Below the pieces are notes generated by a model that made no database searches, was not told where the DNA came from, and saw only the letters and a list, made by a program, of their open reading frames with translations. Both the position numbers and the translations under genes were made by a program. This document shows, piece after piece, positions 1 to 64,000 of a DNA stretch of 64,000 bases. How positions within the stretch are numbered: position 1 is the first letter of the stretch; each line of letters opens with the position of its first letter. Source of the DNA: Xanthobacter flavus (GTDB lineage Bacteria; Pseudomonadota; Alphaproteobacteria; Rhizobiales; Xanthobacteraceae); NCBI RefSeq assembly GCF_017875275.1, contig NZ_JAGGML010000001.1:744001-808000 (forward strand). The letters are read 5' to 3'.

Positions 1-565
1 GGGGGGTATATTCGGAGGGCTTCACCACCGTGGTGCAGCCGGAGGCGAGCACCGCCGCCAGCGACTTGCACAGGATCATCAGCGGGTGGTTGAAGGGCGT
101 GCAATTGGCCACCACGCCGATGGGCGTGCGGCGGGTGTAGTTGAGATAATTGCCTTCCACCGGGATCACGTCGTCGCGGCGGGCGAGCGCGAGGCCGCCG
201 AAATAGCGCAGGAAGTCCGGCAGGCGGCCGAGCTGGGCGCGGGTCTCGTTCACCGGCCGGCCGTTGTTCTGGGTCTCGAGCTGGTACAGCTCCGGCAGCG
301 CGGCCTCGAAGGCGTCGGCGATGCGGTTGATGAGCTTCACCCGCTCGCGGATGGCCATGCCGCCCCAGGCGTCGCCGTTGAAGGCGGCGCGGGCGCTTTT
401 CACCGCCGCGTCCACGTCCTCGCGGGTGCTGTCGGGAATGGTGGCGATGACGGCGCCGGTGGCGGGGTTCTTCACCTCCACCGTGCCGCCGCCGATGCTT
501 TCCACCTCGCGGCCATCGATGAAATTGCCGCGCGCCGCGATGGCGATCTCGGCTTTGGCGTTCAT
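1..565 (-). CDS. NAD(P)-dependent aldehyde dehydrogenase, N-terminal part (cut by window edge)
   Basis: Reading leftward from an ATG at 565, the frame stays open for 188 codons to the window edge, so only the N-terminal cofactor-binding part is present. It starts MNAKAEIAIAARGNFIDG and carries family landmarks: the NPATGAVIA entry strand, the NCTPFNHPL segment and the VKPSEYTP segment that lines the dinucleotide site. The catalytic Glu and Cys would lie beyond the edge. Known family role: oxidation of an aldehyde to an acid. The GntR regulator gene ends 19 bp upstream on the same strand, so the two are probably cotranscribed. The substrate cannot be told from this part. Confidence 0.85.
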   Translation of the reverse strand, partial: MNAKAEIAIAARGNFIDGREVESIGGGTVEVKNPATGAVIATIPDSTREDVDAAVKSARAAFNGDAWGGMAIRERVKLINRIADAFEAALPELYQLETQNNGRPVNETRAQLGRLPDFLRYFGGLALARRDDVIPVEGNYLNYTRRTPIGVVANCTPFNHPLMILCKSLAAVLASGCTTVVKPSEYTP

Positions 566-584
566 GGCGTTTCTCCGGTTTTTC

Positions 585-1268
585 TCACAGGACGACGGCG
601 TGCCGCGACAAGGCCGCGACCACCCGTTTTTCGGCATCGGCGATATGGTCCCGCAGCAGGCGGGCGGCCTTGCGGCCGTCGCGGGACTGGAGCGCCTCGA
701 TGATGGCGACGTGCTCGGCAATCAGCCGGTCAGGGTCGCGCCCCTGCATGGTGCCGATGCTGACCAGCACCAGCCGGTCGGCCTGCGCGACCAGATCCAC
801 CACCTCTTCCCGCATGCGACGATGGGGCGAGCACATGGCAACCGCGACGTGGAAGGCGCGGTTGTAGCGGATGAAATCCGACTTCGACGCATCGAAGGTG
901 CGGAAGGAATCAAGAGCGGCCAGCGCCGCGTCGGTGGCGTGGCGGGCGGCATCGGCCGCGCAGGCCGGCTCCATCACCTCGCGGAAGCGGAAGATGTCGC
1001 GCGCATCGGCCAGCGACACCGGATTCACCCGGTAGCCCTGACGCGGCAGCACGGTGATGAGGCGTTCCTGCTCCAGCCGCAGCAGAGCCTCGCGCACGGG
1101 CTGCTTGCTCACCTCGAAACGGCCGGCCAGCTCCTGCTCGCGCAGTTCCTCGCCGGGCTGGAGATGGCAGCCGAGAATCTCGTCCTTCAGCCGCGCATAG
1201 ACCGCGTCCCGCAGCAGGCCGGAGCCGCCGATGGCCTTATCAGAGGCGGAGTCATGATCGAATAACAT
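585..1268 (-). CDS. GntR family transcriptional regulator, FCD (FadR-like) subfamily
   Basis: This 227-residue protein has an N-terminal winged helix at about residues 18-80 (core VSKQPVREALLRLEQE) and an all-helical FCD ligand domain at about 85-215. The FCD metal/ligand histidines are visible in NRAFHVAV, EHVAIIEAL and LRDHI. Such proteins are usually repressors that respond to a small organic acid. It lies directly upstream of the aldehyde dehydrogenase gene on the same strand and diverges from the ABC importer operon at 1416. It may therefore control both sides through the 147-bp divergent region. The effector is unknown. Confidence 0.88.
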   Translation of the reverse strand: MLFDHDSASDKAIGGSGLLRDAVYARLKDEILGCHLQPGEELREQELAGRFEVSKQPVREALLRLEQERLITVLPRQGYRVNPVSLADARDIFRFREVMEPACAADAARHATDAALAALDSFRTFDASKSDFIRYNRAFHVAVAMCSPHRRMREEVVDLVAQADRLVLVSIGTMQGRDPDRLIAEHVAIIEALQSRDGRKAARLLRDHIADAEKRVVAALSRHAVVL

Positions 1269-1336
1269 ATTTCATGCCCTGACAAACTGGAGGCATTCTG
1301 GAGGAGCGATAACGACAGAACAACGGAAAAATGGCC

Positions 1337-1394
1337 CTTGACGGCGGTTTTCGGTTCTGTCTGAAATATCACGACAAAAATTTTAGCCGTCAAG
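1337..1394 (+). promoter_or_regulatory. Inverted repeat and candidate promoter of the first ABC importer operon
   Basis: Between the divergent regulator and importer genes, CTTGACGGC (1337-1345) and its exact reverse complement GCCGTCAAG (1386-1394) flank a 40-bp AT-richer spacer. The left arm contains TTGACG, which resembles a -35 element. A TGAAAT-like -10 follows 18 bp later, at 1362-1367. Two half-sites so far apart could bind regulator dimers or form a loop. Regulation by the adjacent GntR protein is an inference from position only. Confidence 0.35.
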
Positions 1395-1415
1395 AGCATC
1401 TCAGGGAGAGCGAAA

Positions 1416-2663
1416 ATGCCCACACTCACCAAGCGCACCACGGCCGCGTGGCTGGCCGCGACGGCGCTGTCCGCGCTGATGGCCGTGCCCGCCGCGGCGC
1501 AGCAGCCGCCCATCAAGGTCGGCTTCATGACGGTGCGCTCCGGCGCGCTGGCGGCCGGCGGCAAGCAGATGGAGCAGGGCATGGAATATTGCCTTGCCGA
1601 GCGGAACGGCATGATGGGCGGCCGCAAGGTCGAGCTCATCACGGTGGACACCGCCGGCCAGCCGGCCACCACCAAGACCCGCGCCCAGGAACTGGTGGAG
1701 CGTGAGCGCGTCAACGCCATCATCGGCCCGCTCGCCGCCTTCGAGGCGCTGGCCATCGACGACTACATCCGGCAGGTGGGCGTGCCCGTCATCTCGCCCT
1801 CGGCGGCGGCGGAAGACCTCACCCAGCGCAAGGTAAACCCGTGGTTCGTGCGCGCCGTGGGCACCTCGGCCCAGGCCAACCACGCGCTCGGCGAATATGC
1901 CGCCAAGGACATGAAGCTGAAGCGCGTCGTCACCATCGGCGACGACTTCGCCTTCGGCCACGAGGCCACCGCCGGCTTCCAGCGCGCCTTCGAGGACAAT
2001 GGCGGACAGGTGGTGCAGAAGCTCTGGCCGCCGCTCAACGTCGCCGATTACGGCAGCTACATCAGCCAGATCCGCACCGACGTGGATGCCGTCTACGCCG
2101 CCTTCGCCGGGGGCAACGGCCTGCGCTTCCTGCAGCAATACGCCGAATACGGCGCGCCGGTGAAGGTCATCGCGCAGATGACCACCGTGGACGAAGGCAT
2201 CCTCAAGTCCATGGGCAAGGAGGCGGTGGGCGTCATCTCTTCCGGCTGGTACACGGCGACGCAGGACGTGCCCGGAAACAAGGAATTCGCCGCCGGCATC
2301 CGCGCCAAATACGGCGCCGATCCCGGCTACTACACCGCCGGCGCCTACGCCGCCTGCGCCTTCCTCGATGCGGCCGTGAAGGCCGTGGACGGCAAGGTGG
2401 AGGACAAGCAGGCGCTGATGAAGGCGCTCCGCTCCGTGAAGCTGGAGAAGGGCCCGTATGGCGAGGTCACCCTCGACGCATACGGCAACCCCATCATGAA
2501 CGTCACCATCCGCAAGACCGAGGAGAAGGACGGGCGGCTGCAGAACGTGGTCGTCAAGACCTATCCGAAGGTGACGCAGTTCTGGATCTACGATCCGAAA
2601 GCCTTCCTCGCCGAGCCGGTCTACAGCCGCGACTACCCGCCGGCGAAGAATCTCGGGAAGTAG
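1416..2663 (+). CDS. Periplasmic substrate-binding protein of a LIV/amide-type ABC importer (system 1)
   Basis: The 415-residue protein has a Sec signal peptide (positively charged start, hydrophobic core, AAA-Q cleavage near residue 29) and a type I periplasmic-binding fold beginning IKVGFMTVRSGALAAGGKQM. It matches the leucine/amide/aromatic-acid (HAAT) binding-protein family in length and plan. It captures substrate in the periplasm and delivers it to the permeases encoded downstream. The binding-pocket pattern does not reveal the ligand. A repeat element separates it from the permease genes, so it may be expressed at a higher level than they are. Confidence 0.9.
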   Translation: MPTLTKRTTAAWLAATALSALMAVPAAAQQPPIKVGFMTVRSGALAAGGKQMEQGMEYCLAERNGMMGGRKVELITVDTAGQPATTKTRAQELVERERVNAIIGPLAAFEALAIDDYIRQVGVPVISPSAAAEDLTQRKVNPWFVRAVGTSAQANHALGEYAAKDMKLKRVVTIGDDFAFGHEATAGFQRAFEDNGGQVVQKLWPPLNVADYGSYISQIRTDVDAVYAAFAGGNGLRFLQQYAEYGAPVKVIAQMTTVDEGILKSMGKEAVGVISSGWYTATQDVPGNKEFAAGIRAKYGADPGYYTAGAYAACAFLDAAVKAVDGKVEDKQALMKALRSVKLEKGPYGEVTLDAYGNPIMNVTIRKTEEKDGRLQNVVVKTYPKVTQFWIYDPKAFLAEPVYSRDYPPAKNLGK

Positions 2664-2712
2664 TCTCAGGAACTGACCTCGGCCAGGGGCCGTCATGGCC
2701 CCGTTCAAAGCC

Positions 2713-2881
2713 GTCATGCCCCGGCCGGTCCGGAAGTCGGCTGTTGCCGACTTCCGTTCGCAGAGTCGGAACTCGGCAACAGCCGAGTTCCGGGGCATCC
2801 ACTCCGCCGCCAGCGGGGTGCATGAAGCCCGGTAGCCAGCCCAGCCGCACCGTGGATCCCCCGGACAAGCCGGGGGATGAC
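2713..2881. repeat. Composite two-hairpin intergenic repeat, copy 1 (interrupted)
   Basis: The left arm is type A (GTCATGCCCCGG ... CCGGGGCATCCAC, 2713-2802). The right arm is type B (GTGGATCCCCCGG, loop ACAAG, CCGGGGGATGAC, 2852-2881). The arms are separated by 49 bp. The left arm is expanded by about 60 bp holding two extra perfect hairpins with 11-bp stems at 2731-2756 (loop TGTT) and 2767-2792 (loop AACA). The copy lies between the binding-protein and permease genes of ABC system 1. Other copies start at 22465, 26755, 43156 and 48171. Confidence 0.9.
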
Positions 2882-2934
2882 GGCTCGATAAGCACCGACC
2901 AGTCTCCATTTCCGCATTTTTCCGAGGACCAATC

Positions 2935-3795
2935 ATGACCTTCTGGGTCAGCCAAAGCCTCAATGCCCTCGCGCTCGGCGGGCTCCTGTTCATGCTGGCG
3001 TCGGGCTTCAGCCTCATCTTCGGGCTGATGCGGGTGGCGAACCTCGCCCATGGCGCGCTGTTCATGCTGGGCGCGTATCTCGGCCTTGCCGCCGTGAAGG
3101 CCGGCTTCGGCTTCTGGGCGGCGGCGGCTTCGGCCGCGGTGGCGGTGGGGCTGCTCGGCGGCATTCTGGAGCGCACGCTGCTGCGGCGCCTCGCCGGGCG
3201 CACCCTGCCCCAGGTGCTGCTGACGCTGGGCCTCGCCTTCATCATCGCCGACGCCTGCCTGATGATGTGGGGCGGGGACCCCATGCGCCTGCCGCCGCCG
3301 CCCGAACTCTCCGGCGCGGTGCGCATCGGCGACGCGGTGTTCCCGCGCTACCGGCTGTTCGTCATCGGTGCCTCGGCGGCGGTGGCGCTGGGGCTGTGGC
3401 TGCTGGTGGAGCGCACCCGCGCCGGCGCCATGATCCGCGCGGCGGTGGACGACGTGGGCATGGCCCGCGCCATCGGCGTCTCCGCCTCCACCCTCTTCAC
3501 CGCCGTCTTCTGCCTCGGCACGGCGCTGGCGGGCCTCGGCGGGGTCATCGGCGGCCCCATCCTCTCAGTCTATCCCAGCCTCGACCAGGACATGCTGCCG
3601 CTGGCCCTGCTGGTCGTCATCCTCGGCGGCGCCGGGAGCCTCGCCGGGGCGTTCGTCGGCGCCTACGCCATCGGCTTCATCTACACGTTCGGACAGGTGC
3701 TCGTGCCCGACCTTGCCTATGTGATCCTGTTCCTGCCCATGATTCTGGTGCTCTCCGTGGCGCCGCAGGGCCTGTTCGGCCGGAGGCTCGGATGA
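2935..3795 (+). CDS. LIV-type ABC importer inner-membrane permease, LivH-like (system 1)
   Basis: This 286-residue, very hydrophobic protein has about eight membrane segments. It carries the LivH-family start region FSLIFGLMRVANLAHGALFMLGAYL and the later ILGGAGSLAGAFVGAYAIG segment typical of the ATPase-contact area. It forms half of the membrane channel with the LivM-like protein whose ATG overlaps its stop by four bases (ATGA, 3792-3795). It belongs to the operon running from 1416 to 7047. Confidence 0.9.
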   Translation: MTFWVSQSLNALALGGLLFMLASGFSLIFGLMRVANLAHGALFMLGAYLGLAAVKAGFGFWAAAASAAVAVGLLGGILERTLLRRLAGRTLPQVLLTLGLAFIIADACLMMWGGDPMRLPPPPELSGAVRIGDAVFPRYRLFVIGASAAVALGLWLLVERTRAGAMIRAAVDDVGMARAIGVSASTLFTAVFCLGTALAGLGGVIGGPILSVYPSLDQDMLPLALLVVILGGAGSLAGAFVGAYAIGFIYTFGQVLVPDLAYVILFLPMILVLSVAPQGLFGRRLG

Positions 3796-4781
3796 GTGCG
3801 CGCGTCCTCCCCTTCGCGGTGGCGCTGGCCGCCATGGCCATGGTGCCGCTGTTCTCCACCTCCCCCTTCTATGTGAACCTCACCAGCCAGGTGGCCATCG
3901 CCGCCATCGGCGCGCTGGGGCTCAACGTGCTGGTGGGCCACGCGGGGCTGAACTCGCTCGGCTTCGCGGTGTTTCCCGGCCTCACCGCCTATCTGGTGGC
4001 GTGGCTCTCTACCGTGGGCGGTATCGATCCGGTGGCGGCGGCGCTGCTGGCGCTGGGCGGGACGCTGGCGGTGTCCGCGCTGTTCGCCCTCGTCGCCTTG
4101 CGCACCACCGGCCTCGGCTTCGTGATGATCACCATGGCGCTGTGCCAGATCGTCTGGGGCGCGGCCTATCGCTGGACCTCGGTGACGGGCGGCGACAACG
4201 GCCTGTCCGGCGTGCCGCGCCCCGGCGGCGCGTGGCTGCCGCTGGAAAAGCCGGAATACTTCCTGTGGCTGTGCCTCGCAGTGCTGGCGCTGGCGCTCAT
4301 CCAGCTCGGCCGCTTCTTCGACAGCCCGCTCGGTGTGGCGCTGCGCGGCACGCGGGACCAGCCGCGCCGCATGGGGGCGGTGGGCTATGACGTGTGGCGC
4401 ATCCGCTTCGTCGCCTGGATGCTCGCCGCCGCCTGGGGCGCGGCCGCCGGGCTGCTCTATGCCTGGTACCACCAGTTCGTCAGCCCGCACATGATGGCGG
4501 TGACCGCCTCCGCCGAGGTGCTGCTGATGGTGGTGGCGGGCGGTGCCGGCACGCTGGCCGGCCCGCTCATCGGCGCGGCGCTCGTGGTGCTGCTGAAGAA
4601 CCTCGCCTCCATCTGGATCGACCGCTGGGTGATGCTGCTCGGCTTCACCTTCGTCGTCATCGTCCTGCTAATGCCCGACGGCATCGTGCCCGGCTTCAAC
4701 CGCCTCACCGCATGGCTGAAGCGCATGAAGCCGGCGGCCCCCGCCCCCAAGCTCGTGCCGAGGGAGCGCGCCGATGGCTGA
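3792..4781 (+). CDS. LIV-type ABC importer inner-membrane permease, LivM-like (system 1)
   Basis: I set the start at the ATG at 3792, which overlaps the preceding stop; this gives 329 residues, the normal LivM length. The LivM hallmark GLNVLVGHAGLNSLGFAVF is near residue 40, and AGGAGTLAGPLIGAAL is in the C-terminal third. The protein is the second half of the translocation channel. The next gene, an ATPase, starts eight bases before this stop, so translation is probably coupled. Confidence 0.9.
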   Translation: MSARVLPFAVALAAMAMVPLFSTSPFYVNLTSQVAIAAIGALGLNVLVGHAGLNSLGFAVFPGLTAYLVAWLSTVGGIDPVAAALLALGGTLAVSALFALVALRTTGLGFVMITMALCQIVWGAAYRWTSVTGGDNGLSGVPRPGGAWLPLEKPEYFLWLCLAVLALALIQLGRFFDSPLGVALRGTRDQPRRMGAVGYDVWRIRFVAWMLAAAWGAAAGLLYAWYHQFVSPHMMAVTASAEVLLMVVAGGAGTLAGPLIGAALVVLLKNLASIWIDRWVMLLGFTFVVIVLLMPDGIVPGFNRLTAWLKRMKPAAPAPKLVPRERADG

Positions 4782-5517
4782 GCCCGCACTGCGCATCGAC
4801 GGCCTGACCAAGCAGTTCGGCGGCCTGCCCGCCGTCGCCGATGTCAGCCTCGACATCATGCCCGGCGAGCGGCATCTGCTGCTCGGCCCCAACGGCGCGG
4901 GCAAGACCACGCTGTTCAACCTGATCTGCGGCGACCTCACCCCCACCGGCGGCTCCATCCGCCTGTTCGGATCGGAGCTGGTGGGCCTGCCGCCCCGCAA
5001 GCGCACCGGCCATGGCCTCGCGCGCACCTACCAGATCCTCACGCTCTTCCCGCACGAGACCATCTGCCGGAACGTGATGCTGGCCCTGAACGGTCTGCGC
5101 CGCGAGAAGTGGCGCGCCTGGGCGCCCTTCAATGCCGATGCGTCGCTGCGGTCGGAGGCGCTCGCCATCCTCGACCGGGTGAAGCTCGCCGATCTCGCCG
5201 ACCGGCCCGTGTCCCAGACCGCCTATGGCGACCGCCGCCGGCTGGAGATCGCCATGGCGCTGGCGCTGGCCCCGCGCGTGCTGCTGCTGGACGAGCCCCT
5301 CGCCGGCCTCTCCCGCGACGAGCGGGTGATGGTGCAGGACCTGCTCGCCAATTTGCCGGAGGAGATGACCGTGGTGCTCATCGAGCACGACATGGATGTC
5401 GCCCTCGCCTTCGCCGAGCGCATCACCTTGCTCCATCACGGCCGTGTCGTGACCACCGGATCGCGCGCCGACATCGCCGCCGATCCCCGCACACGGGAGG
5501 TGTATCTCGGTGCCTGA
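4774..5517 (+). CDS. LIV-type ABC importer ATPase, LivG-like (system 1)
   Basis: The protein has 247 residues. Walker A is GPNGAGKTT at about 38-46. The signature region is degenerate (QTAYGDRRRLEIAMAL in place of LSYGxxR), followed by Walker B VLLLDEP and a switch region with VLIEHDMD. It energises the permease pair by ATP hydrolysis on the cytoplasmic face. It overlaps both neighbours by eight bases, in keeping with one polycistronic transcript. Confidence 0.9.
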   Translation: MAEPALRIDGLTKQFGGLPAVADVSLDIMPGERHLLLGPNGAGKTTLFNLICGDLTPTGGSIRLFGSELVGLPPRKRTGHGLARTYQILTLFPHETICRNVMLALNGLRREKWRAWAPFNADASLRSEALAILDRVKLADLADRPVSQTAYGDRRRLEIAMALALAPRVLLLDEPLAGLSRDERVMVQDLLANLPEEMTVVLIEHDMDVALAFAERITLLHHGRVVTTGSRADIAADPRTREVYLGA

Positions 5518-6226
5518 AGCCCTCACTTTGTCCAATCTCCACGTCTATCACGGCGAGATCTGCGCCGTGCGCGGGCTCGACATCGTCTGCGCGGAAGGCG
5601 CGGTCACCGCCCTGCTCGGCCGCAACGGCGCGGGCAAGTCCACGACCCTCTCCGCCATCGCCGGGCTTCTGGACGCCCGGCAGGGGCGCATCGATCTGTT
5701 CGGCACGTCGCTGGAGAACCGCAAGCCCGAGGTCATCTGCCGGCTCGGCGTGGGGCTGGTGCCGCAGGGGCGGCGCATCTTCCCGTCGCTGACCGTGCAG
5801 GAGCATCTCGCCATCGCCTACCGGCCGCCGCGCCACAAGGCGGCGCGGGTGTTCGACATCGCCTCGGTGGAGACGCTGTTTCCCCGCCTGAAGGAGCGGC
5901 GCCGGCAGCTCGCCGGCTCCATGTCCGGCGGCGAGCAGCAGATGCTGGCCATCGCCCGGGCGCTGGTCACCAATCCGCGCGTGCTGCTGCTGGACGAGCC
6001 GGCGGAAGGCCTCGCGCCGCAGATCGTCGCCGAGGTGGCGGATGCCATCGCCGCGCTGAAGCAGGCGGGGCTCTCCATCCTCCTCGTGGAACACAATCTG
6101 CCGCTGGCGCTGCGGCTCGCCGACACCTGCGTGGTCCTCTCATCCGGGGAGGTGGTCTGGCGCGGGCCGCCTCAGGTCCTCGCCGATGACCCCGCCCTCA
6201 TGGCCCAACATCTGGGAGTGCACTGA
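5510..6226 (+). CDS. LIV-type ABC importer ATPase, LivF-like (system 1)
   Basis: This ATPase of 238 residues begins at a GTG (5510) inside the end of the previous gene. It has Walker A GRNGAGKST, a canonical MSGGEQQMLAIARAL signature, Walker B VLLLDEPAEGLAP and the switch histidine in LVEHNL. It is the second nucleotide-binding subunit of the importer. Its stop shares a base with the ATG of the hydrolase-fold gene (TGATG at 6224-6228), so that gene is part of the operon. Confidence 0.9.
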   Translation: MPEALTLSNLHVYHGEICAVRGLDIVCAEGAVTALLGRNGAGKSTTLSAIAGLLDARQGRIDLFGTSLENRKPEVICRLGVGLVPQGRRIFPSLTVQEHLAIAYRPPRHKAARVFDIASVETLFPRLKERRRQLAGSMSGGEQQMLAIARALVTNPRVLLLDEPAEGLAPQIVAEVADAIAALKQAGLSILLVEHNLPLALRLADTCVVLSSGEVVWRGPPQVLADDPALMAQHLGVH

Positions 6227-7047
6227 TGCTCACCGCCAACACAAGCGCCGCCGGCCTCTCCGCGCACGTCACCGGCACCGGCCCCAGCATCGTGTTCCTG
6301 CACTCCCTCCTGTCCGATCGCGGCAGCCTGGAACCCATGGTGCCGCTGCTGTCGGACAGCTTCCGGCTGGTGCTGCTCGATCTGCCCGGCTTCGGCGGCT
6401 CGCCGCGTGTCGAGGGAGGACTGGACGGTCAGGCGGATGCGGTCGCGGCGGCGGTGGCGGCGGCCTGCCCCGGCGAGACGCCCATCCTGTTCGGCAACGG
6501 CTATGGCTCGTTCCTCGCCCTCGCCACGGCGCTTCGCCATCCGCACCTGTCCAGCGGGCTGTTTCTCGCCGGCTGCGGCGCCGGCTTCACCGAGGAGGGG
6601 CGCGGCGCCTTCCGCTTCATGGCCGCCAAGGCGGCCGGCGAGGGCCTCGAATCCATCGCGCAGACCGCCATGCTGCGCCTTTTCCCGGCCGCCATGGCGG
6701 CACGGGTGCCGCAGACGCTGGCGGAACGCCGGGCGGCTTTCGTCGCCACCGATCCGGAGGTCTTCCGCGAGGCCTGCGGAATTCTGGCGACGCTTGATCT
6801 GAGGGAGGCGGCCGGGGGGCTCGCCGTGCCGGTGTTCGCCTGCGCCGGGACGCACGATGCGGCGACGCCGCCGCTGATGGCGCGGGAACTGGCCGATCTC
6901 GTACCGCGCGGCACGTTCCACGAGATCGCCGACTGCGCCCATGTGCCGACGCTTCAGGCGCCGACCGAGGTGGCGGTGCTGCTCACCGGATTTGCCCGCG
7001 CGCTGGAGGCCCCCAGGACCGGGGCCGTCGCCGCAAGGGCACACTGA
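6226..7047 (+). CDS. Alpha/beta-hydrolase-fold protein lacking the nucleophile serine
   Basis: The 273-residue protein follows the alpha/beta hydrolase plan: VFLHSLLSDRGSLEPM (oxyanion loop region), LLDLPGFGGSP, a late acid loop CAGTHDAATPP and the histidine region ADCAHVPTL. The nucleophile elbow, normally G-x-S-x-G, reads G90-N-G92-Y-G94, so the expected catalytic serine is a glycine. Ser95 follows the elbow and cannot be placed as nucleophile without a structure. It could be a non-catalytic or cofactor-free enzyme, or use another nucleophile. Translational coupling to the importer suggests that it acts on the imported compound. Confidence 0.8.
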   Translation: MLTANTSAAGLSAHVTGTGPSIVFLHSLLSDRGSLEPMVPLLSDSFRLVLLDLPGFGGSPRVEGGLDGQADAVAAAVAAACPGETPILFGNGYGSFLALATALRHPHLSSGLFLAGCGAGFTEEGRGAFRFMAAKAAGEGLESIAQTAMLRLFPAAMAARVPQTLAERRAAFVATDPEVFREACGILATLDLREAAGGLAVPVFACAGTHDAATPPLMARELADLVPRGTFHEIADCAHVPTLQAPTEVAVLLTGFARALEAPRTGAVAARAH

Positions 7048-7078
7048 TCGGCGGCGCACTGATCCGCGCGGCCGATCC

Positions 7079-7237
7079 TCAGGCGACGGTGGGAACGTCG
7101 ATGGCCAGGGCCACCAGCGTGAAGCCGAGCGCGAGCAGGAAGTTGAGGCCGCCGCTGCCACCGAACAGCAAGGTGACGCACACGCTCAGGAGCGCGGCGA
7201 CGGCGGTGAGGATTATGCCGAAAGCGATGCCCTTCAT
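7079..7237 (-). CDS. Small two-helix membrane protein (52 residues)
   Basis: The short frame reads MKGIAFGIILTAVAALLSVC..., with two hydrophobic segments (about residues 3-25 and 32-47) joined by GGSGG, and it ends in DVPTVA. It fills a gap between the hydrolase-fold gene and the aldo/keto reductase gene. The codon pattern is high-GC like its neighbours and the composition is clearly membrane-type, which argues that it is real. I do not recognise a family and no function is proposed. Confidence 0.5.
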   Translation of the reverse strand: MKGIAFGIILTAVAALLSVCVTLLFGGSGGLNFLLALGFTLVALAIDVPTVA

Positions 7238-7405
7238 GGGTCTGGTCCAGGATCAAGATACTGCCGCGAGCCCCCTCGCCGTGTCGTGGTGATGCTCCGG
7301 ACCCCGGGCGGAATTTCGACAGGAAAGCGGCGTCTTTGCTGCGGGCGGGGTCGCCGCCCACAGATCGACGAAACGTGATCTTTTCGCCACGGCGGGCGCG
7401 GCGGC

Positions 7406-8380
7406 TCAGTCGGTGAAGCCGGCGACGCCGTGCGGCACGTAGGGCGCTTCCAGCGCCGCGACTTCCTCGCCCGTCAGCACCAGCGAGAGGGCGGCCACCG
7501 CGTCCGTGAGATGGCCGGGCTTGGAGGCGCCGATGATGGGCGCGGTGACGCCCTTCTTCCGCAGCATCCAGGCGAGGGCCACCTGCGCGCGCGGCACGCC
7601 CCGCGCGGCGGCGATGGCGCCCACCGCGTCCACCACCTCCCGGTCGCCCGCCACATAGAGCGTCTTGCCGAACTCGTCGCTTTCAAGCCGATAGGTCGCC
7701 TCGTCCCACGCCCGCGCCAGCCGGCCGCGCGCCAGCGGGCTCCAGGGGATGACAGCCACGCCCTCCTCGATGCACAAGGGCAGCATTTCCCGCTCCTCCT
7801 CGCGATAGAGGAGGTTCATGTGGTTCTGCATGCTCACGAAGCGGGTCCAGCCGTTGAGGCGCGAGATGTAGATCGCCTTGGCGAAGCGCCACGCCGGCAT
7901 GGAGGAGGCGCCGATGTAGCGCGCCTTGCCCGCCTTCACCACGTCGTGCAGCGCCTCCAGCGTCTCCTCGATGGGGGTGGCGTGGTCGAAGCGATGGATC
8001 TGGTAGAGGTCTACATAGTCGGTGCCGAGCCGGCGCAGGCTGGCGTCGATCTCGGCCATGATGGCCTTGCGCGAGAGGCCTGCGCCGTTGGGGCCGGGGC
8101 GCATGCGGTTGAACACCTTGGTGGCGAGCACCACCTCCTCGCGCCGCACGAAATCCTTCAGCGCGCGGCCGACGATCTCTTCCGACGTACCATCCGAATA
8201 GACGTTGGCGGTGTCGAGGAAATTGATGCCGAGGTCGAGCGCCTGCCGGATGAGCGGGCGGCTCTCCTCTTCCTTCAGGGTCCAGGCGTGGGAGCCGCGG
8301 TTCGGCTCGCCGAACGTCATGCAGCCGAGGCACAGCTTCGAGACCTCAAGGCCGGTCGCGCCGAATTTCACGTAGTCCAC
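7406..8380 (-). CDS. Aldo/keto reductase
   Basis: I set the start at GTG 8380 (VDYVKFGATGLEVSKLCLG), which has a GGGAG ribosome site just upstream; a longer upstream frame lacks family similarity. The 324-residue protein shows the catalytic tetrad of the family: Asp and Tyr in FLDTANVYSDG, Lys in VLATKVFNRM and His in YQIHRFD. The cofactor-binding end has APIIGASKPGHL. It would reduce an aldehyde or ketone with NADPH in the cytosol. The substrate is unknown. It lies just downstream of the TetR gene on the same strand. Confidence 0.9.
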   Translation of the reverse strand: MDYVKFGATGLEVSKLCLGCMTFGEPNRGSHAWTLKEEESRPLIRQALDLGINFLDTANVYSDGTSEEIVGRALKDFVRREEVVLATKVFNRMRPGPNGAGLSRKAIMAEIDASLRRLGTDYVDLYQIHRFDHATPIEETLEALHDVVKAGKARYIGASSMPAWRFAKAIYISRLNGWTRFVSMQNHMNLLYREEEREMLPLCIEEGVAVIPWSPLARGRLARAWDEATYRLESDEFGKTLYVAGDREVVDAVGAIAAARGVPRAQVALAWMLRKKGVTAPIIGASKPGHLTDAVAALSLVLTGEEVAALEAPYVPHGVAGFTD

Positions 8381-8447
8381 TGCCTGTCTCCCGCGATGAA
8401 GGCGCCCACCATGGCCGCCGCGGCGGGACATGCAAGCGCTCAATGCA

Positions 8448-9158
8448 TCACGATACCGCGCTCTTCGCGCGCGGATGGGCGCGCACCAGGGCGCCGGCCG
8501 CGGCGCCCGCCTCCTCGAACCAGCTCGCATCGCGGTGCACCAGCGAGGCGGAGAAGGCGCCATCCAGCAGCAGCAGGATCTGCCGCGCCAGCGCCATGGG
8601 CGCATCGAAGCCGGCGGATTCCAGCTCGCACGCCAGCCACGTCGCGAAAGCCGCCTTGTGGCGGGCGCCGATCTTCACCGCCGGATGTCCGGGCAGGGCG
8701 GCGAGTTCGGCCGTGGTGCGCAGGAAGCCGCAGCCCTTCCACTTGGGATGCCGCGCGCTCTTGGCGAGGGCCGCGAAGATGGCCGCGACCTTCTCGTCCG
8801 CCCCGCCCTCGGCGGCGGCGAACCACCCCGCCATCTGCGTCAGGTTGGGCTGGTCGCGGGCATCGAGATAGGCGGCGACGAGGTCGTCCTTGCTGTCGAA
8901 ATGATAATAGAGCGTGCGCTTGGTGACGCCCGCCTTCTCCGCCACCGCATCCATGCTCACGCGGCCGATCCCCTCCGCATAGAACAGCTTCGAGGCGGCC
9001 TGGACGATGTTCGCCCGTGTGTCCTTGGCGCGGATGTTCTGGGCGCGGATGTCCTGGGCGCGTCCGTCCTGGGCGCGTCGGTCCTGAGAACGGGCATCGT
9101 GGGCGCGCTTTTCCTGGGCGCGCTTGTCTTGAACGCGGGCATTCGGGGGCTTCGGCAT
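8448..9158 (-). CDS. TetR family regulator with a pentapeptide-repeat N-terminal extension
   Basis: With an ATG at 9158 the protein has 236 residues. Residues 8-52 are nine tandem pentapeptides (RVQDK, RAQEK, RAHDA, RSQDR, RAQDG, RAQDI, RAQNI, RAKDT, RANIV) running straight into the TetR helix-turn-helix (AEKAGVTKRTLYYHFDSKDDL). The rest is a helical ligand/dimer domain. The DNA-binding part normally starts within a few residues of the N-terminus, so the roughly 45-residue charged extension is unusual. It diverges from the enoyl-CoA hydratase cassette and probably represses it through the dyad at 9168-9189. Confidence 0.88.
   Translation of the reverse strand: MPKPPNARVQDKRAQEKRAHDARSQDRRAQDGRAQDIRAQNIRAKDTRANIVQAASKLFYAEGIGRVSMDAVAEKAGVTKRTLYYHFDSKDDLVAAYLDARDQPNLTQMAGWFAAAEGGADEKVAAIFAALAKSARHPKWKGCGFLRTTAELAALPGHPAVKIGARHKAAFATWLACELESAGFDAPMALARQILLLLDGAFSASLVHRDASWFEEAGAAAGALVRAHPRAKSAVS
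9003..9137 (-). repeat. 15-bp coding minisatellite in the TetR gene
   Basis: Nine head-to-tail 15-bp units on the minus strand encode the consensus R-A-Q-D-x. They diverge most in the last codon of each unit; on the plus strand the shared core is CTGGGCGCG. Since 15 is a multiple of three, gain or loss of units keeps the frame. The array is inside the TetR coding sequence just before the DNA-binding domain. Confidence 0.85.
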
Positions 9159-9167
9159 GGCCGCAAG

Positions 9168-9189
9168 GTATACCGTACAGTGAGTATAC
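9168..9189. promoter_or_regulatory. Candidate TetR operator in the divergent promoter region
   Basis: Two GTATAC hexamers (9168-9173 and 9184-9189), each self-complementary, are 16 bp apart start to start. A further GTAC/AGTG core lies between them, giving an imperfect dyad of 22 bp. The site is 10 bp upstream of the TetR start and 53 bp upstream of the enoyl-CoA hydratase start, a typical place for a TetR autoregulatory operator. The assignment rests on position and symmetry. Confidence 0.45.
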
Positions 9190-9241
9190 TCAACCGGCCG
9201 CCGCGCGCATGGTCGGCGCCTCGCTGAACGAGGAGCCATCC

Positions 9242-10063
9242 ATGAACGCGAACGAGACGGCGCTTGTGCTGAAGACGGTGGACGGCGCCATCGCCACCCT
9301 CACCCTCAACCGTCCGGAAAAGCTCAACGCCCTGAGCTACGACACCATCGACACCCTCCTGCGCCACCTCGACGCCATCGAGGGCGACGCCGGCATCCGC
9401 GGCGTCATCCTCACCGGCACCGGACGCGCCTTCTCGGCGGGCGGCGACATTCCGGAATTCTCCCGCTCGGTGGCGGAGAGCCCCGATGCCGCGCTGCGGG
9501 ATTTCGTGGCGCGCGGCCAACGGCTGACGGCGCGGGTGGAAGCCTTCCGCAAGCCGCTGGTGGTCGCCGTCAACGGCCTCGCCTATGGCGGCGGATGCGA
9601 GGTGACGGAGGCGGCGCCGCTCGCCATCGCCAGCGACCGGGCGGTGTTCGCCAAGCCCGAGATCTTGCTCGGCATGCCGCCCACCTTCGGCGGCACCCAG
9701 CGCCTGCCCCGCCTCGCCGGCCGCAAGCGGGCCATGGAACTGCTGCTCACCGGCGAACCCTTCACGCCCCGGCGCGCACTGGAGCTGGGCCTCGTGAATG
9801 CCGTGGTGCCGCACGACGAACTGATGCCCCGCGCCCGCGACCTTCTGGAGCGCATCCTCGTCCACTCGCCGCTCGCGGTTTCGACCATCCTCACGGCGGT
9901 GACGCGGGGCATCAATGTGCCCATCGCCGAGGGCCTGCTGGTGGAGGCCGAGCAATTCGCCCGCATGGCCCCCACCGCCGACCTGCGCGCGGGCCTCGAC
10001 GCCTGGATCGCCCGCCGCGCGCCGACCTATCCCGGCGTCTGGACAGCAACGGCGGCCGGCTGA
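9242..10063 (+). CDS. Enoyl-CoA hydratase/isomerase (crotonase) family protein
   Basis: The 273-residue protein starts at ATG 9242 after a GAGGAG ribosome site. It has the crotonase entry IATLTLNRPEKLNALS, the first oxyanion-hole segment GRAFSAGGDIPEFS, the second YGGGCEVTEAAPLAIAS and the acid-bearing KPEILLGMPPTFGGTQRLPR. The family hydrates or isomerises acyl-CoA thioesters; the acid in PEILLG is kept, so hydration is plausible. It leads a plus-strand cassette with cupin, VOC and NTF2-like genes, which looks like a small catabolic route under TetR control. Confidence 0.88.
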   Translation: MNANETALVLKTVDGAIATLTLNRPEKLNALSYDTIDTLLRHLDAIEGDAGIRGVILTGTGRAFSAGGDIPEFSRSVAESPDAALRDFVARGQRLTARVEAFRKPLVVAVNGLAYGGGCEVTEAAPLAIASDRAVFAKPEILLGMPPTFGGTQRLPRLAGRKRAMELLLTGEPFTPRRALELGLVNAVVPHDELMPRARDLLERILVHSPLAVSTILTAVTRGINVPIAEGLLVEAEQFARMAPTADLRAGLDAWIARRAPTYPGVWTATAAG

Positions 10064-10114
10064 ATCATGTCGCCCCCGCCGCCGTCCCGTCCCATCATCC
10101 GTGAGGAGAATTCA

Positions 10115-10588
10115 ATGACAGAGCCCGCACGCACGCCGCTCGTCGCCAAGGACGTGCCGCCGCGCACCAAGCCTTCCAACTACCCCGCCCCCTTCGCGGC
10201 GCGCATGGCGGGGCGAGAGAAGCGGCAGCTGGGCGACGCCTTCGGCCTCTCCCGGTTCGGTGTGAACCTCACCACGCTGGCGCCGGGGGCACAGTCCGCG
10301 CTGCTCCATCGGCACAGCCGGTCGGAGGAGTTCGTCTACATCCTCGAAGGCACGCCCACCCTGCGCACGGACGAGGGCGAGTTCCCGCTCTCGCCCGGCA
10401 TGTGCATCGGCTTTCCGGCCAACGGCCTCGCCCATCACCTCGTCAATCAAAGCGCGGCGGACGTCCGCTATCTGGAAATCGGCGACCGCGATCCCGAGGA
10501 TGCCGGCACCTATCCCGAGGACGATCTCGTGGCGCAATTCTCCGCCACCGGCTGGTCCTTCACCCGCAAGGACGGCACGCCATGGTGA
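10115..10588 (+). CDS. Cupin-domain protein
   Basis: This protein of 157 residues starts at ATG 10115 behind GAGGAG. The two cupin motifs are visible: HRHSRSEEFVYILEG (His, His and Glu metal ligands) and the later LSPGMCIGFPANGLAHHLVN with the fourth ligand histidine. Cupins of this length are small metal-dependent isomerases or dioxygenases, or binding proteins. The exact reaction is not evident. It sits 51 bp after the enoyl-CoA hydratase gene and 7 bp before the VOC gene. Confidence 0.85.
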   Translation: MTEPARTPLVAKDVPPRTKPSNYPAPFAARMAGREKRQLGDAFGLSRFGVNLTTLAPGAQSALLHRHSRSEEFVYILEGTPTLRTDEGEFPLSPGMCIGFPANGLAHHLVNQSAADVRYLEIGDRDPEDAGTYPEDDLVAQFSATGWSFTRKDGTPW

Positions 10589-10595
10589 GGCCCGC

Positions 10596-10994
10596 ATGAT
10601 TTCCCACGTCAATGTCGGCACCAACGACATCGTTGCCGCGAAAGCCTTCTACGATCCTTTGATGGCGCGCCTCGGCTGGCGCCTGCGCTTCTTCGATGCC
10701 GCCGACGGGAAGGCCGGATGGCAGCCGGGGCCGGAGCGGTTTCCCCTGTTCCTGCTGAGCCGGCCGTTCGATGGCGGTCCCGCCACGCCCGGCAACGGCG
10801 CCATGGTCGCCCTGCTCGCACCGGACCGGGCGAGCGTGGACGACATCCACCGCATGGCGCTCGCCGCTGGCGGAACGGACGAAGGCGCCCCGGGCCTCAG
10901 GCCCCACTATCACCCCAACTATTATGGCGCCTATTTCCGCGACCGCGACGGCAACAAGATCTGCGTGTGCTGCCATGCGGCGCAGGGCGCATGA
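10596..10994 (+). CDS. VOC-superfamily (glyoxalase/dioxygenase-like) protein
   Basis: The 132-residue protein is a single VOC module pair: the start MISHVNVGTNDIVAAKAFYDPLMARLGW and the end YYGAYFRDRDGNKICVCCH are typical of family members that bind a divalent metal. VOC proteins include lyases, isomerases and dioxygenases, so the reaction is open. Its stop overlaps the ATG of the next gene by four bases (10991-10994), showing cotranscription with the NTF2-like gene. Confidence 0.85.
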   Translation: MISHVNVGTNDIVAAKAFYDPLMARLGWRLRFFDAADGKAGWQPGPERFPLFLLSRPFDGGPATPGNGAMVALLAPDRASVDDIHRMALAAGGTDEGAPGLRPHYHPNYYGAYFRDRDGNKICVCCHAAQGA

Positions 10995-11458
10995 GCCAAC
11001 CGGAGGCTCCCGACGTGACGCTCACCCGTGAGCAGATGCATGCCCACGCACAGGCCTGGATCGCCGCCTGGAACCGGCGCGACGTGGAGGCGGTCCTCTC
11101 CGCCTTCGCCGACCACGCCCGCTTCCGCAGCCCCATCGCCCTGCAAGTCACGGGATGCGCGACACTGGAAGGCCGCCCGGCTATCGAAGCTTATTGGCAA
11201 GAGGCGCTGGGGCGGATCGAGCGGCTGGAGTTCCGTCTCCTCGCCGCCATCTGCGACGAGCCGGGCCAGCGCATGGTGGTCCACTATGAGGCGACGCTGG
11301 GCGACGCCACCCGCCGCGCATGCGAGATCTTCGTCTTCCGCGGCGGGTTGAAGGTCGAGGCCGAAGCGCTCTATGGCGATACGGTCGCGCTGCCGGGCGG
11401 CGGCGCGGCGGGCGCCTCCGAGGCCGCGGCGCCCGTCTCCGGCATGGCGAAGAGATAG
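10991..11458 (+). CDS. NTF2-like (SnoaL-type) protein
   Basis: The 155-residue protein has an NTF2-like core at about residues 12-125: WIAAWNRRDVEAVLSAFADHARFRSP, then the cone strands ending CEIFVFRGGLKVEAEALYG. The family includes small isomerases, dehydratases and polyketide cyclases. The last 30 residues (Gly/Ala-rich) lie past the domain and are encoded in DNA that also codes antisense for the end of the MFS transporter, an 88-bp tail-to-tail overlap. Confidence 0.8.
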   Translation: MSQPEAPDVTLTREQMHAHAQAWIAAWNRRDVEAVLSAFADHARFRSPIALQVTGCATLEGRPAIEAYWQEALGRIERLEFRLLAAICDEPGQRMVVHYEATLGDATRRACEIFVFRGGLKVEAEALYGDTVALPGGGAAGASEAAAPVSGMAKR

Positions 11459-12690
11459 AGCAGGAAGCCGGCTGCCGCGATGGCGGAGAGGGTGAGGAAG
11501 GCGGCGCTGTAGCCGGCGGCGACGATGGTCACGCCGGCGATGGAGGCGGAGAAGGCCGCGCCCAGCCCCTGCGCCGTGGCCACCGCGCCCTGGCTCACGT
11601 TGAAGCGCCCGGTGCCGCGCGTCAGGTCCGCCACCACCACCGGGAAGAGCGCGCCGAAGATGCCGGCGCCCACACCGTCGAGGCACTGCACGGTGAACAG
11701 CCAGAACGGATCGCTGGAGAGGGTGTAGAGCGCACCGCGCAGCGCCAGCACGGCGAAGGCGACGAGGAAGATGGGCTTTCGTCCCCACGCATCCGCCTTC
11801 GCGCCGACCATGATCGCCATGGGCACCATCACGCACTGCGCCGCCACGATGCACAGGGCGATGAGCGAGGTCGCCTGCTCCTTGCCCACCACATAGGTGA
11901 GCAACTGCCCGGTGGTGGGCAGCATGGCCGCATTGGAGAGGTGGAAGAGGAAGCAGGTGAGCGCGAAGATCAGCAGCGGCCGGCTCGACAGGAGAGTCTT
12001 CAGGCCCGACGGATGTTCGTGGTGGGCGGCATCGTGGGCGAGGCCGCGGGCCAGCGTGTCGTCGATCTCGCGGCGCGGCACCACCAGCATGGCGCCGATG
12101 CTGAGCGCGGCCAGCACCGCCATGAGCCAGAACACCACGATGGGACCGAACAGCACGGCGGTTCCGGCGGCGATGGCGGCGGAGACGGCGTTGCCGAGAT
12201 GGTTGAACGCCTCGTTGCGCCCGATGCGCCGCGCGAACGCCTTCGGCCCCACGAGGCCCAGCGTGATGCCCGAGAGCGCGGGCGGGAAGATGGCCCCCGC
12301 CATGGCCGCCAGCGACTGGCTGCCCGCCACCAGATAGAAATTGGAGAGGAAGGGCAGCGAGAGGCAGGCGAGCGTCACCGCCAGCGCGCCGGCGATCACG
12401 ATGGCCGGCTTGTTGCGGCTGCTATCGATGAGCGCGCCGGCCGGGGTCTGGGCGAGGAGGCCGGTGAGGCCGGCGATGGTCATCACGAAGCCGACGGTGG
12501 CCTCCGTCCAGCCCTGCTCCGGCCCGCGCACGGCGAGGAGATAGATGGCGAGATAGGGCCCGAGCCCGTCGCGCACGTCGGCGAGAAAGAAGTTGAGCGC
12601 GTCGAGCCCCAGCATGGCGCGGCGCGATGGCCCTTGATGGGCCGCTGCGCCGCCACCCTGCCCCACCGCCTGAACATCACCCGCGACCAT
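11371..12690 (-). CDS. Major facilitator superfamily transporter
   Basis: I chose the ATG at 12690 (preceded by a G-rich ribosome site), giving 439 residues. An open frame extends further upstream and an internal start at 12615 (MLGLDALNFFLADVRDGLG) is also possible. Twelve hydrophobic segments are visible, with the MFS loop motif as GALIDSSRNKPAIV between helices 2 and 3 and a second copy GAKADAWGRKPIFLV in the C-half. It probably exports or imports a small molecule across the inner membrane. The substrate is unknown. Confidence 0.85.
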   Translation of the reverse strand: MVAGDVQAVGQGGGAAAHQGPSRRAMLGLDALNFFLADVRDGLGPYLAIYLLAVRGPEQGWTEATVGFVMTIAGLTGLLAQTPAGALIDSSRNKPAIVIAGALAVTLACLSLPFLSNFYLVAGSQSLAAMAGAIFPPALSGITLGLVGPKAFARRIGRNEAFNHLGNAVSAAIAAGTAVLFGPIVVFWLMAVLAALSIGAMLVVPRREIDDTLARGLAHDAAHHEHPSGLKTLLSSRPLLIFALTCFLFHLSNAAMLPTTGQLLTYVVGKEQATSLIALCIVAAQCVMVPMAIMVGAKADAWGRKPIFLVAFAVLALRGALYTLSSDPFWLFTVQCLDGVGAGIFGALFPVVVADLTRGTGRFNVSQGAVATAQGLGAAFSASIAGVTIVAAGYSAAFLTLSAIAAAGFLLYLFAMPETGAAASEAPAAPPPGSATVSP

Positions 12691-12959
12691 CGGCAGCCCC
12701 CCAACTCGTCCAACCCCTACGCGGAAAAGCGGCCGAATCGTCCCGCCATCAGGGCACGACGCAGCGGCAGCGTGACAACGCCGCCGGATACGCTCCAGAT
12801 CCAGCTCGCCGCGCAGCCAATTTCGCCGGCGTAGCGGACGCCGCGTCATCCGATTCCGCTTTACGTTGGGAGGAGACAACCTTAGGTTCCCCCTCCGCCG
12901 TGCGGGGGACCTTTGTGCGGGGGCTGGCGCGCGGGGGGAGTTCGGAGGGACGCGGCGCG

Positions 12960-13550
12960 ATGAAGCGGTCTACTCAGATCAGCCTTGGCCTGCTCCTCGG
13001 CGGGACGGTGCTGACCTTCTACGCCTGCAGCGGCCCCGATGAGACCGCCGAACTCGTCTATGAAGGCAATCACGCGGACGCGGTGCGCCAGTGCGTCGCC
13101 GACGACGTGCCGGCGCAGACCTGCGCAACCGCCTATGCCGAGGCGCAGCGCGCCCATGCGCAGACCGCGCCGCGCTTCACCTCCCGCGCCGAGTGCGAGC
13201 GCGCCACCGACAGCGCCTGCGACTTCACGGTGGTGAAACGGTTCGACGGCACCCTCGCGGACGTGGTGGTGCCGCTCATGACCGGCTTTCTTCTCAGCCA
13301 GGCGCTGCCCGGCCGCGAGGCGAATGTGGGCACGCCGCTCTATCGCTCCCTGAAGGATCCGACCTCCTACCGGCAGCTCTCCGCCTTCACTCGCGTCAGT
13401 GCCGGCGTCGGTCCCGCAGGCGGCGGCGGCATGGCCCTCGGCCCGACGACGGTGGGCGGCGGCAAGGGCATCGGCGCGGGGGGACGCGGCGGGTTCGGTG
13501 CCCATGGCAGCGGCGGCAAGGGCGGCGGGGGAAAAGGCGGCGGCTCCTGA
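12960..13550 (+). CDS. DUF1190 (YgiB-like) envelope protein with a glycine-rich tail
   Basis: The 196-residue protein has an N-terminal hydrophobic segment ending FYACSG; Cys23 may be a non-ideal lipobox. A cysteine-containing core follows (AVRQCVADDVPAQTCATAY ... SRAECERATDSACDF) that matches the YgiB family. The last 50 residues are very rich in Gly (GGGK/GGRGG blocks). A GGAGGGA ribosome site precedes the ATG at 12960. Its stop overlaps the ATG of the glutathionylspermidine-synthase-like gene, the same pairing as ygiB-ygiC in enterobacteria. The function is not known. Confidence 0.8.
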   Translation: MKRSTQISLGLLLGGTVLTFYACSGPDETAELVYEGNHADAVRQCVADDVPAQTCATAYAEAQRAHAQTAPRFTSRAECERATDSACDFTVVKRFDGTLADVVVPLMTGFLLSQALPGREANVGTPLYRSLKDPTSYRQLSAFTRVSAGVGPAGGGGMALGPTTVGGGKGIGAGGRGGFGAHGSGGKGGGGKGGGS

Positions 13551-14704
13551 TGCGGCGCCATTCCATCTCCCCGCGCCCGGACTGGCGGGCGACGGCGCAA
13601 CGGCTCGGCTTCCACTTCGCCAACATGTATGGCGCGCCCTATTGGGATGAGAGCGCCATGTTCTCGTTCTCCCTCGCCGAGATCGAGGACGCCATTGAGG
13701 ACCCCAGCCGCGACCTCCACCAGATGTGCCTCGCCCTCGCCGAACGGGCGGTGGCGGACCCGCGCGTCATGGCCCGGCTTGGCGTGCCGGAGGCTCATCG
13801 CGATCTGGTGGCTGCCTCGTGGCACGCCGCCGACCCCACGCTCTACGGCCGCTTCGATCTCGCCTACGACGGCACGGGGCCGGCCAAGCTATTGGAATAC
13901 AACGCCGACACCCCCACCGGCCTTTATGAAGCCGCCGTCTTCCAGTGGATCTGGCTGGAGGAGGCGCGCGGCCTCGGCATCGTTCCTTCCGGCGCCGACC
14001 AGTTCAATTCGGTGCACGAACGCCTCGTGGCGCAGTTCGCCGCCATGGGCACCGCGCCGCGCCTCCACCTCGCCGGCATGCTGGACGATGTGGAGGACGG
14101 CGGCACGCTGGCCTATCTCGCAGATTGCGCGCAGCAGGCCGGCAACCGGGTGCAGCTCATCAACATGGCCGACATCGGTGTCGATGTGCGCGGACGCTTC
14201 ATCGATCTCGACAATCTCGTCATCTCGTGGATGTTCAAGCTCTATCCGTGGGAATGGATGTTCGACGAGGCTTTCGCCGTACACCTCGCCGGCGCCCGCT
14301 GCGCCTTCATTGAGCCCCCGTGGAAGGCGATGCTCTCCACCAAGGCCATCCTGCCCTTGCTGTGGGAGATGTTCCCCGGCCACCCCAACCTGCTGCCGGC
14401 CTATTTCGCCGGAGACCCCCGCGCCGACGCGCTGGGCGATCACGTGGTGAAGCCGCTGTTCTCCCGCGAAGGCGAGAACGTGACGCTGGTGCGCGGCGGC
14501 CGAGCCCAGACGACGCCCGGACCCTACGGCGAAGAGGGCCATGTGGTGCAGGCGGCCGCCCCGCTCTTTGAATCCGCCCACGGATATGCGGTGATCGGCA
14601 GCTGGATCGTCGGCGACACCGCCTGCGGCATCGGCATCAGGGAGGACGCCTCCCCCATCACCGCCAACCTCTCCCGCTTCGTGCCGCACATCATCGACGG
14701 CTGA
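13550..14704 (+). CDS. Glutathionylspermidine synthase family protein (YgiC-like ATP-grasp ligase)
   Basis: The 384-residue protein matches the synthetase half of glutathionylspermidine synthase with no amidase domain: RPDWRATAQRLGFHF start, the acid segment LLEYNADTPTGLYEAAV, FIEPPWKAMLSTKAILPLLWE, the phosphate-loop region VVKPLFSREGENVTLV and the end VGDTACGIGIREDASPIT. The family joins an amine to a glycyl carboxylate using ATP; the true substrate of YgiC-like members is not established. It is translationally coupled to the YgiB-like gene (TGATG at 13548-13552). Confidence 0.85.
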   Translation: MRRHSISPRPDWRATAQRLGFHFANMYGAPYWDESAMFSFSLAEIEDAIEDPSRDLHQMCLALAERAVADPRVMARLGVPEAHRDLVAASWHAADPTLYGRFDLAYDGTGPAKLLEYNADTPTGLYEAAVFQWIWLEEARGLGIVPSGADQFNSVHERLVAQFAAMGTAPRLHLAGMLDDVEDGGTLAYLADCAQQAGNRVQLINMADIGVDVRGRFIDLDNLVISWMFKLYPWEWMFDEAFAVHLAGARCAFIEPPWKAMLSTKAILPLLWEMFPGHPNLLPAYFAGDPRADALGDHVVKPLFSREGENVTLVRGGRAQTTPGPYGEEGHVVQAAAPLFESAHGYAVIGSWIVGDTACGIGIREDASPITANLSRFVPHIIDG

Positions 14705-14712
14705 GCCCGCCC

Positions 14713-14850
14713 TCACGGCTCGGCGCGGTGCTCCTCGCGGGCGGCCTCCCCCACGTCCCGTGCGGCATCGAGGTTGAGGGCGGCGATGGCGAGGCCGACG
14801 ATGAGGTCCGGCCAGGCCGAGCGCCAGAGGAAGGCGGTGACCCGAGGCGC
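14713..14850 (-). pseudogene. C-terminal remnant of a cation-diffusion-facilitator efflux protein
   Basis: Reading leftward from about 14838, the frame TAFLWRSAWPDLIVGLAIAALN, followed by LDAARDVGEAAREEHRAEP and a stop at 14713, closely resembles the last membrane helix and tail of CzcD/YiiP-type Zn/Co/Cd efflux proteins. Nothing upstream in this frame continues the family, since the uppP gene occupies that DNA. It therefore looks like the surviving 3' end of a deleted gene. There is no start codon or ribosome site of its own. Confidence 0.55.
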
Positions 14851-14878
14851 GCGACGTGTCGAGAGCCCCGCGACAGGC

Positions 14879-15751
14879 TCAGGAGAGCACGCCCCGCCAC
14901 ACCGCCACCAGCAGGAACACGCCCATGCCGACGCGGTAGAACACGAAGGGCCAGGAGGAGAGGCGCTCCATCACCCGCATCAGCGTCCAGATGGCGACGA
15001 AGGCGGAGAGCGAGGCGGTGAGGAGGCCGACGCCAAGCACCTCCCAGCCCTGCATGTCGAGGCCGGCGTGGTGCAGCTCCAGCAATTCCTTCACGCCCGC
15101 CGCGAAGATGGCCGGCAGGCCGAGCAGGAAGGAGAAGCGCGCGGCATCCTCCCGGCGCAGGCCGAGGAACATGGCCGCCGTCAGCGTCGAGCCCGAGCGC
15201 GACACGCCGGGAATGAGCGCGCCCACCTGCGCGAGGCCCACCCCAAGCGCGTCGGGGAGCCTGATCTGCGCGAAGGTGCGGGTGTGGCGGCTGGTCATTT
15301 CCGCGATGCCCAGCAGCAGGCCCATGACAAGGCTCGCCGCGCCGATGACCCACAGTTCGCGCAGGGGCGAGCCGCAGGCATTGAGCTTGTCCTTCAGCAG
15401 CACGCCGCCGATGACGATGGGGATGGTGCCGAGGATGATGCCGAGCACCGTCTTCGGCGCGTGGGCGGTGAAATCTCCGGCCCGCACGGCGGAGAGGGAG
15501 CCGCAGGCGAGCGCGCGCAGATCGCTCCAGAAATAGGTGACCACCGCGAACAGAGCGGCGAGCTGCATGGCCGCCGAGAAGGCGGAGCCGGGATCGGGCC
15601 AGCCGAGCAGCGCCGGCACGAGGCGCATGTGCGCCGTGGAGGAGATGGGCAGAAGCTCGGTGATGCCCTGCACGACGCCGAGGATGGCGACCTTGCCGGT
15701 GCCGAGGGCGACGAACCCGGTGTCCACCCCGCTGGTGCAGACGCTGGCCAT
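14879..15751 (-). CDS. uppP: Undecaprenyl-diphosphatase
   Basis: With the ATG at 15751 the protein has 290 residues, as usual for UppP/BacA. The family's two active-site motifs are present: QGITELLPISSTAH near residue 30 and PGVSRSGST near residue 175, along with eight or so membrane helices. It dephosphorylates undecaprenyl diphosphate to recycle the lipid carrier for peptidoglycan and gives bacitracin tolerance. It lies 154 bp after btuD on the same strand. Read-through from the B12 operon is possible, but a separate promoter in the gap is equally likely. Confidence 0.93.
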   Translation of the reverse strand: MASVCTSGVDTGFVALGTGKVAILGVVQGITELLPISSTAHMRLVPALLGWPDPGSAFSAAMQLAALFAVVTYFWSDLRALACGSLSAVRAGDFTAHAPKTVLGIILGTIPIVIGGVLLKDKLNACGSPLRELWVIGAASLVMGLLLGIAEMTSRHTRTFAQIRLPDALGVGLAQVGALIPGVSRSGSTLTAAMFLGLRREDAARFSFLLGLPAIFAAGVKELLELHHAGLDMQGWEVLGVGLLTASLSAFVAIWTLMRVMERLSSWPFVFYRVGMGVFLLVAVWRGVLS

Positions 15752-15905
15752 GGTGTCGGTTTCCGCTTGCTGTGAGAACGGCGGGGGACGGGAAAAACTG
15801 AAGGCCTTCGTTGCTATCCGCTTCGCGCCGGGGACGAAACCGGACAGGGTGCGCGTTGTCACCGCAGTCCCGTTGCGGAAGGGCGACGGATGTCCTGCCG
15901 CGGCC

Positions 15906-16661
15906 CTACTCCCGCCGCGCCCACGGCAGCACCACCGTCTCGCCGGCATGGGTGAGGCGCACGGCATCCACGCCAAAGGCGTCCGCGAGATAAGCGTCGT
16001 CGAGCACCTCTGTCGGCGTCCCCTCGGCGAGGAGGCGGCCGTCCTTCATCAAGGCGAGCCGATCGCAGAAGCGGCCGGCGAGGGTGAGATCGTGCAACAC
16101 CGCCACCACCACGGCACCGCGCCGGGCGGTGTCGCGCAGCAGGGCCATCACTTCCAGCTGGTGCAGCGGATCGAGCGCGGCGGAGGGCTCGTCGGCGAGG
16201 AGGATCGGCGCCTCCACCGCCAGCGCGCGGGCGAGCAGCACCCGTGCCCGCTCGCCGCCGGAGAGGGTATCGGCCGAGCGGCGGGCAAGCCCTTCCACCC
16301 CGGCCGCCGCCATGGCCCGGCGCGCGGCATCGTCCACGACCGCCGCGCCATGGGGCAGGCGCCCCAGCGCCACCACCTCCTCCACCGGCAGAGGCCAGTG
16401 GATGCGGCCATCCTGCGGGAGATAGGCGATGGTCCGCCCGAGCCCCCGCCGGCCAATCTCGGCACCGCTGCGGCCGTCATAGAGCACGCGGCCGGAGGCC
16501 GGCGTCTCGAGGCCCGCGAGCACCCGCATCAGGCTGGTCTTGCCGGCGCCGTTGGGGCCGAGGAGGCCGAGGAAGATGCCGCCTTCAACCTCCAGACTGA
16601 GGTCCCGCACCAGCGTCGCGGCGCCGCGCGTGACGGTGACGGAACGGGCGTCAAGCCTCAT
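15906..16661 (-). CDS. btuD: Vitamin B12 ABC importer ATPase
   Basis: The 251-residue ATPase has Walker A GPNGAGKT (35-42), a signature TLSGGERARVLLARAL, Walker B ILLADEPSAALDP and the switch VLHDLTLAGRF, typical of the FecE/BtuD/HmuV group. Its ATG overlaps the btuC stop. B12 rather than iron or haem is inferred from the cobalamin riboswitch and BtuB-like receptor at the head of the same gene run. Confidence 0.85.
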   Translation of the reverse strand: MRLDARSVTVTRGAATLVRDLSLEVEGGIFLGLLGPNGAGKTSLMRVLAGLETPASGRVLYDGRSGAEIGRRGLGRTIAYLPQDGRIHWPLPVEEVVALGRLPHGAAVVDDAARRAMAAAGVEGLARRSADTLSGGERARVLLARALAVEAPILLADEPSAALDPLHQLEVMALLRDTARRGAVVVAVLHDLTLAGRFCDRLALMKDGRLLAEGTPTEVLDDAYLADAFGVDAVRLTHAGETVVLPWARRE

Positions 16662-17644
16662 GCCTCCCTCCCCCTGAGCCGCGCGAGGAGCACGAGGAAG
16701 AAGGGCGCGCCGATGAGCGCCGTCACCACGCCGAGCTGCAGCTCCGGCCGGGTGGGCACGAGGCGCACCGCGATGTCCGCGCCGAGGGTGAGCGCCGCGC
16801 CCGCGAGCCCGCTCGCGGCCAGCAGCCGGCCCGGCCGGTGCCCGACCAGCGGGCGCACCAGATGGGGCACCACGAGGCCGACGAAGCCGATGGCTCCCGC
16901 CACCGCCACGCTCGCCCCCACCGCAGCCGCCGTGCCGCCGATGACGAGGAGGCGCACCCGGCGCAGCGGGAAGCCGAGGCTTTCAGCGGCGTCCTCGCCC
17001 AATGTCAGCGCATCGAGCGCCGGGCCGGTGGCGAGCACCAATACCCAGCCCACCGCCATGAAGGGCAGCGCCAGCGCCACATGCACAAGGCTGCGGTCGG
17101 CCAGCGAGCCCATGAGCCAGAACACCAGCTCCAGCGCCGCATAGGGGCTCGGCGCCAGATTCAGCGCCAGCGCGGTAAGCGCGCCGGCGAGGCTGGAGAG
17201 CGCGACGCCGGCGAGGATCAGCATCACCGTCCCCGCGCCCCGCGCGGCGAGGGCGAGCAGCACGGCGGTGGCCGCAGCGGCACCCATCAGACCACCCAGT
17301 GGCAGGGCCAGCGCGAAGGAGGTGGAGAAGCCGAAATAGAAGGCGATCACCGCCCCCAGCGCCGCCGCGCCGGAGACGCCCACCACGCCGGGATCGGCCA
17401 AAGGATTGCGCATCAGCCCCTGCAAGGCCGCCCCGGTGAGGCCGAGGCTGAAGCCCACCGCCGCGCCGAGGATGGCGCGCGGCAGGCGCAGCTCCGACAG
17501 CACCAGCGCGGCAACGCTCGGCCGGCCGGCGAGGAGATCACCGAAGGCAGTGCCAAGGTCGAGCGGGGCATAGCCCACCGCCACCGAGGCGCAGAACAAC
17601 ACCGCGACCAGAAGGCCGAGGCCGAGGACAACGCGCGAGGGCAT
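16658..17644 (-). CDS. btuC: Vitamin B12 ABC importer permease (FecCD/BtuC family)
   Basis: With the ATG at 17644, which shares one base with the preceding stop, the protein has 328 residues and about ten membrane helices. Family landmarks are LRLPRAILGAAVGFSLGLTGAALQGLMRNPLADP near the N-terminus (shown here across two helices), GVVGVSGAAALGA, and VGLVVPHLVRPLVGHRP in the ATPase-coupling region. It forms the inner-membrane channel for cobalamin as a homodimer with BtuD. Overlaps on both sides show an operon. Confidence 0.87.
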   Translation of the reverse strand: MPSRVVLGLGLLVAVLFCASVAVGYAPLDLGTAFGDLLAGRPSVAALVLSELRLPRAILGAAVGFSLGLTGAALQGLMRNPLADPGVVGVSGAAALGAVIAFYFGFSTSFALALPLGGLMGAAAATAVLLALAARGAGTVMLILAGVALSSLAGALTALALNLAPSPYAALELVFWLMGSLADRSLVHVALALPFMAVGWVLVLATGPALDALTLGEDAAESLGFPLRRVRLLVIGGTAAAVGASVAVAGAIGFVGLVVPHLVRPLVGHRPGRLLAASGLAGAALTLGADIAVRLVPTRPELQLGVVTALIGAPFFLVLLARLRGREA

Positions 17645-18561
17645 CAGCGCGTCCCCTCGGCGGCGGCGTGGTGGACGCCCCCCGCTGCCGGCCGCCCGGC
17701 TTCCGGGCCGGACAAACGGGCACGGGCCGCAGCCAAAAGGGCTGCCGCCTCGGCAAGGTCCGGCCCGGCGCAGGTCCACAGCCTGAGCGGCAAAGCCAGC
17801 GTGCGATCCTTGAAGGGGGCGAGCGCGGGGTGATGCAGCAAGGCGTCGGCGAGGGAGGGCGGCGCCGCCTCATCAGCATTCACCACCACGAGGTCGGGCG
17901 CGGCGCGCACGATCTCCTCCAGCGCCAGCTGGCCCATCTTGTCCGTGGGCAGGCGTGCCGCGAGGTTGGCAAGCCCGGCCTTCGCCATCAATTCATCCGC
18001 CAGCGAGCCGCGGCCGGTGGTGAAGCCGTTGGGGCGCAGAACAACGGCGGAGGGGCGCTCGCCCGCGACCGGCGGCAGGCGCGCGAAGGCCGCTTCCATC
18101 TCCCGCACCATGGCCGCGCCTCGCTCCGGCACGCCGAGGCGTTCGGCCACCATGCGGATCTGGGCGTAGGCCTCGTCGAGGGTCTGCGGCTCGGCCAGTT
18201 CAAGCACCTCGAAGCCGAGTCGGCGCAGCATGGCGGTGGCGGTGCGCGTGGTGTAGGCGCCGGCCAGCACCAGGTCCGGCTTCAGCGGCACCACCTCTTC
18301 CGCCAGCCCACGATTGACGGGGACCGCGCGCGCAAGGTCCGCCACGTTGGACGAGAGCGGATCGCGCGCGAGATGGGTGACGGAGAGCACCTGCCCGGCA
18401 TCGGCGAGCCGGAGGGCCATTTCGTCCGTGCACAGGTTGAGCGAGACAACGCGGGGCCGGGCATGTGGCGGAACAGGGGCTTCCTCCGCCCGCGCCGGGG
18501 CGCAGGCGAGAAGAGCGGCCAAGAGACCCGCCGGGAAAAGCCCGGCCGCCGCGAACCTCAC
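17644..18561 (-). CDS. btuF: Periplasmic cobalamin-binding protein (BtuF-like)
   Basis: The 305-residue protein starts at GTG 18561, 16 bp after the btuB stop, with a signal peptide ending APARA near residue 25. The mature part follows the helical-backbone (type III) binding-protein plan: RVVSLNLCTDEMALRLAD, GLAEEVVPLKPDLVLAGAYTT, LGFEVLELAEPQTLDEAYAQI and a C-lobe ending LRLWTCAGPDLAEAAALL. It takes B12 from BtuB and hands it to BtuCD. The last 20 residues are a low-complexity Ala/Gly tail. Confidence 0.85.
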   Translation of the reverse strand: MRFAAAGLFPAGLLAALLACAPARAEEAPVPPHARPRVVSLNLCTDEMALRLADAGQVLSVTHLARDPLSSNVADLARAVPVNRGLAEEVVPLKPDLVLAGAYTTRTATAMLRRLGFEVLELAEPQTLDEAYAQIRMVAERLGVPERGAAMVREMEAAFARLPPVAGERPSAVVLRPNGFTTGRGSLADELMAKAGLANLAARLPTDKMGQLALEEIVRAAPDLVVVNADEAAPPSLADALLHHPALAPFKDRTLALPLRLWTCAGPDLAEAAALLAAARARLSGPEAGRPAAGGVHHAAAEGTR

Positions 18562-18577
18562 CGCCTCACCATGCGCT

Positions 18578-20563
<1,986 letters not shown>

Positions 20564-20655
20564 GAGGAACTCGACGGCACGGGTGGTCCGTCACCGCGAA
20601 CGAGGCATGCCCGGCCCTATCGGACCGGGACAAAACCGCCATCAGGAGAACCCCG

Positions 20656-20863
20656 CCCGATGTGCTCGCGCGTGACCACGGCTGACGGCAGGTCTCCTGG
20701 CTCGCGGGTCGCCGCCCTTGTGCCGCCTTCCCAGGCCTTGCGACCCAGTGGCTGATGGCAGAGGACTCGCCGCTTACAGTTGCGGGGGCAGCCGCGGCAT
20801 ATCCGGCAAGGCCGGAGCACCGCGTTCCCTTTTGATCCCTTGCGGGAACCGTCGCCACGACCA
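20656..20863 (-). ncRNA. Cobalamin riboswitch (adenosylcobalamin-type leader)
   Basis: On the minus strand, about 90 nt before the btuB start, lies the conserved B12 box AGCCAGGAGACCTGCCGTCA (20702-20683). Upstream of it are other riboswitch blocks: a GC-rich P3 region, CCGCAACTGTAAGCGG with its CTGTAAGCGGYGA-like core at about 20785-20765, a GCCACTGGG segment near 20747-20739 and CTGGGAAGGCGG at about 20735-20724. The order and spacing match the class. It should repress btuB-btuF-btuC-btuD when the ligand binds, probably by hiding the ribosome site. Confidence 0.93.
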
Positions 20864-21196
20864 TAGGCGGGGGCGGTCCCTCGCGTCAACGAATCCTTCG
20901 CATCTGCAAAAACTTGAACGCAACTGCGGAAAGACCTCGCGTAACCGCGAGCGTAGCGATCACATCTTGCGCTTTGCTTCACCAAACGCGTGGTCCGAAA
21001 CCACCACCGCGCCGTAAATTCTGCATGCGACTGCCTGCAAAAACGGCACCAGCAAAGGCTCGACCCTCCTTCCGCTAGGTTATGGTAGCGCACGGTTCTC
21101 AATTCGCTTAAACGATTGAGAGCCGCCCCGTCCTGCGGGAGGGTGGGCACTACTAAAGTATAATAACCGAATAATCGGACACACAGGGAGTAGAAG
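20864..21196. other. 333-bp divergent intergenic region
   Basis: This gap separates the B12 riboswitch from the second LIV-type importer. It is AT-richer than its surroundings. The left end must hold the btuB promoter on the minus strand; the right end holds the palindrome and -10 element annotated at 21097-21164. No open frame in it looks coding. Confidence 0.6.
21097..21164 (+). promoter_or_regulatory. Palindrome and -10 element before the second LIV-type importer
   Basis: TCTCAAT (21097-21103) and ATTGAGA (21115-21121) form a 7-bp inverted repeat with an 11-bp centre, TCGCTTAAACG, that is partly self-complementary. Downstream is a perfect TATAAT at 21159-21164, 33 bp before the ATG. No good -35 hexamer lies 16-18 bp further up, so the promoter would need an activator; the palindrome is a candidate site for one. 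Confidence 0.4.
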
Positions 21197-22417
21197 ATGC
21201 GACTGAGGAGCATGGTCGCGGCTTTGGCCGCAGGCGTTGCCGTTTTCGGGCTTGCCTTTTCCGGCGCAGCCTACGCCGCCGACCCCATCAAAATCGGACT
21301 CACCGGCCCCTTCACCGGCGGCTCGTCCTCCATGGGCGTGAGCATGCGCGACGGCGTGAAGCTCGCCGTGGATGAGGTGAACAAGGCCGGGGGCGTACTG
21401 GGCCGTCCCCTCCAGCTCGTCGAGCGTGACGACGAGGCCAAGAACGAGGTGGGCGTGCAGATCGCCCAGGAGCTCATCAACAAGGAAGGCGTCGTCGCTA
21501 CCCTCGGCTACATCAACACCGGCGTGGCGCTGGCCTCCCAGCGCTTCTATCAGGAAGCCGAGATTCCAGTGATCAACAACGTGGCCACCGGCACCCTCAT
21601 CTCCAAGCAGTTCGTGCCGCCGGACAACAAGAACAACTACATCTTCCGCACCTCCGCCAACGACGCCATCCAGAGCGCCATGATCGCCGACGAGGCGGTG
21701 AAGCGGCAGGGTTTCAAGAAGCCGGCCATCCTCGCCGACTCGACCAATTACGGCCAGCTCGGCCGCGCCGATCTGGTGAAGGCCCTCGCCACCATGGGCG
21801 TGAAGCCGGTTGCCGAAGAAAAGTTCAACATCGGCGACACCGACATGACCGCGCAGCTGCTGCGCGCCAAGGAGGCCGGCGCCGACGTGGTGCTGACCTA
21901 CGCCATCGGCCCCGAACTGGCGCAGATCGCCAACGGCATGGCCAAGCTCGGCTGGAAGGTGCCCATGATCGGCTCGTGGACGCTCTCCATGGCCAATTTC
22001 ATCGACACCGCCGGTGCCAACGGCAACGGCGCGATGATGCCGCAGACCTTCATCCAGCTGCCGGACACCCCCAAGCGCAAGGCCTTCATCGAGGCCTATC
22101 AGGCCGCCTACAAGATCGACCGCATGCCCTCGCCGGTCTCCGCCGCGCAGGGCTATGATTCGGTGCTGCTGCTCGCCGCCGCCATCAAGCAGGCGGGCTC
22201 CACCGACGGCCGCAAGGTCCGCGAGGCGCTGGAAAACCTCAGCACCAAGGTCGAGGGCGTGGTCACCGTCTACGACAAGCCCTTCTCCGCCACCGACCAC
22301 GAGGCCATCACCGCCAACATCCCGGTGTTCGGCCTCGTGAAGGACGGCCGCGTGGTCGCCGCCCACCCCGAGGACATCGCCGGCGACAAGGCGGTGCGGG
22401 TGAAGGCGAAGAACTGA
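21197..22417 (+). CDS. Periplasmic substrate-binding protein of a LIV-type ABC importer (system 2)
   Basis: The 406-residue protein has a signal peptide ending AAYAA near residue 27 and a type I binding fold starting DPIKIGLTGPFTGGSSSMGVSMRDGVKLA, very like branched-chain amino-acid binding proteins. A GGGAG ribosome site precedes ATG 21197. The SSSM...G pocket region and the DSTNYGQLGRADLVKAL hinge segment are typical. The ligand is not certain. A weak terminator-like hairpin and a composite repeat follow before the permease genes. Confidence 0.9.
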   Translation: MRLRSMVAALAAGVAVFGLAFSGAAYAADPIKIGLTGPFTGGSSSMGVSMRDGVKLAVDEVNKAGGVLGRPLQLVERDDEAKNEVGVQIAQELINKEGVVATLGYINTGVALASQRFYQEAEIPVINNVATGTLISKQFVPPDNKNNYIFRTSANDAIQSAMIADEAVKRQGFKKPAILADSTNYGQLGRADLVKALATMGVKPVAEEKFNIGDTDMTAQLLRAKEAGADVVLTYAIGPELAQIANGMAKLGWKVPMIGSWTLSMANFIDTAGANGNGAMMPQTFIQLPDTPKRKAFIEAYQAAYKIDRMPSPVSAAQGYDSVLLLAAAIKQAGSTDGRKVREALENLSTKVEGVVTVYDKPFSATDHEAITANIPVFGLVKDGRVVAAHPEDIAGDKAVRVKAKN

Positions 22418-22425
22418 GGCTGACC

Positions 22426-22457
22426 GGGCCGCGTCCACTAGCTGACCCGGCCCTTTT
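22426..22457 (+). terminator. Weak hairpin terminator/attenuator after the binding-protein gene
   Basis: GGGCCG (22426-22431) pairs with CGGCCC (22448-22453) and is followed by TTTT. The stem is short (6 bp) with a 16-nt loop, so it would act at most as a partial stop that lowers permease expression relative to the binding protein. Confidence 0.35.
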
Positions 22458-22464
22458 GTGCGCC

Positions 22465-22574
22465 GTCATCCCCCGGCTTGTCCGGGGGATCCACGGGGTG
22501 ACCTGGCGGCCTGCGAAGTAACAAAGAGCTGACCAGGCGGCGAAGTGGATGCCCCGGACGAGCCGGGGCATGAC
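22465..22574. repeat. Composite two-hairpin intergenic repeat, copy 2
   Basis: The left arm at 22465-22494 is type B (stem CCCCCGG/CCGGGGG, loop CTTGT). The right arm at 22545-22574 is type A (stem GCCCCGG/CCGGGGC, loop ACGAG). The spacer is 50 bp. The copy lies between the binding-protein and LivH-like genes of ABC system 2. Its arm sequences are identical to those of the copy at 43156, while the spacers differ. Confidence 0.9.
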
Positions 22575-22723
22575 GGAACTGGGTGGGGTGTCGGTTCATA
22601 ACCCGCCCCGCGATCAGCCCCCTTCACCCCACACCATTCGGATCGCCGCGCCATCGAGCGCGGCGGCCGGTTCGCCGGAACCCTGCCGTGACGCGGGGGC
22701 CGCGCCCCCTTCCGGAGATCGTC

Positions 22724-23623
22724 ATGAACGTCCTCTCGCAGCTCATCGTGAGCGGCATCGCCGTGGGCATGATCTACGGCGTCATCGCCTTCAGCTATCA
22801 GCTCACCTTCGCCACCTCGAAGACCCTGAACTTCGGCCAGGGCGAGGCCCTGATGCTGGGGGCGCTGGTGGGCCTCACCACCATCAATTTCCTCATCGGC
22901 CAGGCGCTCGGCACCCTGTGGGCCTACCTGCTCATGCTGCCCATCGTCTTCGCCTTCGGCCTCGCGCAGGGCGCGGTGGTGGAATGGCTCGGCGTGCGGC
23001 AGGCGGTGAAGGCGAAGTCGGAAGCCGGCTGGATCATGGCGACCATCGCGCTGGGCATCATCTTCCGCAATCTCGCCGAGAACATCTGGGGCCGCGACGC
23101 GCTGCGCTTCCCCTCCCCGCTGCCGGAGGCGGCGCTCACCATCGGCCCGGTGCGCATCCAGCCCATGGAGATCGCCATCGTCATCGGCGCGCTCGCCATC
23201 ATGCTGGCGGTGGAAATCTTCAACCGGCGCTCCATCTTCGGCAAGGCCGTGGTGGCCACCGCCAATGACCGCGACGCGGCGGGCCTGATGGGCATCGACA
23301 CGCGGCGCGTCATCACCTTCTCCTACGCGCTCTCCTCCATGACCGCGGCGTTCGCCGGCGTGCTCATCGCCCCCGTCACCCTCACCGGCGCCACCATGGG
23401 CGCGGTACTGGGGCTGAAGGCGTTCGCGGTGGCCATCATCGGCGGCCTGTCGAGCGGCATGGGCGTCATCGTCGGCGGCCTCATCCTCGGCATCACCGAG
23501 ACGCTGACCGGCTACTACATCTCCACCGGCTACAAGGACGTGCCGGGCCTCGTGCTGCTGCTGCTGGTGCTCTCGCTGAAGCCCTCGGGCCTGTTCGGCC
23601 GCGCCACCATCAAGAAGGTCTGA
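22724..23623 (+). CDS. LIV-type ABC importer inner-membrane permease, LivH-like (system 2)
   Basis: I set the start at ATG 22724 (CGGAGA ribosome site upstream), which gives 299 residues and the usual LivH beginning MNVLSQLIVSGIAVGMIYGV. Landmarks are TLNFGQGEALMLGALVGL and AVAIIGGLSSGMGVIVGGLILG. About eight helices are visible. It pairs with the LivM half of the fusion protein encoded five bases further on. Confidence 0.9.
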   Translation: MNVLSQLIVSGIAVGMIYGVIAFSYQLTFATSKTLNFGQGEALMLGALVGLTTINFLIGQALGTLWAYLLMLPIVFAFGLAQGAVVEWLGVRQAVKAKSEAGWIMATIALGIIFRNLAENIWGRDALRFPSPLPEAALTIGPVRIQPMEIAIVIGALAIMLAVEIFNRRSIFGKAVVATANDRDAAGLMGIDTRRVITFSYALSSMTAAFAGVLIAPVTLTGATMGAVLGLKAFAVAIIGGLSSGMGVIVGGLILGITETLTGYYISTGYKDVPGLVLLLLVLSLKPSGLFGRATIKKV

Positions 23624-23628
23624 GCCCC

Positions 23629-25620
23629 ATGCTCGCGCGCCGCCTCCTCTCCTCCACGGGGTCGCTCCTCGGCCTCGCGGTGCTCGTCGTGCTGCCGTTC
23701 GTGGTGACGAGCCCCTATTATCTCCACCTGCTGGTGACCATCGCCATCTTCTCGATCCTGCTGCTCGGGCTCGACGTGGTGTTCGGCTATACGGGCGAGG
23801 TGTCCATCGGCCATGCCGCGCTGTTCGGCATCGGCGCCTACACGGCCGGCTGCCTCGCCATGCATTTCGGCATCGGCTTCTGGCCGGCGCTGCCCTTGGC
23901 CATCGTCGTCGCCTGCCTGTTCGGCGTGGTGCTGGCGCTGCCGGCGCTGCGCGTCACCGGCCCCTATCTCGCCATGGTGACGCTGGCCTTCGGCACCATC
24001 GTGCAGATCCTCATCAACGAGATGACGGACCTCACCAACGGTCCCCTCGGCATCAAGCTGACGACGCCCCTCTTCATCGACCTCAGGTGGCTCGGCGACA
24101 CCATTCCGCTGTTCGACATGTCGCTGAAGCGCATGAAGGAAGTGGAATATTACTACATCGCCGCCATCGCGCTGGTGCTCACCCTCATCATCATCAACCG
24201 CATCCTCGCCTCCCACCTCGGCCGGGCGTTCGAGGCGCTGCGCGACAGCCCCATCGCGTCCGATTGCATGGGCGTGTCGGTCTACAAGCACAAGGTGCTG
24301 GCCTTCGTGATCTCCGCCGGCCTCGCCGGCCTCGCGGGGGCGCTGTTCGCCTATTCGGAGCAGTATATCGCGCCGAACAATTTCGGCTTTGAGCTGTCGG
24401 TGCAGTTCCTGCTGGCGGTCACGGTGGGCGGGCGCAAGTCTCGGCTGGGGCCGATCCTCGGCGCGGTCATCATCGTGTTCCTGCCGAACCTGCTGTCCGA
24501 CATCGAGCTGTTCCGCTACATCGCCGGCACCATCGCGCTCATCGCCGTCATCGCCGGCGCGCGGGTCTTCGTGAAGGATCCGGAGAACCGCGTGCGCAAC
24601 GCCATTCCCGTGGTGCTGTGCCTCGCCTTCTTCGTCTTCTCGATGCTGCTGCAGAAGATCACCGACTACAAGCTCGCCGTCTTCGGCGTGATGATCCTGT
24701 TCGTGGTCTATTATCTGCCGGACGGCATCGTCGGCTTCCTGAAGCGCGCCGCCGCACAGCTCTGGCCGAGCCTCGTGCAGTCCCACGCCGTCATCCACGC
24801 CGACACCCACGGCAAGGCGGTCACCGCCTCCCACGAAGGCCATTCGGGCGTGCTGCTCCACGTGGACAATGTGGTGATGCAGTTCGGCGGCCTGCGGGCG
24901 CTGGATCAGGTCTCCATCGAGGTGAAGCCCGGCACCATCCACGGCCTCATCGGGCCGAACGGCTCGGGCAAGAGCACCATGATGAACGTGCTCACCGGCA
25001 TCTATGTGCCCACGGCCGGCGCCGTCCGGTTCAAGGGGCAGGACATGGCCGGCAAGACCTCTTCCGACATCGCCAGCGAGGGCATCGCCCGCACCTTCCA
25101 GAACGTGCAGCTCTTCGCCGAGCTGACCCTGATCGAGAACGTGCTGGTGGGCCTCCACCACACCTATCAGGCGACCTTCGCCGAGGTGGCGCTGGGCCTG
25201 CCGCGCATAAGGCGGGAGGAGAAGGCGGCGCGCGAGCGGGCCATGAGCCTCCTCGCCTTCGTCGGCCTCTCGGACCTCGCCAACGAGGAGGCGCGCAACC
25301 TGCCGTATGGTAAGCAGCGCCTGCTGGAGATCGCCCGCGCACTGGCCCTCGATCCCGCCCTCCTGCTGCTCGACGAGCCCGCCGCCGGCCTCACCGCGCC
25401 GGACATCAAGCACCTCGTGGAGATCATCAAGAAGGTGCGCCACGCGGGGCTCACCATCGTGCTCATCGAGCATCACATGGATGTGGTGATGGGCCTGTGC
25501 GACACGGTGACGGTGCTGGACTTCGGCCAGAAGATCGCCGAGGGCAAGCCAGCCGAGGTGCAGGCCAACGAGCGCGTCATCGAGGCCTATCTCGGCGGCG
25601 CCGCCGCTGCGGCGGAATGA
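23629..25620 (+). CDS. LivM-LivG fusion: permease and ATPase in one polypeptide (system 2)
   Basis: The 663-residue protein joins two subunits. Residues 1-375 are a LivM-type permease (GLDVVFGYTGEVSIGHAALFGIGAYTAG, then ALRDSPIASDCMGVSVYKHKV in parts, and LAVTVGGRKSRLGPILGAVI). A hydrophilic linker of about 35 residues follows. Residues 410-655 are a LivG-type ATPase with Walker A GPNGSGKST, NLPYGKQRLLEIARAL as the signature region and Walker B LLLLDEPAAGL, VLIEHHMDV. I see no internal stop or frameshift, so the fusion is genuine. It fixes the permease:ATPase ratio and should work with the separate LivH and LivF subunits. Confidence 0.92.
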   Translation: MLARRLLSSTGSLLGLAVLVVLPFVVTSPYYLHLLVTIAIFSILLLGLDVVFGYTGEVSIGHAALFGIGAYTAGCLAMHFGIGFWPALPLAIVVACLFGVVLALPALRVTGPYLAMVTLAFGTIVQILINEMTDLTNGPLGIKLTTPLFIDLRWLGDTIPLFDMSLKRMKEVEYYYIAAIALVLTLIIINRILASHLGRAFEALRDSPIASDCMGVSVYKHKVLAFVISAGLAGLAGALFAYSEQYIAPNNFGFELSVQFLLAVTVGGRKSRLGPILGAVIIVFLPNLLSDIELFRYIAGTIALIAVIAGARVFVKDPENRVRNAIPVVLCLAFFVFSMLLQKITDYKLAVFGVMILFVVYYLPDGIVGFLKRAAAQLWPSLVQSHAVIHADTHGKAVTASHEGHSGVLLHVDNVVMQFGGLRALDQVSIEVKPGTIHGLIGPNGSGKSTMMNVLTGIYVPTAGAVRFKGQDMAGKTSSDIASEGIARTFQNVQLFAELTLIENVLVGLHHTYQATFAEVALGLPRIRREEKAARERAMSLLAFVGLSDLANEEARNLPYGKQRLLEIARALALDPALLLLDEPAAGLTAPDIKHLVEIIKKVRHAGLTIVLIEHHMDVVMGLCDTVTVLDFGQKIAEGKPAEVQANERVIEAYLGGAAAAAE

Positions 25621-25630
25621 GGAGATCGCC

Positions 25631-26353
<723 letters not shown>

Positions 26354-26394
26354 GTGGAGCCGCCCACTGAGGGCGAACGCCTGATTGCAACACG

Positions 26395-26421
26395 AAGGGC
26401 GCCCCAGTGGGCGCCTTTTTT
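26395..26421 (+). terminator. Intrinsic terminator of the second LIV-type operon
   Basis: GGCGCCC (26398-26404) and GGGCGCC (26409-26415) form a perfect 7-bp stem with loop CAGT. It is preceded by AAG and followed by six T residues (26416-26421). It lies 42 bp after the LivF-like stop, in the expected place for operon termination. Confidence 0.9.
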
Positions 26422-26450
26422 GTTGGTCCGGAAGTGCTCCATCCCAGCGC

Positions 26451-26474
26451 TTTTCTTTATGGGATTTTTATTTC
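26451..26474 (+). promoter_or_regulatory. T-rich tract upstream of the kdp genes, possible KdpE site
   Basis: The tract reads TTTTCTTTATGGGATTTTTA and continues into TTTC, with two TTTATx-like halves in otherwise GC-rich DNA. KdpE sites in enterobacteria are also T-rich direct repeats ahead of kdpFABC. No experimental motif for this lineage is known to me, so this is a positional suggestion only. It is 180 bp upstream of the first small gene. Confidence 0.25.
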
Positions 26475-26630
26475 GGCCCATCGCGGCCCGTCTCGAATCT
26501 TTATGCGCAAGGTGACACCTTTCGATCGCTGAGCAGCGGCCGGGCGAAAAGGTTCCGGCGCTGCGGCCGGTCGCGACGCAGGTCCTCCCGCGTCATTGCG
26601 GCCCGACACTTCTGCGAGGACGGACGTCCC

Positions 26631-26714
26631 ATGCTCGACATTCTGATGCTCGCCCTGACCGGCGGGCTTTTCGCTCTCGCCATCGGCTACGGCTACGCCT
26701 GCGAGCGGCTCTAG
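26631..26714 (+). CDS. 27-residue membrane miniprotein at the head of the kdp region
   Basis: The frame from ATG 26631 encodes one hydrophobic helix (LDILMLALTGGLFALAIGYG) followed by YACERL and a stop. Tiny proteins ending in xACxRL just upstream of kdpF are, as far as I recall, found in other proteobacteria, which supports its being real. It is not KdpF, which is the separate gene at 26893. A role as an extra small subunit or stabiliser of the Kdp complex is an inference from position. Confidence 0.55.
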   Translation: MLDILMLALTGGLFALAIGYGYACERL

Positions 26715-26754
26715 CGCCGGCTTACGGCAAGAAAGCTCTTCGGCCACCCAAGCC

Positions 26755-26862
26755 GTCATGCCCTGGCTTGTCCGGGGCATTCACTGCGTCGCCCTCTGCG
26801 CGCCACAAGACCTCGCACCCGGCTAGCCGCGAAGTGGATCCCCGGACAAGCCGGGGGATGAC
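26755..26862. repeat. Composite two-hairpin intergenic repeat, copy 3
   Basis: The left arm at 26755-26784 is type A with two substitutions. The right arm at 26834-26862 is type B with one C deleted. The spacer is 49 bp. The copy lies between the 27-residue miniprotein gene and kdpF. It is the most degenerate of the five copies. Confidence 0.85.
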
Positions 26863-26892
26863 CAACCTTCATAGTATTCGAAGGAAAAATCC

Positions 26893-26982
26893 ATGACCCT
26901 AGACTTCGCATTGGGAGGCCTCATCACGATAGGCCTCCTCTTCTACCTCACCCTCGCGTTGCTGAAGCCCGAGCGGTTCTGA
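26893..26982 (+). CDS. kdpF: Potassium-transporting ATPase small subunit KdpF
   Basis: The 29-residue protein [20 protein letters not shown] plus LALLKPERF has the standard KdpF form: one membrane helix ending in the conserved L-x-x-P-E-R/K-F. It stabilises the KdpFABC complex in the inner membrane. It ends 10 bp before kdpA, with GAGGAGG between them as the kdpA ribosome site. Confidence 0.9.
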
Positions 26983-26992
26983 GGAGGCACCG

Positions 26993-28702
26993 ATGACCCT
27001 CAACGGCTGGATCCAGATCGCCCTGTTCTGCGCGATCATTCTCGCGCTCACCCCGCTCCTCGGCGGCTACATGACCCGCGTGTTCGCGGGCGAGCGCACA
27101 TTCCTCTCCCCGGTCCTGCGCCCGGTGGAAGGCGCCCTCTACGCCCTCGCCGGCGTGGACGCCAAGCGCGAGCAGACGTGGCTCGGCTACACCCTCGCCA
27201 TGCTGGTGTTCCACGTAGGCGGCTTCCTCATCCTCTATGCGATCCTGCGCCTGCAGGACCTGCTGCCGCTGAACCCGCAGGAGATGGCGGCGATGCCGCC
27301 GGACCTGTCGCTGAACACCGCCGTCAGCTTCCTCACCAACACCAACTGGCAGAATTACGGTGGCGAGAGCACGCTCAGCTATCTCGCGCAGATGCTGGGG
27401 CTGACCCACCAGAACTTCCTCTCCGCCGCCACCGGCATCGCGCTGGCGGTGGCGCTGATCCGCGGCTTCTCCCGCGCCTCGGCGCAGACGGTGGGCAATT
27501 TCTGGGTGGATGTGACCCGCTGCACCCTCTACGTGCTGCTGCCGCTCTGCATTCCCTACACCCTGTTCCTCGTCTGGCAGGGCATCCCGCAGACGCTCGG
27601 GCCCTATGTGGATGCGACCACGCTGGACGGCGCGAAGCAGACCATCGCGGTCGGCCCCGTGGCCTCGCAGGTGGCGATCAAGATGCTCGGCACCAATGGC
27701 GGCGGCTTCTTCAACGCCAATGCCTCGCACCCGTTCGAGAACCCCACCGCGCTCTCCAATTTCGTGCAGATGCTCTCCATCTTCGCGCTGGGCGCGGGCC
27801 TTACCAACGTGTTCGGCCGCATGGTGGGCGACGTGCGCAAGGGCTGGGCGATCCTCGCCGCCATGGGCGTCATCTTCGTCGCGGGTGTGGCCGTCACCTA
27901 TTGGGCCGAGTCCGCCGGCACGCCGGGGCTGAACGCGCTGGGGCTGACGGGCGGCAACATGGAAGGCAAGGAGGTGCGCTTCGGCATCGTCGCCTCGGCT
28001 CTCTTCGCCGTCATCACCACCGCCGCCTCCTGCGGCGCGGTGAACGCGATGCATGACAGCTTCACCGCGCTCGGCGGCATGATCCCGCTCATCAACATGG
28101 AGCTGGGCGAGATCATCGTCGGCGGCGTGGGCGCGGGCATGTACGGCATGCTGCTGTTCGTGGTGGTGGCCATGTTCGTGGCCGGCCTCATGGTGGGTCG
28201 CACGCCCGAATATGCCGGCAAGAAGATCGAGGCCAAGGAAGTGAAGATGGCGATGCTCGCCATCCTCGTCCTGCCCTTGATGATGCTCGGCTGGACCGCG
28301 GTCGCCACCGTGCTGCCCTCGGCGGTGGCCTCCATCGCCAATCCCGGGCCGCACGGCTTCTCCGAGATCCTCTACGCCTTCACCTCGGCGACGGCGAACA
28401 ACGGCTCGGCCTTCGGCGGGCTCACCGGCAACACGCCCTTCTACAATGTGACGCTTGCCATCTCCATGTTTATCGGCCGCTTCATGATGATCGTGCCGGC
28501 CATGGCGCTGGCGGGATCGCTCGCGGCGAAGAAGACCGTGCCGGCGTCGGCGGGCACCTTTCCCACCCGTGGCGGGCTCTTCGTCGGCCTGCTGGTGGGC
28601 GTCATCCTCATCGTCGGCGGCCTCACCTTCTTCCCGGCGCTCGCGCTCGGGCCGATCGTGGAGCACCTCGCGGCGGTGGCCGGCCAGACCTTCGGGGGCT
28701 GA
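26993..28702 (+). CDS. kdpA: Potassium-transporting ATPase potassium-binding subunit KdpA
   Basis: The 569-residue inner-membrane protein matches KdpA in length and in its pore segments: [35 protein letters not shown] and [14 protein letters not shown], which form three of the four selectivity-filter loops. It binds and channels potassium within the KdpFABC pump. An extra 43-residue gene separates it from kdpB. Confidence 0.96.
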
Positions 28703-28703
28703 G

Positions 28704-28835
28704 ATGGCACGCAGCACCCCTCCCGCGCGGGCTCCGGCCCTGCGCACCTCCGAACTCATCCTCCTTTTGACCCTCGCCGCCTTCGTCCTCGTCGCCGCCA
28801 TCCAGATGGTGGCGCTCGTTGTCGGCAAACCCTGA
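28704..28835 (+). CDS. 43-residue single-helix membrane protein between kdpA and kdpB
   Basis: The ATG at 28704 comes two bases after the kdpA stop. The product has a basic, proline-rich start ([17 protein letters not shown]), one helix ([20 protein letters not shown]) and the tail LVVGKP. kdpB begins 17 bp later. In the classical operon kdpB follows kdpA directly, so this is an additional component. Its tight spacing and strong membrane character support translation. I do not recognise a family. Confidence 0.6.
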
Positions 28836-28851
28836 TTTCCGGGAGCCATCC

Positions 28852-30915
<2,064 letters not shown>

Positions 30916-30926
30916 GGAGAGCCCCC

Positions 30927-31535
30927 ATGCTCAACACCCTCCGTCCCGCCTTCGTCCTCGTCGTCCTTCTGACGGCGCTGACGGGCCTCGCCTACCCCCT
31001 CGCCATGACCGGCGCCGCGCAGCTCATCTTTCCCGCGCAAGCCAATGGCAGCCTCATCGAGAAGAACGGCACCGTGGTGGGCTCGGCCCTCATCGGGCAG
31101 GCCTTCACCTCGGAGCGCTACTTCCACGGCCGGCCCTCCGCCACCACCGGCGCCGATCCGGCGGATGCGTCCAAGACCGTTCCCCAGCCCTACAATGCCT
31201 CCAATTCCATGGGCTCGAACCTCGGCCCCACCAACCCCGCGCTGTTCGAGCGGGTGAAGGGCGACATGGCGGCGCTGAAGGCCGAGAATCCCGGCGCGGC
31301 GGTGCCGGTGGACCTCGTCACCACCTCCGCCTCGGGGCTCGATCCGGACATCTCGCCGGAGGCCGCCCTGTTCCAGGTGCCGCGCATCGCCAAGGCGCGC
31401 GGCGTCAATGAGGACGTGCTGCACCGGCTGGTGGCGCAGACCACGCAGGAGCCGACCTTCGGCCTCCTCGGCGAGCCCAGGGTGAATGTGCTCGCCCTCA
31501 ATCTCGCGCTGGACCGCTTCGCCGGCGCAAAATAG
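30927..31535 (+). CDS. kdpC: Potassium-transporting ATPase subunit KdpC
   Basis: The 202-residue protein has one N-terminal membrane helix ([19 protein letters not shown]) and a periplasmic domain with family landmarks [39 protein letters not shown] and [15 protein letters not shown]. It is an accessory subunit of the Kdp pump. It starts 11 bp after kdpB and precedes the sensor gene kdpD. Confidence 0.95.
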
Positions 31536-31573
31536 AAAAAGCGGGACCGCAGCGGCCCGGCCCGGAGACGGCA

Positions 31574-34291
31574 ATGCCCGAAGAGCGCGAGAGCGATCAC
31601 CGCCCCTCGCCGGACGCCCTCCTGAAGGAGGCGCAGCGGGAGAGCCGTGGCCAGTTGAAGATCTTCCTCGGCGCCGCCCCCGGCGTCGGGAAGACCTACG
31701 AGATGCTCGCCTCCGGCCGCACCCGCCTGAAGGACGGTGCCGATGTGGTGATCGGCGTGGTGGAGACCCACGGCCGCAAGGAAACCCAGGCGCTGGTGGA
31801 GGGCTTCGAGATCGTCCCCCGCCGCACCGTCTCCTACAAGGGCCGGCAGCTCGAGGAGATGGACCTCGACGCCATCCTCGCCCGCAAGCCCGATCTGGTG
31901 CTGGTGGACGAGCTGGCCCACACCAACGCCCCCGACAGCCGCCACGCCAAGCGCTACATGGACGTGGAGGAACTGCTCGCCGCCGGCATAAACGTCTATT
32001 CCACGCTGAACATCCAGCATGTGGAGAGCCTGAACGACGTGGTGGCGCAGATCACCCGCATCCGCGTGCGCGAGACGGTGCCCGACGCCATCATCGACCG
32101 GGCGGACGAGATCGAGGTGATCGACATCACCCCCTCCGATCTCATCCAGCGCCTGCACGACGGCAAGGTGTATGTCCCCGACACCGCCCGGCGCGCGGTG
32201 GATAATTACTTCTCCCCCGGCAACCTCACCGCCCTGCGCGAGCTGGCCCTGCGCCGCACCGCCCAAAGGGTGGACGAGCAATTGCTCAGCCACATGCGCG
32301 CCCATGCCATCTCCGGCCCCTGGGCGGCGGGCGAGCGGGTGCTGGTCTGCATCAGCGAGGACAAACGCTGCGCCGCTTTGGTGCGCTATGCCAAGCGCCT
32401 CGCCGACCGGCTGAGGGCGCCGTGGGTGGCGCTCTATGTGGAGACGCAGCGCAGCTTCCAGCTCGGCGACGTGGAGCGCGACCGCATCGCCGAAGTGCTG
32501 CGCCTCGCCGAGCGGCTGGGCGCCGAGGCCGTCACCGTGCCCGGCGGCGCGCACATCGCCGACGACGTGCTCGCCTACGCGCGCGCGGCCAACGTGACCC
32601 AGATCGTCATCGGCAAGTCGGACCGCTCGCGCTGGTTCGAGATTCTGTACGGCTCGGTGGTGCATGACCTTGTGCGCCGCTCCGGCAACATCTCGGTGCA
32701 TGTGATCGCCGGCGATATCGGCGAGCCCCCTTCGGGCGAGGCCCGTGCCGCCGCGCCGATGCCGGTGCGAAGGGAGGTGCGGGCCTATGCGGAGGGCGCA
32801 TTCCTCGTCGCCGCCGCGACGCTCATCGGCCTCGCCCTGCAACGCCTTTTGGGGCTGCAGAATGTCGCCCTCGTCTTCCTCACCGCCGTACTGGTCAGCG
32901 CGGTGCGCTCGGGCCTGTGGCCGGCGCTGGCCACTTCGGTCGCCGCCATGCTGGCGTTCAATTTCTTCTTCATCCCGCCGCTCTACACCTTCACCATCGC
33001 CGATCCGGAGAACGTGATCGCGCTGTTCTTCTTCCTGGTGGTGGCGGCCATCGCCAGCAATCTCACGGCGCGGGTGCGCGGGCAGGCGCTGGCCGCGCGG
33101 GCGCGGGCGAAGACCACGGAAGACCTCTATCTCTTCTCCAAGAAGCTCGCGAGCGCGGTGAGCCTCGACGACCTGCTCTGGGCCACCGCCTTCCAGATCG
33201 CCTCCATGCTGAAGGTGCGCGTGGTGATGCTGCTGCCGGAGGATGGCGCGCTCACCGTGAAGGCCGGCTATCCGCCGGAAGATGCCATCGACGCGGCGGA
33301 CCTCGCCGCCGCCAACTGGACCTACGAGAACAACCGCCCCGCCGGCCGCGGCGCCGATACGCTGCCCGGCGCGCGCCGCCTGTTCCTGCCCATGCACACG
33401 GGGCGCGGGGCGGTGGGCGTGGTGGGCATCGACAAGGACAAGGAGGGCCCGCCCCTCTCGCCCGAGGAGCGCCGCCTGCTCGACGCCCTCGCCGATCAGG
33501 CCGCCCTCGCCGTGGAGCGGGCGAACCTCGTCTCCGACGTGGAGAAGGCGCGGCTCGATGCGGAGACCGACCGGCTGCGCTCCGCCCTTCTCACCTCCAT
33601 CTCGCACGATCTGAAGACGCCGCTCGCCTCCATCCTCGGCGCGGCGGGCACGCTCAGGAGTTTTGCCGCCGCCCTCAGCGAGGACCAGCGCGGCGAGATG
33701 CTGGCGACCATCGAGGAGGAGGCGCTGCGGCTCAACCGCTTCATCGCCAACCTGCTGGACATGACGCGGCTGGAATCCGGCGCCATCGTGCCCAATGCCT
33801 CGCCCAACGACCTCGCCGAGATCGTCGGCAGCGCCTTGCGGCGGGCCGCCTCCATCCTGAAGGACCACAAGGTGGAGATCGACCTTGCGCCGGACCTGCC
33901 CATGGTGAATGTCGACCCGGTGCTGTTCGAGCAGGCGCTGTTCAACCTCCTCGACAATGCCGCGAAATATGCGCCGGCCGGCTCCCTCGTCTCCCTCCAC
34001 GGCTGGGCCGAGGTCGGGCAGGAGGGCGCGCACGTGACGTTGCAGGTGCTGGACGAGGGGCCGGGCATTCCGGCGGAGGATGTGGAGAAGGTGTTCGACA
34101 AGTTTTTCCGCGCCCGCAAGCAGGATCAGGTACGGGCGGGCACGGGCCTCGGCCTTGCGATCTGCCGCGGCTTCATCGAGGCCATGGGCGGCACCATCAC
34201 GGTCGCCAACCGGGCCGACCGGGCGGGCGCGGTCTTCACCGTCGATCTGCCGGCAGGCGCGCTCGCCCCGGTGCTGGAGGCCGCGCCATGA
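31574..34291 (+). CDS. kdpD: Osmosensitive potassium channel histidine kinase KdpD
   Basis: The 905-residue sensor has the KdpD N-domain with Walker A GAAPGVGK (33-40) and LVDELAHTNAPDSRH, then a universal-stress-like domain (ERVLVCISEDKR, about 250-375). Four close membrane helices (about 410-500) and a GAF-like region (about 525-650) follow. The kinase core has HisKA with the phospho-histidine in SISHDLKTPLASILG, the N box NLLDNAAKYAP and the G box GTGLGLAICRGF. It phosphorylates KdpE at low potassium. Its stop overlaps the kdpE start (ATGA). Confidence 0.95.
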   Translation: MPEERESDHRPSPDALLKEAQRESRGQLKIFLGAAPGVGKTYEMLASGRTRLKDGADVVIGVVETHGRKETQALVEGFEIVPRRTVSYKGRQLEEMDLDAILARKPDLVLVDELAHTNAPDSRHAKRYMDVEELLAAGINVYSTLNIQHVESLNDVVAQITRIRVRETVPDAIIDRADEIEVIDITPSDLIQRLHDGKVYVPDTARRAVDNYFSPGNLTALRELALRRTAQRVDEQLLSHMRAHAISGPWAAGERVLVCISEDKRCAALVRYAKRLADRLRAPWVALYVETQRSFQLGDVERDRIAEVLRLAERLGAEAVTVPGGAHIADDVLAYARAANVTQIVIGKSDRSRWFEILYGSVVHDLVRRSGNISVHVIAGDIGEPPSGEARAAAPMPVRREVRAYAEGAFLVAAATLIGLALQRLLGLQNVALVFLTAVLVSAVRSGLWPALATSVAAMLAFNFFFIPPLYTFTIADPENVIALFFFLVVAAIASNLTARVRGQALAARARAKTTEDLYLFSKKLASAVSLDDLLWATAFQIASMLKVRVVMLLPEDGALTVKAGYPPEDAIDAADLAAANWTYENNRPAGRGADTLPGARRLFLPMHTGRGAVGVVGIDKDKEGPPLSPEERRLLDALADQAALAVERANLVSDVEKARLDAETDRLRSALLTSISHDLKTPLASILGAAGTLRSFAAALSEDQRGEMLATIEEEALRLNRFIANLLDMTRLESGAIVPNASPNDLAEIVGSALRRAASILKDHKVEIDLAPDLPMVNVDPVLFEQALFNLLDNAAKYAPAGSLVSLHGWAEVGQEGAHVTLQVLDEGPGIPAEDVEKVFDKFFRARKQDQVRAGTGLGLAICRGFIEAMGGTITVANRADRAGAVFTVDLPAGALAPVLEAAP

Positions 34292-34977
34292 GCGCGCCCG
34301 TCAAGCTCCTCGTGGTGGATGACGAGCCGGCCATCCGCCGCCTGCTCGCCACCGGCCTGCCGACACAGGGCTATGGCGTGGAGAGCGCCGCCACCGGCGC
34401 CGAGGCGCTGGCGCTGATGGGCGCCGGCGCGCCCGATCTCGTGCTCCTCGACCTCGGCCTGCCCGACATTCCCGGCCGCGACCTGCTGCGCCGCTGGCGC
34501 GAGGAGGGGCAGACCTGCCCCATCATCATCCTCTCCAGCCGCACCGACGAGCCGGGCATCGTGGAGGCGCTGGAAGCGGGGGCGGACGATTACGTCACCA
34601 AGCCCTTCGGCATGAACGAGCTGGTCGCGCGCATCCGCGTCGCCCTGCGCCACCGCCTCCAGCAGCAGGGCGAGAAGCCGCTGTTCGTGGTGGGCGACCT
34701 TTCGGTCGATCTGGTGCGTCGGATCGTGAAGGTGAAGGACAGGGAGGTGAAGCTCTCGCCCAAGGAATACGCCATCCTGCGCGTGCTGGTGCAGCATGCG
34801 GGCAAGGTCCTCACCCATCATTACCTGCTCTCGCAAGTGTGGGGCGGCAGTCAGGATCTGCAATATCTGCGCGTCTATGTCCGCCAGCTGCGGCAGAAGC
34901 TGGAGGATAATCCCGAGAAGCCCCGCTACATCCGCACCGAGACCGGCGTCGGCTATCGCCTCACCGAGCCGGAGTGA
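34288..34977 (+). CDS. kdpE: KDP operon response regulator KdpE
   Basis: The 229-residue OmpR-type regulator starts at ATG 34288 inside the kdpD stop. The receiver domain has DDE at 11-13, phospho-acceptor Asp55 in LVLLDLGLPD and Lys in YVTKPFGM. The C-terminal winged helix ends in RYIRTETGVGYRLTEPE. It activates kdpFABC transcription when phosphorylated by KdpD. Confidence 0.94.
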   Translation: MSAPVKLLVVDDEPAIRRLLATGLPTQGYGVESAATGAEALALMGAGAPDLVLLDLGLPDIPGRDLLRRWREEGQTCPIIILSSRTDEPGIVEALEAGADDYVTKPFGMNELVARIRVALRHRLQQQGEKPLFVVGDLSVDLVRRIVKVKDREVKLSPKEYAILRVLVQHAGKVLTHHYLLSQVWGGSQDLQYLRVYVRQLRQKLEDNPEKPRYIRTETGVGYRLTEPE

Positions 34978-35024
34978 GCGTCACCCGCCGCTGAAGCTGC
35001 CCGCCCTGCTCCGGCCCCGGAGGT

Positions 35025-35969
35025 TCAGCCGAAGAACACGCGCTCGGCCGTTCCCCTCAGCAGGAAGTCCCGCTGCGTGTCGTCGAGGGGCGCGCGGCGG
35101 GCGATGAAGTCGAAGGCGGCGCGCAGGGTGTTCGGCGGCTCGCGTTCCAGCACCGGCATGTCGCTACCCCACATCAACCGGCCCGCGCCGAACGCGGCGA
35201 GGAGCGCGGCGAGCTGCGGGATCACCCGGTCATAAGGCGGCGTGTCGAACTTGTTGAGGCCGGAGATTTTCACGCTCACGCCGGGAAAGGCGGCAAGGGC
35301 CATGAGCCGGTCCAACTGGCGCGCGTCGCCGGGCATCACATGGGCCATGTGGTCGAGGCAGACATTCGTCGCGGGGTAGCGCCGGCACAGCTCGGCCACG
35401 TGGAGCAGCGCGTCGTCGCTCATGTCCGGGCTGTCGCGCAGAAGGGGACACAGCACGAGGTTTTCCTCCGCCGCCGTCGCCCAGATGCTCGCCATCACCG
35501 GAGAGGTCAGCCAGGCGGCCGTATCGACGCCCCTCAGGCGGAAGCCCTTCACGCCGGCCGCCTTGGCCGTCCGCATCGCGTCGGGCGCATCCACCCGCCG
35601 GTCGTCCACCGCGCCCACCACGGCGAATGTGCCGGGATGCGCCCGCGCCGCGTCGGTCAGGTAGGAGCTGTCAGTGCCGAAATAGCCGATGTGCTGCACC
35701 AGCACGACCCGCGCCACGCCGATGGCCGTCTCGCGCGCCAGCAGGGTTTCGATGTCGTAATCGGGCGGATCGCGATCGCGCGCGGTCTGGTCGTGGACCA
35801 TGGGGTAGCGGGTGAGATCGCCGCCCCAGCTATGGCTGTGCGCATCAATGAGCCCGCCAGCCGCCATCGCGCGGGACACGGCGCCTCCGGCCAGCGCCAG
35901 CGCCGCCGCTCCCGCCAGCAGGCGGCGGCGATCAAGGCTGCCGCTTGCCCATCCGTCACTGTGCGTCAT
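35025..35969 (-). CDS. Tat-exported amidohydrolase-2 family protein
   Basis: The 314-residue protein begins with a twin-arginine-type signal (SLDRRRLLAGAAALALAGGA, cleavage near AMAA). The rest is a TIM-barrel metal-dependent hydrolase of the amidohydrolase-2 type: LIDAHSHSW (metal-site histidines), VLVQHIGYFG, the lid strand NVCLDHMAHVMPGD and LMWGSDMPVLE with the catalytic Asp. Members hydrolyse lactones or decarboxylate aromatic acids. The periplasmic location is unusual. It stands alone between kdpE (convergent) and the propeller protein. Confidence 0.85.
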   Translation of the reverse strand: MTHSDGWASGSLDRRRLLAGAAALALAGGAVSRAMAAGGLIDAHSHSWGGDLTRYPMVHDQTARDRDPPDYDIETLLARETAIGVARVVLVQHIGYFGTDSSYLTDAARAHPGTFAVVGAVDDRRVDAPDAMRTAKAAGVKGFRLRGVDTAAWLTSPVMASIWATAAEENLVLCPLLRDSPDMSDDALLHVAELCRRYPATNVCLDHMAHVMPGDARQLDRLMALAAFPGVSVKISGLNKFDTPPYDRVIPQLAALLAAFGAGRLMWGSDMPVLEREPPNTLRAAFDFIARRAPLDDTQRDFLLRGTAERVFFG

Positions 35970-36075
35970 CGCCTGCCTCGCGCCCGGAACAGCCGCGCCC
36001 TAGATGGGCATGGCGTGGCCCGTTCTGGCAAGAGCGCCGGGCGGCGCCGGGCGGCGGCGGGCGGTGCCAGCCGGC

Positions 36076-38964
36076 TCAGACCAGCGCGTCCGCGCTCCCG
36101 TGCACGGGATGAAGCACCTCATGCACATGAGCCGCCAGCGCCTCCGCCCGGCTTGCCAGTTCGTGCACCAGCGCAGGGTGCTCGGCCTGAGCGTGATCGA
36201 GAATGGCGGAACCGATGGCATCCAGATAGTCCGCCACCGCTGCCGGCAGATGAAGCTCCGGCATATGGGCCGTCGCGAGGGCGCCATGGGCATGCGCTGC
36301 GGCATCGATCAGCCCCTCGGCCCGCGCTTCCAGCGCCGCGAACACGGCGGACAGATCGTCCGGCACGCCCGAAGCGGCCGCCTTCAGGGTCGCGAAGGGG
36401 TCGGATGTGATCCCGTCCGTCCCGGACGCAGGCTCGCCCGAAACAGAAAAAGCGGAAACCCGCGAGGCCGTTCCGCCGCCGGTGCCGACCAGCGTGATCG
36501 TGACATCCTGGGTCGCGGCCGCTCCGGATGTATCCGTCACCCTGACCACGAACGTCTCAGCCCGCGTCTCGCCCTCGGCCAGCGGCGCCACCTTGGCCTC
36601 GTCCACCGCATAGGACCACTGGATGATGCCGGCACCGTTCACGTCGCTCACGACCCTGGCCGTAAGCGTGCCCAGCGCATCGGTGGGACTGGTGACACTG
36701 GCGGTGTGAGTATCCGAGGTGTCAGCGTCGGCGAACTGGATGGTGCCCGTTGTCGCGAGGCTCTTCAGACCGCTCTGGTCGATGATGACCGGCCCATGGA
36801 CATTGGGCGCGCCGATCGATGCGATGAAGATGTCACTTGCGCCGTTCGTGTCGCCGGCCACCAGATTTGAGGCATCTGACTGAAAGACGATCTGCTGGCC
36901 ATCGGGCGTAAAGACCGGACTGATGCTGCTGCCATCGCCCGCAACCCGCGTGATGACACCCGTCGCCAGATCCTTCACGAAAATATCAGTCCAGCCATTG
37001 TCGTCCCCGACAACAAGGTTGCTCCCACTCGAACCGAAAGCCACCTTCGTGCCATCCGGCGAAAACGCAATTTTTCCATAGCTTGGATTATTGGCGACAT
37101 CACCTTGTAAATTGGCACTCGCCACCGTCACGTCATTTGTGACCAGATCTTTGACCAGCACCTGAACTTTATCATACTGCGAATCGGAATTCGGATTTCT
37201 AGACGAAAGGAATGCCAGTTTGGAACCGTCCGGGGAAAATACCGGGGCAATCGGTCGGGAGCCGGCGGCATACGAAACGAACGTAACTTCACCCGTTGCA
37301 AGGTCCTTGATGTAGTAAGCATAAGGGCCGGCCACCCCCGGCCCCGCCTCGGACCCCGTTGCAGCAAAGGCGATCTTGGACCCGTCCGGAGAAAACACGG
37401 GATCATAGCTGTCGGTTTCGAAGGCCTTGCCGCCGGCGTTGGTCGAAACCAGAGTAATCGCACCCGTCGACAAATCCTTCACGAAAAGATCAGTGTGGCC
37501 GGTGTCGCCGGCGACGAATTGGGAATTGGATTGAAAAGCAATCTTCGTTCCATCCGGCGAAAAAACCGGTCGATCGCTTGATGAAGTTCCCTGACCACCG
37601 TTCGCGCCTGTGGAAACGCGCGTGATGGCACCCGTATCAAGATCCTTAATGAAGACATCGGCGGCACCGTTGGTATCGCCTTGGACGAGATTGTTCGCCA
37701 GCGACACAAATGCGACCTTGCGGCCATCCGGCGAGAACGCGATATCGCCGGTGCTCATGTCGTTGCCGACCCGCCCTTGAGCATCGGAGGAAACGATCAC
37801 GACGTCGCCCGTCACCCGGTCCTTGACCATGACCTGCTGATTGGTGCCAGACGGAAAGAAACCTCCGGCCGGCACCGATACAAGATTCCCGGCGCCGGAC
37901 AGAAAGGCCACCTTGCTGCCATCCGGCGAAATGGCCGGCATCGAGCTCGCTCCGCTTCCCGGCTGGCCCGCTGCCGTCGCCGAAAGCAGCACGGGATCGC
38001 CCGCCCAACTGGTTACCCCGATCGTTGGCGCATGGGTCTCGAACGACAGCGAGACATGCGCGCTTGCCACACCCTTGTCGGCATCGGTGACGGTAAAGGT
38101 CACGTCGCGGGCGTTCGTTGGTGCCGTCGAAGATGTCGAACGATAGGACACCTGATCGAGCAGAGCGCTCATCTGGGCATCGGATATGGCGGACTTCAAG
38201 GTGAAAGCGAGGTCGTGGCCGGACAGGCCATTGGCGGAAACAGTGCCAACCTGCTTGCCATCGAGATACAACTTCGTGCCGGTGATGCTGAATGCCCCGC
38301 TCGACAGATAAAACTCATCCGTCGATGTTCCGCCCGCCAGGTGCACGCTCAGCTTGCCCTTCTTGAACCCGGTACCATCAGGATTGGCCACGTGGGCATC
38401 AGAGTCGATGACAACACCCGCCTCGGCTGCCGAAGGCCGGAATTCCTGCGTCGGACCAAGATCGGAGAATTTCGGAGCGTCCCCTTCCGGCTTGAGCTTA
38501 AGCCGCATACTGGCGGAGGAGGCTGGCCCCTCAGAGAAGGAAAGCGAAAATGTCACCGCTCGCGCAGCACCCGATGGCGCGTCGCCCGAATAAGAGTATG
38601 CGATCGCCCGCGCGAGCGCGGTGACTTCCTCATTCGTTACACCGGACTCAAGTATTATACTTAAATATTGATCCGTTCCGGCCGACGTCTCCCAGCCGAT
38701 ATGTTTTCCATTGTAGAATATCGAAGCTGTTTGAGCTGTCGTATCGACCAGAGTGATGCCGCCGACTTGCGATATACTAAAGTGATCGAGCGTGGTCGAA
38801 TTGGCCATTCTCACATCGAAAAATGCGTTCGAAGCAAAACCATTCGGTGGGGCCGCAAACGTCACATTCGAATCCAGCACCACCGGACCCGCATTCACCG
38901 TGTTCTCGGCCAGCGTCTTGCTCCTGTCGAGCCCGCTGAAGCCGGTTTTTGCCTTTGCCGCCAT
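36076..38964 (-). CDS. Large adhesin-like protein: cadherin-like repeats, seven-bladed PD40 propeller, VCBS domain
   Basis: I set the start at ATG 38964 (MAAKAKTGFSGLD), which has GGGAGAG upstream, giving 962 residues; an ATG 30 bp further up is the alternative. Two cadherin-like domains of the kind found in giant surface proteins (LAENTVNAGPVVLDSNVTF, about 18-155; second about 170-310) precede seven xFSPDGxKxAF repeats (about 340-715) that fit one seven-bladed TolB-like propeller. A VCBS-type domain (about 725-830) and a histidine-rich helical C-terminus follow. There is no Sec signal, so type I secretion is likely, but no such transporter is in the window. Codon use is less GC-rich than in its neighbours. 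Confidence 0.8.
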   Translation of the reverse strand: MAAKAKTGFSGLDRSKTLAENTVNAGPVVLDSNVTFAAPPNGFASNAFFDVRMANSTTLDHFSISQVGGITLVDTTAQTASIFYNGKHIGWETSAGTDQYLSIILESGVTNEEVTALARAIAYSYSGDAPSGAARAVTFSLSFSEGPASSASMRLKLKPEGDAPKFSDLGPTQEFRPSAAEAGVVIDSDAHVANPDGTGFKKGKLSVHLAGGTSTDEFYLSSGAFSITGTKLYLDGKQVGTVSANGLSGHDLAFTLKSAISDAQMSALLDQVSYRSTSSTAPTNARDVTFTVTDADKGVASAHVSLSFETHAPTIGVTSWAGDPVLLSATAAGQPGSGASSMPAISPDGSKVAFLSGAGNLVSVPAGGFFPSGTNQQVMVKDRVTGDVVIVSSDAQGRVGNDMSTGDIAFSPDGRKVAFVSLANNLVQGDTNGAADVFIKDLDTGAITRVSTGANGGQGTSSSDRPVFSPDGTKIAFQSNSQFVAGDTGHTDLFVKDLSTGAITLVSTNAGGKAFETDSYDPVFSPDGSKIAFAATGSEAGPGVAGPYAYYIKDLATGEVTFVSYAAGSRPIAPVFSPDGSKLAFLSSRNPNSDSQYDKVQVLVKDLVTNDVTVASANLQGDVANNPSYGKIAFSPDGTKVAFGSSGSNLVVGDDNGWTDIFVKDLATGVITRVAGDGSSISPVFTPDGQQIVFQSDASNLVAGDTNGASDIFIASIGAPNVHGPVIIDQSGLKSLATTGTIQFADADTSDTHTASVTSPTDALGTLTARVVSDVNGAGIIQWSYAVDEAKVAPLAEGETRAETFVVRVTDTSGAAATQDVTITLVGTGGGTASRVSAFSVSGEPASGTDGITSDPFATLKAAASGVPDDLSAVFAALEARAEGLIDAAAHAHGALATAHMPELHLPAAVADYLDAIGSAILDHAQAEHPALVHELASRAEALAAHVHEVLHPVHGSADALV

Positions 38965-38968
38965 GACC

Positions 38969-38992
38969 GCAACTCTCCCTGACCAGAGTTGC
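38969..38992 (-). promoter_or_regulatory. Hairpin overlapping the ribosome site of the propeller-protein gene
   Basis: GCAACTCT and AGAGTTGC form a perfect 8-bp inverted repeat with an 8-nt loop. On the minus-strand mRNA the likely Shine-Dalgarno sequence GGGAGAG begins in the loop and runs into the 3' arm, 5 nt before the ATG at 38964. Folding would hide the ribosome site, so translation may be regulated. Confidence 0.5.
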
Positions 38993-39142
38993 AATTAGGG
39001 GTAGCGAGACGCGATGGCCCGGTCTAGGCGGTGACGGAACGGCAGGCCGAAGATGGCACGGGCAAGCGACCAATGGGCCACAGTGCGGCGCGGCCGGTTC
39101 AGCCGCCATCGCCCGAAACAACGCCATGCCAGAGCTCTCGCT

Positions 39143-39778
39143 CTACCAGCGCAGCAGCCGGCTACCCACGAGCGCGCCCGCCGCCGTCACCACCGCCACC
39201 GCGATGCTGTACCAGGCGAGCAGGAACAGCGGGGAATCATCCACGCAATGCAGCGCGTAGAGCGCGGCGCCAATGCCCCCCGCTGCGAGGCCCGCGGTGG
39301 CGCCGGCGAGGGTCGGACGGGTCGGCGCGCCGCGACGCAAAGCCAGGAGGAGCGCGCCGAGGGCCGGCGCGGCGATCATCGGGATCAGCGTGGCGCAATA
39401 GATGGCATAGCGCCCGACGAGTTCGGCCCCCCACGCGGCCGCAGGTGTCGTCGCCAGCTCGGCCGCGACCCCCGCCGCGAGCAGCAGCACCGGCAGCAGA
39501 AGCGCCCGAGCGGCGCGCCCCACCGTCGCCCCGGGCTGCGACAGCCGCAGCGCCAACACCACGGCGGACGCAGCAAGGGAGAGCGTCACCGCGAACTTGA
39601 GGAGGAGGCGCCATTCTCCCAGCAGCGCGAGAAGCCCGGGACGCGGCGAGAGACGCCAGGCGAACACGCACGCCGCCGCCACGACGCCGAAGACAAGCGC
39701 CAGGGCGAGCGTGCTAGCGAAGCTGCGCACCGGTCGCGCATCGGCGGCCAAAGCGCGTATGAGGTCATCCGTCTTCAC
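39143..39778 (-). CDS. nrsF: NrsF-like (DUF1109) membrane anti-sigma factor
   Basis: The 211-residue protein starts MKTDDLIRALAADARPV and has six hydrophobic segments, the plan of NrsF/DUF1109 anti-sigma factors that hold SigF at the membrane. Cys residues in IYCATLIPMIAAP and ALHCVDDSPLFL lie at the loop ends. In Caulobacter (known) conserved cysteines of NrsF are needed for release of SigF under metal stress. It is encoded 9 bp after the sigma-factor gene, the usual partner order. Confidence 0.85.
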   Translation of the reverse strand: MKTDDLIRALAADARPVRSFASTLALALVFGVVAAACVFAWRLSPRPGLLALLGEWRLLLKFAVTLSLAASAVVLALRLSQPGATVGRAARALLLPVLLLAAGVAAELATTPAAAWGAELVGRYAIYCATLIPMIAAPALGALLLALRRGAPTRPTLAGATAGLAAGGIGAALYALHCVDDSPLFLLAWYSIAVAVVTAAGALVGSRLLRW

Positions 39779-39787
39779 GATTCTCCT

Positions 39788-40333
39788 TCACTCCTCCCTC
39801 AGGCGGGCCGAAAGGCTCGCAAAGGCCCGGTGCAGCGCCACCCGCACCGCCCCGGGGGTCATCCGCATCCGCTCCGCCGTCTCGGCGACGGACGCGCCCT
39901 CCACCGCCACCGATCGCAGGACCGCCTGCTGCTTCTGCGGCAGCAGGGCGAGGTGGCGCTCCACATCCGCCGCGCCGGCATCCGGCCGCTCCTCCGGCGC
40001 GGGAAGGAACTCGGCGAAATCCTCCACCGGTACCTCCACCCGCCGCCCGCGCCGGCGCAGATGATCCACCATCTTGTTGCGGGCGATGGTCCAAAGCCAG
40101 GGGCCGAGGAGATCCTCGGCACGCCAGGTGTGCCGCTTCAGATGCACCGCCAGCAGCGTCTCCTGCACCACGTCCTCCGTCTCCGCCGTGGGCGCGCCGA
40201 GGCGGATGAGACGACGCTGCACCACGGTGCGCAACGCGGGCGCGAGCTCGCGTAGCAACTGCTCATAGGCCACGCCCTCGCCGGCAAGCGCGCGCCGCAT
40301 CAATTGCGCCCACCGCTGTTCGCGGTCGTCCAT
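39788..40333 (-). CDS. sigF: SigF-like ECF RNA polymerase sigma factor
   Basis: I set the start at ATG 40333 (MDDREQRWAQLMRRALAGEG), giving 181 residues. Region 2 contains AETEDVVQETLLAVHLKRHTW and WLWTIARNKMVDHLRRRGRR; region 4 contains LPQKQQAVLRSVAVEGASVAETAERM (read in two parts) and TPGAVRVALHRAFASLSARL. Pairing with a DUF1109 gene places it in the SigF/NrsF group. A matching SigF-type promoter lies just upstream, so it probably activates its own gene. Confidence 0.9.
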   Translation of the reverse strand: MDDREQRWAQLMRRALAGEGVAYEQLLRELAPALRTVVQRRLIRLGAPTAETEDVVQETLLAVHLKRHTWRAEDLLGPWLWTIARNKMVDHLRRRGRRVEVPVEDFAEFLPAPEERPDAGAADVERHLALLPQKQQAVLRSVAVEGASVAETAERMRMTPGAVRVALHRAFASLSARLREE

Positions 40334-40354
40334 CTCCACGTTCCCGAAACCCAG

Positions 40355-40380
40355 TTCGCAGGCGACACGCCGAACGTTAC
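40355..40380 (-). promoter_or_regulatory. SigF-type autoregulatory promoter
   Basis: On the minus strand GTAACG (40380-40375) is followed after exactly 16 nt by CGAA (40358-40355), and the sigF ATG lies 21 bp beyond. The Caulobacter SigF consensus, as I recall it, is GTAACC-N16-CGAA, so five of the six -35 bases and all -10 bases agree, with the same spacing. This suggests a self-activating sigF-nrsF operon. Confidence 0.6.
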
Positions 40381-40771
40381 AGCGCGGCCGAGGCCGCGCC
40401 GGAATGCGCAAGGATCATTCTTCGCCGCGTTTCGCAAGGCAATGGGCGAATGGGCCGCGGCAGGGGCGGAGCGATTGGACGCGCCCGGCATCCGGCATTG
40501 GAAATCCTGCACGGCGCGGTGCGGAAAGGCGGCGGCATTCGGCCGGATGGGCATCAATCGCGCACATCGCCTCTTCGCAAGGCGCCGCAAACCAAGGCAA
40601 TTGCGCTGGAACGAGGCAGACCGGACCCCATGCCGGCGCGGTGGCGAGAGGACCGCCTGCCGCATGGGAATATGCGCAAGACCCCCTGCACATTTGCGCC
40701 CTTCCGCGCCCGGCTCGCTGCGCCATCATGAGCCGGCGCAACCAACGCCGCCTGATTGGCAGAAGAGCCCG
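40381..40771. other. 391-bp divergent intergenic region without recognised gene
   Basis: The stretch separates sigF from the nitrilase gene. Open frames run through it on both strands but show no family resemblance and no codon bias. I see no sigma-54-like element and no strong hairpin. It must hold the promoter of the nitrilase-importer operon. Confidence 0.5.
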
Positions 40772-41830
40772 ATGACCGTCCAATATCCCCGCTTCAAGGC
40801 CGCCGCCTGCCACGCCTCGTCCGTCTTCCTCGACGCGGACAAGACCGCGGAGAAGGCCTGCGACCTCATCGCCGAGGCCGCCGCCAACGGCGCGTCGCTG
40901 GTGGTGTTCCCGGAATCTTTCCTGCCCGGCTTTCCGGTGTGGGCGGCGCTGCAGGCCCCCATCTACAATCACGGCTTCTTCCGCGCGCTGGTGGCCGAGG
41001 CGCAGAAGCTGTCGGACGGTGCCATCCGCACCATCCGCATGGCGGCGCGCCGGCATGGCGTCCACGTCTCCCTCGGCTTCACCGAGGGCACCGATGCGAG
41101 CGTCGGCTGCATCTGGAATTCCAACGTGCTGATCGGGCCGGACGGCGCGATCCTCAATCACCACAGGAAGCTCGTCCCCACCTTCTACGAGAAGCTGGTG
41201 TGGGCGAACGGCGATGCGCGCGGCCTGCGTGTCACGTCCACCGAGATCGGCCGGGTCGGCATGCTGATCTGCGGAGAGAACACCAATCCCCTCGCGCGCT
41301 ATGCCCTGATGGCGCAGGGGGAGCAGGTGCACATCTCCTCCTATCCGCCGATCTGGCCGACCCGTCCGCCGGAAGAGGCCGGCGCCTATGACCTGAAGCG
41401 CGCCATCGAGATCCGCGCCGGCGCCCACGCCTTCGAGGCCAAGGTGTTCAACATCGTCGCCTCGGGCTTCGTCGATGCCGCCATGCGCGAGGCCATGGGC
41501 TCCATGGGCAAGGCGAGCCTCGAGGTGATGGACAAGTCCCCCCGCGGCATCTCCATGGTGCTCGATCCCACCTCGCAGGTGGTGGGCGAGGTGCTGGGCG
41601 AGCACGAGGGCATCCTCTACGCCGAGATCGACACCGCCCGCTGCGTGGAGCCCAAGCAGTTCCACGACGTGGTGGGCTATTACAACCGCTTCGACGTGTT
41701 CCACCTGGAGGTGGACCGCTCCGCCCGCGAGCCGGCCTATTTCTCCGAGGGCGCGGCCATCGCCCGCGCGGCCGAGGACGGGGCGCTCGACCCCGCGGCG
41801 GACGTGCTCTTCGCCAACGGCGCGGCCTGA
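40772..41830 (+). CDS. Nitrilase
   Basis: I set the start at ATG 40772, giving 352 residues, the usual nitrilase length; the upstream open frame is not conserved. The catalytic triad of branch 1 is Glu48 in FPESFLPGFP, Lys133 in HHRKLVPT and Cys167 in ICGENTNPLARY. PVWAALQAPIYNHGFF and the HISSYPPIWPTRP segment also fit nitrile-hydrolysing members. It converts a nitrile to the carboxylic acid and ammonia in the cytosol. It leads a run with a LIV-type importer and an aldoxime dehydratase, which can supply its substrate. Confidence 0.92.
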   Translation: MTVQYPRFKAAACHASSVFLDADKTAEKACDLIAEAAANGASLVVFPESFLPGFPVWAALQAPIYNHGFFRALVAEAQKLSDGAIRTIRMAARRHGVHVSLGFTEGTDASVGCIWNSNVLIGPDGAILNHHRKLVPTFYEKLVWANGDARGLRVTSTEIGRVGMLICGENTNPLARYALMAQGEQVHISSYPPIWPTRPPEEAGAYDLKRAIEIRAGAHAFEAKVFNIVASGFVDAAMREAMGSMGKASLEVMDKSPRGISMVLDPTSQVVGEVLGEHEGILYAEIDTARCVEPKQFHDVVGYYNRFDVFHLEVDRSAREPAYFSEGAAIARAAEDGALDPAADVLFANGAA

Positions 41831-41904
41831 ATTTTCCCTCCACCGGGGCCGGCAACGACCGGCGCCGCATCACCTGAAAAAATCACCTTCCAGAGGATCA
41901 TCAC

Positions 41905-43098
41905 ATGGCAACGGATCGAAAGCTCCCGGCTCGAAAGCTGTTCAACCTTGCGGGTATGGCGCTCGCCGCGCTGTCGCTGGCGACAGCCCCCGCGCTCGCC
42001 CGCGACACGGTGAAGATCGCCTTCATCGGCCCGCTCACCGGCGGCAATTCCGCCACCGGCCTCGGCGGCCGCAATTCCGCGGCGCTCGCCGTGGACCTGC
42101 ACAATGCCAAGCCGGGTGCCAAATACACCTACGAGCTGGTGCCCTTCGACGACGAGTGCAAGCCCAACGTGGGCGTGCAGGTGGCCACCAAGGCGGCGTC
42201 CGACAAGTCCATCATCGCCGGCATCACCCATTATTGCTCGGCGGTGGCCATCGCCACGGTGGACACCTACAATCGCTTCGGCCTGCCGGTGGTGGTGTGG
42301 GGCGCGGTGCTGCCGGAAATCACCTACGGCAACGACTACAAGGAAATCCACCGCGTCAACGGCACGATGATCAACGAAGGCAGGATGGCCGCGGAGTTCC
42401 TCACCAAGCAGGGCTTCAAGACCTTCGTCGTGATCCACGACACCACCGACTACGGCAAGGGCCAGAACAAGTATTTCGCCGAGAATCTGAAGCCGAAGGG
42501 CGGCGAGATCCTCGCCACCTTCCCGGTGCCGCCGGACCAGCAGGACTTCACCGCCGAACTGACCAAGGTGAAGGAGCTGAAGCCGGACGTGGTGTTCATC
42601 GGCGGCCTCACGCCGCTCGGCGTGCGCGTGCGCTCTCAGATGGACCGCCTCGGCATTCCCGCCCAGCTCGCCGGTGTCTCCGGCATCATGAGCGCCGGCT
42701 TCATCGAAGGCGCCGGCCCCGCCGCCGAGGGCACCGTCTCCTTCCACAATGGCGCGCCGCTCACCAAATATGCCGACGGCAAGGCCTTCATGGACGCCTA
42801 TGCCAAGGCCGGCTACCGCGAGGACCCGGACGCCTACGGCCCGTTCGCCTTCTCCGCCGCCAACCTCATCATGGACGCCATCGAGAAGGTCGGCCCGGAC
42901 CGCAAGAAGGTGCGCGACGTGCTCAACACCACCAAGGGCTACAAGGCGCTGGTGGGCGAGATCAACTTCGACGACCACCGGCAGAACATCGTCTCCGCCA
43001 ACGTCTATGTCTCGCAGGACGGCAAGTGGGTTTACTGGCCGGACAGTGCCTATGCGACGGGCAGCAAGAAGCTGCCGGGGAAGGTTGCGGGCAACTGA
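41905..43098 (+). CDS. Periplasmic substrate-binding protein of a LIV-type ABC importer (system 3)
   Basis: The 397-residue protein has a signal peptide ending APALA near residue 32 and a type I binding fold starting RDTVKIAFIGPLTGGNSATGLGGRNSA in two stretches. ITHYCSAVAIATVDTYNRFG replaces the more usual small-residue hinge, so the ligand may differ from leucine. It starts 74 bp after the nitrilase gene, so the importer probably brings in the nitrile, amide or aldoxime used by the flanking enzymes (inference). A composite repeat follows it. Confidence 0.9.
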   Translation: MATDRKLPARKLFNLAGMALAALSLATAPALARDTVKIAFIGPLTGGNSATGLGGRNSAALAVDLHNAKPGAKYTYELVPFDDECKPNVGVQVATKAASDKSIIAGITHYCSAVAIATVDTYNRFGLPVVVWGAVLPEITYGNDYKEIHRVNGTMINEGRMAAEFLTKQGFKTFVVIHDTTDYGKGQNKYFAENLKPKGGEILATFPVPPDQQDFTAELTKVKELKPDVVFIGGLTPLGVRVRSQMDRLGIPAQLAGVSGIMSAGFIEGAGPAAEGTVSFHNGAPLTKYADGKAFMDAYAKAGYREDPDAYGPFAFSAANLIMDAIEKVGPDRKKVRDVLNTTKGYKALVGEINFDDHRQNIVSANVYVSQDGKWVYWPDSAYATGSKKLPGKVAGN

Positions 43099-43155
43099 GG
43101 GGCCTCGCGGATACCCCCGCCCAGGGATAACGGCCGCTCCCCGTCGTCCCGCGCC

Positions 43156-43265
43156 GTCATCCCCCGGCTTGTCCGGGGGATCCACCCGGAAGCCGGGGCC
43201 GGCGCATCCTGCGCAGACGCGGCGTTTTCGGCGAAGTGGATGCCCCGGACGAGCCGGGGCATGAC
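43156..43265. repeat. Composite two-hairpin intergenic repeat, copy 4
   Basis: The left arm at 43156-43185 is type B and the right arm at 43236-43265 is type A (loop ACGAG). The spacer is 50 bp. The arms match the copy at 22465 exactly, while the spacers differ apart from the final GCGAA. The copy lies between the binding-protein and LivH-like genes of ABC system 3. Confidence 0.9.
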
Positions 43266-43342
43266 GGCCGGGAAAAATCTGAACACGCCCCCGGCGCCCT
43301 TCTTGCAGCGCGCCGGACCATGCTTCCCTTGAGAGACCCGCC

Positions 43343-44263
43343 ATGGACCCCGGACTTCTCGCCCAATACCTGTTCAACGGGCTGATGCTCGGCACCATCT
43401 ACGCCATCGTCGCGGTCGGCTTCTCCCTGTTCTTCGGGGTGCTGGACGTGATCAAGTTTTCCCACGGCGACGTGGTGAGCGTGGGCGCCTTCTCCGCCTT
43501 CGGGGCGGCGGGGCTCATGGCCGCGCTTGTCAGCCTCTCCGGCCCGCTGGCGCTGGCGGTGGGGCTCATCGCGGCGCTGGGCGCGGGGGCGCTTTCCGGC
43601 GTCATCATCGGCCGCCTCCTGGTGCTGCCGCTCAAGAACGCGCCCGGCGTCAACGTCCTGCTGGCGACCCTGATGGCCGGCACCGTATTGCGCGAGGCGA
43701 TCCGCCTCGGCGTGCCCAACGGCGGCAATCCCAAGCCCTTCCCGGCCCTGCTGCCGGACGGCGTGCTGAAGGCCGGATCGTTCAGCGTCGGCGTGGACAG
43801 CGTCATCATCCTCCTCGCCGGCCTCGGCGTGGTGGTGGCGACCCATCTCGTCATCACCCGCACACGCCTCGGCCTCTCCATCCGCGCTGTGGCGCAGGAC
43901 GAGGAGGTGGCGCAGCTCGCGGGCGTCAGCTTCAACCGCACGGTGCTCGGCACCTTTGCTTTAGGGTCGATGCTGGCCGGCCTCGCCGGGCTGATGCTTG
44001 GGCTCTACTATCGGGAGATCAATTTCAACATGGGCGTGATGCTCGGCATCATCGGCTTTGCCTGTGCCGTGGTGGGGGGGCTCGGCAGCCTCATCGGGCC
44101 GATCATCGGCGGCTTCCTGTTCGCCGGCGTGCAGACGCTCGTCACCGTCCTCCTGCCCTTCACCAGCGCCTACAAGGACGTGGTGGCGTTCGCCGTCATC
44201 ATCGCCCTCATCGGCCTCTTCCCCACCGGCCTCATCGCCGAGAAATCCAGCGAGCGGGTGTGA
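43343..44263 (+). CDS. LIV-type ABC importer inner-membrane permease, LivH-like (system 3)
   Basis: The 306-residue permease begins MDPGLLAQYLFNGLMLGTIY and has the LivH hallmark LFFGVLDVIKFSHGDVVSVGAF plus VVGGLGSLIGPIIGGFLFAG. About eight helices are visible. It starts after a GAGAGACC ribosome region and ends one base before the ATG of the LivM-like gene. Confidence 0.9.
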   Translation: MDPGLLAQYLFNGLMLGTIYAIVAVGFSLFFGVLDVIKFSHGDVVSVGAFSAFGAAGLMAALVSLSGPLALAVGLIAALGAGALSGVIIGRLLVLPLKNAPGVNVLLATLMAGTVLREAIRLGVPNGGNPKPFPALLPDGVLKAGSFSVGVDSVIILLAGLGVVVATHLVITRTRLGLSIRAVAQDEEVAQLAGVSFNRTVLGTFALGSMLAGLAGLMLGLYYREINFNMGVMLGIIGFACAVVGGLGSLIGPIIGGFLFAGVQTLVTVLLPFTSAYKDVVAFAVIIALIGLFPTGLIAEKSSERV

Positions 44264-44264
44264 G

Positions 44265-45464
44265 ATGAGCATGGCGGAAATTGCCCCCTCCCTGTCTGCG
44301 CAGACTGACCGCAGCGGCGGCCTCGCGCGCCTCCTCGTCGCCGCCACCGTGGCCCTCCTGTTCGCCGGCGGCGGCTTCCTGCTCCATGTCGAACAGCAGG
44401 GCCAGGTGATCGCTCTGCTCGCCGCCTTCGTCGCGGTGTTCGCACTGGCGGAGAAGGTGCCCGCCGGGCGCCGCATCGCCGCCTTGTGTCGCGCCCATCC
44501 CGGCACGGTGAACCTCACGGCGGCCCTCAGCATCCTCGCCATAGCCGCCGTGCTGCGGGAAGAGCACTACACGCTGCTGATGATGGCGACCGTCGCCCTG
44601 TTCGCCACCGCCGCGGCGGGGCTCACCCTGCAGATGGCCTTCGCCGGCGTGCCCAATTTCGCCGGCGCCGCCTTCTTCGCGGTGGGCGCCTATGTGGCGG
44701 CGCTGCTGGGCAATTCCGGCATCCCCCATCTGCTCGTCCTCGTCATCGCCGGCCTTGCGGCGGCGGTGCTGGGGCTCGTCCTGCTGCTGCCGGTGCTGCG
44801 CACGCGGGGCCATTATGCCGCCCTCGTCACCATCGCCTTCGGCCTGCTGCTGCGCGCCTTCCTGGAGGTGAACGACGTGCTGGGCGGCCCGCAGGGCATG
44901 AAGGTGAAATCCTTCTCGCTGTTCGGCCTCGACTTCAGCCGGACGACCGAGATCGGGCCTTACGACGTCTCCTTCTACCTGCCCTATGCGCTCGCCTCCT
45001 GCGCCCTCTTCGCCCTCGCCTTCTTCCTGGTGCGGCGGCTGGAGACCTCGTTCGTCGGCGTGGCGCTCGATGCGGTGCGCTCGGACGAGGTGGCCGCCAG
45101 CGTGTTCGGCCTCTCCATCGCCCGCTGGAAGGCCACCGCCTTCCTGCTCGGCAATGCCATGATCGGCGTCGCCGGCGCGCTCTACGGCATGATGAACGGC
45201 TTCGTGAACCCCAACAGCGCCAATTTCGGAGACAGCCTCATCATGCTGTCCATCCTCGTTCTGGGCGGGCTCGGCAATCTGTGGGGCGCGGTGGTGGCGG
45301 CGGTGGTCATCCTCGTCATCCCGGAGAAATTGCAGGCGATCCAGGAATTCCGGCTCGTCATCTTCGCCCTGCTGGTCATCGCCATCCTGCGCTTCCGCCC
45401 CTCCGGCCTGATGCCGCGCGCGGTGCGCGACTTTTCCGCCCTCGTGAAGGGAGGCTCCCGATGA
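44265..45464 (+). CDS. LIV-type ABC importer inner-membrane permease, LivM-like (system 3)
   Basis: With ATG 44265 the protein has 399 residues, about 60 longer than system 1 LivM. The extra part is N-terminal: a hydrophilic leader and two extra helices (LLVAATVALLFAGGGFLL and QVIALLAAFVAVFAL). The LivM core follows (AAAGLTLQMAFAGVPNFAGA, then FGLSIARWKATAFLLGNAMI and LVLGGLGNLWGAVVAAVVI). Its stop overlaps the ATG of the ATPase gene (ATGA, 45461-45464). Confidence 0.9.
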   Translation: MSMAEIAPSLSAQTDRSGGLARLLVAATVALLFAGGGFLLHVEQQGQVIALLAAFVAVFALAEKVPAGRRIAALCRAHPGTVNLTAALSILAIAAVLREEHYTLLMMATVALFATAAAGLTLQMAFAGVPNFAGAAFFAVGAYVAALLGNSGIPHLLVLVIAGLAAAVLGLVLLLPVLRTRGHYAALVTIAFGLLLRAFLEVNDVLGGPQGMKVKSFSLFGLDFSRTTEIGPYDVSFYLPYALASCALFALAFFLVRRLETSFVGVALDAVRSDEVAASVFGLSIARWKATAFLLGNAMIGVAGALYGMMNGFVNPNSANFGDSLIMLSILVLGGLGNLWGAVVAAVVILVIPEKLQAIQEFRLVIFALLVIAILRFRPSGLMPRAVRDFSALVKGGSR

Positions 45465-46237
45465 GCCCGCTGCTCGCCTGCTCCGGCCTCACCATGCGCT
45501 TCGGCGGCCTGACCGCGCTGGACGCCCTCGACATCAGCGTCGGCAAGGGGGAGACCATCGGCCTCGTCGGGCCGAACGGCTCGGGCAAGACCACCTTCTT
45601 CAACGTGCTCACCGGCCTCTACAAGCCCTCGGCCGGGGCGGTGCGGCTGGAGGCGCAGGACCTCTTCGCCCGCTCGGCGCAGGAGATCGGCAGGGCGGGC
45701 GTCGCCCGCACCTTCCAGCGCTCGCGCCTCATGCTGGACCAGACGGTGTTCGACAACATCGCCCTGGGTGCGCTCGGGCGGCTTGACCTCAGCCTCCTCT
45801 CCGCCCTCGTGCTGCGCGGCCGCTTCCGCCGCCAGCTGTCCGAGCTGGTGGAGCGGGCGACCGCCCTCACGCGCCGCTTCAATCCGCAGATCGCCGCGAA
45901 CCTGTTCAAGCCGGCGGGCAGCTTCACCATGATCGACCGGCGCCGCATCGAAATCTGCCGGGCGCTGGTCGGCGCCCCGCGCCTCCTGCTGCTCGACGAG
46001 CCCTCGGCCGGCATGACCCATGAGGAGACGCGGGCGCTGATGGACGATCTCCTCGCCTACCGGGAGGAGATGCCCGACCTCGCCATCGTCCTGGTGGAGC
46101 ACGAGATGGATGTCATCCGCCGCATCTCCGACCGCTGCGTCGTGCTGAACTTCGGCAAGAAGATCTTCGAGGGGCCGTTCGACGCCCTCATCGCCGACCG
46201 CGAGGTGCAGACCGCCTATCTCGGAGGCGCCCAATGA
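45461..46237 (+). CDS. LIV-type ABC importer ATPase, LivG-like, with degenerate signature motif (system 3)
   Basis: The 258-residue ATPase has Walker A GPNGSGKTT, Walker B LLLLDEPSAGM and the switch VLVEHEMDV. The ABC signature, normally LSYGxQR or LSGGQ, reads AGSFTMIDRRRIEICRAL, so the usual Ser-Gly-Gly core is missing at that place. The partner LivF keeps a canonical signature, so the heterodimer could still have one complete catalytic site. It overlaps both neighbours by four bases. Confidence 0.88.
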   Translation: MSPLLACSGLTMRFGGLTALDALDISVGKGETIGLVGPNGSGKTTFFNVLTGLYKPSAGAVRLEAQDLFARSAQEIGRAGVARTFQRSRLMLDQTVFDNIALGALGRLDLSLLSALVLRGRFRRQLSELVERATALTRRFNPQIAANLFKPAGSFTMIDRRRIEICRALVGAPRLLLLDEPSAGMTHEETRALMDDLLAYREEMPDLAIVLVEHEMDVIRRISDRCVVLNFGKKIFEGPFDALIADREVQTAYLGGAQ

Positions 46238-46980
46238 ACCGGCCCGAAACCGCCCGCCCGGAAGCCTCCCGCCGCCTCTCCGTCTCCGGCGTCACCACCG
46301 GCTATGACCGGGCGGACGTGCTGCACGATGTCTCCATCGAGGCGAAGCCCGGCCGCATCACCTGCATCCTCGGCGCCAACGGGGCGGGCAAGTCCACCCT
46401 CATCCGCTCCATCCTGGGACTGACGCCGGTGCGGCGCGGATCGGTGGCATTCGGCGGCTACACCATCACCAACCTCGCCACCCACCGCATCGCCGCGCTC
46501 GGCATCGCCACCGTGCCGGAGGGCAACCGCGTGCTACCGCGCATGACCGTGCTGGAGAACCTCAAGGTCGGTGGCCTCCTGGAGAAGGACCGGCACCGCC
46601 TGGCGGCGCGGATGGACCGGATGTTCGAGACCTTCCCGCGCCTCAGGGAACGCCGCAACCAGCTGGCCGGGACGCTCTCGGGCGGCGAGCGCTCCATGCT
46701 CTCCATCGCCCGCGGGCTGATGACCGATCCGGAGCTGATCGTGTTCGACGAGCCCTCCCTCGGCCTCTCGCCCTTGTTCGTCGCCGAGGTGTTCCGCATC
46801 GTGCGGCGGCTGAAGGAGGAGGGCTACACCATCCTCCTCGTGGAGCAGAACGTGCGCCAGACGCTGGACGTGGCGGACGACGGCTATGTGCTGGCGCAGG
46901 GCCGCGTCGTTGCCTCGGGCACCAGCGCCGCGCTCGCTGCCGATGGCGAGCTGCACAAGGCCTATTTCGGCGTTCACTGA
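46234..46980 (+). CDS. LIV-type ABC importer ATPase, LivF-like (system 3)
   Basis: The ATPase of 248 residues has Walker A GANGAGKST, signature TLSGGERSMLSIARGLM, Walker B LIVFDEPSLGLSP and LLVEQNVRQTLDVAD, as usual for LivF. It ends 68 bp before the aldoxime dehydratase gene, close enough for one transcript from the nitrilase through the dehydratase. Confidence 0.9.
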   Translation: MNRPETARPEASRRLSVSGVTTGYDRADVLHDVSIEAKPGRITCILGANGAGKSTLIRSILGLTPVRRGSVAFGGYTITNLATHRIAALGIATVPEGNRVLPRMTVLENLKVGGLLEKDRHRLAARMDRMFETFPRLRERRNQLAGTLSGGERSMLSIARGLMTDPELIVFDEPSLGLSPLFVAEVFRIVRRLKEEGYTILLVEQNVRQTLDVADDGYVLAQGRVVASGTSAALAADGELHKAYFGVH

Positions 46981-47048
46981 CGAAAATCACCAATAGCCCG
47001 CGCGGCGCATGAGCGGGCCCACTTGGCATCGGTCGAAGACCGAGGCCG

Positions 47049-48122
47049 ATGGCAAAACAAGGACGACACCCCATGGCCATGCCCGTCTATGACCGCGTCC
47101 ATCCCCTGCGCAAGCCGAAGGGCTTCGAGCCGGTGGTGCAGCGCTGGTCCACCGCCTTCGCCAACAACTGCCGCGCGCTCTGCGTCGCCTTCCACGGCGT
47201 GCAGGGCAAGGGCGCGGAGGAGGTCCACGCCTCGCCCTTCTTTGGCTGGATCGAGGCGGCGCTGGCCCTGCCCGATGGCCCCACCGTGAGCGATCACGCC
47301 GCCTTCGTGGACCCGAACGGGCTCTACACGCACATCGTCGCCGCCTACTGGCTGGATGAGGCGAAGCGCGACCGCTTCCTCGCCCACCCCATCGTCGCCG
47401 GCTGGTGGGACGACGCCGCCCGCCTCACCGAGCCCACCGGCTATTTCCGCGAGAGCATGACCGTGCCGGTGGAGCGGCAGGAGAGCATCTACTGGCAGGA
47501 CTATGCCGGCGGCCTTTCCGCCGCGCCGGACGTGGCGCTCTATCCCACCCCGTGGTGCGGCTATTACGGCGCCATGCGCGACCGCATTCCCCTCGCCGCC
47601 GCCGATGCGCTGGAAAGCCCCCTCGCCGCCCTGGCCCCGGTGGCGCGCGAGACGAAGGGCGCGCGCTGGCGGCTGACGGTGCCGCACAATTTCGCGGTCA
47701 TCCGCTCCGCCGCTTTCTGGGGCCGCTGCGACCCCGAGCAGGCGGACAACTATATGCGCGAGCTGCGGGAGCCGCTGCTCAAGGGCATGGATTTCCTGAA
47801 AGAGAACGGCGAAGCGTCCGGCTGCGCCTCCCTGCGGTTCCAGCAGACCTGCGATGCCCAGGGCGTGCCGGTGCTGGAGACCCATGCGCTGGGCTATTTC
47901 CTCTCCCTCGGCCATCTGGAGAACTGGGCCGAGCACCACCCCACCCACGAGGCCATCTTTTCCGCCGCCATCGCCCGGTATCGCAAATACGGCAAGGCCA
48001 ACCAGCTGCGCACCTGGCACGAGGTGTTCGTGCTGCCGGAGGGCGACAAGCACCAGTTCGAATACGTGAACTGCGCACCCGGAACGGGCCTGCTGGGCTT
48101 CCTGCCTGGGGAGCGGGTCTAG
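47049..48122 (+). CDS. oxd: Haem-containing aldoxime dehydratase
   Basis: With ATG 47049 the protein has 357 residues; ATG 47073 (MAMPVYDRVHPL) is an alternative. It matches the phenylacetaldoxime dehydratase family. The pair His279 (ETHALGYF) and His300 (EHHPTH) has the 21-residue spacing of the haem-ligating and distal catalytic histidines in Rhodococcus Oxd. LTVPHNFAVIRSAAFWGRC is the conserved central segment. It removes water from R-CH=N-OH on ferrous haem to give a nitrile in the cytosol. The nitrile is a direct substrate for the nitrilase at the other end of the operon. Confidence 0.9.
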   Translation: MAKQGRHPMAMPVYDRVHPLRKPKGFEPVVQRWSTAFANNCRALCVAFHGVQGKGAEEVHASPFFGWIEAALALPDGPTVSDHAAFVDPNGLYTHIVAAYWLDEAKRDRFLAHPIVAGWWDDAARLTEPTGYFRESMTVPVERQESIYWQDYAGGLSAAPDVALYPTPWCGYYGAMRDRIPLAAADALESPLAALAPVARETKGARWRLTVPHNFAVIRSAAFWGRCDPEQADNYMRELREPLLKGMDFLKENGEASGCASLRFQQTCDAQGVPVLETHALGYFLSLGHLENWAEHHPTHEAIFSAAIARYRKYGKANQLRTWHEVFVLPEGDKHQFEYVNCAPGTGLLGFLPGERV

Positions 48123-48170
48123 GGGCGCTCGCGCGGGCGCCGTCATACCCGACGCGCCCTGCCTGAAGCC

Positions 48171-48278
48171 GTCATGCCCCGGCTTGTCCGGGGCATCCAC
48201 CCGGCCGCTCGGCCGCTGCATAGGGCAGAGCGCCGGCCCGGCCGTTCCGTGGATCCCCCGGACAAGCCGGGGGATGAC
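48171..48278. repeat. Composite two-hairpin intergenic repeat, copy 5
   Basis: The left arm at 48171-48200 is type A and the right arm at 48249-48278 is type B. Both are complete consensus arms, and the spacer is 48 bp. The copy lies between the convergent aldoxime dehydratase and LysR genes, where it could also act as a bidirectional transcription barrier. Confidence 0.9.
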
Positions 48279-48311
48279 GGCTGTTCGGGCGCCCGGCGGC
48301 CGCCGATCGGC

Positions 48312-49205
48312 TCAGAATTCCGTCAGATAGGCCGCGTCCCGCTGCACCACCTCGGCGAGATGCTGGAGCACGGCGCGGAAGCGGCCCATGAACTCGAGGT
48401 CCTCGTGGACGCTCACATAGATGTCGCGCATCACCACCACCTCGTCAGTGAGGATGGGGATGAGGCGCGGATTGCTCTTGGCCGAGAACAGCGGCAACAG
48501 CCCGATGCCGGCGCCGCGCGCCACCGCATTCTGCTGGGCGTGCATGGAGGTGGAGCGGAACGACACCTTCAAGGGCTCCAGCACATCCAAAAGCCAATGC
48601 ACCGGCTGGATGGCGACCAGATCCTCCACATAATCCACGAAGGTGTGGGAGGGCAGCTCCGCCCGCGCCCTCGGCATGCCGAAGCGCCGCACATAGTCGG
48701 GCGCCGCATAGAGCGCGAGGCGGAACGCACCGATCTTGCGGACGGCGAGGCGCTGGCCCTGCGGCGGCACGAAGGAGATGGAGATGTCCGCCTCGCGCTT
48801 GGTGAGATTGATGAGATGGCGCTCGGTGACCAGCTCCACCACCAGCCCCGGCTCCTTCTCCGCCAGCTCCGCGAAGCGCTCGGCGAGGTAGAAGGCGCCG
48901 ATGCCCTCCATGGAGGCGACGCGCACATGCCCGCGCGGCGCGCTCGGGGCCGCCTGCAGCGTCTCCTCGACACCCACCGCCTCCTGCTCGATGCGCTCGG
49001 CCACCGCGAACAGGCGATGGCCCGGCTCGGTCAGCACGAAGCCGTCGGGCTTGCGGTCGAACAGCTTGAGGGAAAGGTCCTTCTCCAGCTCGCTGATGCG
49101 GCGGGAGACCGTCGTGTGGTCCACCTTCAGCCGCCGCGCGGCGGGCATCAGCCGGCCCTGCCGCGCCAGTTCGAGGAAGAAGATCAGGTCGTTCCAGTTG
49201 AACAT
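48312..49205 (-). CDS. LysR family transcriptional regulator
   Basis: I set the start at ATG 49205, giving 297 residues beginning MFNWNDLIFFLELARQGRL. The N-terminal winged helix has RLKVDHTTVSRRISELEKDL. The effector domain follows from about residue 90 (GHVRVASMEGIGAFYLAERF). It diverges from the amidase gene across 155 bp and converges on the dehydratase gene, so it most likely controls the amidase and perhaps the whole aldoxime-nitrile cluster. No clear T-N11-A site was identified. Confidence 0.9.
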   Translation of the reverse strand: MFNWNDLIFFLELARQGRLMPAARRLKVDHTTVSRRISELEKDLSLKLFDRKPDGFVLTEPGHRLFAVAERIEQEAVGVEETLQAAPSAPRGHVRVASMEGIGAFYLAERFAELAEKEPGLVVELVTERHLINLTKREADISISFVPPQGQRLAVRKIGAFRLALYAAPDYVRRFGMPRARAELPSHTFVDYVEDLVAIQPVHWLLDVLEPLKVSFRSTSMHAQQNAVARGAGIGLLPLFSAKSNPRLIPILTDEVVVMRDIYVSVHEDLEFMGRFRAVLQHLAEVVQRDAAYLTEF

Positions 49206-49360
49206 GGCTGAAGGTCCGCGCGCCCCGGTCCCGGTGATAGCAGCAGCCGGCGCGCCGCCCAACCCCGCCCCGGTTGCAGGGGAACGGTCTGGCGAAGACA
49301 TGGCCGCGCGGATCGGCTAAGCCTTGCGCCCCGCCCCTCCCGTCGCCCCACGGATCGCTC

Positions 49361-50530
49361 ATGCCGGTGAATGACACGCTCGACGCCTTCGTCTCCCATG
49401 GCCATTTCGAGCTTGCCCCCACGAACGCCGGGCCGCTCGACGGCCTTTCATTCGCGCTGAAGGACCTGTTCCACGTCGCCGGCGTGCCCACCGCAGCGGG
49501 AAGCCCGGCGTGGGTGGCGAGCCACCCCGTGCCGTCCGAGACTGCGCCGGTTGTGGACATGCTGCGCGGCGCCGGCGCCCGCCTCGTCGGCAAGACGCAT
49601 ACGGACGAAATGGCCTGGAGCCTCAACGGCGAGAACCACCATTACGGCACGCCCATCAACCCCGCCGCGCGGGAGCGCATTCCCGGCGGGTCCTCCTCCG
49701 GCTCGGCGGCGGCGACGGCCGGCGGGCTGGTGGATTTCGCCATTGGCTCGGACACCGGCGGTTCCGTGCGCCTGCCGGCGAGCTATTGCGGCCTGATCGG
49801 CCTGCGGCCGACCCACGGGCGCATCCCCATCGATGGCGCCGTGCCGCTGGCGCCCTCCTATGACACGGTGGGCTGGTTCGCCCGCGACGGGGAGACGTTC
49901 GCAAAGGTCGGCGCCGTGCTGCTCGGCGGCGTTCAGTCGATGCCCGCGCCGCGCCTGCTCCTCGCCCGCGATCTGTTCGAGGCGGCGGGGCCGCAGGTGA
50001 CGGCGGCGCTGGCGCCGGCCCTGGCGCGGATCACGGCGCTCTATGGGGCGGCGGAGGAGGTGGATGTCGCCCATGGCGCTCTGCCCCACTGGCGCAACGC
50101 CTTCCGCGTCCTCCAGTCGGCCGACGCCTGGGCGGCCCACGCCGATTGGGTGCGCACGGCCCAGCCGGACTTCGGCCCGGGCGTGAAGGAGCGCTTTGCC
50201 GCCGCGGCCACCCTCGATCCCACCGATGTGGCCGAGGCGCGCGCCCTGCGGGACGAGGTGCGGGCCCGCATCGATGCGCTCTTGGGCGGGGACGGCATTC
50301 TCCTCCTGCCCACCGCACCCGGCATCGCACCGCTACGCGGCACGCCGCTGGCTGATCTGGAGGCCTTCCGCGCCCGCGCCATCGAGCTTCTATGCCTCTC
50401 CGGCCATGCCGGGACGCCCCAGATCTCGCTGCCGCTGGCGACGCTGGACGGCTGCCCGCTCGGCCTTTCTGCCATGGCGCCGCGCGGCAAGGACGAGATG
50501 CTGCTCGCCCTCGCCCGCGCGCTCGGCTGA
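49361..50530 (+). CDS. Amidase (amidase-signature family)
   Basis: I set the start at ATG 49361, giving 389 residues. The catalytic Ser-cisSer-Lys triad is visible: Lys34 in LSFALKDLF, a cis-Ser near 111 in GGSSSGSAAATAGG, and nucleophile Ser135 in SDTGGSVRLPASYCG, with the usual 24-residue spacing. It hydrolyses an amide to acid and ammonia. It is shorter than GatA and stands alone, so a catabolic role is likelier. In the aldoxime-nitrile setting it could use amides formed as nitrilase by-products or taken up by the importer. Confidence 0.9.
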   Translation: MPVNDTLDAFVSHGHFELAPTNAGPLDGLSFALKDLFHVAGVPTAAGSPAWVASHPVPSETAPVVDMLRGAGARLVGKTHTDEMAWSLNGENHHYGTPINPAARERIPGGSSSGSAAATAGGLVDFAIGSDTGGSVRLPASYCGLIGLRPTHGRIPIDGAVPLAPSYDTVGWFARDGETFAKVGAVLLGGVQSMPAPRLLLARDLFEAAGPQVTAALAPALARITALYGAAEEVDVAHGALPHWRNAFRVLQSADAWAAHADWVRTAQPDFGPGVKERFAAAATLDPTDVAEARALRDEVRARIDALLGGDGILLLPTAPGIAPLRGTPLADLEAFRARAIELLCLSGHAGTPQISLPLATLDGCPLGLSAMAPRGKDEMLLALARALG

Positions 50531-50537
50531 AACAGAA

Positions 50538-51188
50538 CTAGTTCTTCCGTCCGGCGGGGGCGCCGGCCACATACTGTATGGCGCGGTGGATGAGCTCGGC
50601 GAGGTTGGTCGCGCCGAGCTTGGCCTTCAGCTGGGAGCAGGTGTTGGCCACCGTCTTGTAGCTGACGCCCAGTTCGTCGGCGATCTGGCCATAGGCCTTG
50701 CCTTCGGCCAGCAGCGCCAGCGCCTGCAGTTCGCGCGGGGTGAGATCGGCCATCACGCCGCTGCGCCCGCGCGTTCCCAGCAGGGCCACCTCCAGCGCCA
50801 GGTCATGGCTGATGTAGGGCTGGCCGCGCCGCACCTTCTCGAAGGCTTCGATGAGGTCGTCGGGCGAGGTGTCCTTCAGGAGATAGCCGGTCGCCCCCGC
50901 CTCCAGCGCGCGGCTGGCAATCACCGGGTCGGCGTGCATGGAAAAGACGAGGATGGGCATGCGCGCCGCATGCGCCCGCAGCCGCCGCACCAGCGCGAGG
51001 CCGGCGAGGCCGCTGCCGTTGAGGGCGAGGTCCACGATCACCACATCCGGCCGCTTGCGCCGGAACAGGCGATAGCCGGCGAGCGCCGTCTGCGCCTCCA
51101 TCAGGTCGCTGACGCCCGCGTCTTCCAGCAGGTGCCGGCAGCCCTGCAGCACGATGGGGTGGTCGTCGATAAGGAGAACGCTGGTCAT
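50538..51188 (-). CDS. moxX: NarL/LuxR-type response regulator, MoxX-like
   Basis: I set the start at ATG 51188, which overlaps the kinase stop, giving 216 residues. The receiver domain has DDH at 8-10 and phospho-acceptor Asp53 in VVIVDLALNG. A LuxR-type helix-turn-helix is at the C-terminus (LTPRELQALALLAEGKAYGQ ... VSYKTVANTCSQLKAKL). Its position at the end of a kinase operon divergent from mxaF is like moxX of Paracoccus and Xanthobacter, where the product is needed for methanol dehydrogenase expression. It ends only 7 bp from the amidase stop. Confidence 0.8.
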   Translation of the reverse strand: MTSVLLIDDHPIVLQGCRHLLEDAGVSDLMEAQTALAGYRLFRRKRPDVVIVDLALNGSGLAGLALVRRLRAHAARMPILVFSMHADPVIASRALEAGATGYLLKDTSPDDLIEAFEKVRRGQPYISHDLALEVALLGTRGRSGVMADLTPRELQALALLAEGKAYGQIADELGVSYKTVANTCSQLKAKLGATNLAELIHRAIQYVAGAPAGRKN

Positions 51189-52705
51189 ACCGGATGCCCT
51201 GGCCCTGAACGCACACGCCCGCCCCCGGCGGAGGCCGGGGATACCGGTGCAGCATGCCCCAACGGGATCGGAAGCTCCACCAAAAGGCGCGCGCCGCCCT
51301 GCGCGCCCCGCTCCAGCCGGCACGTGCCGCCCAGCGCGCGGACCCGTTCCGTCATGCCCGAAAGGCCGTGGCTGACCTTCGGAAGGGCCGGCGGCCCCTC
51401 CCCGTCGTCCGCGACGACCAGACGCAGCAGCGCCCCCCCGCCGCGCCGCCCCTCCTCACCCACGGTGATGCGCACCGAGCGGGCATTGCCGTGCTTGAGG
51501 GCATTGGTGATGCCTTCCTGCGCGCAGCGATAGACGGTGGCGTCGAAGGACGGCTCGTAGTGATCGGCCAGCACGCCCGCCTCCAGCGCGAATCGCCGGT
51601 CGGGATCGTGCTGGCGAAAATCGCCGACGAGACTGGAAAGCACGTCCTTGAGCGGCACATGGCCAAGCGCCGCGGGGCGGATGCGGGTAAGGAGGCGGCG
51701 GTTGGCCACCTGCATCCGCTCCACGATCTCGATGAGGCTCCTCGCCCGCGCCACCATGCGTTCGGCATTCTCGGCCGGCGCCGTGGCGGCAAGGCGGGCG
51801 AGCGAATCGGCGCTGGCCTTCAGGCCGAACATGAGCGGCCCCAGTTCGTCGTGCAGGTCTCCGGCGATCTGGCGCCGCTCGTCCTCCTGCAGGCTCACAA
51901 GGCGGGCATAGAGGTGGGCATTCTCCTCGCGGGCAGCGCCGAGGGTCTCGGCGAAGGTGTTGAAACGCTCCGCCACCTCGGCGAGCTCCCGGGTGCGGGG
52001 CGGCTCGACGCGGCAGGCGAACTCGTTATGCTCGAGTTCGTCCAGCCCGTCGCGAAACCGGGAGAGATCGCGCCGCACCTGTCCCAACGCCACGAACAGG
52101 GCCGTGAGAATCGCGAAATTCACCGCGAGGGCGACGCTGGCGAAATCGAACACGTCGTCCCAGACCTCGGCCACCTCGTCGTCCGGCACGCCCTCAATGC
52201 GCACGCGACCGATGAGCATGCCATCGGCCACCACGTCGATGCGACGGGTCACCTGCGATACGCCGATGAGCCGGGCGAACCATGAGGGCGCGGCGTCACT
52301 GGGGGCCGGCGCGCCATCGGCCGGCAGCACGGCCGGGCGCCCGTCCGGCCCCTCGAGGGAGATCCTCACATGACGCAGGTGGCGCAGGTGCGGCGGGAAG
52401 GCCGCGGCAAGGCTTGTAACGGGCTCCGCGGCGACTCGCTCTGCCACCTCGCGGACCATGTTCTCGGCCATCTCGATGGACGCCACCATCTCGCGCCCCG
52501 CAGCGACCCGCGCATTCACCACCACCACGGCACCCGCCACCACGGCGGCGACCAGATTGATGGCAAGGACGGCGCCGAGCACGCGGGTGCGCAGCGAGAC
52601 CCGGCGCGAACCGGCCTGCGCCGCTTCCGCCTCACTGGCGCCCGTTTGCCCTGCGCGCGCGATGCCCTGCGGCAGCGCAGTCCCCGGGGCGGGGTGGACG
52701 CTCAT
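51185..52705 (-). CDS. moxY: Sensor histidine kinase, HisKA_3 type, MoxY-like
   Basis: With ATG 52705 the kinase has 506 residues. Two membrane helices (about 38-62 and 190-212) frame a periplasmic sensor region. A HAMP-like linker follows, then the dimerisation box EDERRQIAGDLHDELGPLMF with the phospho-histidine, and the ATP-binding domain (CAQEGITNALKHGNA, VADDGEG, HGLSGMTERVRALGG). It is translationally linked to the regulator gene downstream and the MoxZ-like gene upstream by ATGA overlaps. It likely senses a C1 signal to control the mxa operon (inference from position). Confidence 0.8.
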   Translation of the reverse strand: MSVHPAPGTALPQGIARAGQTGASEAEAAQAGSRRVSLRTRVLGAVLAINLVAAVVAGAVVVVNARVAAGREMVASIEMAENMVREVAERVAAEPVTSLAAAFPPHLRHLRHVRISLEGPDGRPAVLPADGAPAPSDAAPSWFARLIGVSQVTRRIDVVADGMLIGRVRIEGVPDDEVAEVWDDVFDFASVALAVNFAILTALFVALGQVRRDLSRFRDGLDELEHNEFACRVEPPRTRELAEVAERFNTFAETLGAAREENAHLYARLVSLQEDERRQIAGDLHDELGPLMFGLKASADSLARLAATAPAENAERMVARARSLIEIVERMQVANRRLLTRIRPAALGHVPLKDVLSSLVGDFRQHDPDRRFALEAGVLADHYEPSFDATVYRCAQEGITNALKHGNARSVRITVGEEGRRGGGALLRLVVADDGEGPPALPKVSHGLSGMTERVRALGGTCRLERGAQGGARLLVELPIPLGHAAPVSPASAGGGRVRSGPGHPV

Positions 52706-53289
52706 GGTTTCCTCCGTTCGGCCGCCGGCGTGGCAAGCACGGCGAGGGCCTCCGCGCGGCGCGCTCCGGCGGCGCGCAGATTGAAATAGTGCTGGCACAG
52801 ATCACTATAGCCGATCCGCCCCACCGCGCGACCGACCGCGATGAAGCCCGCGAGCAGCGCCTGCGGGGTCTCGACCACGGAGATCTCGCCGAGCATCCGC
52901 TCAAGCTGGAGCGTGCGGTTCGCAAGCATGCGCCGGTTCTCGTCGAAGACCACGTCGGCCTCGCCGAGCAGCGCGGCGATCTCGGCCACCGCCTCCGGCG
53001 ACGCAGGGGGCGCTCCCTTCGGTGTGGACCGCGTGGCGAGAAACACCTCGGGCGCGGTGGCGTCGCCCACATCCAGCCATTCGCGCCCCGCCCCGGCGCC
53101 TCTCGGGCTGGCGATCGAGGCACCTGACGGCGACATGGCCTGAGTGGGTGCCTGCTGAGTGGATTCCTGCGAAGAGGGTGCCTGGCTGGAGGCGACCGGC
53201 CGCCGCTCGTCCTCTTCGCCACAGGAGGCCAGCGCGAGCGCGCCCAACGCCGCGCAAAAGCAAATGGCGCGGCGTTGGGCGCGCGCCAT
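52702..53289 (-). CDS. moxZ: MoxZ-like lipoprotein, first gene of the mox regulatory operon
   Basis: With ATG 53289 the product has 195 residues and a lipoprotein signal (MARAQRRAICFCAALGALAL then ASC, lipobox LASC, Cys near 24). ATG 53370 is a possible longer start. A Ser/Gln/Pro-rich linker is followed by a domain of about 130 residues (EAVAEIAALLGEADVVFDEN, LLAGFIAVGRAVGRIGYSDL). I do not know its activity. Position and operon order match moxZ of Paracoccus/Xanthobacter moxZYX. Confidence 0.65.
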   Translation of the reverse strand: MARAQRRAICFCAALGALALASCGEEDERRPVASSQAPSSQESTQQAPTQAMSPSGASIASPRGAGAGREWLDVGDATAPEVFLATRSTPKGAPPASPEAVAEIAALLGEADVVFDENRRMLANRTLQLERMLGEISVVETPQALLAGFIAVGRAVGRIGYSDLCQHYFNLRAAGARRAEALAVLATPAAERRKP

Positions 53290-53941
53290 CCCAAGGCAAG
53301 GCGCACGGCGATGCAGCTCCGCCAAAGCAATCCCACGTGCGGATTCTGCTGGACGTGCGGATAATTTCATCGCCCACGCACAGCCTCGCACCGCAAGGAT
53401 CCCTGAATATTTTCTTGGAACAAGATGCATCCAGAATCCATCTTCGCGAAAACCCCATGGATATAAAGCATAACATCCTTGGCGGAGGCACAAATAGCGC
53501 GAAAGTCGCGGCGGCGGGAACGCCACGGAACGACCGGACAAACCGCATACTTATCAGCTACTTATGGAATTCCGGCAACCGTGTTTGCCAAGTGTTCCCA
53601 TATTGAATTGCCGAATGATCGGCAGACAAAGGTTCCGATACGGCTTCAAGTGTCATCACACAAGATTAAGAACCATAAGAATTCAATAAGAAAAAGAAGA
53701 AGCGGGTCTCAGGTCGCAATCGGAGGACGACCGCCACCCTGGCCACCACCATCTCTGCTGTCCCGCAAGGTGCGATTCCCGCTGTCCCGGTCCCGGGAGA
53801 GCTGGTCGAGCCTGCGCGCGCCGGCGGAGGGGAAGCTCCGGCTCCCGCGCCCCCTGCGCTGCCCTTTCCGGCCGCGCGGGATACGCGGGAGCGCGGAGGG
53901 ACAAGTCCAACCGAGTGAGGAACCACCCAAGGAAACGCCAA
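53290..53941. promoter_or_regulatory. Divergent moxZ-mxaF promoter region (about 650 bp, low GC core)
   Basis: The stretch from about 53330 to 53710 is much AT-richer than its surroundings. The AAGAAA hexamer at 53688-53693 is a motif reported upstream of methanol-oxidation genes in Methylobacterium. From 53740 to 53920 the DNA is GC-rich with several dyads, as if a structured leader preceded mxaF. An AAGGAA ribosome site is at about 53929-53934. Exact start sites cannot be placed by eye. Confidence 0.5.
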
Positions 53942-55828
53942 ATGACGAGATTGTTTTCTTCCGTCTCCCTCTGCGCCGTGACCCTCGCCCTGGCGGCGGG
54001 CTCGGCGGCCGTCAATACGCAGGCGCTCGCCAACGACAAGCTCGTCGAAATCGCCAAGAGCGACGAGAACTGGCCGATGACCGGCAAGAATTACGACGCC
54101 AACAACTACAGCCCGCAAAAACAGATCAACAAGACGAACGTGAAGCAGCTTCGCGCCGCCTGGTCGTTCTCCACCGGCGTGCTGTCGGGCCACGAGGGCA
54201 CCCCGCTCGTCGTCAACAACGTGATGTACATACACTCGCCGTATCCGAACACGACGTTCGCGGTGGGCCTGGACGATCCCGGCCACATCCTGTGGCAGCA
54301 CAAGCCAAAGCAGAACCCCACCGCCCGCGCGGTCGCCTGCTGCGACGTGGTGAACCGCGGCCTCGCCTATTGGCCCGGCGACGGCAAGACCCCGCCGCTC
54401 ATTCTCAAGACCCAGCTCGACGGCCACATCGTGGCGCTCAATGCCGAGACCGGCGCGGAGTTCTGGAAGCTGGAGAATTCCGACATCAAGGTCGGCTCCA
54501 CCCTCACCATCGCGCCCTATGTGGTGAAGGACACGGTGCTGGTGGGCTCCTCCGGCGCCGAGCTGGGCGTGCGCGGCTACGTCACCGCCTATGACGTGAA
54601 GACCGGCGCGCAGAAGTGGCGGGCCTATGCCACCGGTCCGGATGAGCAGGTGAAGCTCGCCGACGACTTCAACAAGGCCAATCCCCAGTATGGCCAGAAG
54701 GGCCTCGGCACCGGCACCTGGGAAGGCGACGCCTGGAAGATCGGCGGCGGCACAAACTGGGGTTGGTACGCCTTCGATCCCTCCACGAACATGATCTACT
54801 ACGGCTCCGGCAACCCCGCGCCGTGGAACGAGACCATGCGTCCCGGCGACAACAAGTGGACCATGACCATCTGGGGCCGCGACATCGACACCGGCGAGGC
54901 GCACTTCGGCTACCAGAAGACCCCGCACGACGAATGGGACTATGCCGGCGTCAACGTCATGATGCTCTCCGAGCAGAAGGACAAGACCGGCAAGATGCGC
55001 AAGCTCCTGACGCATCCGGACCGCAACGGCATCGTCTACACCCTCGACCGCACCGACGGCTCGCTCGTGTCCGCCGACAAGATCGACGACACGGTGAACT
55101 GGGTGAAGCAGGTGGACCTTAAGACCGGCCTGCCCCAGCGCGATCCCGAATACGCGACGCGCATGGACCACAAGGGCCGCGACATCTGCCCCTCGGCGAT
55201 GGGCTACCACAACCAGGGTCACGACAGCTACGACCCGGAGCGGCAGTCCTTTTTCATGGGCATCAACCACATCTGCATGGATTGGGAGCCCTTCATGCTC
55301 CCCTACCGCGCGGGCCAGTTCTTCGTCGGTGCCACGCTGTGGATGTATCCCGGCCCCAAGGGCAACAAGCAGACCTATGAAGGTCTCGGCCAGGTGAAGG
55401 CGTACGACGCCATCAACAACAAGTACAAGTGGGAAGTGATGGAGCGCTTCGCGGCCTGGGGCGGCACGCTCGCCACTGCCGGCGGCGTGATGTTCTACGG
55501 AACGCTGGACGGCTTCATCAAGGCCCGCGACAGCGACACCGGCGAGCTGCTGTGGAAGTTCAAGCTGCCGTCCGGCGTCATCGGCCATCCCATGACCTAC
55601 ACCCACAAGGGCGTGCAGTACGTCGCCATCTATTACGGCGTCGGCGGCTGGCCGGGCGTGGGCCTGGTGTTCGACCTCAACGACCCCACCGCCGGCCTCG
55701 GCTCCGTGGGCGCGTTCAAGCAGTTGCAGAACTACACCCAGATGGGTGGCGGCGTGATGGTGTTCTCGCTCGACGGCAAGGGCCCCTACGACGACCCGAA
55801 GGTGGGTGAATACGCTTCCGGCGGCTGA
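53942..55828 (+). CDS. mxaF: PQQ-dependent methanol dehydrogenase large subunit (calcium type)
   Basis: The 628-residue protein has a signal peptide cut at QALA-N (residue 30). In mature numbering all key residues fit MxaF: the Cys103-Cys104 disulfide (ACCD), Ca ligands Glu177 and Asn261, and catalytic Asp303 in PHDEWD. Residue 305 is Ala; lanthanide XoxF enzymes have Asp there. Trp-rich propeller motifs (such as [10 protein letters not shown]) are present. It oxidises methanol to formaldehyde in the periplasm, passing electrons to MxaG. It is the first gene of the mxa operon. Confidence 0.97.
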
Positions 55829-55848
55829 CCTCCGACAACCGCCCCTTG

Positions 55849-55886
55849 CCGGCCGCCGCTCCCGGGCGGCGGCCGGTTTCTTCTTT
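55849..55886 (+). terminator. Strong hairpin with T-rich tail between mxaF and mxaJ
   Basis: CCGGCCGCCGC (55849-55859) pairs perfectly with GCGGCGGCCGG (55866-55876) around the loop TCCCGG, and TTTCTTCTTT follows. It lies 21 bp after the mxaF stop. It would act as a leaky terminator or a 3'-end stabiliser giving more mxaF mRNA than downstream mRNA. Confidence 0.75.
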
Positions 55887-55968
55887 CGAAACGAGCGCAT
55901 CAATCGCAATCCAGATCGCCTGCCGCAAGGCGGCGCGACCGGACGCGAACCAGACGGAGGCCCAACCG

Positions 55969-56928
55969 ATGACCTGTTCTGCGAGCACATCCGCGCGCCA
56001 CGCCGCGACGCCCGCCCCCGGCCATCTCGTCGCCGGAGCCCTTCTCGCCGGGACGCTGACCCTCTTCGCCGCGCCGGCCCTCGCGCAGACGGCGGAATCC
56101 GGCAAGATGTCGCCACAGACCGCCAACCAGGGCTCGGCGGCACCGGCGCAGGCCGCGACGCCGCCCGATCCCTCGATACTGCGCGTCTGCGCCTCCGAGG
56201 TGGAAGCCCCCTTCTCGCAGAAGGACGGCAAGGGCTTCGAGAACCGCATCGCCGGCGTGCTGGCGCAGGCCATGGGCCGCAAGGCGGTCTTTGTATGGAC
56301 TTCCAAGCCCGCCATCTACCAGGTCCGCGACCAGCTCGACGCCAAGCTCTGCGACGTGGTGATGGGCGTCGACACCGGAGATACGCGGGTCCTCAGCTCC
56401 AAGCCTTACTACCGCACGTCCTACGTGCTGGTGACGAAGACCGACCGCAACATCACGGCGACCGACTGGAACGACCCGCAGGTGAAGGCGCTCAACCGCT
56501 TCGTCATCCGCTTCTATTCGCCCGGCGAGACCGTGCTGAAGCGCCTCGGCAAGTATGAGGATAACGCCGCCTATCTCTACGGTCTGGTCAACTTCCGCTC
56601 GCCCCGGAACCAGTATGTGCAGGTGCCGGGCGAGCGCGTCGTCTCGGAGGTCGCCAATGGCGAGGCCGACATCGCCTTCGCCTTCGCGCCGGAGGTGGCG
56701 CGCTATGTGAAGTCCTCGCAGGTGCCGCTGCGCATGAACCTCGCCGGCACCTCGCTCACCAAGTTCGACGGCACCGAATTGCCCCTCCACTATGACCAGT
56801 CGGTCGCCGTGCGGCTCGGCGACACCGCGCTCCTCGCCCAGATCGACGCGGCGCTGGTGAAGGCGCGGCCGCAGATCGACGAGATCCTGGCGGAAGAGGG
56901 CATCCCCCTGCTGAAGCCCAATTCATGA
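55969..56928 (+). CDS. mxaJ: Methanol-oxidation periplasmic binding-like protein MxaJ
   Basis: I set the start at ATG 55969 (GGAGG ribosome site), giving 319 residues with a long signal region ending APALAQ near residue 40. The mature part is a solute-binding fold of family 3 type: LRVCASEVEAPFSQKDGKGFENRIA, AKLCDVVMGVDTGDTRVLSS, YYRTSYVLV and a C-lobe with LHYDQSVAVRLGD. MxaJ is required for active methanol dehydrogenase, probably in assembly. It sits in its conserved place between mxaF and mxaG. Confidence 0.93.
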   Translation: MTCSASTSARHAATPAPGHLVAGALLAGTLTLFAAPALAQTAESGKMSPQTANQGSAAPAQAATPPDPSILRVCASEVEAPFSQKDGKGFENRIAGVLAQAMGRKAVFVWTSKPAIYQVRDQLDAKLCDVVMGVDTGDTRVLSSKPYYRTSYVLVTKTDRNITATDWNDPQVKALNRFVIRFYSPGETVLKRLGKYEDNAAYLYGLVNFRSPRNQYVQVPGERVVSEVANGEADIAFAFAPEVARYVKSSQVPLRMNLAGTSLTKFDGTELPLHYDQSVAVRLGDTALLAQIDAALVKARPQIDEILAEEGIPLLKPNS

Positions 56929-56973
56929 GCCGACGCGGCGCCGCCTTTTCAATCTGATTTTCTGGAAGGTCCA

Positions 56974-57576
56974 ATGCACAGCCGATTTCTGTCGCGGGGC
57001 GTCAAGGCCCTCCTCGCCGTCGCCTTCGTGTCCGGCTTCGCGCTTGCCGCGCAGGCCACGCTCAACTTCACCAATACGGTAACGGGCCAGCCCCTCGACC
57101 TGTCAGATGCGCCGGAGGAAGGGCGAGATACGGAAGCGGTGAAGAAATTCCTCGCCACCGGCGTCAACATGTACCTGGAAAATTCATCCTGCCTGCCCAA
57201 GGGCAAGGATCTGTTCCTGTCCATGTGCTCGGGCTGCCACGGCCATTACGGCGAGGGCAAGATCGGCCCCGGCCTCAACGACAGCTACTGGACGTATCCG
57301 AAGAACATGACCGACCAGGGCCTGTTCGAGACCATCTTCGGCGGCGCGCAGGGACAGATGGGGCCGATGTACGGCGCGCTCAATCTCGACGAGATGCTGC
57401 TGGTGATGGCCTGGGTGCGCCACATCTACAAGGACGACCCCAACGATGCGGTTTGGCTGACCCCGGCGCAGCGCGCGGCCTTCAAGCGCTTCGACGACAA
57501 GGAAGACAAGACGCCGGATCTCGACAAGGCCCCGGTGTGCAAGGCGACGGCCGCGACCGCGGCTGGGAGCAAGTGA
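56974..57576 (+). CDS. mxaG: Cytochrome cL, electron acceptor of methanol dehydrogenase
   Basis: The 200-residue protein has a signal peptide ending ALAAQA near residue 28 and one haem-attachment site Cys85-x-x-Cys88-His89 (MCSGCHG). A methionine-bearing segment GQMGPMYGALNLDEMLLV follows for the axial ligand. The acidic tail helix and KIGPGLNDSYWTYPKNM are typical of cytochrome cL. It takes electrons from MxaF in the periplasm and passes them to a class I cytochrome c. Confidence 0.94.
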   Translation: MHSRFLSRGVKALLAVAFVSGFALAAQATLNFTNTVTGQPLDLSDAPEEGRDTEAVKKFLATGVNMYLENSSCLPKGKDLFLSMCSGCHGHYGEGKIGPGLNDSYWTYPKNMTDQGLFETIFGGAQGQMGPMYGALNLDEMLLVMAWVRHIYKDDPNDAVWLTPAQRAAFKRFDDKEDKTPDLDKAPVCKATAATAAGSK

Positions 57577-57605
57577 GAAGGCAAGAGAGAAGGGAGGACG
57601 ACAAG

Positions 57606-57914
57606 ATGAAGCATCAGGTTCGCATGCCCGTGCTCGCCGCTGCCGCCGCGTTCGCGGTGACGGCCCTCGCCGCCGGCGGCGCCGCCGCCTATGACGGCAC
57701 CAATTGCAAGGCGCCCGGCAATTGCTGGGAGCCGAAGCCCGGCTATCCCGACAAGGTGGCCGGCAGCAAGTACGACCCCAAGCACAATCCGGCAGAGATC
57801 GCCAAGCAAGCCGAATCCATCACCCAGATGGAAGCGCGCAACAAGAAGCGCGTCGAGTATTTTCAGAAGACCGGGCAGTTCGTCTACGACGTAAGCAAGA
57901 TTCCGGCAAACTGA
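57606..57914 (+). CDS. mxaI: Methanol dehydrogenase small (beta) subunit
   Basis: The 102-residue precursor has a signal peptide of about 28 residues. The mature protein begins YDGTNCKAPGNCWEPKPGYP, the invariant MxaI start with a Cys34-Cys40 pair, and continues as a lysine-rich long helix (AEIAKQAESITQMEARNKKR) that wraps around MxaF. Its presence confirms a calcium-type alpha2-beta2 enzyme, as XoxF systems lack this subunit. A gap of 180 bp without a clear terminator follows. Confidence 0.97.
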   Translation: MKHQVRMPVLAAAAAFAVTALAAGGAAAYDGTNCKAPGNCWEPKPGYPDKVAGSKYDPKHNPAEIAKQAESITQMEARNKKRVEYFQKTGQFVYDVSKIPAN

Positions 57915-58094
57915 CGCAGCTTTTTCCGACCCCCACCAGCAAGGCTGAGCCTTCAGCAAAGCCGGGCAATCCTCCGATGGATGGTGGGCAACTGGCGCAG
58001 CCGCTCGGGCCTGCGTGCGGGAGAGCCGCCCCCGCCCGTCGGCTGCGCCTTTCTTGCCGCTGAGGCCTCGACCTACCGGCCAAGGGGAAGCCCT

Positions 58095-59126
58095 ATGCAC
58101 GCCATCGCCGACACGGACGGCGCGCTCGCCCAGTGGCGCGCCCGCGCCCTCGATTTCGAGAACGCGGTCGGCCGCATCGTGCTGGGGCAGGAGCGGGTGA
58201 TCCGCCTTCTGACCATCGCGGTGTTCGCCCGCGGCCACGTGCTGCTGGAGGGCGACGTCGGCGTCGGCAAGACAACGCTGCTGCGCGCGCTCGCCCGCGC
58301 CATCGGCGGTGCCTATGAGCGGGTGGAGGGCACTATCGACCTCATGCCGGCGGATCTCGTCTACGACGCGCGCGTCGGCGAGGACGGCCGCCCGCGGGTC
58401 GATCCCGGACCGCTCCTGCGCCGGGGGCCGGAGCTTTCGGTCTTCTTTTTCAACGAGATCAACCGCGCGCGGCCGCAGGTCCACGCCATGCTGCTGCGGC
58501 TGATGGCGGAACGCACGGTTGCCGCCTTTGGGCGCGAATATGTCTTCCCTTTCCTGCAGGTGTTCGCGGACCGCAACCGCGTGGAGCGGGAGGAGACGTT
58601 CGAGCTGCCAGCCGCCGCCCGCGACCGCTTCTTCATGGAAGTGCAGGTGAAGGCGCCGGAGGATTTCGCCGCGCGTCGCGCGCTGGTGTTCGAGCCGCGC
58701 TTTCACGACACCGACCGCCTCATCGCGGAGGTGCCCGAGGCGGTCATCGACCACCGCAACCTCGATCAGGTCGCCCGCGAGATCCAGAACGCCATTCCCG
58801 CGAGCGACGCCATCGTCGCCTATACCATCGCGCTGTGGGACGCGATCCGCACGCCAGACCGCGCCGGCATCACGCTGCCCGGCGTGCGCATGGACCGCCT
58901 GGTGCAGGGCGGTGCGAGCCCGCGGGGGATGTCCTTCCTCATCCGCGCTGCCCGCGTGCGCGCATGGCTGGAAGGACGGGAGATCATCGTGCCGGAGGAT
59001 TTGCGCGCCGTCTTCCCGGAGGTGATGGCGCATCGCATCTTCTTCGATCCGGTCTATGAGATGCGGCGCGAGGAGATCGCCGCCGATCTCTGCCGCGCCG
59101 CCTTCGCCACGGTGCCCGCGCCATGA
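58095..59126 (+). CDS. mxaR: MoxR-type AAA+ ATPase MxaR
   Basis: I set the start at ATG 58095 (AGGGGAAG ribosome site), giving 343 residues. The MoxR AAA+ core has Walker A GDVGVGKTT (53-61), LMPADLVYDAR, Walker B VFFFNEINRA, and sensor and lid regions to the C-terminus (RMDRLVQGGASPRGMSFLIR). MoxR ATPases act as chaperones with VWA-domain partners; here it is required for activation or calcium insertion of methanol dehydrogenase. Its stop overlaps the mxaS start by four bases. Confidence 0.93.
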   Translation: MHAIADTDGALAQWRARALDFENAVGRIVLGQERVIRLLTIAVFARGHVLLEGDVGVGKTTLLRALARAIGGAYERVEGTIDLMPADLVYDARVGEDGRPRVDPGPLLRRGPELSVFFFNEINRARPQVHAMLLRLMAERTVAAFGREYVFPFLQVFADRNRVEREETFELPAAARDRFFMEVQVKAPEDFAARRALVFEPRFHDTDRLIAEVPEAVIDHRNLDQVAREIQNAIPASDAIVAYTIALWDAIRTPDRAGITLPGVRMDRLVQGGASPRGMSFLIRAARVRAWLEGREIIVPEDLRAVFPEVMAHRIFFDPVYEMRREEIAADLCRAAFATVPAP

Positions 59127-59983
59127 GCGGGGGTATGGAAGGCGATTTCGATCGCACCGTCGTGCCCTACCGCCTCAGATGGCGCCCGCGCGGCGTGCAT
59201 CCCGGCGCGCATCCCGGGCAGGGCGACGGCGGCGACGGCACCTTCCGCGCCCTCGTTCCGCTGGTCGCCCGGCCCGATCCGCGCCGCATCGACCTGCGCG
59301 CCTCGCTGCGCGATCCATTCGAGGGCGTGCACGTGCGCACCTTCGCCCCGCGACGCGCCACGACGGTCGCCGTGCTCACCGACCTTTCGGGCTCCATGGG
59401 CTTCGACGGCACGGGCGCGGAAGTCGCGCGCCTCGCCGCGACACTCGCCGCATCCGCCGGGGCGACGGGGGATGAATTCACCCTCATCGGCGCCGGGGAC
59501 GGCGTTCGCGCCGATGCGTTCATTCCCGCCTCACGGCGCCGGGGGCTGGGCGCGCAGGTGGCGGCCACCCTCGCCGGCGCAGAGCCCGCGGGCATGAGCG
59601 CGCAAGGACTCGCGACCGCAGCCGAGCGCCTGCCGCGGCGGCGCTGCCTCGTCTTCCTCGTCTCCGACTTTCTCATGCCGCAGGCCGATCTCGACCTCAC
59701 CCTCGATGCCCTGTGGCGGCACGACGTGGTGCCAGTGGTGGTGCGCGACAGCCGCGCCGAGGGCGATGTTCCGGCATGGGGGCTCATGGAAGTCGCCGAT
59801 GCCGAGACGGGCGGGCGCCGGCTTGTATTCATGCGACCGCGCCTTCGCGCCCGCTGGCAGGCGGCGGCGCACGCGCGGCTTTCCGCGCTCGAGTCCAGCT
59901 TCGCCGCGCGTGGATACACGCCCTTCCACCTCGTGGACAGGTTTGACCCCGATGCGCTGGTCGCCTTTCTTGCCCGCCGCTAG
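59123..59983 (+). CDS. mxaS: DUF58/VWA-type methanol dehydrogenase assembly protein MxaS
   Basis: The 286-residue cytosolic protein has the DUF58 start region (VPYRLRWRPRGVHPGAHPGQ) and a von Willebrand A-like fold with the metal site DLSGSMGFDGTG near residue 92, then FLVSDFLMPQADLDL. DUF58 proteins are partners of MoxR ATPases. It overlaps mxaR by four bases and mxaA by 32. Confidence 0.9.
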   Translation: MSGGMEGDFDRTVVPYRLRWRPRGVHPGAHPGQGDGGDGTFRALVPLVARPDPRRIDLRASLRDPFEGVHVRTFAPRRATTVAVLTDLSGSMGFDGTGAEVARLAATLAASAGATGDEFTLIGAGDGVRADAFIPASRRRGLGAQVAATLAGAEPAGMSAQGLATAAERLPRRRCLVFLVSDFLMPQADLDLTLDALWRHDVVPVVVRDSRAEGDVPAWGLMEVADAETGGRRLVFMRPRLRARWQAAAHARLSALESSFAARGYTPFHLVDRFDPDALVAFLARR

Positions 59984-60938
59984 GCCCTGCCGAAGGGCGG
60001 TACTCGCGTTTGCCGGCCTCCTGCTGGCGGCCACCCCGATCCGCGCAGCGGGCGTGGATCTCTATGCGCCGCGCGCCTTCGGCTATTACATCGGCGATAC
60101 CATCTCGCTGGAGGCGGTCGTCACCCTCGATGCCGGCTGGCATCTGGATGAAAGCGCCCTGCCCCGCCCGCGCTCGGTCACCTACTGGCTGGACCTCAAG
60201 CGCCTCGACATGAAACCGGAGACCGCGCCGGACGGCACCCCGCGCTATCGCCTCACCCTCACCTACCAGACCTTCTATTCTCCGCTGGAGCCGCGCGCGC
60301 TGACCATTCCCGCCGTGCTGCTCGCCGCGCGCAGGGAAGACGCAGGCACGGGCGACGCGCGCCAGACGCTGACCATTCCCGCCTGGACCTTCGTCTCCTC
60401 GCCCCTGCGCGAGCTGGTCGCCAGCCAGCGGGGAAATCCCATGGCGCTCCAGCCGGACATCCGCCCGCGCCCCTACCCCCTCGCGCCCGATGCACGGCTC
60501 GCAGGGGCGGCGGCCATCGTCGCGGCCGCGAGCCTCATCGTGTTCGCGGCGGCCTCGGGATGGGGACCGTTCGCCGGCCACAGCCGCCCCTTCGCCGCCG
60601 CCCTGCGCCACATGCGTCGGCTTCCCGACCTCGACGCGCCGCTCGGCTACGAAGATGCCCTGCAACTCCTCCACCGCGCTTTCGACGCGGCGGCCGGACA
60701 CCGGCTGTTTGGCGAGGATGTGTCCGCGTTCCTCGCCGAGCGGCCCGCCCTCGGTGGCGAGGCCCGGGAAATCGACCGCTTCTTCACCGCCTCCCGCATC
60801 GCCTTCTTCGGCGATGATCCGGAAGGAGCCATGGCCCTGTTCCCGCCCGCAGCATTGCTGGACCTCGCCCGGCGGCTCTCTGCCATCGAGCGGCGCGGCG
60901 GCACGCGGCCGAGCGGCGCGCGAGAGGAAGCGGCGTGA
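59952..60938 (+). CDS. mxaA: Methanol dehydrogenase maturation protein MxaA
   Basis: The 328-residue frame opens at ATG 59952 within the end of mxaS. It has a signal-type segment (RAVLAFAGLLLAATPIRAAG), a periplasmic beta-domain (VDLYAPRAFGYYIGDTISLE; PRSVTYWLDLKRLDM), a membrane helix at about 180-200 (AAAIVAAASLIVFAAASGWG) and a cytosolic C-terminal part. MxaA is needed for calcium insertion in Methylobacterium. The start is chosen because it gives a proper signal peptide. Confidence 0.88.
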   Translation: MRWSPFLPAARPCRRAVLAFAGLLLAATPIRAAGVDLYAPRAFGYYIGDTISLEAVVTLDAGWHLDESALPRPRSVTYWLDLKRLDMKPETAPDGTPRYRLTLTYQTFYSPLEPRALTIPAVLLAARREDAGTGDARQTLTIPAWTFVSSPLRELVASQRGNPMALQPDIRPRPYPLAPDARLAGAAAIVAAASLIVFAAASGWGPFAGHSRPFAAALRHMRRLPDLDAPLGYEDALQLLHRAFDAAAGHRLFGEDVSAFLAERPALGGEAREIDRFFTASRIAFFGDDPEGAMALFPPAALLDLARRLSAIERRGGTRPSGAREEAA

Positions 60939-61981
60939 TGTTCAGCCTCGACGTGGACCATCCCGCGCTCCTCTTCCTGCTGGCGCTGGCCCTCCTCCCG
61001 CTCGCGGCCCTCCCCCTGCGCGGCTCTGTGCTGCCGGCGGTGGCGCTGGTGCCGGCCGACGGGCTTTCCATCGCCGTCTCCCTCGGCATCCGGCTCGCGG
61101 GAGCGCTGGCCATCGCCGCGCTGGTGCTGGGCCTCGCCGGCCTGAACCTGAAGGCGCGGGAGATCGAGCGCATCGGCTCCGGCGCCAATCTGATGCTGCT
61201 CATCGATCGCTCCGCCAGCATGGACAACACCTTCGCCGACCGGGCGCCCGGTGCCGGCGAGGAATCGAAATCCGCCGCCGCCAAGCGCCTGCTCACGGAA
61301 TTTCTGGTCCGCCGCCCGCGCGACCGCATCGGCATCGCCGCCTTCTCCACATCGCCCATCCCGGTGATGCCGCTGACCGACCATCACGAGGCGGTCGCCG
61401 CGGCGGTGGCGGCCATCGACCGGCCGGGCCTTGCCCTGACCGACGTGGGGCGGGGCCTCGCTCTCGCCCTCGACAGCTTCGACGCGACGGCCGGTTTGGG
61501 CGGCGCACGCGCGGTGCTGCTGGTGTCGGACGGCGCCGCCGTCATCGATCCACGCGTCCAGGCCGCGCTGCGCGATTCCCTGAAGCGCGCGCCGGTCCGG
61601 CTGTACTGGCTGTTCCTGCGCACGGTCGGCTCGCCCGGCATCTTCGACAAGCCGCGCGTGCCCGGCGAGGACACGCCGCAGGCCATGCCGGAGCGCCACC
61701 TCAACCTGTTCCTCGCCAGCCTCGGCGTGCCCTACCGCGCTTTCGAGGCCGGAAGTCCGGAAGCCGTGGCGAACGCCATTGCCGAGATCGACCGGCAGGA
61801 GAGCCAGCCCATCGCCTATCTGGAGCGCATTCCGCGCCGCGACTTCGCCCGCCTCTGCTACGCCATCGCCGCGGCTGCCTCCGCGCTCCTCTTGGCCGCG
61901 CGCCTCGCCGAGCGCGGCCTTGGTGCCCGACGGAACACTGCCTCCGGCCTCCCCGGCATCGAAACCCGGAGGGCGGCATGA
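60938..61981 (+). CDS. mxaC: VWA-domain membrane protein MxaC
   Basis: The start is ATG 60938, sharing a base with the mxaA stop; a GTG three bases earlier is also possible. The 347-residue protein has N-terminal helices (about 10-30 and 48-70), a VWA domain with the metal site LMLLIDRSASMDNTF and LLVSDGAAVIDPRV, and a C-terminal helix (LCYAIAAAASALLLAARLA). It belongs to the calcium-insertion set with MxaK and MxaL. Confidence 0.9.
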   Translation: MFSLDVDHPALLFLLALALLPLAALPLRGSVLPAVALVPADGLSIAVSLGIRLAGALAIAALVLGLAGLNLKAREIERIGSGANLMLLIDRSASMDNTFADRAPGAGEESKSAAAKRLLTEFLVRRPRDRIGIAAFSTSPIPVMPLTDHHEAVAAAVAAIDRPGLALTDVGRGLALALDSFDATAGLGGARAVLLVSDGAAVIDPRVQAALRDSLKRAPVRLYWLFLRTVGSPGIFDKPRVPGEDTPQAMPERHLNLFLASLGVPYRAFEAGSPEAVANAIAEIDRQESQPIAYLERIPRRDFARLCYAIAAAASALLLAARLAERGLGARRNTASGLPGIETRRAA

Positions 61982-62556
61982 GCCTGCGCACGCCCCCCAT
62001 CCGCCTGCGCCGGCTCACCGCGCTGGTGTCCCTCGCGGTGCTGATCCTTGCGCTGGCGGTGATCGCCGTCACCGGCATCCGCATGGCCCTGAATGCCAAC
62101 GCCAACCGAACGATCGCCGCGCTCGCCTCCGGCCGCGACGTGCCGGTGGCGCCCGATGCGCCGGATCGCCTGCTCCTGGCCCGCGCCCATTTCCTCATGA
62201 TCCGCGACCGGCTGGACGAGGCGCAGCCGCTGGTGGACCGGCTGGCGGCGAGCGGCAGCCCGCTCGCGGTCGCCGGCCTCTACGACCTTGCCAACGCCCG
62301 TCTCGCCGTCGCCGTCTCGTTTCTGGAGAAGACCGAGATCGACCCCGCCGTGCCGCAGGTGCGCCTCGCCAAGGCCGGCTATCGCGCGTCCCTCGTGCGC
62401 GCGCCGGATTTCTGGGACGCCAAGTACAATCTCGACATCGCCATGCGCCTCGTGCGCGATTTCCCGCAGATCGAGCAGGACCAGCAGGACGAGGCGCAGG
62501 AGACGCCGAAACGCCTGTGGACCGATCTGCCCGGCCTGCCGAAGGGCCTGCCCTGA
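61978..62556 (+). CDS. mxaK: Methanol dehydrogenase assembly protein MxaK
   Basis: The 192-residue protein has one N-terminal membrane helix (LTALVSLAVLILALAVIAVT) and a periplasmic helical-repeat region (LLARAHFLMIRDRLDEAQPL; LAKAGYRASLVRAPDFWDAK) resembling TPR-like parts. The tail is acidic (EQDQQDEAQETPKRLW). The start overlaps the mxaC stop by four bases. Required with MxaC and MxaL for active methanol dehydrogenase in other methylotrophs (known). Confidence 0.88.
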   Translation: MSLRTPPIRLRRLTALVSLAVLILALAVIAVTGIRMALNANANRTIAALASGRDVPVAPDAPDRLLLARAHFLMIRDRLDEAQPLVDRLAASGSPLAVAGLYDLANARLAVAVSFLEKTEIDPAVPQVRLAKAGYRASLVRAPDFWDAKYNLDIAMRLVRDFPQIEQDQQDEAQETPKRLWTDLPGLPKGLP

Positions 62557-63527
62557 TGCGGCCGAACCTGCGTACCCTCGCCCTCGCAGCGACCTGCGTG
62601 CTGGCCCTTGCGGCCACCATCGCGCCGCACCTCTCCAAGACGACCGACGCTTACCGGCTGCTGGCGGTCGTAGACATCACCGGATCCATGAACGTGCGGG
62701 ACTACAGCTTCGAGGGCCGCCCGTCGTCGCGGCTCGACACGGTGAAGCGCGCCCTTGGCGCGCTGGCGGCCCGGCTGCCCTGCGGCTCGCGCATGGGGCT
62801 TGGCATGTTCACCGAGCGGCGCACCTTTCTGCTGTTCGAGCCGGTGGAGGTCTGCGCCGATTTCGCCCCGCTGGACGGCGCCATCGGCGCACTCGACTGG
62901 CGGATGGCGTGGGAGGGCGACAGCTATATCGCGTCCGGCCTCTATTCCGCCATCGACCTCGCCGGGCCGCTTGACGCCGATCTCCTCTTCTTCACCGACG
63001 GACAGGAGGCACCGCCGCTGCCGGCCTCGGGCGCGCCAGCCTTTTCCGGTGCGCCGGGTAAGGTGCGCGGCCTTATCGTCGGGGTCGGCGGCGAGACGCC
63101 CGCGCCCATCCCCAAGTTCGACCGGGATGGTCGGGAAATCGGCTTCTACGCCATGACCGACGTGCCGCAGGAGAACCGCCACGGCCTGCCGCCCACCGGC
63201 TCCGAGCAGCGCGAGGGCTGGCACCCGCGCAACGCCCCCTGGGGCGCGGAGGACGCCACAGGGCAGGAGCATCTCAGCGCGGTGCGCACCGACCATCTCA
63301 AGGACCTCGCCGCCGCAACGGGCCTTACCTACGCGCCGCTGGCCGATGCCGCGCGCCTCTCCGCAGCAATTAAGGCATCGGCCCGCCCCCGGCCGGTCGA
63401 AGGCACGCTCGACACCGCCCCGCTGCCGGCCACCCTCGCCCTGCTTCTGCTCGCAGCCCTTTATCTGGCGCAGCTGTGGCACCGACGCCCCGATTTTCCG
63501 CGTAACCGAAGGATTTCCCCGTCATGA
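62556..63527 (+). CDS. mxaL: VWA-domain membrane protein MxaL
   Basis: The 323-residue protein starts at ATG 62556, which shares a base with the mxaK stop. It has a signal-anchor helix, a VWA domain with the metal site VVDITGSMNVRDYSFEG and LLFFTDGQEAPPLP, and a C-terminal helix (LPATLALLLLAALYLAQLW) before a basic tail. It pairs with MxaC as the second periplasm-facing VWA protein of the assembly system. Confidence 0.9.
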   Translation: MRPNLRTLALAATCVLALAATIAPHLSKTTDAYRLLAVVDITGSMNVRDYSFEGRPSSRLDTVKRALGALAARLPCGSRMGLGMFTERRTFLLFEPVEVCADFAPLDGAIGALDWRMAWEGDSYIASGLYSAIDLAGPLDADLLFFTDGQEAPPLPASGAPAFSGAPGKVRGLIVGVGGETPAPIPKFDRDGREIGFYAMTDVPQENRHGLPPTGSEQREGWHPRNAPWGAEDATGQEHLSAVRTDHLKDLAAATGLTYAPLADAARLSAAIKASARPRPVEGTLDTAPLPATLALLLLAALYLAQLWHRRPDFPRNRRISPS

Positions 63528-64000
63528 TCTTTGCCGCTCTCTGCCGCCACGCGGTGCTGCCTGCCCTCGGCCTCCTGCTCGCGCTCGCCGCTCCCGCGCA
63601 GGCGCACGGGCCGACCCCGCAGAAGGCCGAGGCCAAGGCCGCCGTGGCGGCCGCTCCCGACGCGGTGTGGAAGATCGCTGGGGATTTCGCCGGCATCGGC
63701 GCCTGGCATCCCATGGTGAAGGCGGTGAAGGCCAAGGGCGGCAATGCCGCCGGTGCGGAGCGCGTGCTGGTGCTGGAGAAGGGCGAGATCACCGACGGGC
63801 TCGATGACGTGGACACCGCCCAGCGCAGCCTGTCGTGGCGCCTCAACACCGAGAATGTGGAGGCCATGCCGGTGAGCTTCTACACCATCACCCTCAGCGT
63901 GAGCGACGCCGGCGGGGGCAAGAGCGAGGTGGTGATGGCCGGCCGCTTCTATCGCGGCGATACCTCGAACTTCCCGCCCGACGAGCTCAACGACGAGGCC
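63524..64000 (+). CDS. mxaD: Methanol oxidation protein MxaD, truncated by window end
   Basis: From ATG 63524 the frame is open to the last base (159 codons). A signal peptide ends APAQA near residue 26. The mature part is SRPBCC-like: AAPDAVWKIAGDFAGIGAWH, RVLVLEKGEITDGLDDVD, RLNTENVEAMPVSFYTITLS. MxaD is reported to help the MxaF-cytochrome cL interaction. Only the C-terminal 20-30 residues appear to be missing. Confidence 0.9.
   Translation, partial: MIFAALCRHAVLPALGLLLALAAPAQAHGPTPQKAEAKAAVAAAPDAVWKIAGDFAGIGAWHPMVKAVKAKGGNAAGAERVLVLEKGEITDGLDDVDTAQRSLSWRLNTENVEAMPVSFYTITLSVSDAGGGKSEVVMAGRFYRGDTSNFPPDELNDEA

Follow-up and report, generated by a model that had tools for sequence, protein, structure and literature searches.

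Two of the described systems closest to the locus studied here come first. The CGTC REPs that Di Nocera et al (2013; PMC3733652) describe in Alphaproteobacteria are palindromes which, as set out in the main text of that paper, have an unpaired terminal CGTC (often TGTC) tag, a stem of 8-9 bp that opens with complementary AT, a loop of 4-5 nt and a CCA tail. They occur mostly as dimers, and heterodimers prevail in CGTC-2 and CGTC-3. For E. coli malEFG and four other ABC operons, the stabilised gene is the binding-protein gene, according to the part of PMC5927463 that deals with them. Both the repeat type and the mechanism considered below are already known; what is new is repeated recruitment into one slot, the gap between a livK gene and its permease gene.

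We analysed a window of 64,000 nucleotides from Xanthobacter flavus (NZ_JAGGML010000001.1, positions 744,001 to 808,000), with genes called by a custom script trained on this genome. It contains a repeat, REP-A, that is an inverted pair of CGTC-tagged palindromes of about 110 bp; with up to three mismatches, its 27-nt core was matched seven times in the window and not once in 100 shuffles. The features are as follows.

1416..2663, + strand: livK1, binding protein of operon 1 (PF13458 at C1:745509-746522; gene call of 415 aa)
2710..2885, no strand: REP-A doublet copy 1, first half interrupted by nested REP-B
2734..2789, no strand: REP-B doublet, inside the hairpin formed by the first half of REP-A copy 1
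2935..3795, + strand: livH1, first permease of operon 1 (PF02653 at C1:746959-747753)
21212..22417, + strand: livK2, binding protein of operon 2 (PF13458 at C1:765284-766312; gene call)
22426..22457, + strand: short GC hairpin then TTTT, between the livK2 stop and REP-A; terminator-like, with a weak U tract
22462..22577, no strand: REP-A doublet copy 2 (RNA fold -85.7 kcal/mol, z -10)
22724..23623, + strand: livH2, first permease of operon 2 (PF02653 at C1:766745-767569)
23629..25620, + strand: permease-ATPase fusion of operon 2, 663 aa (PF02653 in its first part; gene call)
26751..26862, no strand: REP-A doublet copy 3 (fold -66.8 kcal/mol)
41905..43098, + strand: livK4, binding protein of the third operon (PF13458 at C1:786007-787011)
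43153..43268, no strand: REP-A doublet copy 4 (RNA fold -90.5 kcal/mol, z -8.5)
43343..44263, + strand: livH4, first permease of the third operon (PF02653 at C1:787370-788209)
48167..48282, no strand: REP-A doublet copy 5, flanking genes convergent; outside the slot

The gaps at 2664-2934, 22418-22723 and 43099-43342 are intergenic, each lies between a PF13458 gene and a PF02653 gene on one strand, and each carries REP-A. Pfam matches, gene calls and repeat positions thereby bear out the sequence-only reading, which had placed the repeat between the binding-protein and LivH-like genes of all three operons; its "all three" holds for the window, and genome-wide the figure is 5 of 22 such junctions. 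That reading had also noted a permease-ATPase fusion, which belongs to operon 2, and had doubted a simple recent duplication. Pairwise identity across the three operons is 20-30% for LivK and 27-29% for LivH, and the spacers of the REP-A dimers are unlike one another; recent operon duplication is therefore ruled out as the cause of the shared placement. Copy 3 lies outside the livK-livH slot, 3′ of the gene that ends operon 2, and its upstream gene encodes an ABC ATPase. Within the fusion gene, 24900-24983 is a repeat common to the ATPase genes of the window.

REP-A has the tag, the stem, loop and tail, and the mostly dimeric arrangement of the CGTC superfamily. Among 145 half-sites with up to four mismatches in the DNA retrieved for the analysis, recovered by a pattern that itself favours these values, the tag is CGTC in 118 and TGTC in 22, the stem is 9 bp with a 5-nt loop, its first two positions are A-T and T-A pairs (144/145 each) and the CCA tail is present in 142. 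A stem of 9 and a loop of 5 are compatible with CGTC-3 or CGTC-4 among families 1-4. Stem positions 7/25 (C-G 89, G-C 55, other 1) and 8/24 (C-G 109, G-C 33, other 3) covary. Loci were assembled from 100 listed half-sites of the 157 in the genome; of the 79 loci obtained from these listed matches, 51 consist of a simple +- pair, and in 40 of the 51 the halves are unequal at stem position 7. Dimers of mostly unequal halves and a position behind genes are common to REP-A and the CGTC REPs as the main text of PMC3733652 presents them, the latter having no transposase of their own; the enterobacterial REPs mentioned there are of the GTAG type. REP-A is a small, scattered, intergenic palindrome, as are the REPINs associated with RAYT transposases in the portion of PMC3116915 that describes them. 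The transposase search, which covered PF01797 (Y1_Tnp), gave no match in this genome, and mobilisation by a RAYT, or a RAYT-borne REPIN, was ruled out on that ground. At Rfam gathering thresholds, the whole window gave a cobalamin riboswitch only.

The three window gaps share with malE-malF, as described in the relevant part of PMC5927463, a very stable structure between a binding-protein gene and the permease gene downstream of it. The RNA of 2707-2886, spanning copy 1, folds at -119.6 kcal/mol (z -9.5), and REP-A starts 29-56 nt 3′ of the livK stop at four of the five livK-permease sites. For the E. coli structures covered in that part of PMC5927463 an effect on half-life was measured, whereas the case made here is drawn from sequence. 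Two further differences are that several unrelated repeat families occupy the slot here, and that a bias towards binding-protein junctions, seen for REP-A, was not found for CGTC REPs in the relevant parts of PMC3733652, whose main text, by a term search, contains neither Xanthobacter nor "transporter".

What was observed directly is where the repeat lies, how it is enriched in this genome, its potential for structure and its turnover between species. From these we consider it probable that a CGTC-type REP dimer transcribed behind livK serves as a 3′ hairpin that protects the livK message and leaves the binding protein in excess over the permease. REP-A, a dispersed pair of palindromes that has spread in the genome, would be transcribed within the operon message and form a very stable stem in the livK-livH gap. 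Decay would begin in the permease part and the stem would stop 3′-to-5′ exonucleases, so that the livK segment would outlast that of livHMGF, with overproduction of the binding protein as the result. Any strong palindrome would suffice, from which differing repeat families or bespoke hairpins would be expected at the slot according to operon and species.

Genome-wide, REP-A was found at 5/22 livK-permease junctions and at 2/270 random tandem gaps drawn from 20 stratified 20-kb stretches (p 2.9e-5), so the element is commoner at these junctions in the comparison that the sequence-only reading had set beforehand. With the window excluded, the count is 2/19 (p 0.023; p 0.063 when gaps <40 nt are left out). 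REP-A or REP-B occurs at 7/22 junctions and 3/270 random tandem gaps (p 5e-7), and at 4/19 junctions outside the window (p 4e-4). Among the matches listed, 10 of the 40 genes directly upstream of tandem REP-A code for solute-binding proteins, which fall into five kinds, compared with none of 60 control genes (Fisher, p 5e-5; the control excludes genes <300 nt or truncated at the edge of a stretch, and 7/60 have no Pfam family at 1e-8). Downstream of the four non-LivK binding-protein genes lie BPD_transp_1, DctQ and ABC ATPase genes, among others. The remaining 30/40 upstream genes in that listing do not encode binding proteins, and among the listed loci (33 convergent, 41 tandem and 4 divergent; n=79) REP-A is denser per gap in convergent (about 509 gaps) than in tandem (about 3614 gaps) settings; most REP-A copies therefore need no role of the livK-livH type.

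The congener G007 is a weak replicate, in which the repeat enrichment is not clearly reproduced: any of families A-D was found at 2/13 junctions behind K and at 3/112 other tandem gaps (Fisher, p 0.08). At one of the 13 (L182), the next gene resembles the ATPase portion of a fusion, not a permease. REP-A or REP-B occurs at 1/13, the operon-1 site shared with X. flavus.

The livK-permease slot also holds other palindromes and bespoke hairpins. Hairpins were scored at 28 of 35 junctions behind K in the two genomes, the seven with gaps <40 nt being dropped. In the 17 livK-permease gaps free of the repeat families, the median hairpin z was -2.06, compared with -0.62 in 116 random gaps (p 0.0019), and a 50-nt window at or below -25 kcal/mol was present in 15/17, as against 30/86 random gaps of 40-199 nt. 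In X. flavus alone the excess is weak (n=10, p 0.07). At distant loci the gap behind K had a median z of -1.50 (n=24, re-scored with a simpler gene call and with the permease identity of the next gene unchecked) versus -0.21 (n=72; p 5e-4). REP-A was not found with up to three mismatches in a set of 35 scored livK-livH gaps that includes two Xanthobacter operon-4 orthologs; it therefore appears that in those gaps the hairpin tendency is conserved and the repeat itself is not. The enrichment, the binding-protein bias and the hairpin excess in repeat-free gaps together fit the malE-malF analogy. The sequence-only reading had proposed such a role, and these three points support it in part; it is weakened in that REP-A is not special to the slot and that G007 gives little support.

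The same binding-protein excess would result if the hairpin halted some RNA polymerases behind livK, as a leaky internal terminator or a Rho-dependent stop. We regard such attenuation as possible but on the unlikely side, and it may act together with stabilisation. In cellulolytic Clostridia, the stem-loops behind binding-protein genes are internal terminators, as far as the relevant part of PMC9045158 describes them. Those of Ruminiclostridium likewise stand regularly directly behind binding-protein genes; they have U-rich tails, whereas REP-A has no U tract and is a genome-wide repeat. The additional operon 2 hairpin with TTTT at 22426-22457 is compatible with attenuation (fold of 22420-22457, -16.5 kcal/mol, z -3.7), but the terminator scan did not report it. 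On the sense strand of the three gaps, no intrinsic terminator, a GC hairpin with a U-rich tract behind it, was found (0 sites), nor was a T run found 3′ of the REP stems. A neutral origin, in which REPs land in transcribed 3′ flanks and long, tolerant, promoter-free livK-livH gaps gather palindromes without benefit, seems to us unlikely. It accommodates the scarcity of REP-A in divergent gaps (4/79) and its frequency in convergent ones (33/79 of the listed matches), as if tolerated behind genes, together with the lineage-specific insertions, the turnover of families and the lack of a clear bias in G007. However, the bias is not due to gap length, since among gaps of at least 100 nt REP-A is present in 5/15 livK-permease and 2/79 random ones (p 9e-4); the upstream enrichment extends to binding-protein genes of several transporter classes, and neutral repeat insertion does not predict strong bespoke hairpins in repeat-free gaps. 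E. coli REPs bind gyrase and IHF, and DNA cruciforms formed by the doublets are conceivable, so a role at the DNA level, for example as a site for gyrase or a nucleoid protein, the gene context being incidental, was also weighed. We consider it very improbable, since it predicts neither the enrichment at binding-protein genes nor the bespoke hairpins.

Between close species, a palindrome is retained in the slot while its family differs; in the livK4-livH4 gap of the two nearest named relatives, another palindrome family takes the place of REP-A copy 4. At operon 2, the REP arms align across X. flavus, G001 and G009 while the spacer and nearby flanks have diverged, and in G009 one A-U pair of the arms has become G-C by a double change. 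Exchange between REP copies could be an alternative source of these conserved arms. We tentatively suggest that the junction may be a standing hairpin slot which lineages refill from their own palindromes (REP-A, REP-B in A or C, C, D), with selfish repeats as exchangeable stoichiometry parts selected for stem strength, not sequence, and REP-B as a hairpin parasite. With protection of the livK message as the preferred mechanism, the malE-malF case may become a testable rule, in which "clutter" repeats are repeatedly adopted at one functional position. Sister species offer natural replicates, with one operon, near-identical proteins and unlike palindromes, in which an effect of stem strength on the excess of binding protein is measurable without design. 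Caution towards repeat-specific functions for REPs seems warranted, as what is conserved appears to be the slot and not the repeat.

REP-B occupies the apex of a different palindrome at 17 of 18 loci inspected by eye, of 24 known; the 18 comprise 17 of the 23 first-found loci and a more distant copy at 832k, and the loci at 2036k, 3149k, 3319k, 3688k, 4559k and 5312k were left out of the count. The nested REP-B at 2734-2789 has CCGG on either side, a possible target duplication.

Each of the three gaps between a binding-protein gene (livK, PF13458) and the first permease gene (livH, PF02653) in which the sequence-only reading had placed a repeat does contain REP-A. The Xanthobacter flavus genome is one contig of 5,354,025 bp and carries the window at C1:744001-808000. 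LivH of the third operon has its nearest named counterparts in Xanthobacter sp. YC-JY1 (98%) and X. aminoxidans (97%), in a search that may omit records very near the window's own. REP-A consists of two inverted palindromic halves of ~30 nt, each with a CGTC tag, a 9-bp stem starting with AT, a 5-nt loop and a CCA tail, and, measured tag to tag, 45 of 51 simple dimers are 105-113 bp long. In dimer form as in tag, stem, loop and tail the repeat agrees with the CGTC REPs, with subfamilies 3 and 4 as candidates. We found 93 strict half-sites in the genome and 157 at ≤ 3 mismatches, against 0 with the reversed-pattern control in both cases. Folded as RNA, copies 2 and 4 reached -85.7 kcal/mol (z -10) and -90.5 kcal/mol (z -8.5), and the copy-1 composite -119.6 kcal/mol (z -9.5). 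Among the matches listed, the first 514 kb held no half-site at 0-1 mismatch, and 2.0-3.6 Mb was sparser than 0.5-2.0 Mb.

We sampled the surroundings of all 68 PF02653 matches and of the REP-A sites listed, together with 20 random 20-kb stretches drawn by stratified sampling, and called genes with our own script. The genome has 22 direct tandem PF13458-PF02653 junctions, and REP-A lies in five of them: the window's three, C1:3676k and C1:4157k. The expected excess over other gaps was borne out genome-wide (5/22 versus 2/270 random tandem gaps, Fisher p 2.9e-5) and was weaker outside the window (2/19, p 0.023; p 0.063 when gaps < 40 nt were dropped), which is the fair test because the window itself prompted the hypothesis. 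REP-B, a second palindromic doublet, occurs in 4/22 junctions (C1:432k, 1054k, 746k and 4157k). Either repeat was present in 7/22 junctions versus 3/270 random tandem gaps (p 5e-7), and in 4/19 outside the window (p 4e-4). At one locus (L019, C1:3789450-3789719), a longer permease gene has beside it a short PF02653 fragment (89-aa gene call, one internal stop in the match), perhaps marking a LIV operon in decay.

The REP-A bias extends beyond LIV operons to other binding-protein classes. Among the REP-A places listed, 40 distinct genes immediately precede a tandem REP-A, and 10 of these encode solute-binding proteins (six LivK and one each of NMT1-like, TctC, DctP and SBP_bac_3), versus 0 of 60 upstream genes picked at random out of 235 (Fisher p 5e-5), a LacI-type repressor with a periplasmic-binding-like domain being left uncounted in the control. 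The same test gave 7/36 outside the window (p 7e-4) and 4/34 with LivK removed (p 0.015). The four non-LivK genes are followed by BPD_transp_1, a mandelate-racemase-like enzyme (behind TctC), DctQ and an ABC ATPase. The other 30 upstream genes comprise two permeases and 28 without a binding-protein family match; a profile search gave no family for one upstream gene, L067:10142-11167.

Most REP-A copies nevertheless lie at sites without any binding protein. The REP-A loci in the fetched DNA comprise 41 in tandem gaps, 33 in convergent and 4 in divergent ones, plus 1 at an edge; extrapolating the random stretches to the whole genome gives ~3614 tandem, ~509 convergent and ~495 divergent gaps, so that per gap REP-A is denser in the convergent class than in tandem gaps at large. 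Tandem sites lie a median of 46 nt from the upstream stop. This is the same preference, for unidirectional and convergent gaps close to gene ends, that PMC3733652 reports for REPs. Neutral placement of this kind would account for the junctions if REPs simply settle where room exists, and we consider it rather unlikely: with only gaps ≥ 100 nt retained, REP-A or REP-B was still found in 7/15 junctions versus 3/79 (p 6e-5), so gap length by itself is no explanation.

As the sequence-only reading proposed, the REP stem probably stabilises the livK message, by analogy with malE-malF, a mechanism already known in principle. The stems would be transcribed with the operon, and the one behind livK could act as a barrier to 3′ exonucleases. 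According to PMC5927463, half-lives of malE and malFG are 3.5 and 1 min, and four further ABC operons have the binding-protein gene as the stabilised gene. The REP stems lack a terminator-like T tract on the sense strand, and four of the five REPs start 29-56 nt past livK; both fit an exonuclease barrier. At 4157k the first REP-A half, split by REP-B, starts ~130 nt behind livK. The main rival, leaky termination behind livK, is possible and may act alongside stabilisation, so the two likelihoods overlap; in Clostridia, stem-loops that follow binding-protein genes have been shown to act in this way (PMC9045158), and an extra hairpin with TTTT in operon 2 could contribute. Our searches of open-licence papers turned up no account of REPs within transporter operons of Xanthobacter, and none of unrelated repeat families sharing one binding-protein/permease slot.

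The slot is often hairpin-bearing even without the repeat. Scoring the best 50-nt fold per gap against 12 dinucleotide shuffles, we obtained a median z of -2.06 for 17 repeat-family-free livK-permease gaps from this genome and a congener (G007), versus -0.62 when 116 tandem gaps taken at random from this genome were scored (p 0.0019). The excess was clear in the congener alone (n = 7, p 0.001) and weak in this genome alone (n = 10, p 0.07). A fold of -25 kcal/mol was reached by 15/17 repeat-free gaps versus 30/86 random gaps of 40-199 nt. The median z was -2.16 for livK-livH gaps from many taxa (n = 35, loci picked by LivH similarity), and in a same-locus control z was -1.50 behind livK (n = 24) versus -0.21 in other tandem gaps (n = 72, p 5e-4).

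Occupancy of the slot turns over between species. In operon 2, REP-A is present in our genome and in relatives G001 and G009; alignment of these three is good along the arms and poor in the spacer and over much of the flanks, and in the first arm of G009 both sides of an A-U pair have changed to give G-C. The gaps of G002, G012, G006 and G004 (LivH 95-96%) are 128-172 nt and fold into other strong hairpins; the 567-nt gap of G010 (LivH 76%) has no REP-A. In operon 4, REP-A occurs in our genome only, and the YC-JY1 and X. aminoxidans orthologs have a family D palindrome in its place. The operon-1 gap holds REP-A with REP-B nested in it in our genome and G001; the congener has REP-B in the opposite half, G009 has a single REP-A half (its gene call extends into the gap), and REP-A is absent from the G004 gap. 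At C1:432k, our genome has a family C palindrome with nested REP-B, G001 only a short C-like hairpin, and G009 and G007 C doublets. At C1:4157k, REP-A is present in our genome, G001 and G009, the latter two also having family D, and G007 has no repeat in the gap. With a broader pattern, the congener has 129 REP-A half-sites; families A-D occupy 2/13 of its junctions behind livK versus 3/112 other tandem gaps at the same loci (p 0.08), its REP-A junction being the operon-1 site common to both genomes. Given this weak result, enrichment of the repeat is established for our genome, and in part shared by near relatives, rather than established as a rule of general reach.

Of the 24 REP-B loci known, 18 were inspected by eye, and in 17 of these the doublet, centred on AACTCGGCTGTTGCCGAGTT, sits at the apex of a hairpin formed by another palindrome, either of REP-A type or of family C: window 2734-2789, L002, L006 (two), L026, L032, L033, L046 (two), L049, L050, L052, L058, L063, L066, L067 and L099. 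At the exception, 832k (L036), family C flanks REP-B on just one side. Several insertions in REP-A types have CCGG on both flanks, and REP-B looks like an element targeting hairpins. Further livK-permease gaps contain palindromes of a third family (CCCTCTCCCCTTGCGGGAGAGGG), in many cases as a pair, at L002, L006, L029, L031, L183 and L219; with the pattern used, it was found in 3/22 livK-permease junctions and 4/270 random tandem gaps.

Two further features of the window are:
20670-20867, minus strand, cobalamin riboswitch (RF00174, 125.6 bits)
36076-38508, minus strand, 810-aa gene with internal DNA repeats, in most cases spaced by 150-175 nt
The riboswitch lies upstream of the minus-strand gene 18578-20563. 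The 810-aa gene, whose coding score is below that of its neighbours for its length, possibly encodes a repeat-blade protein.
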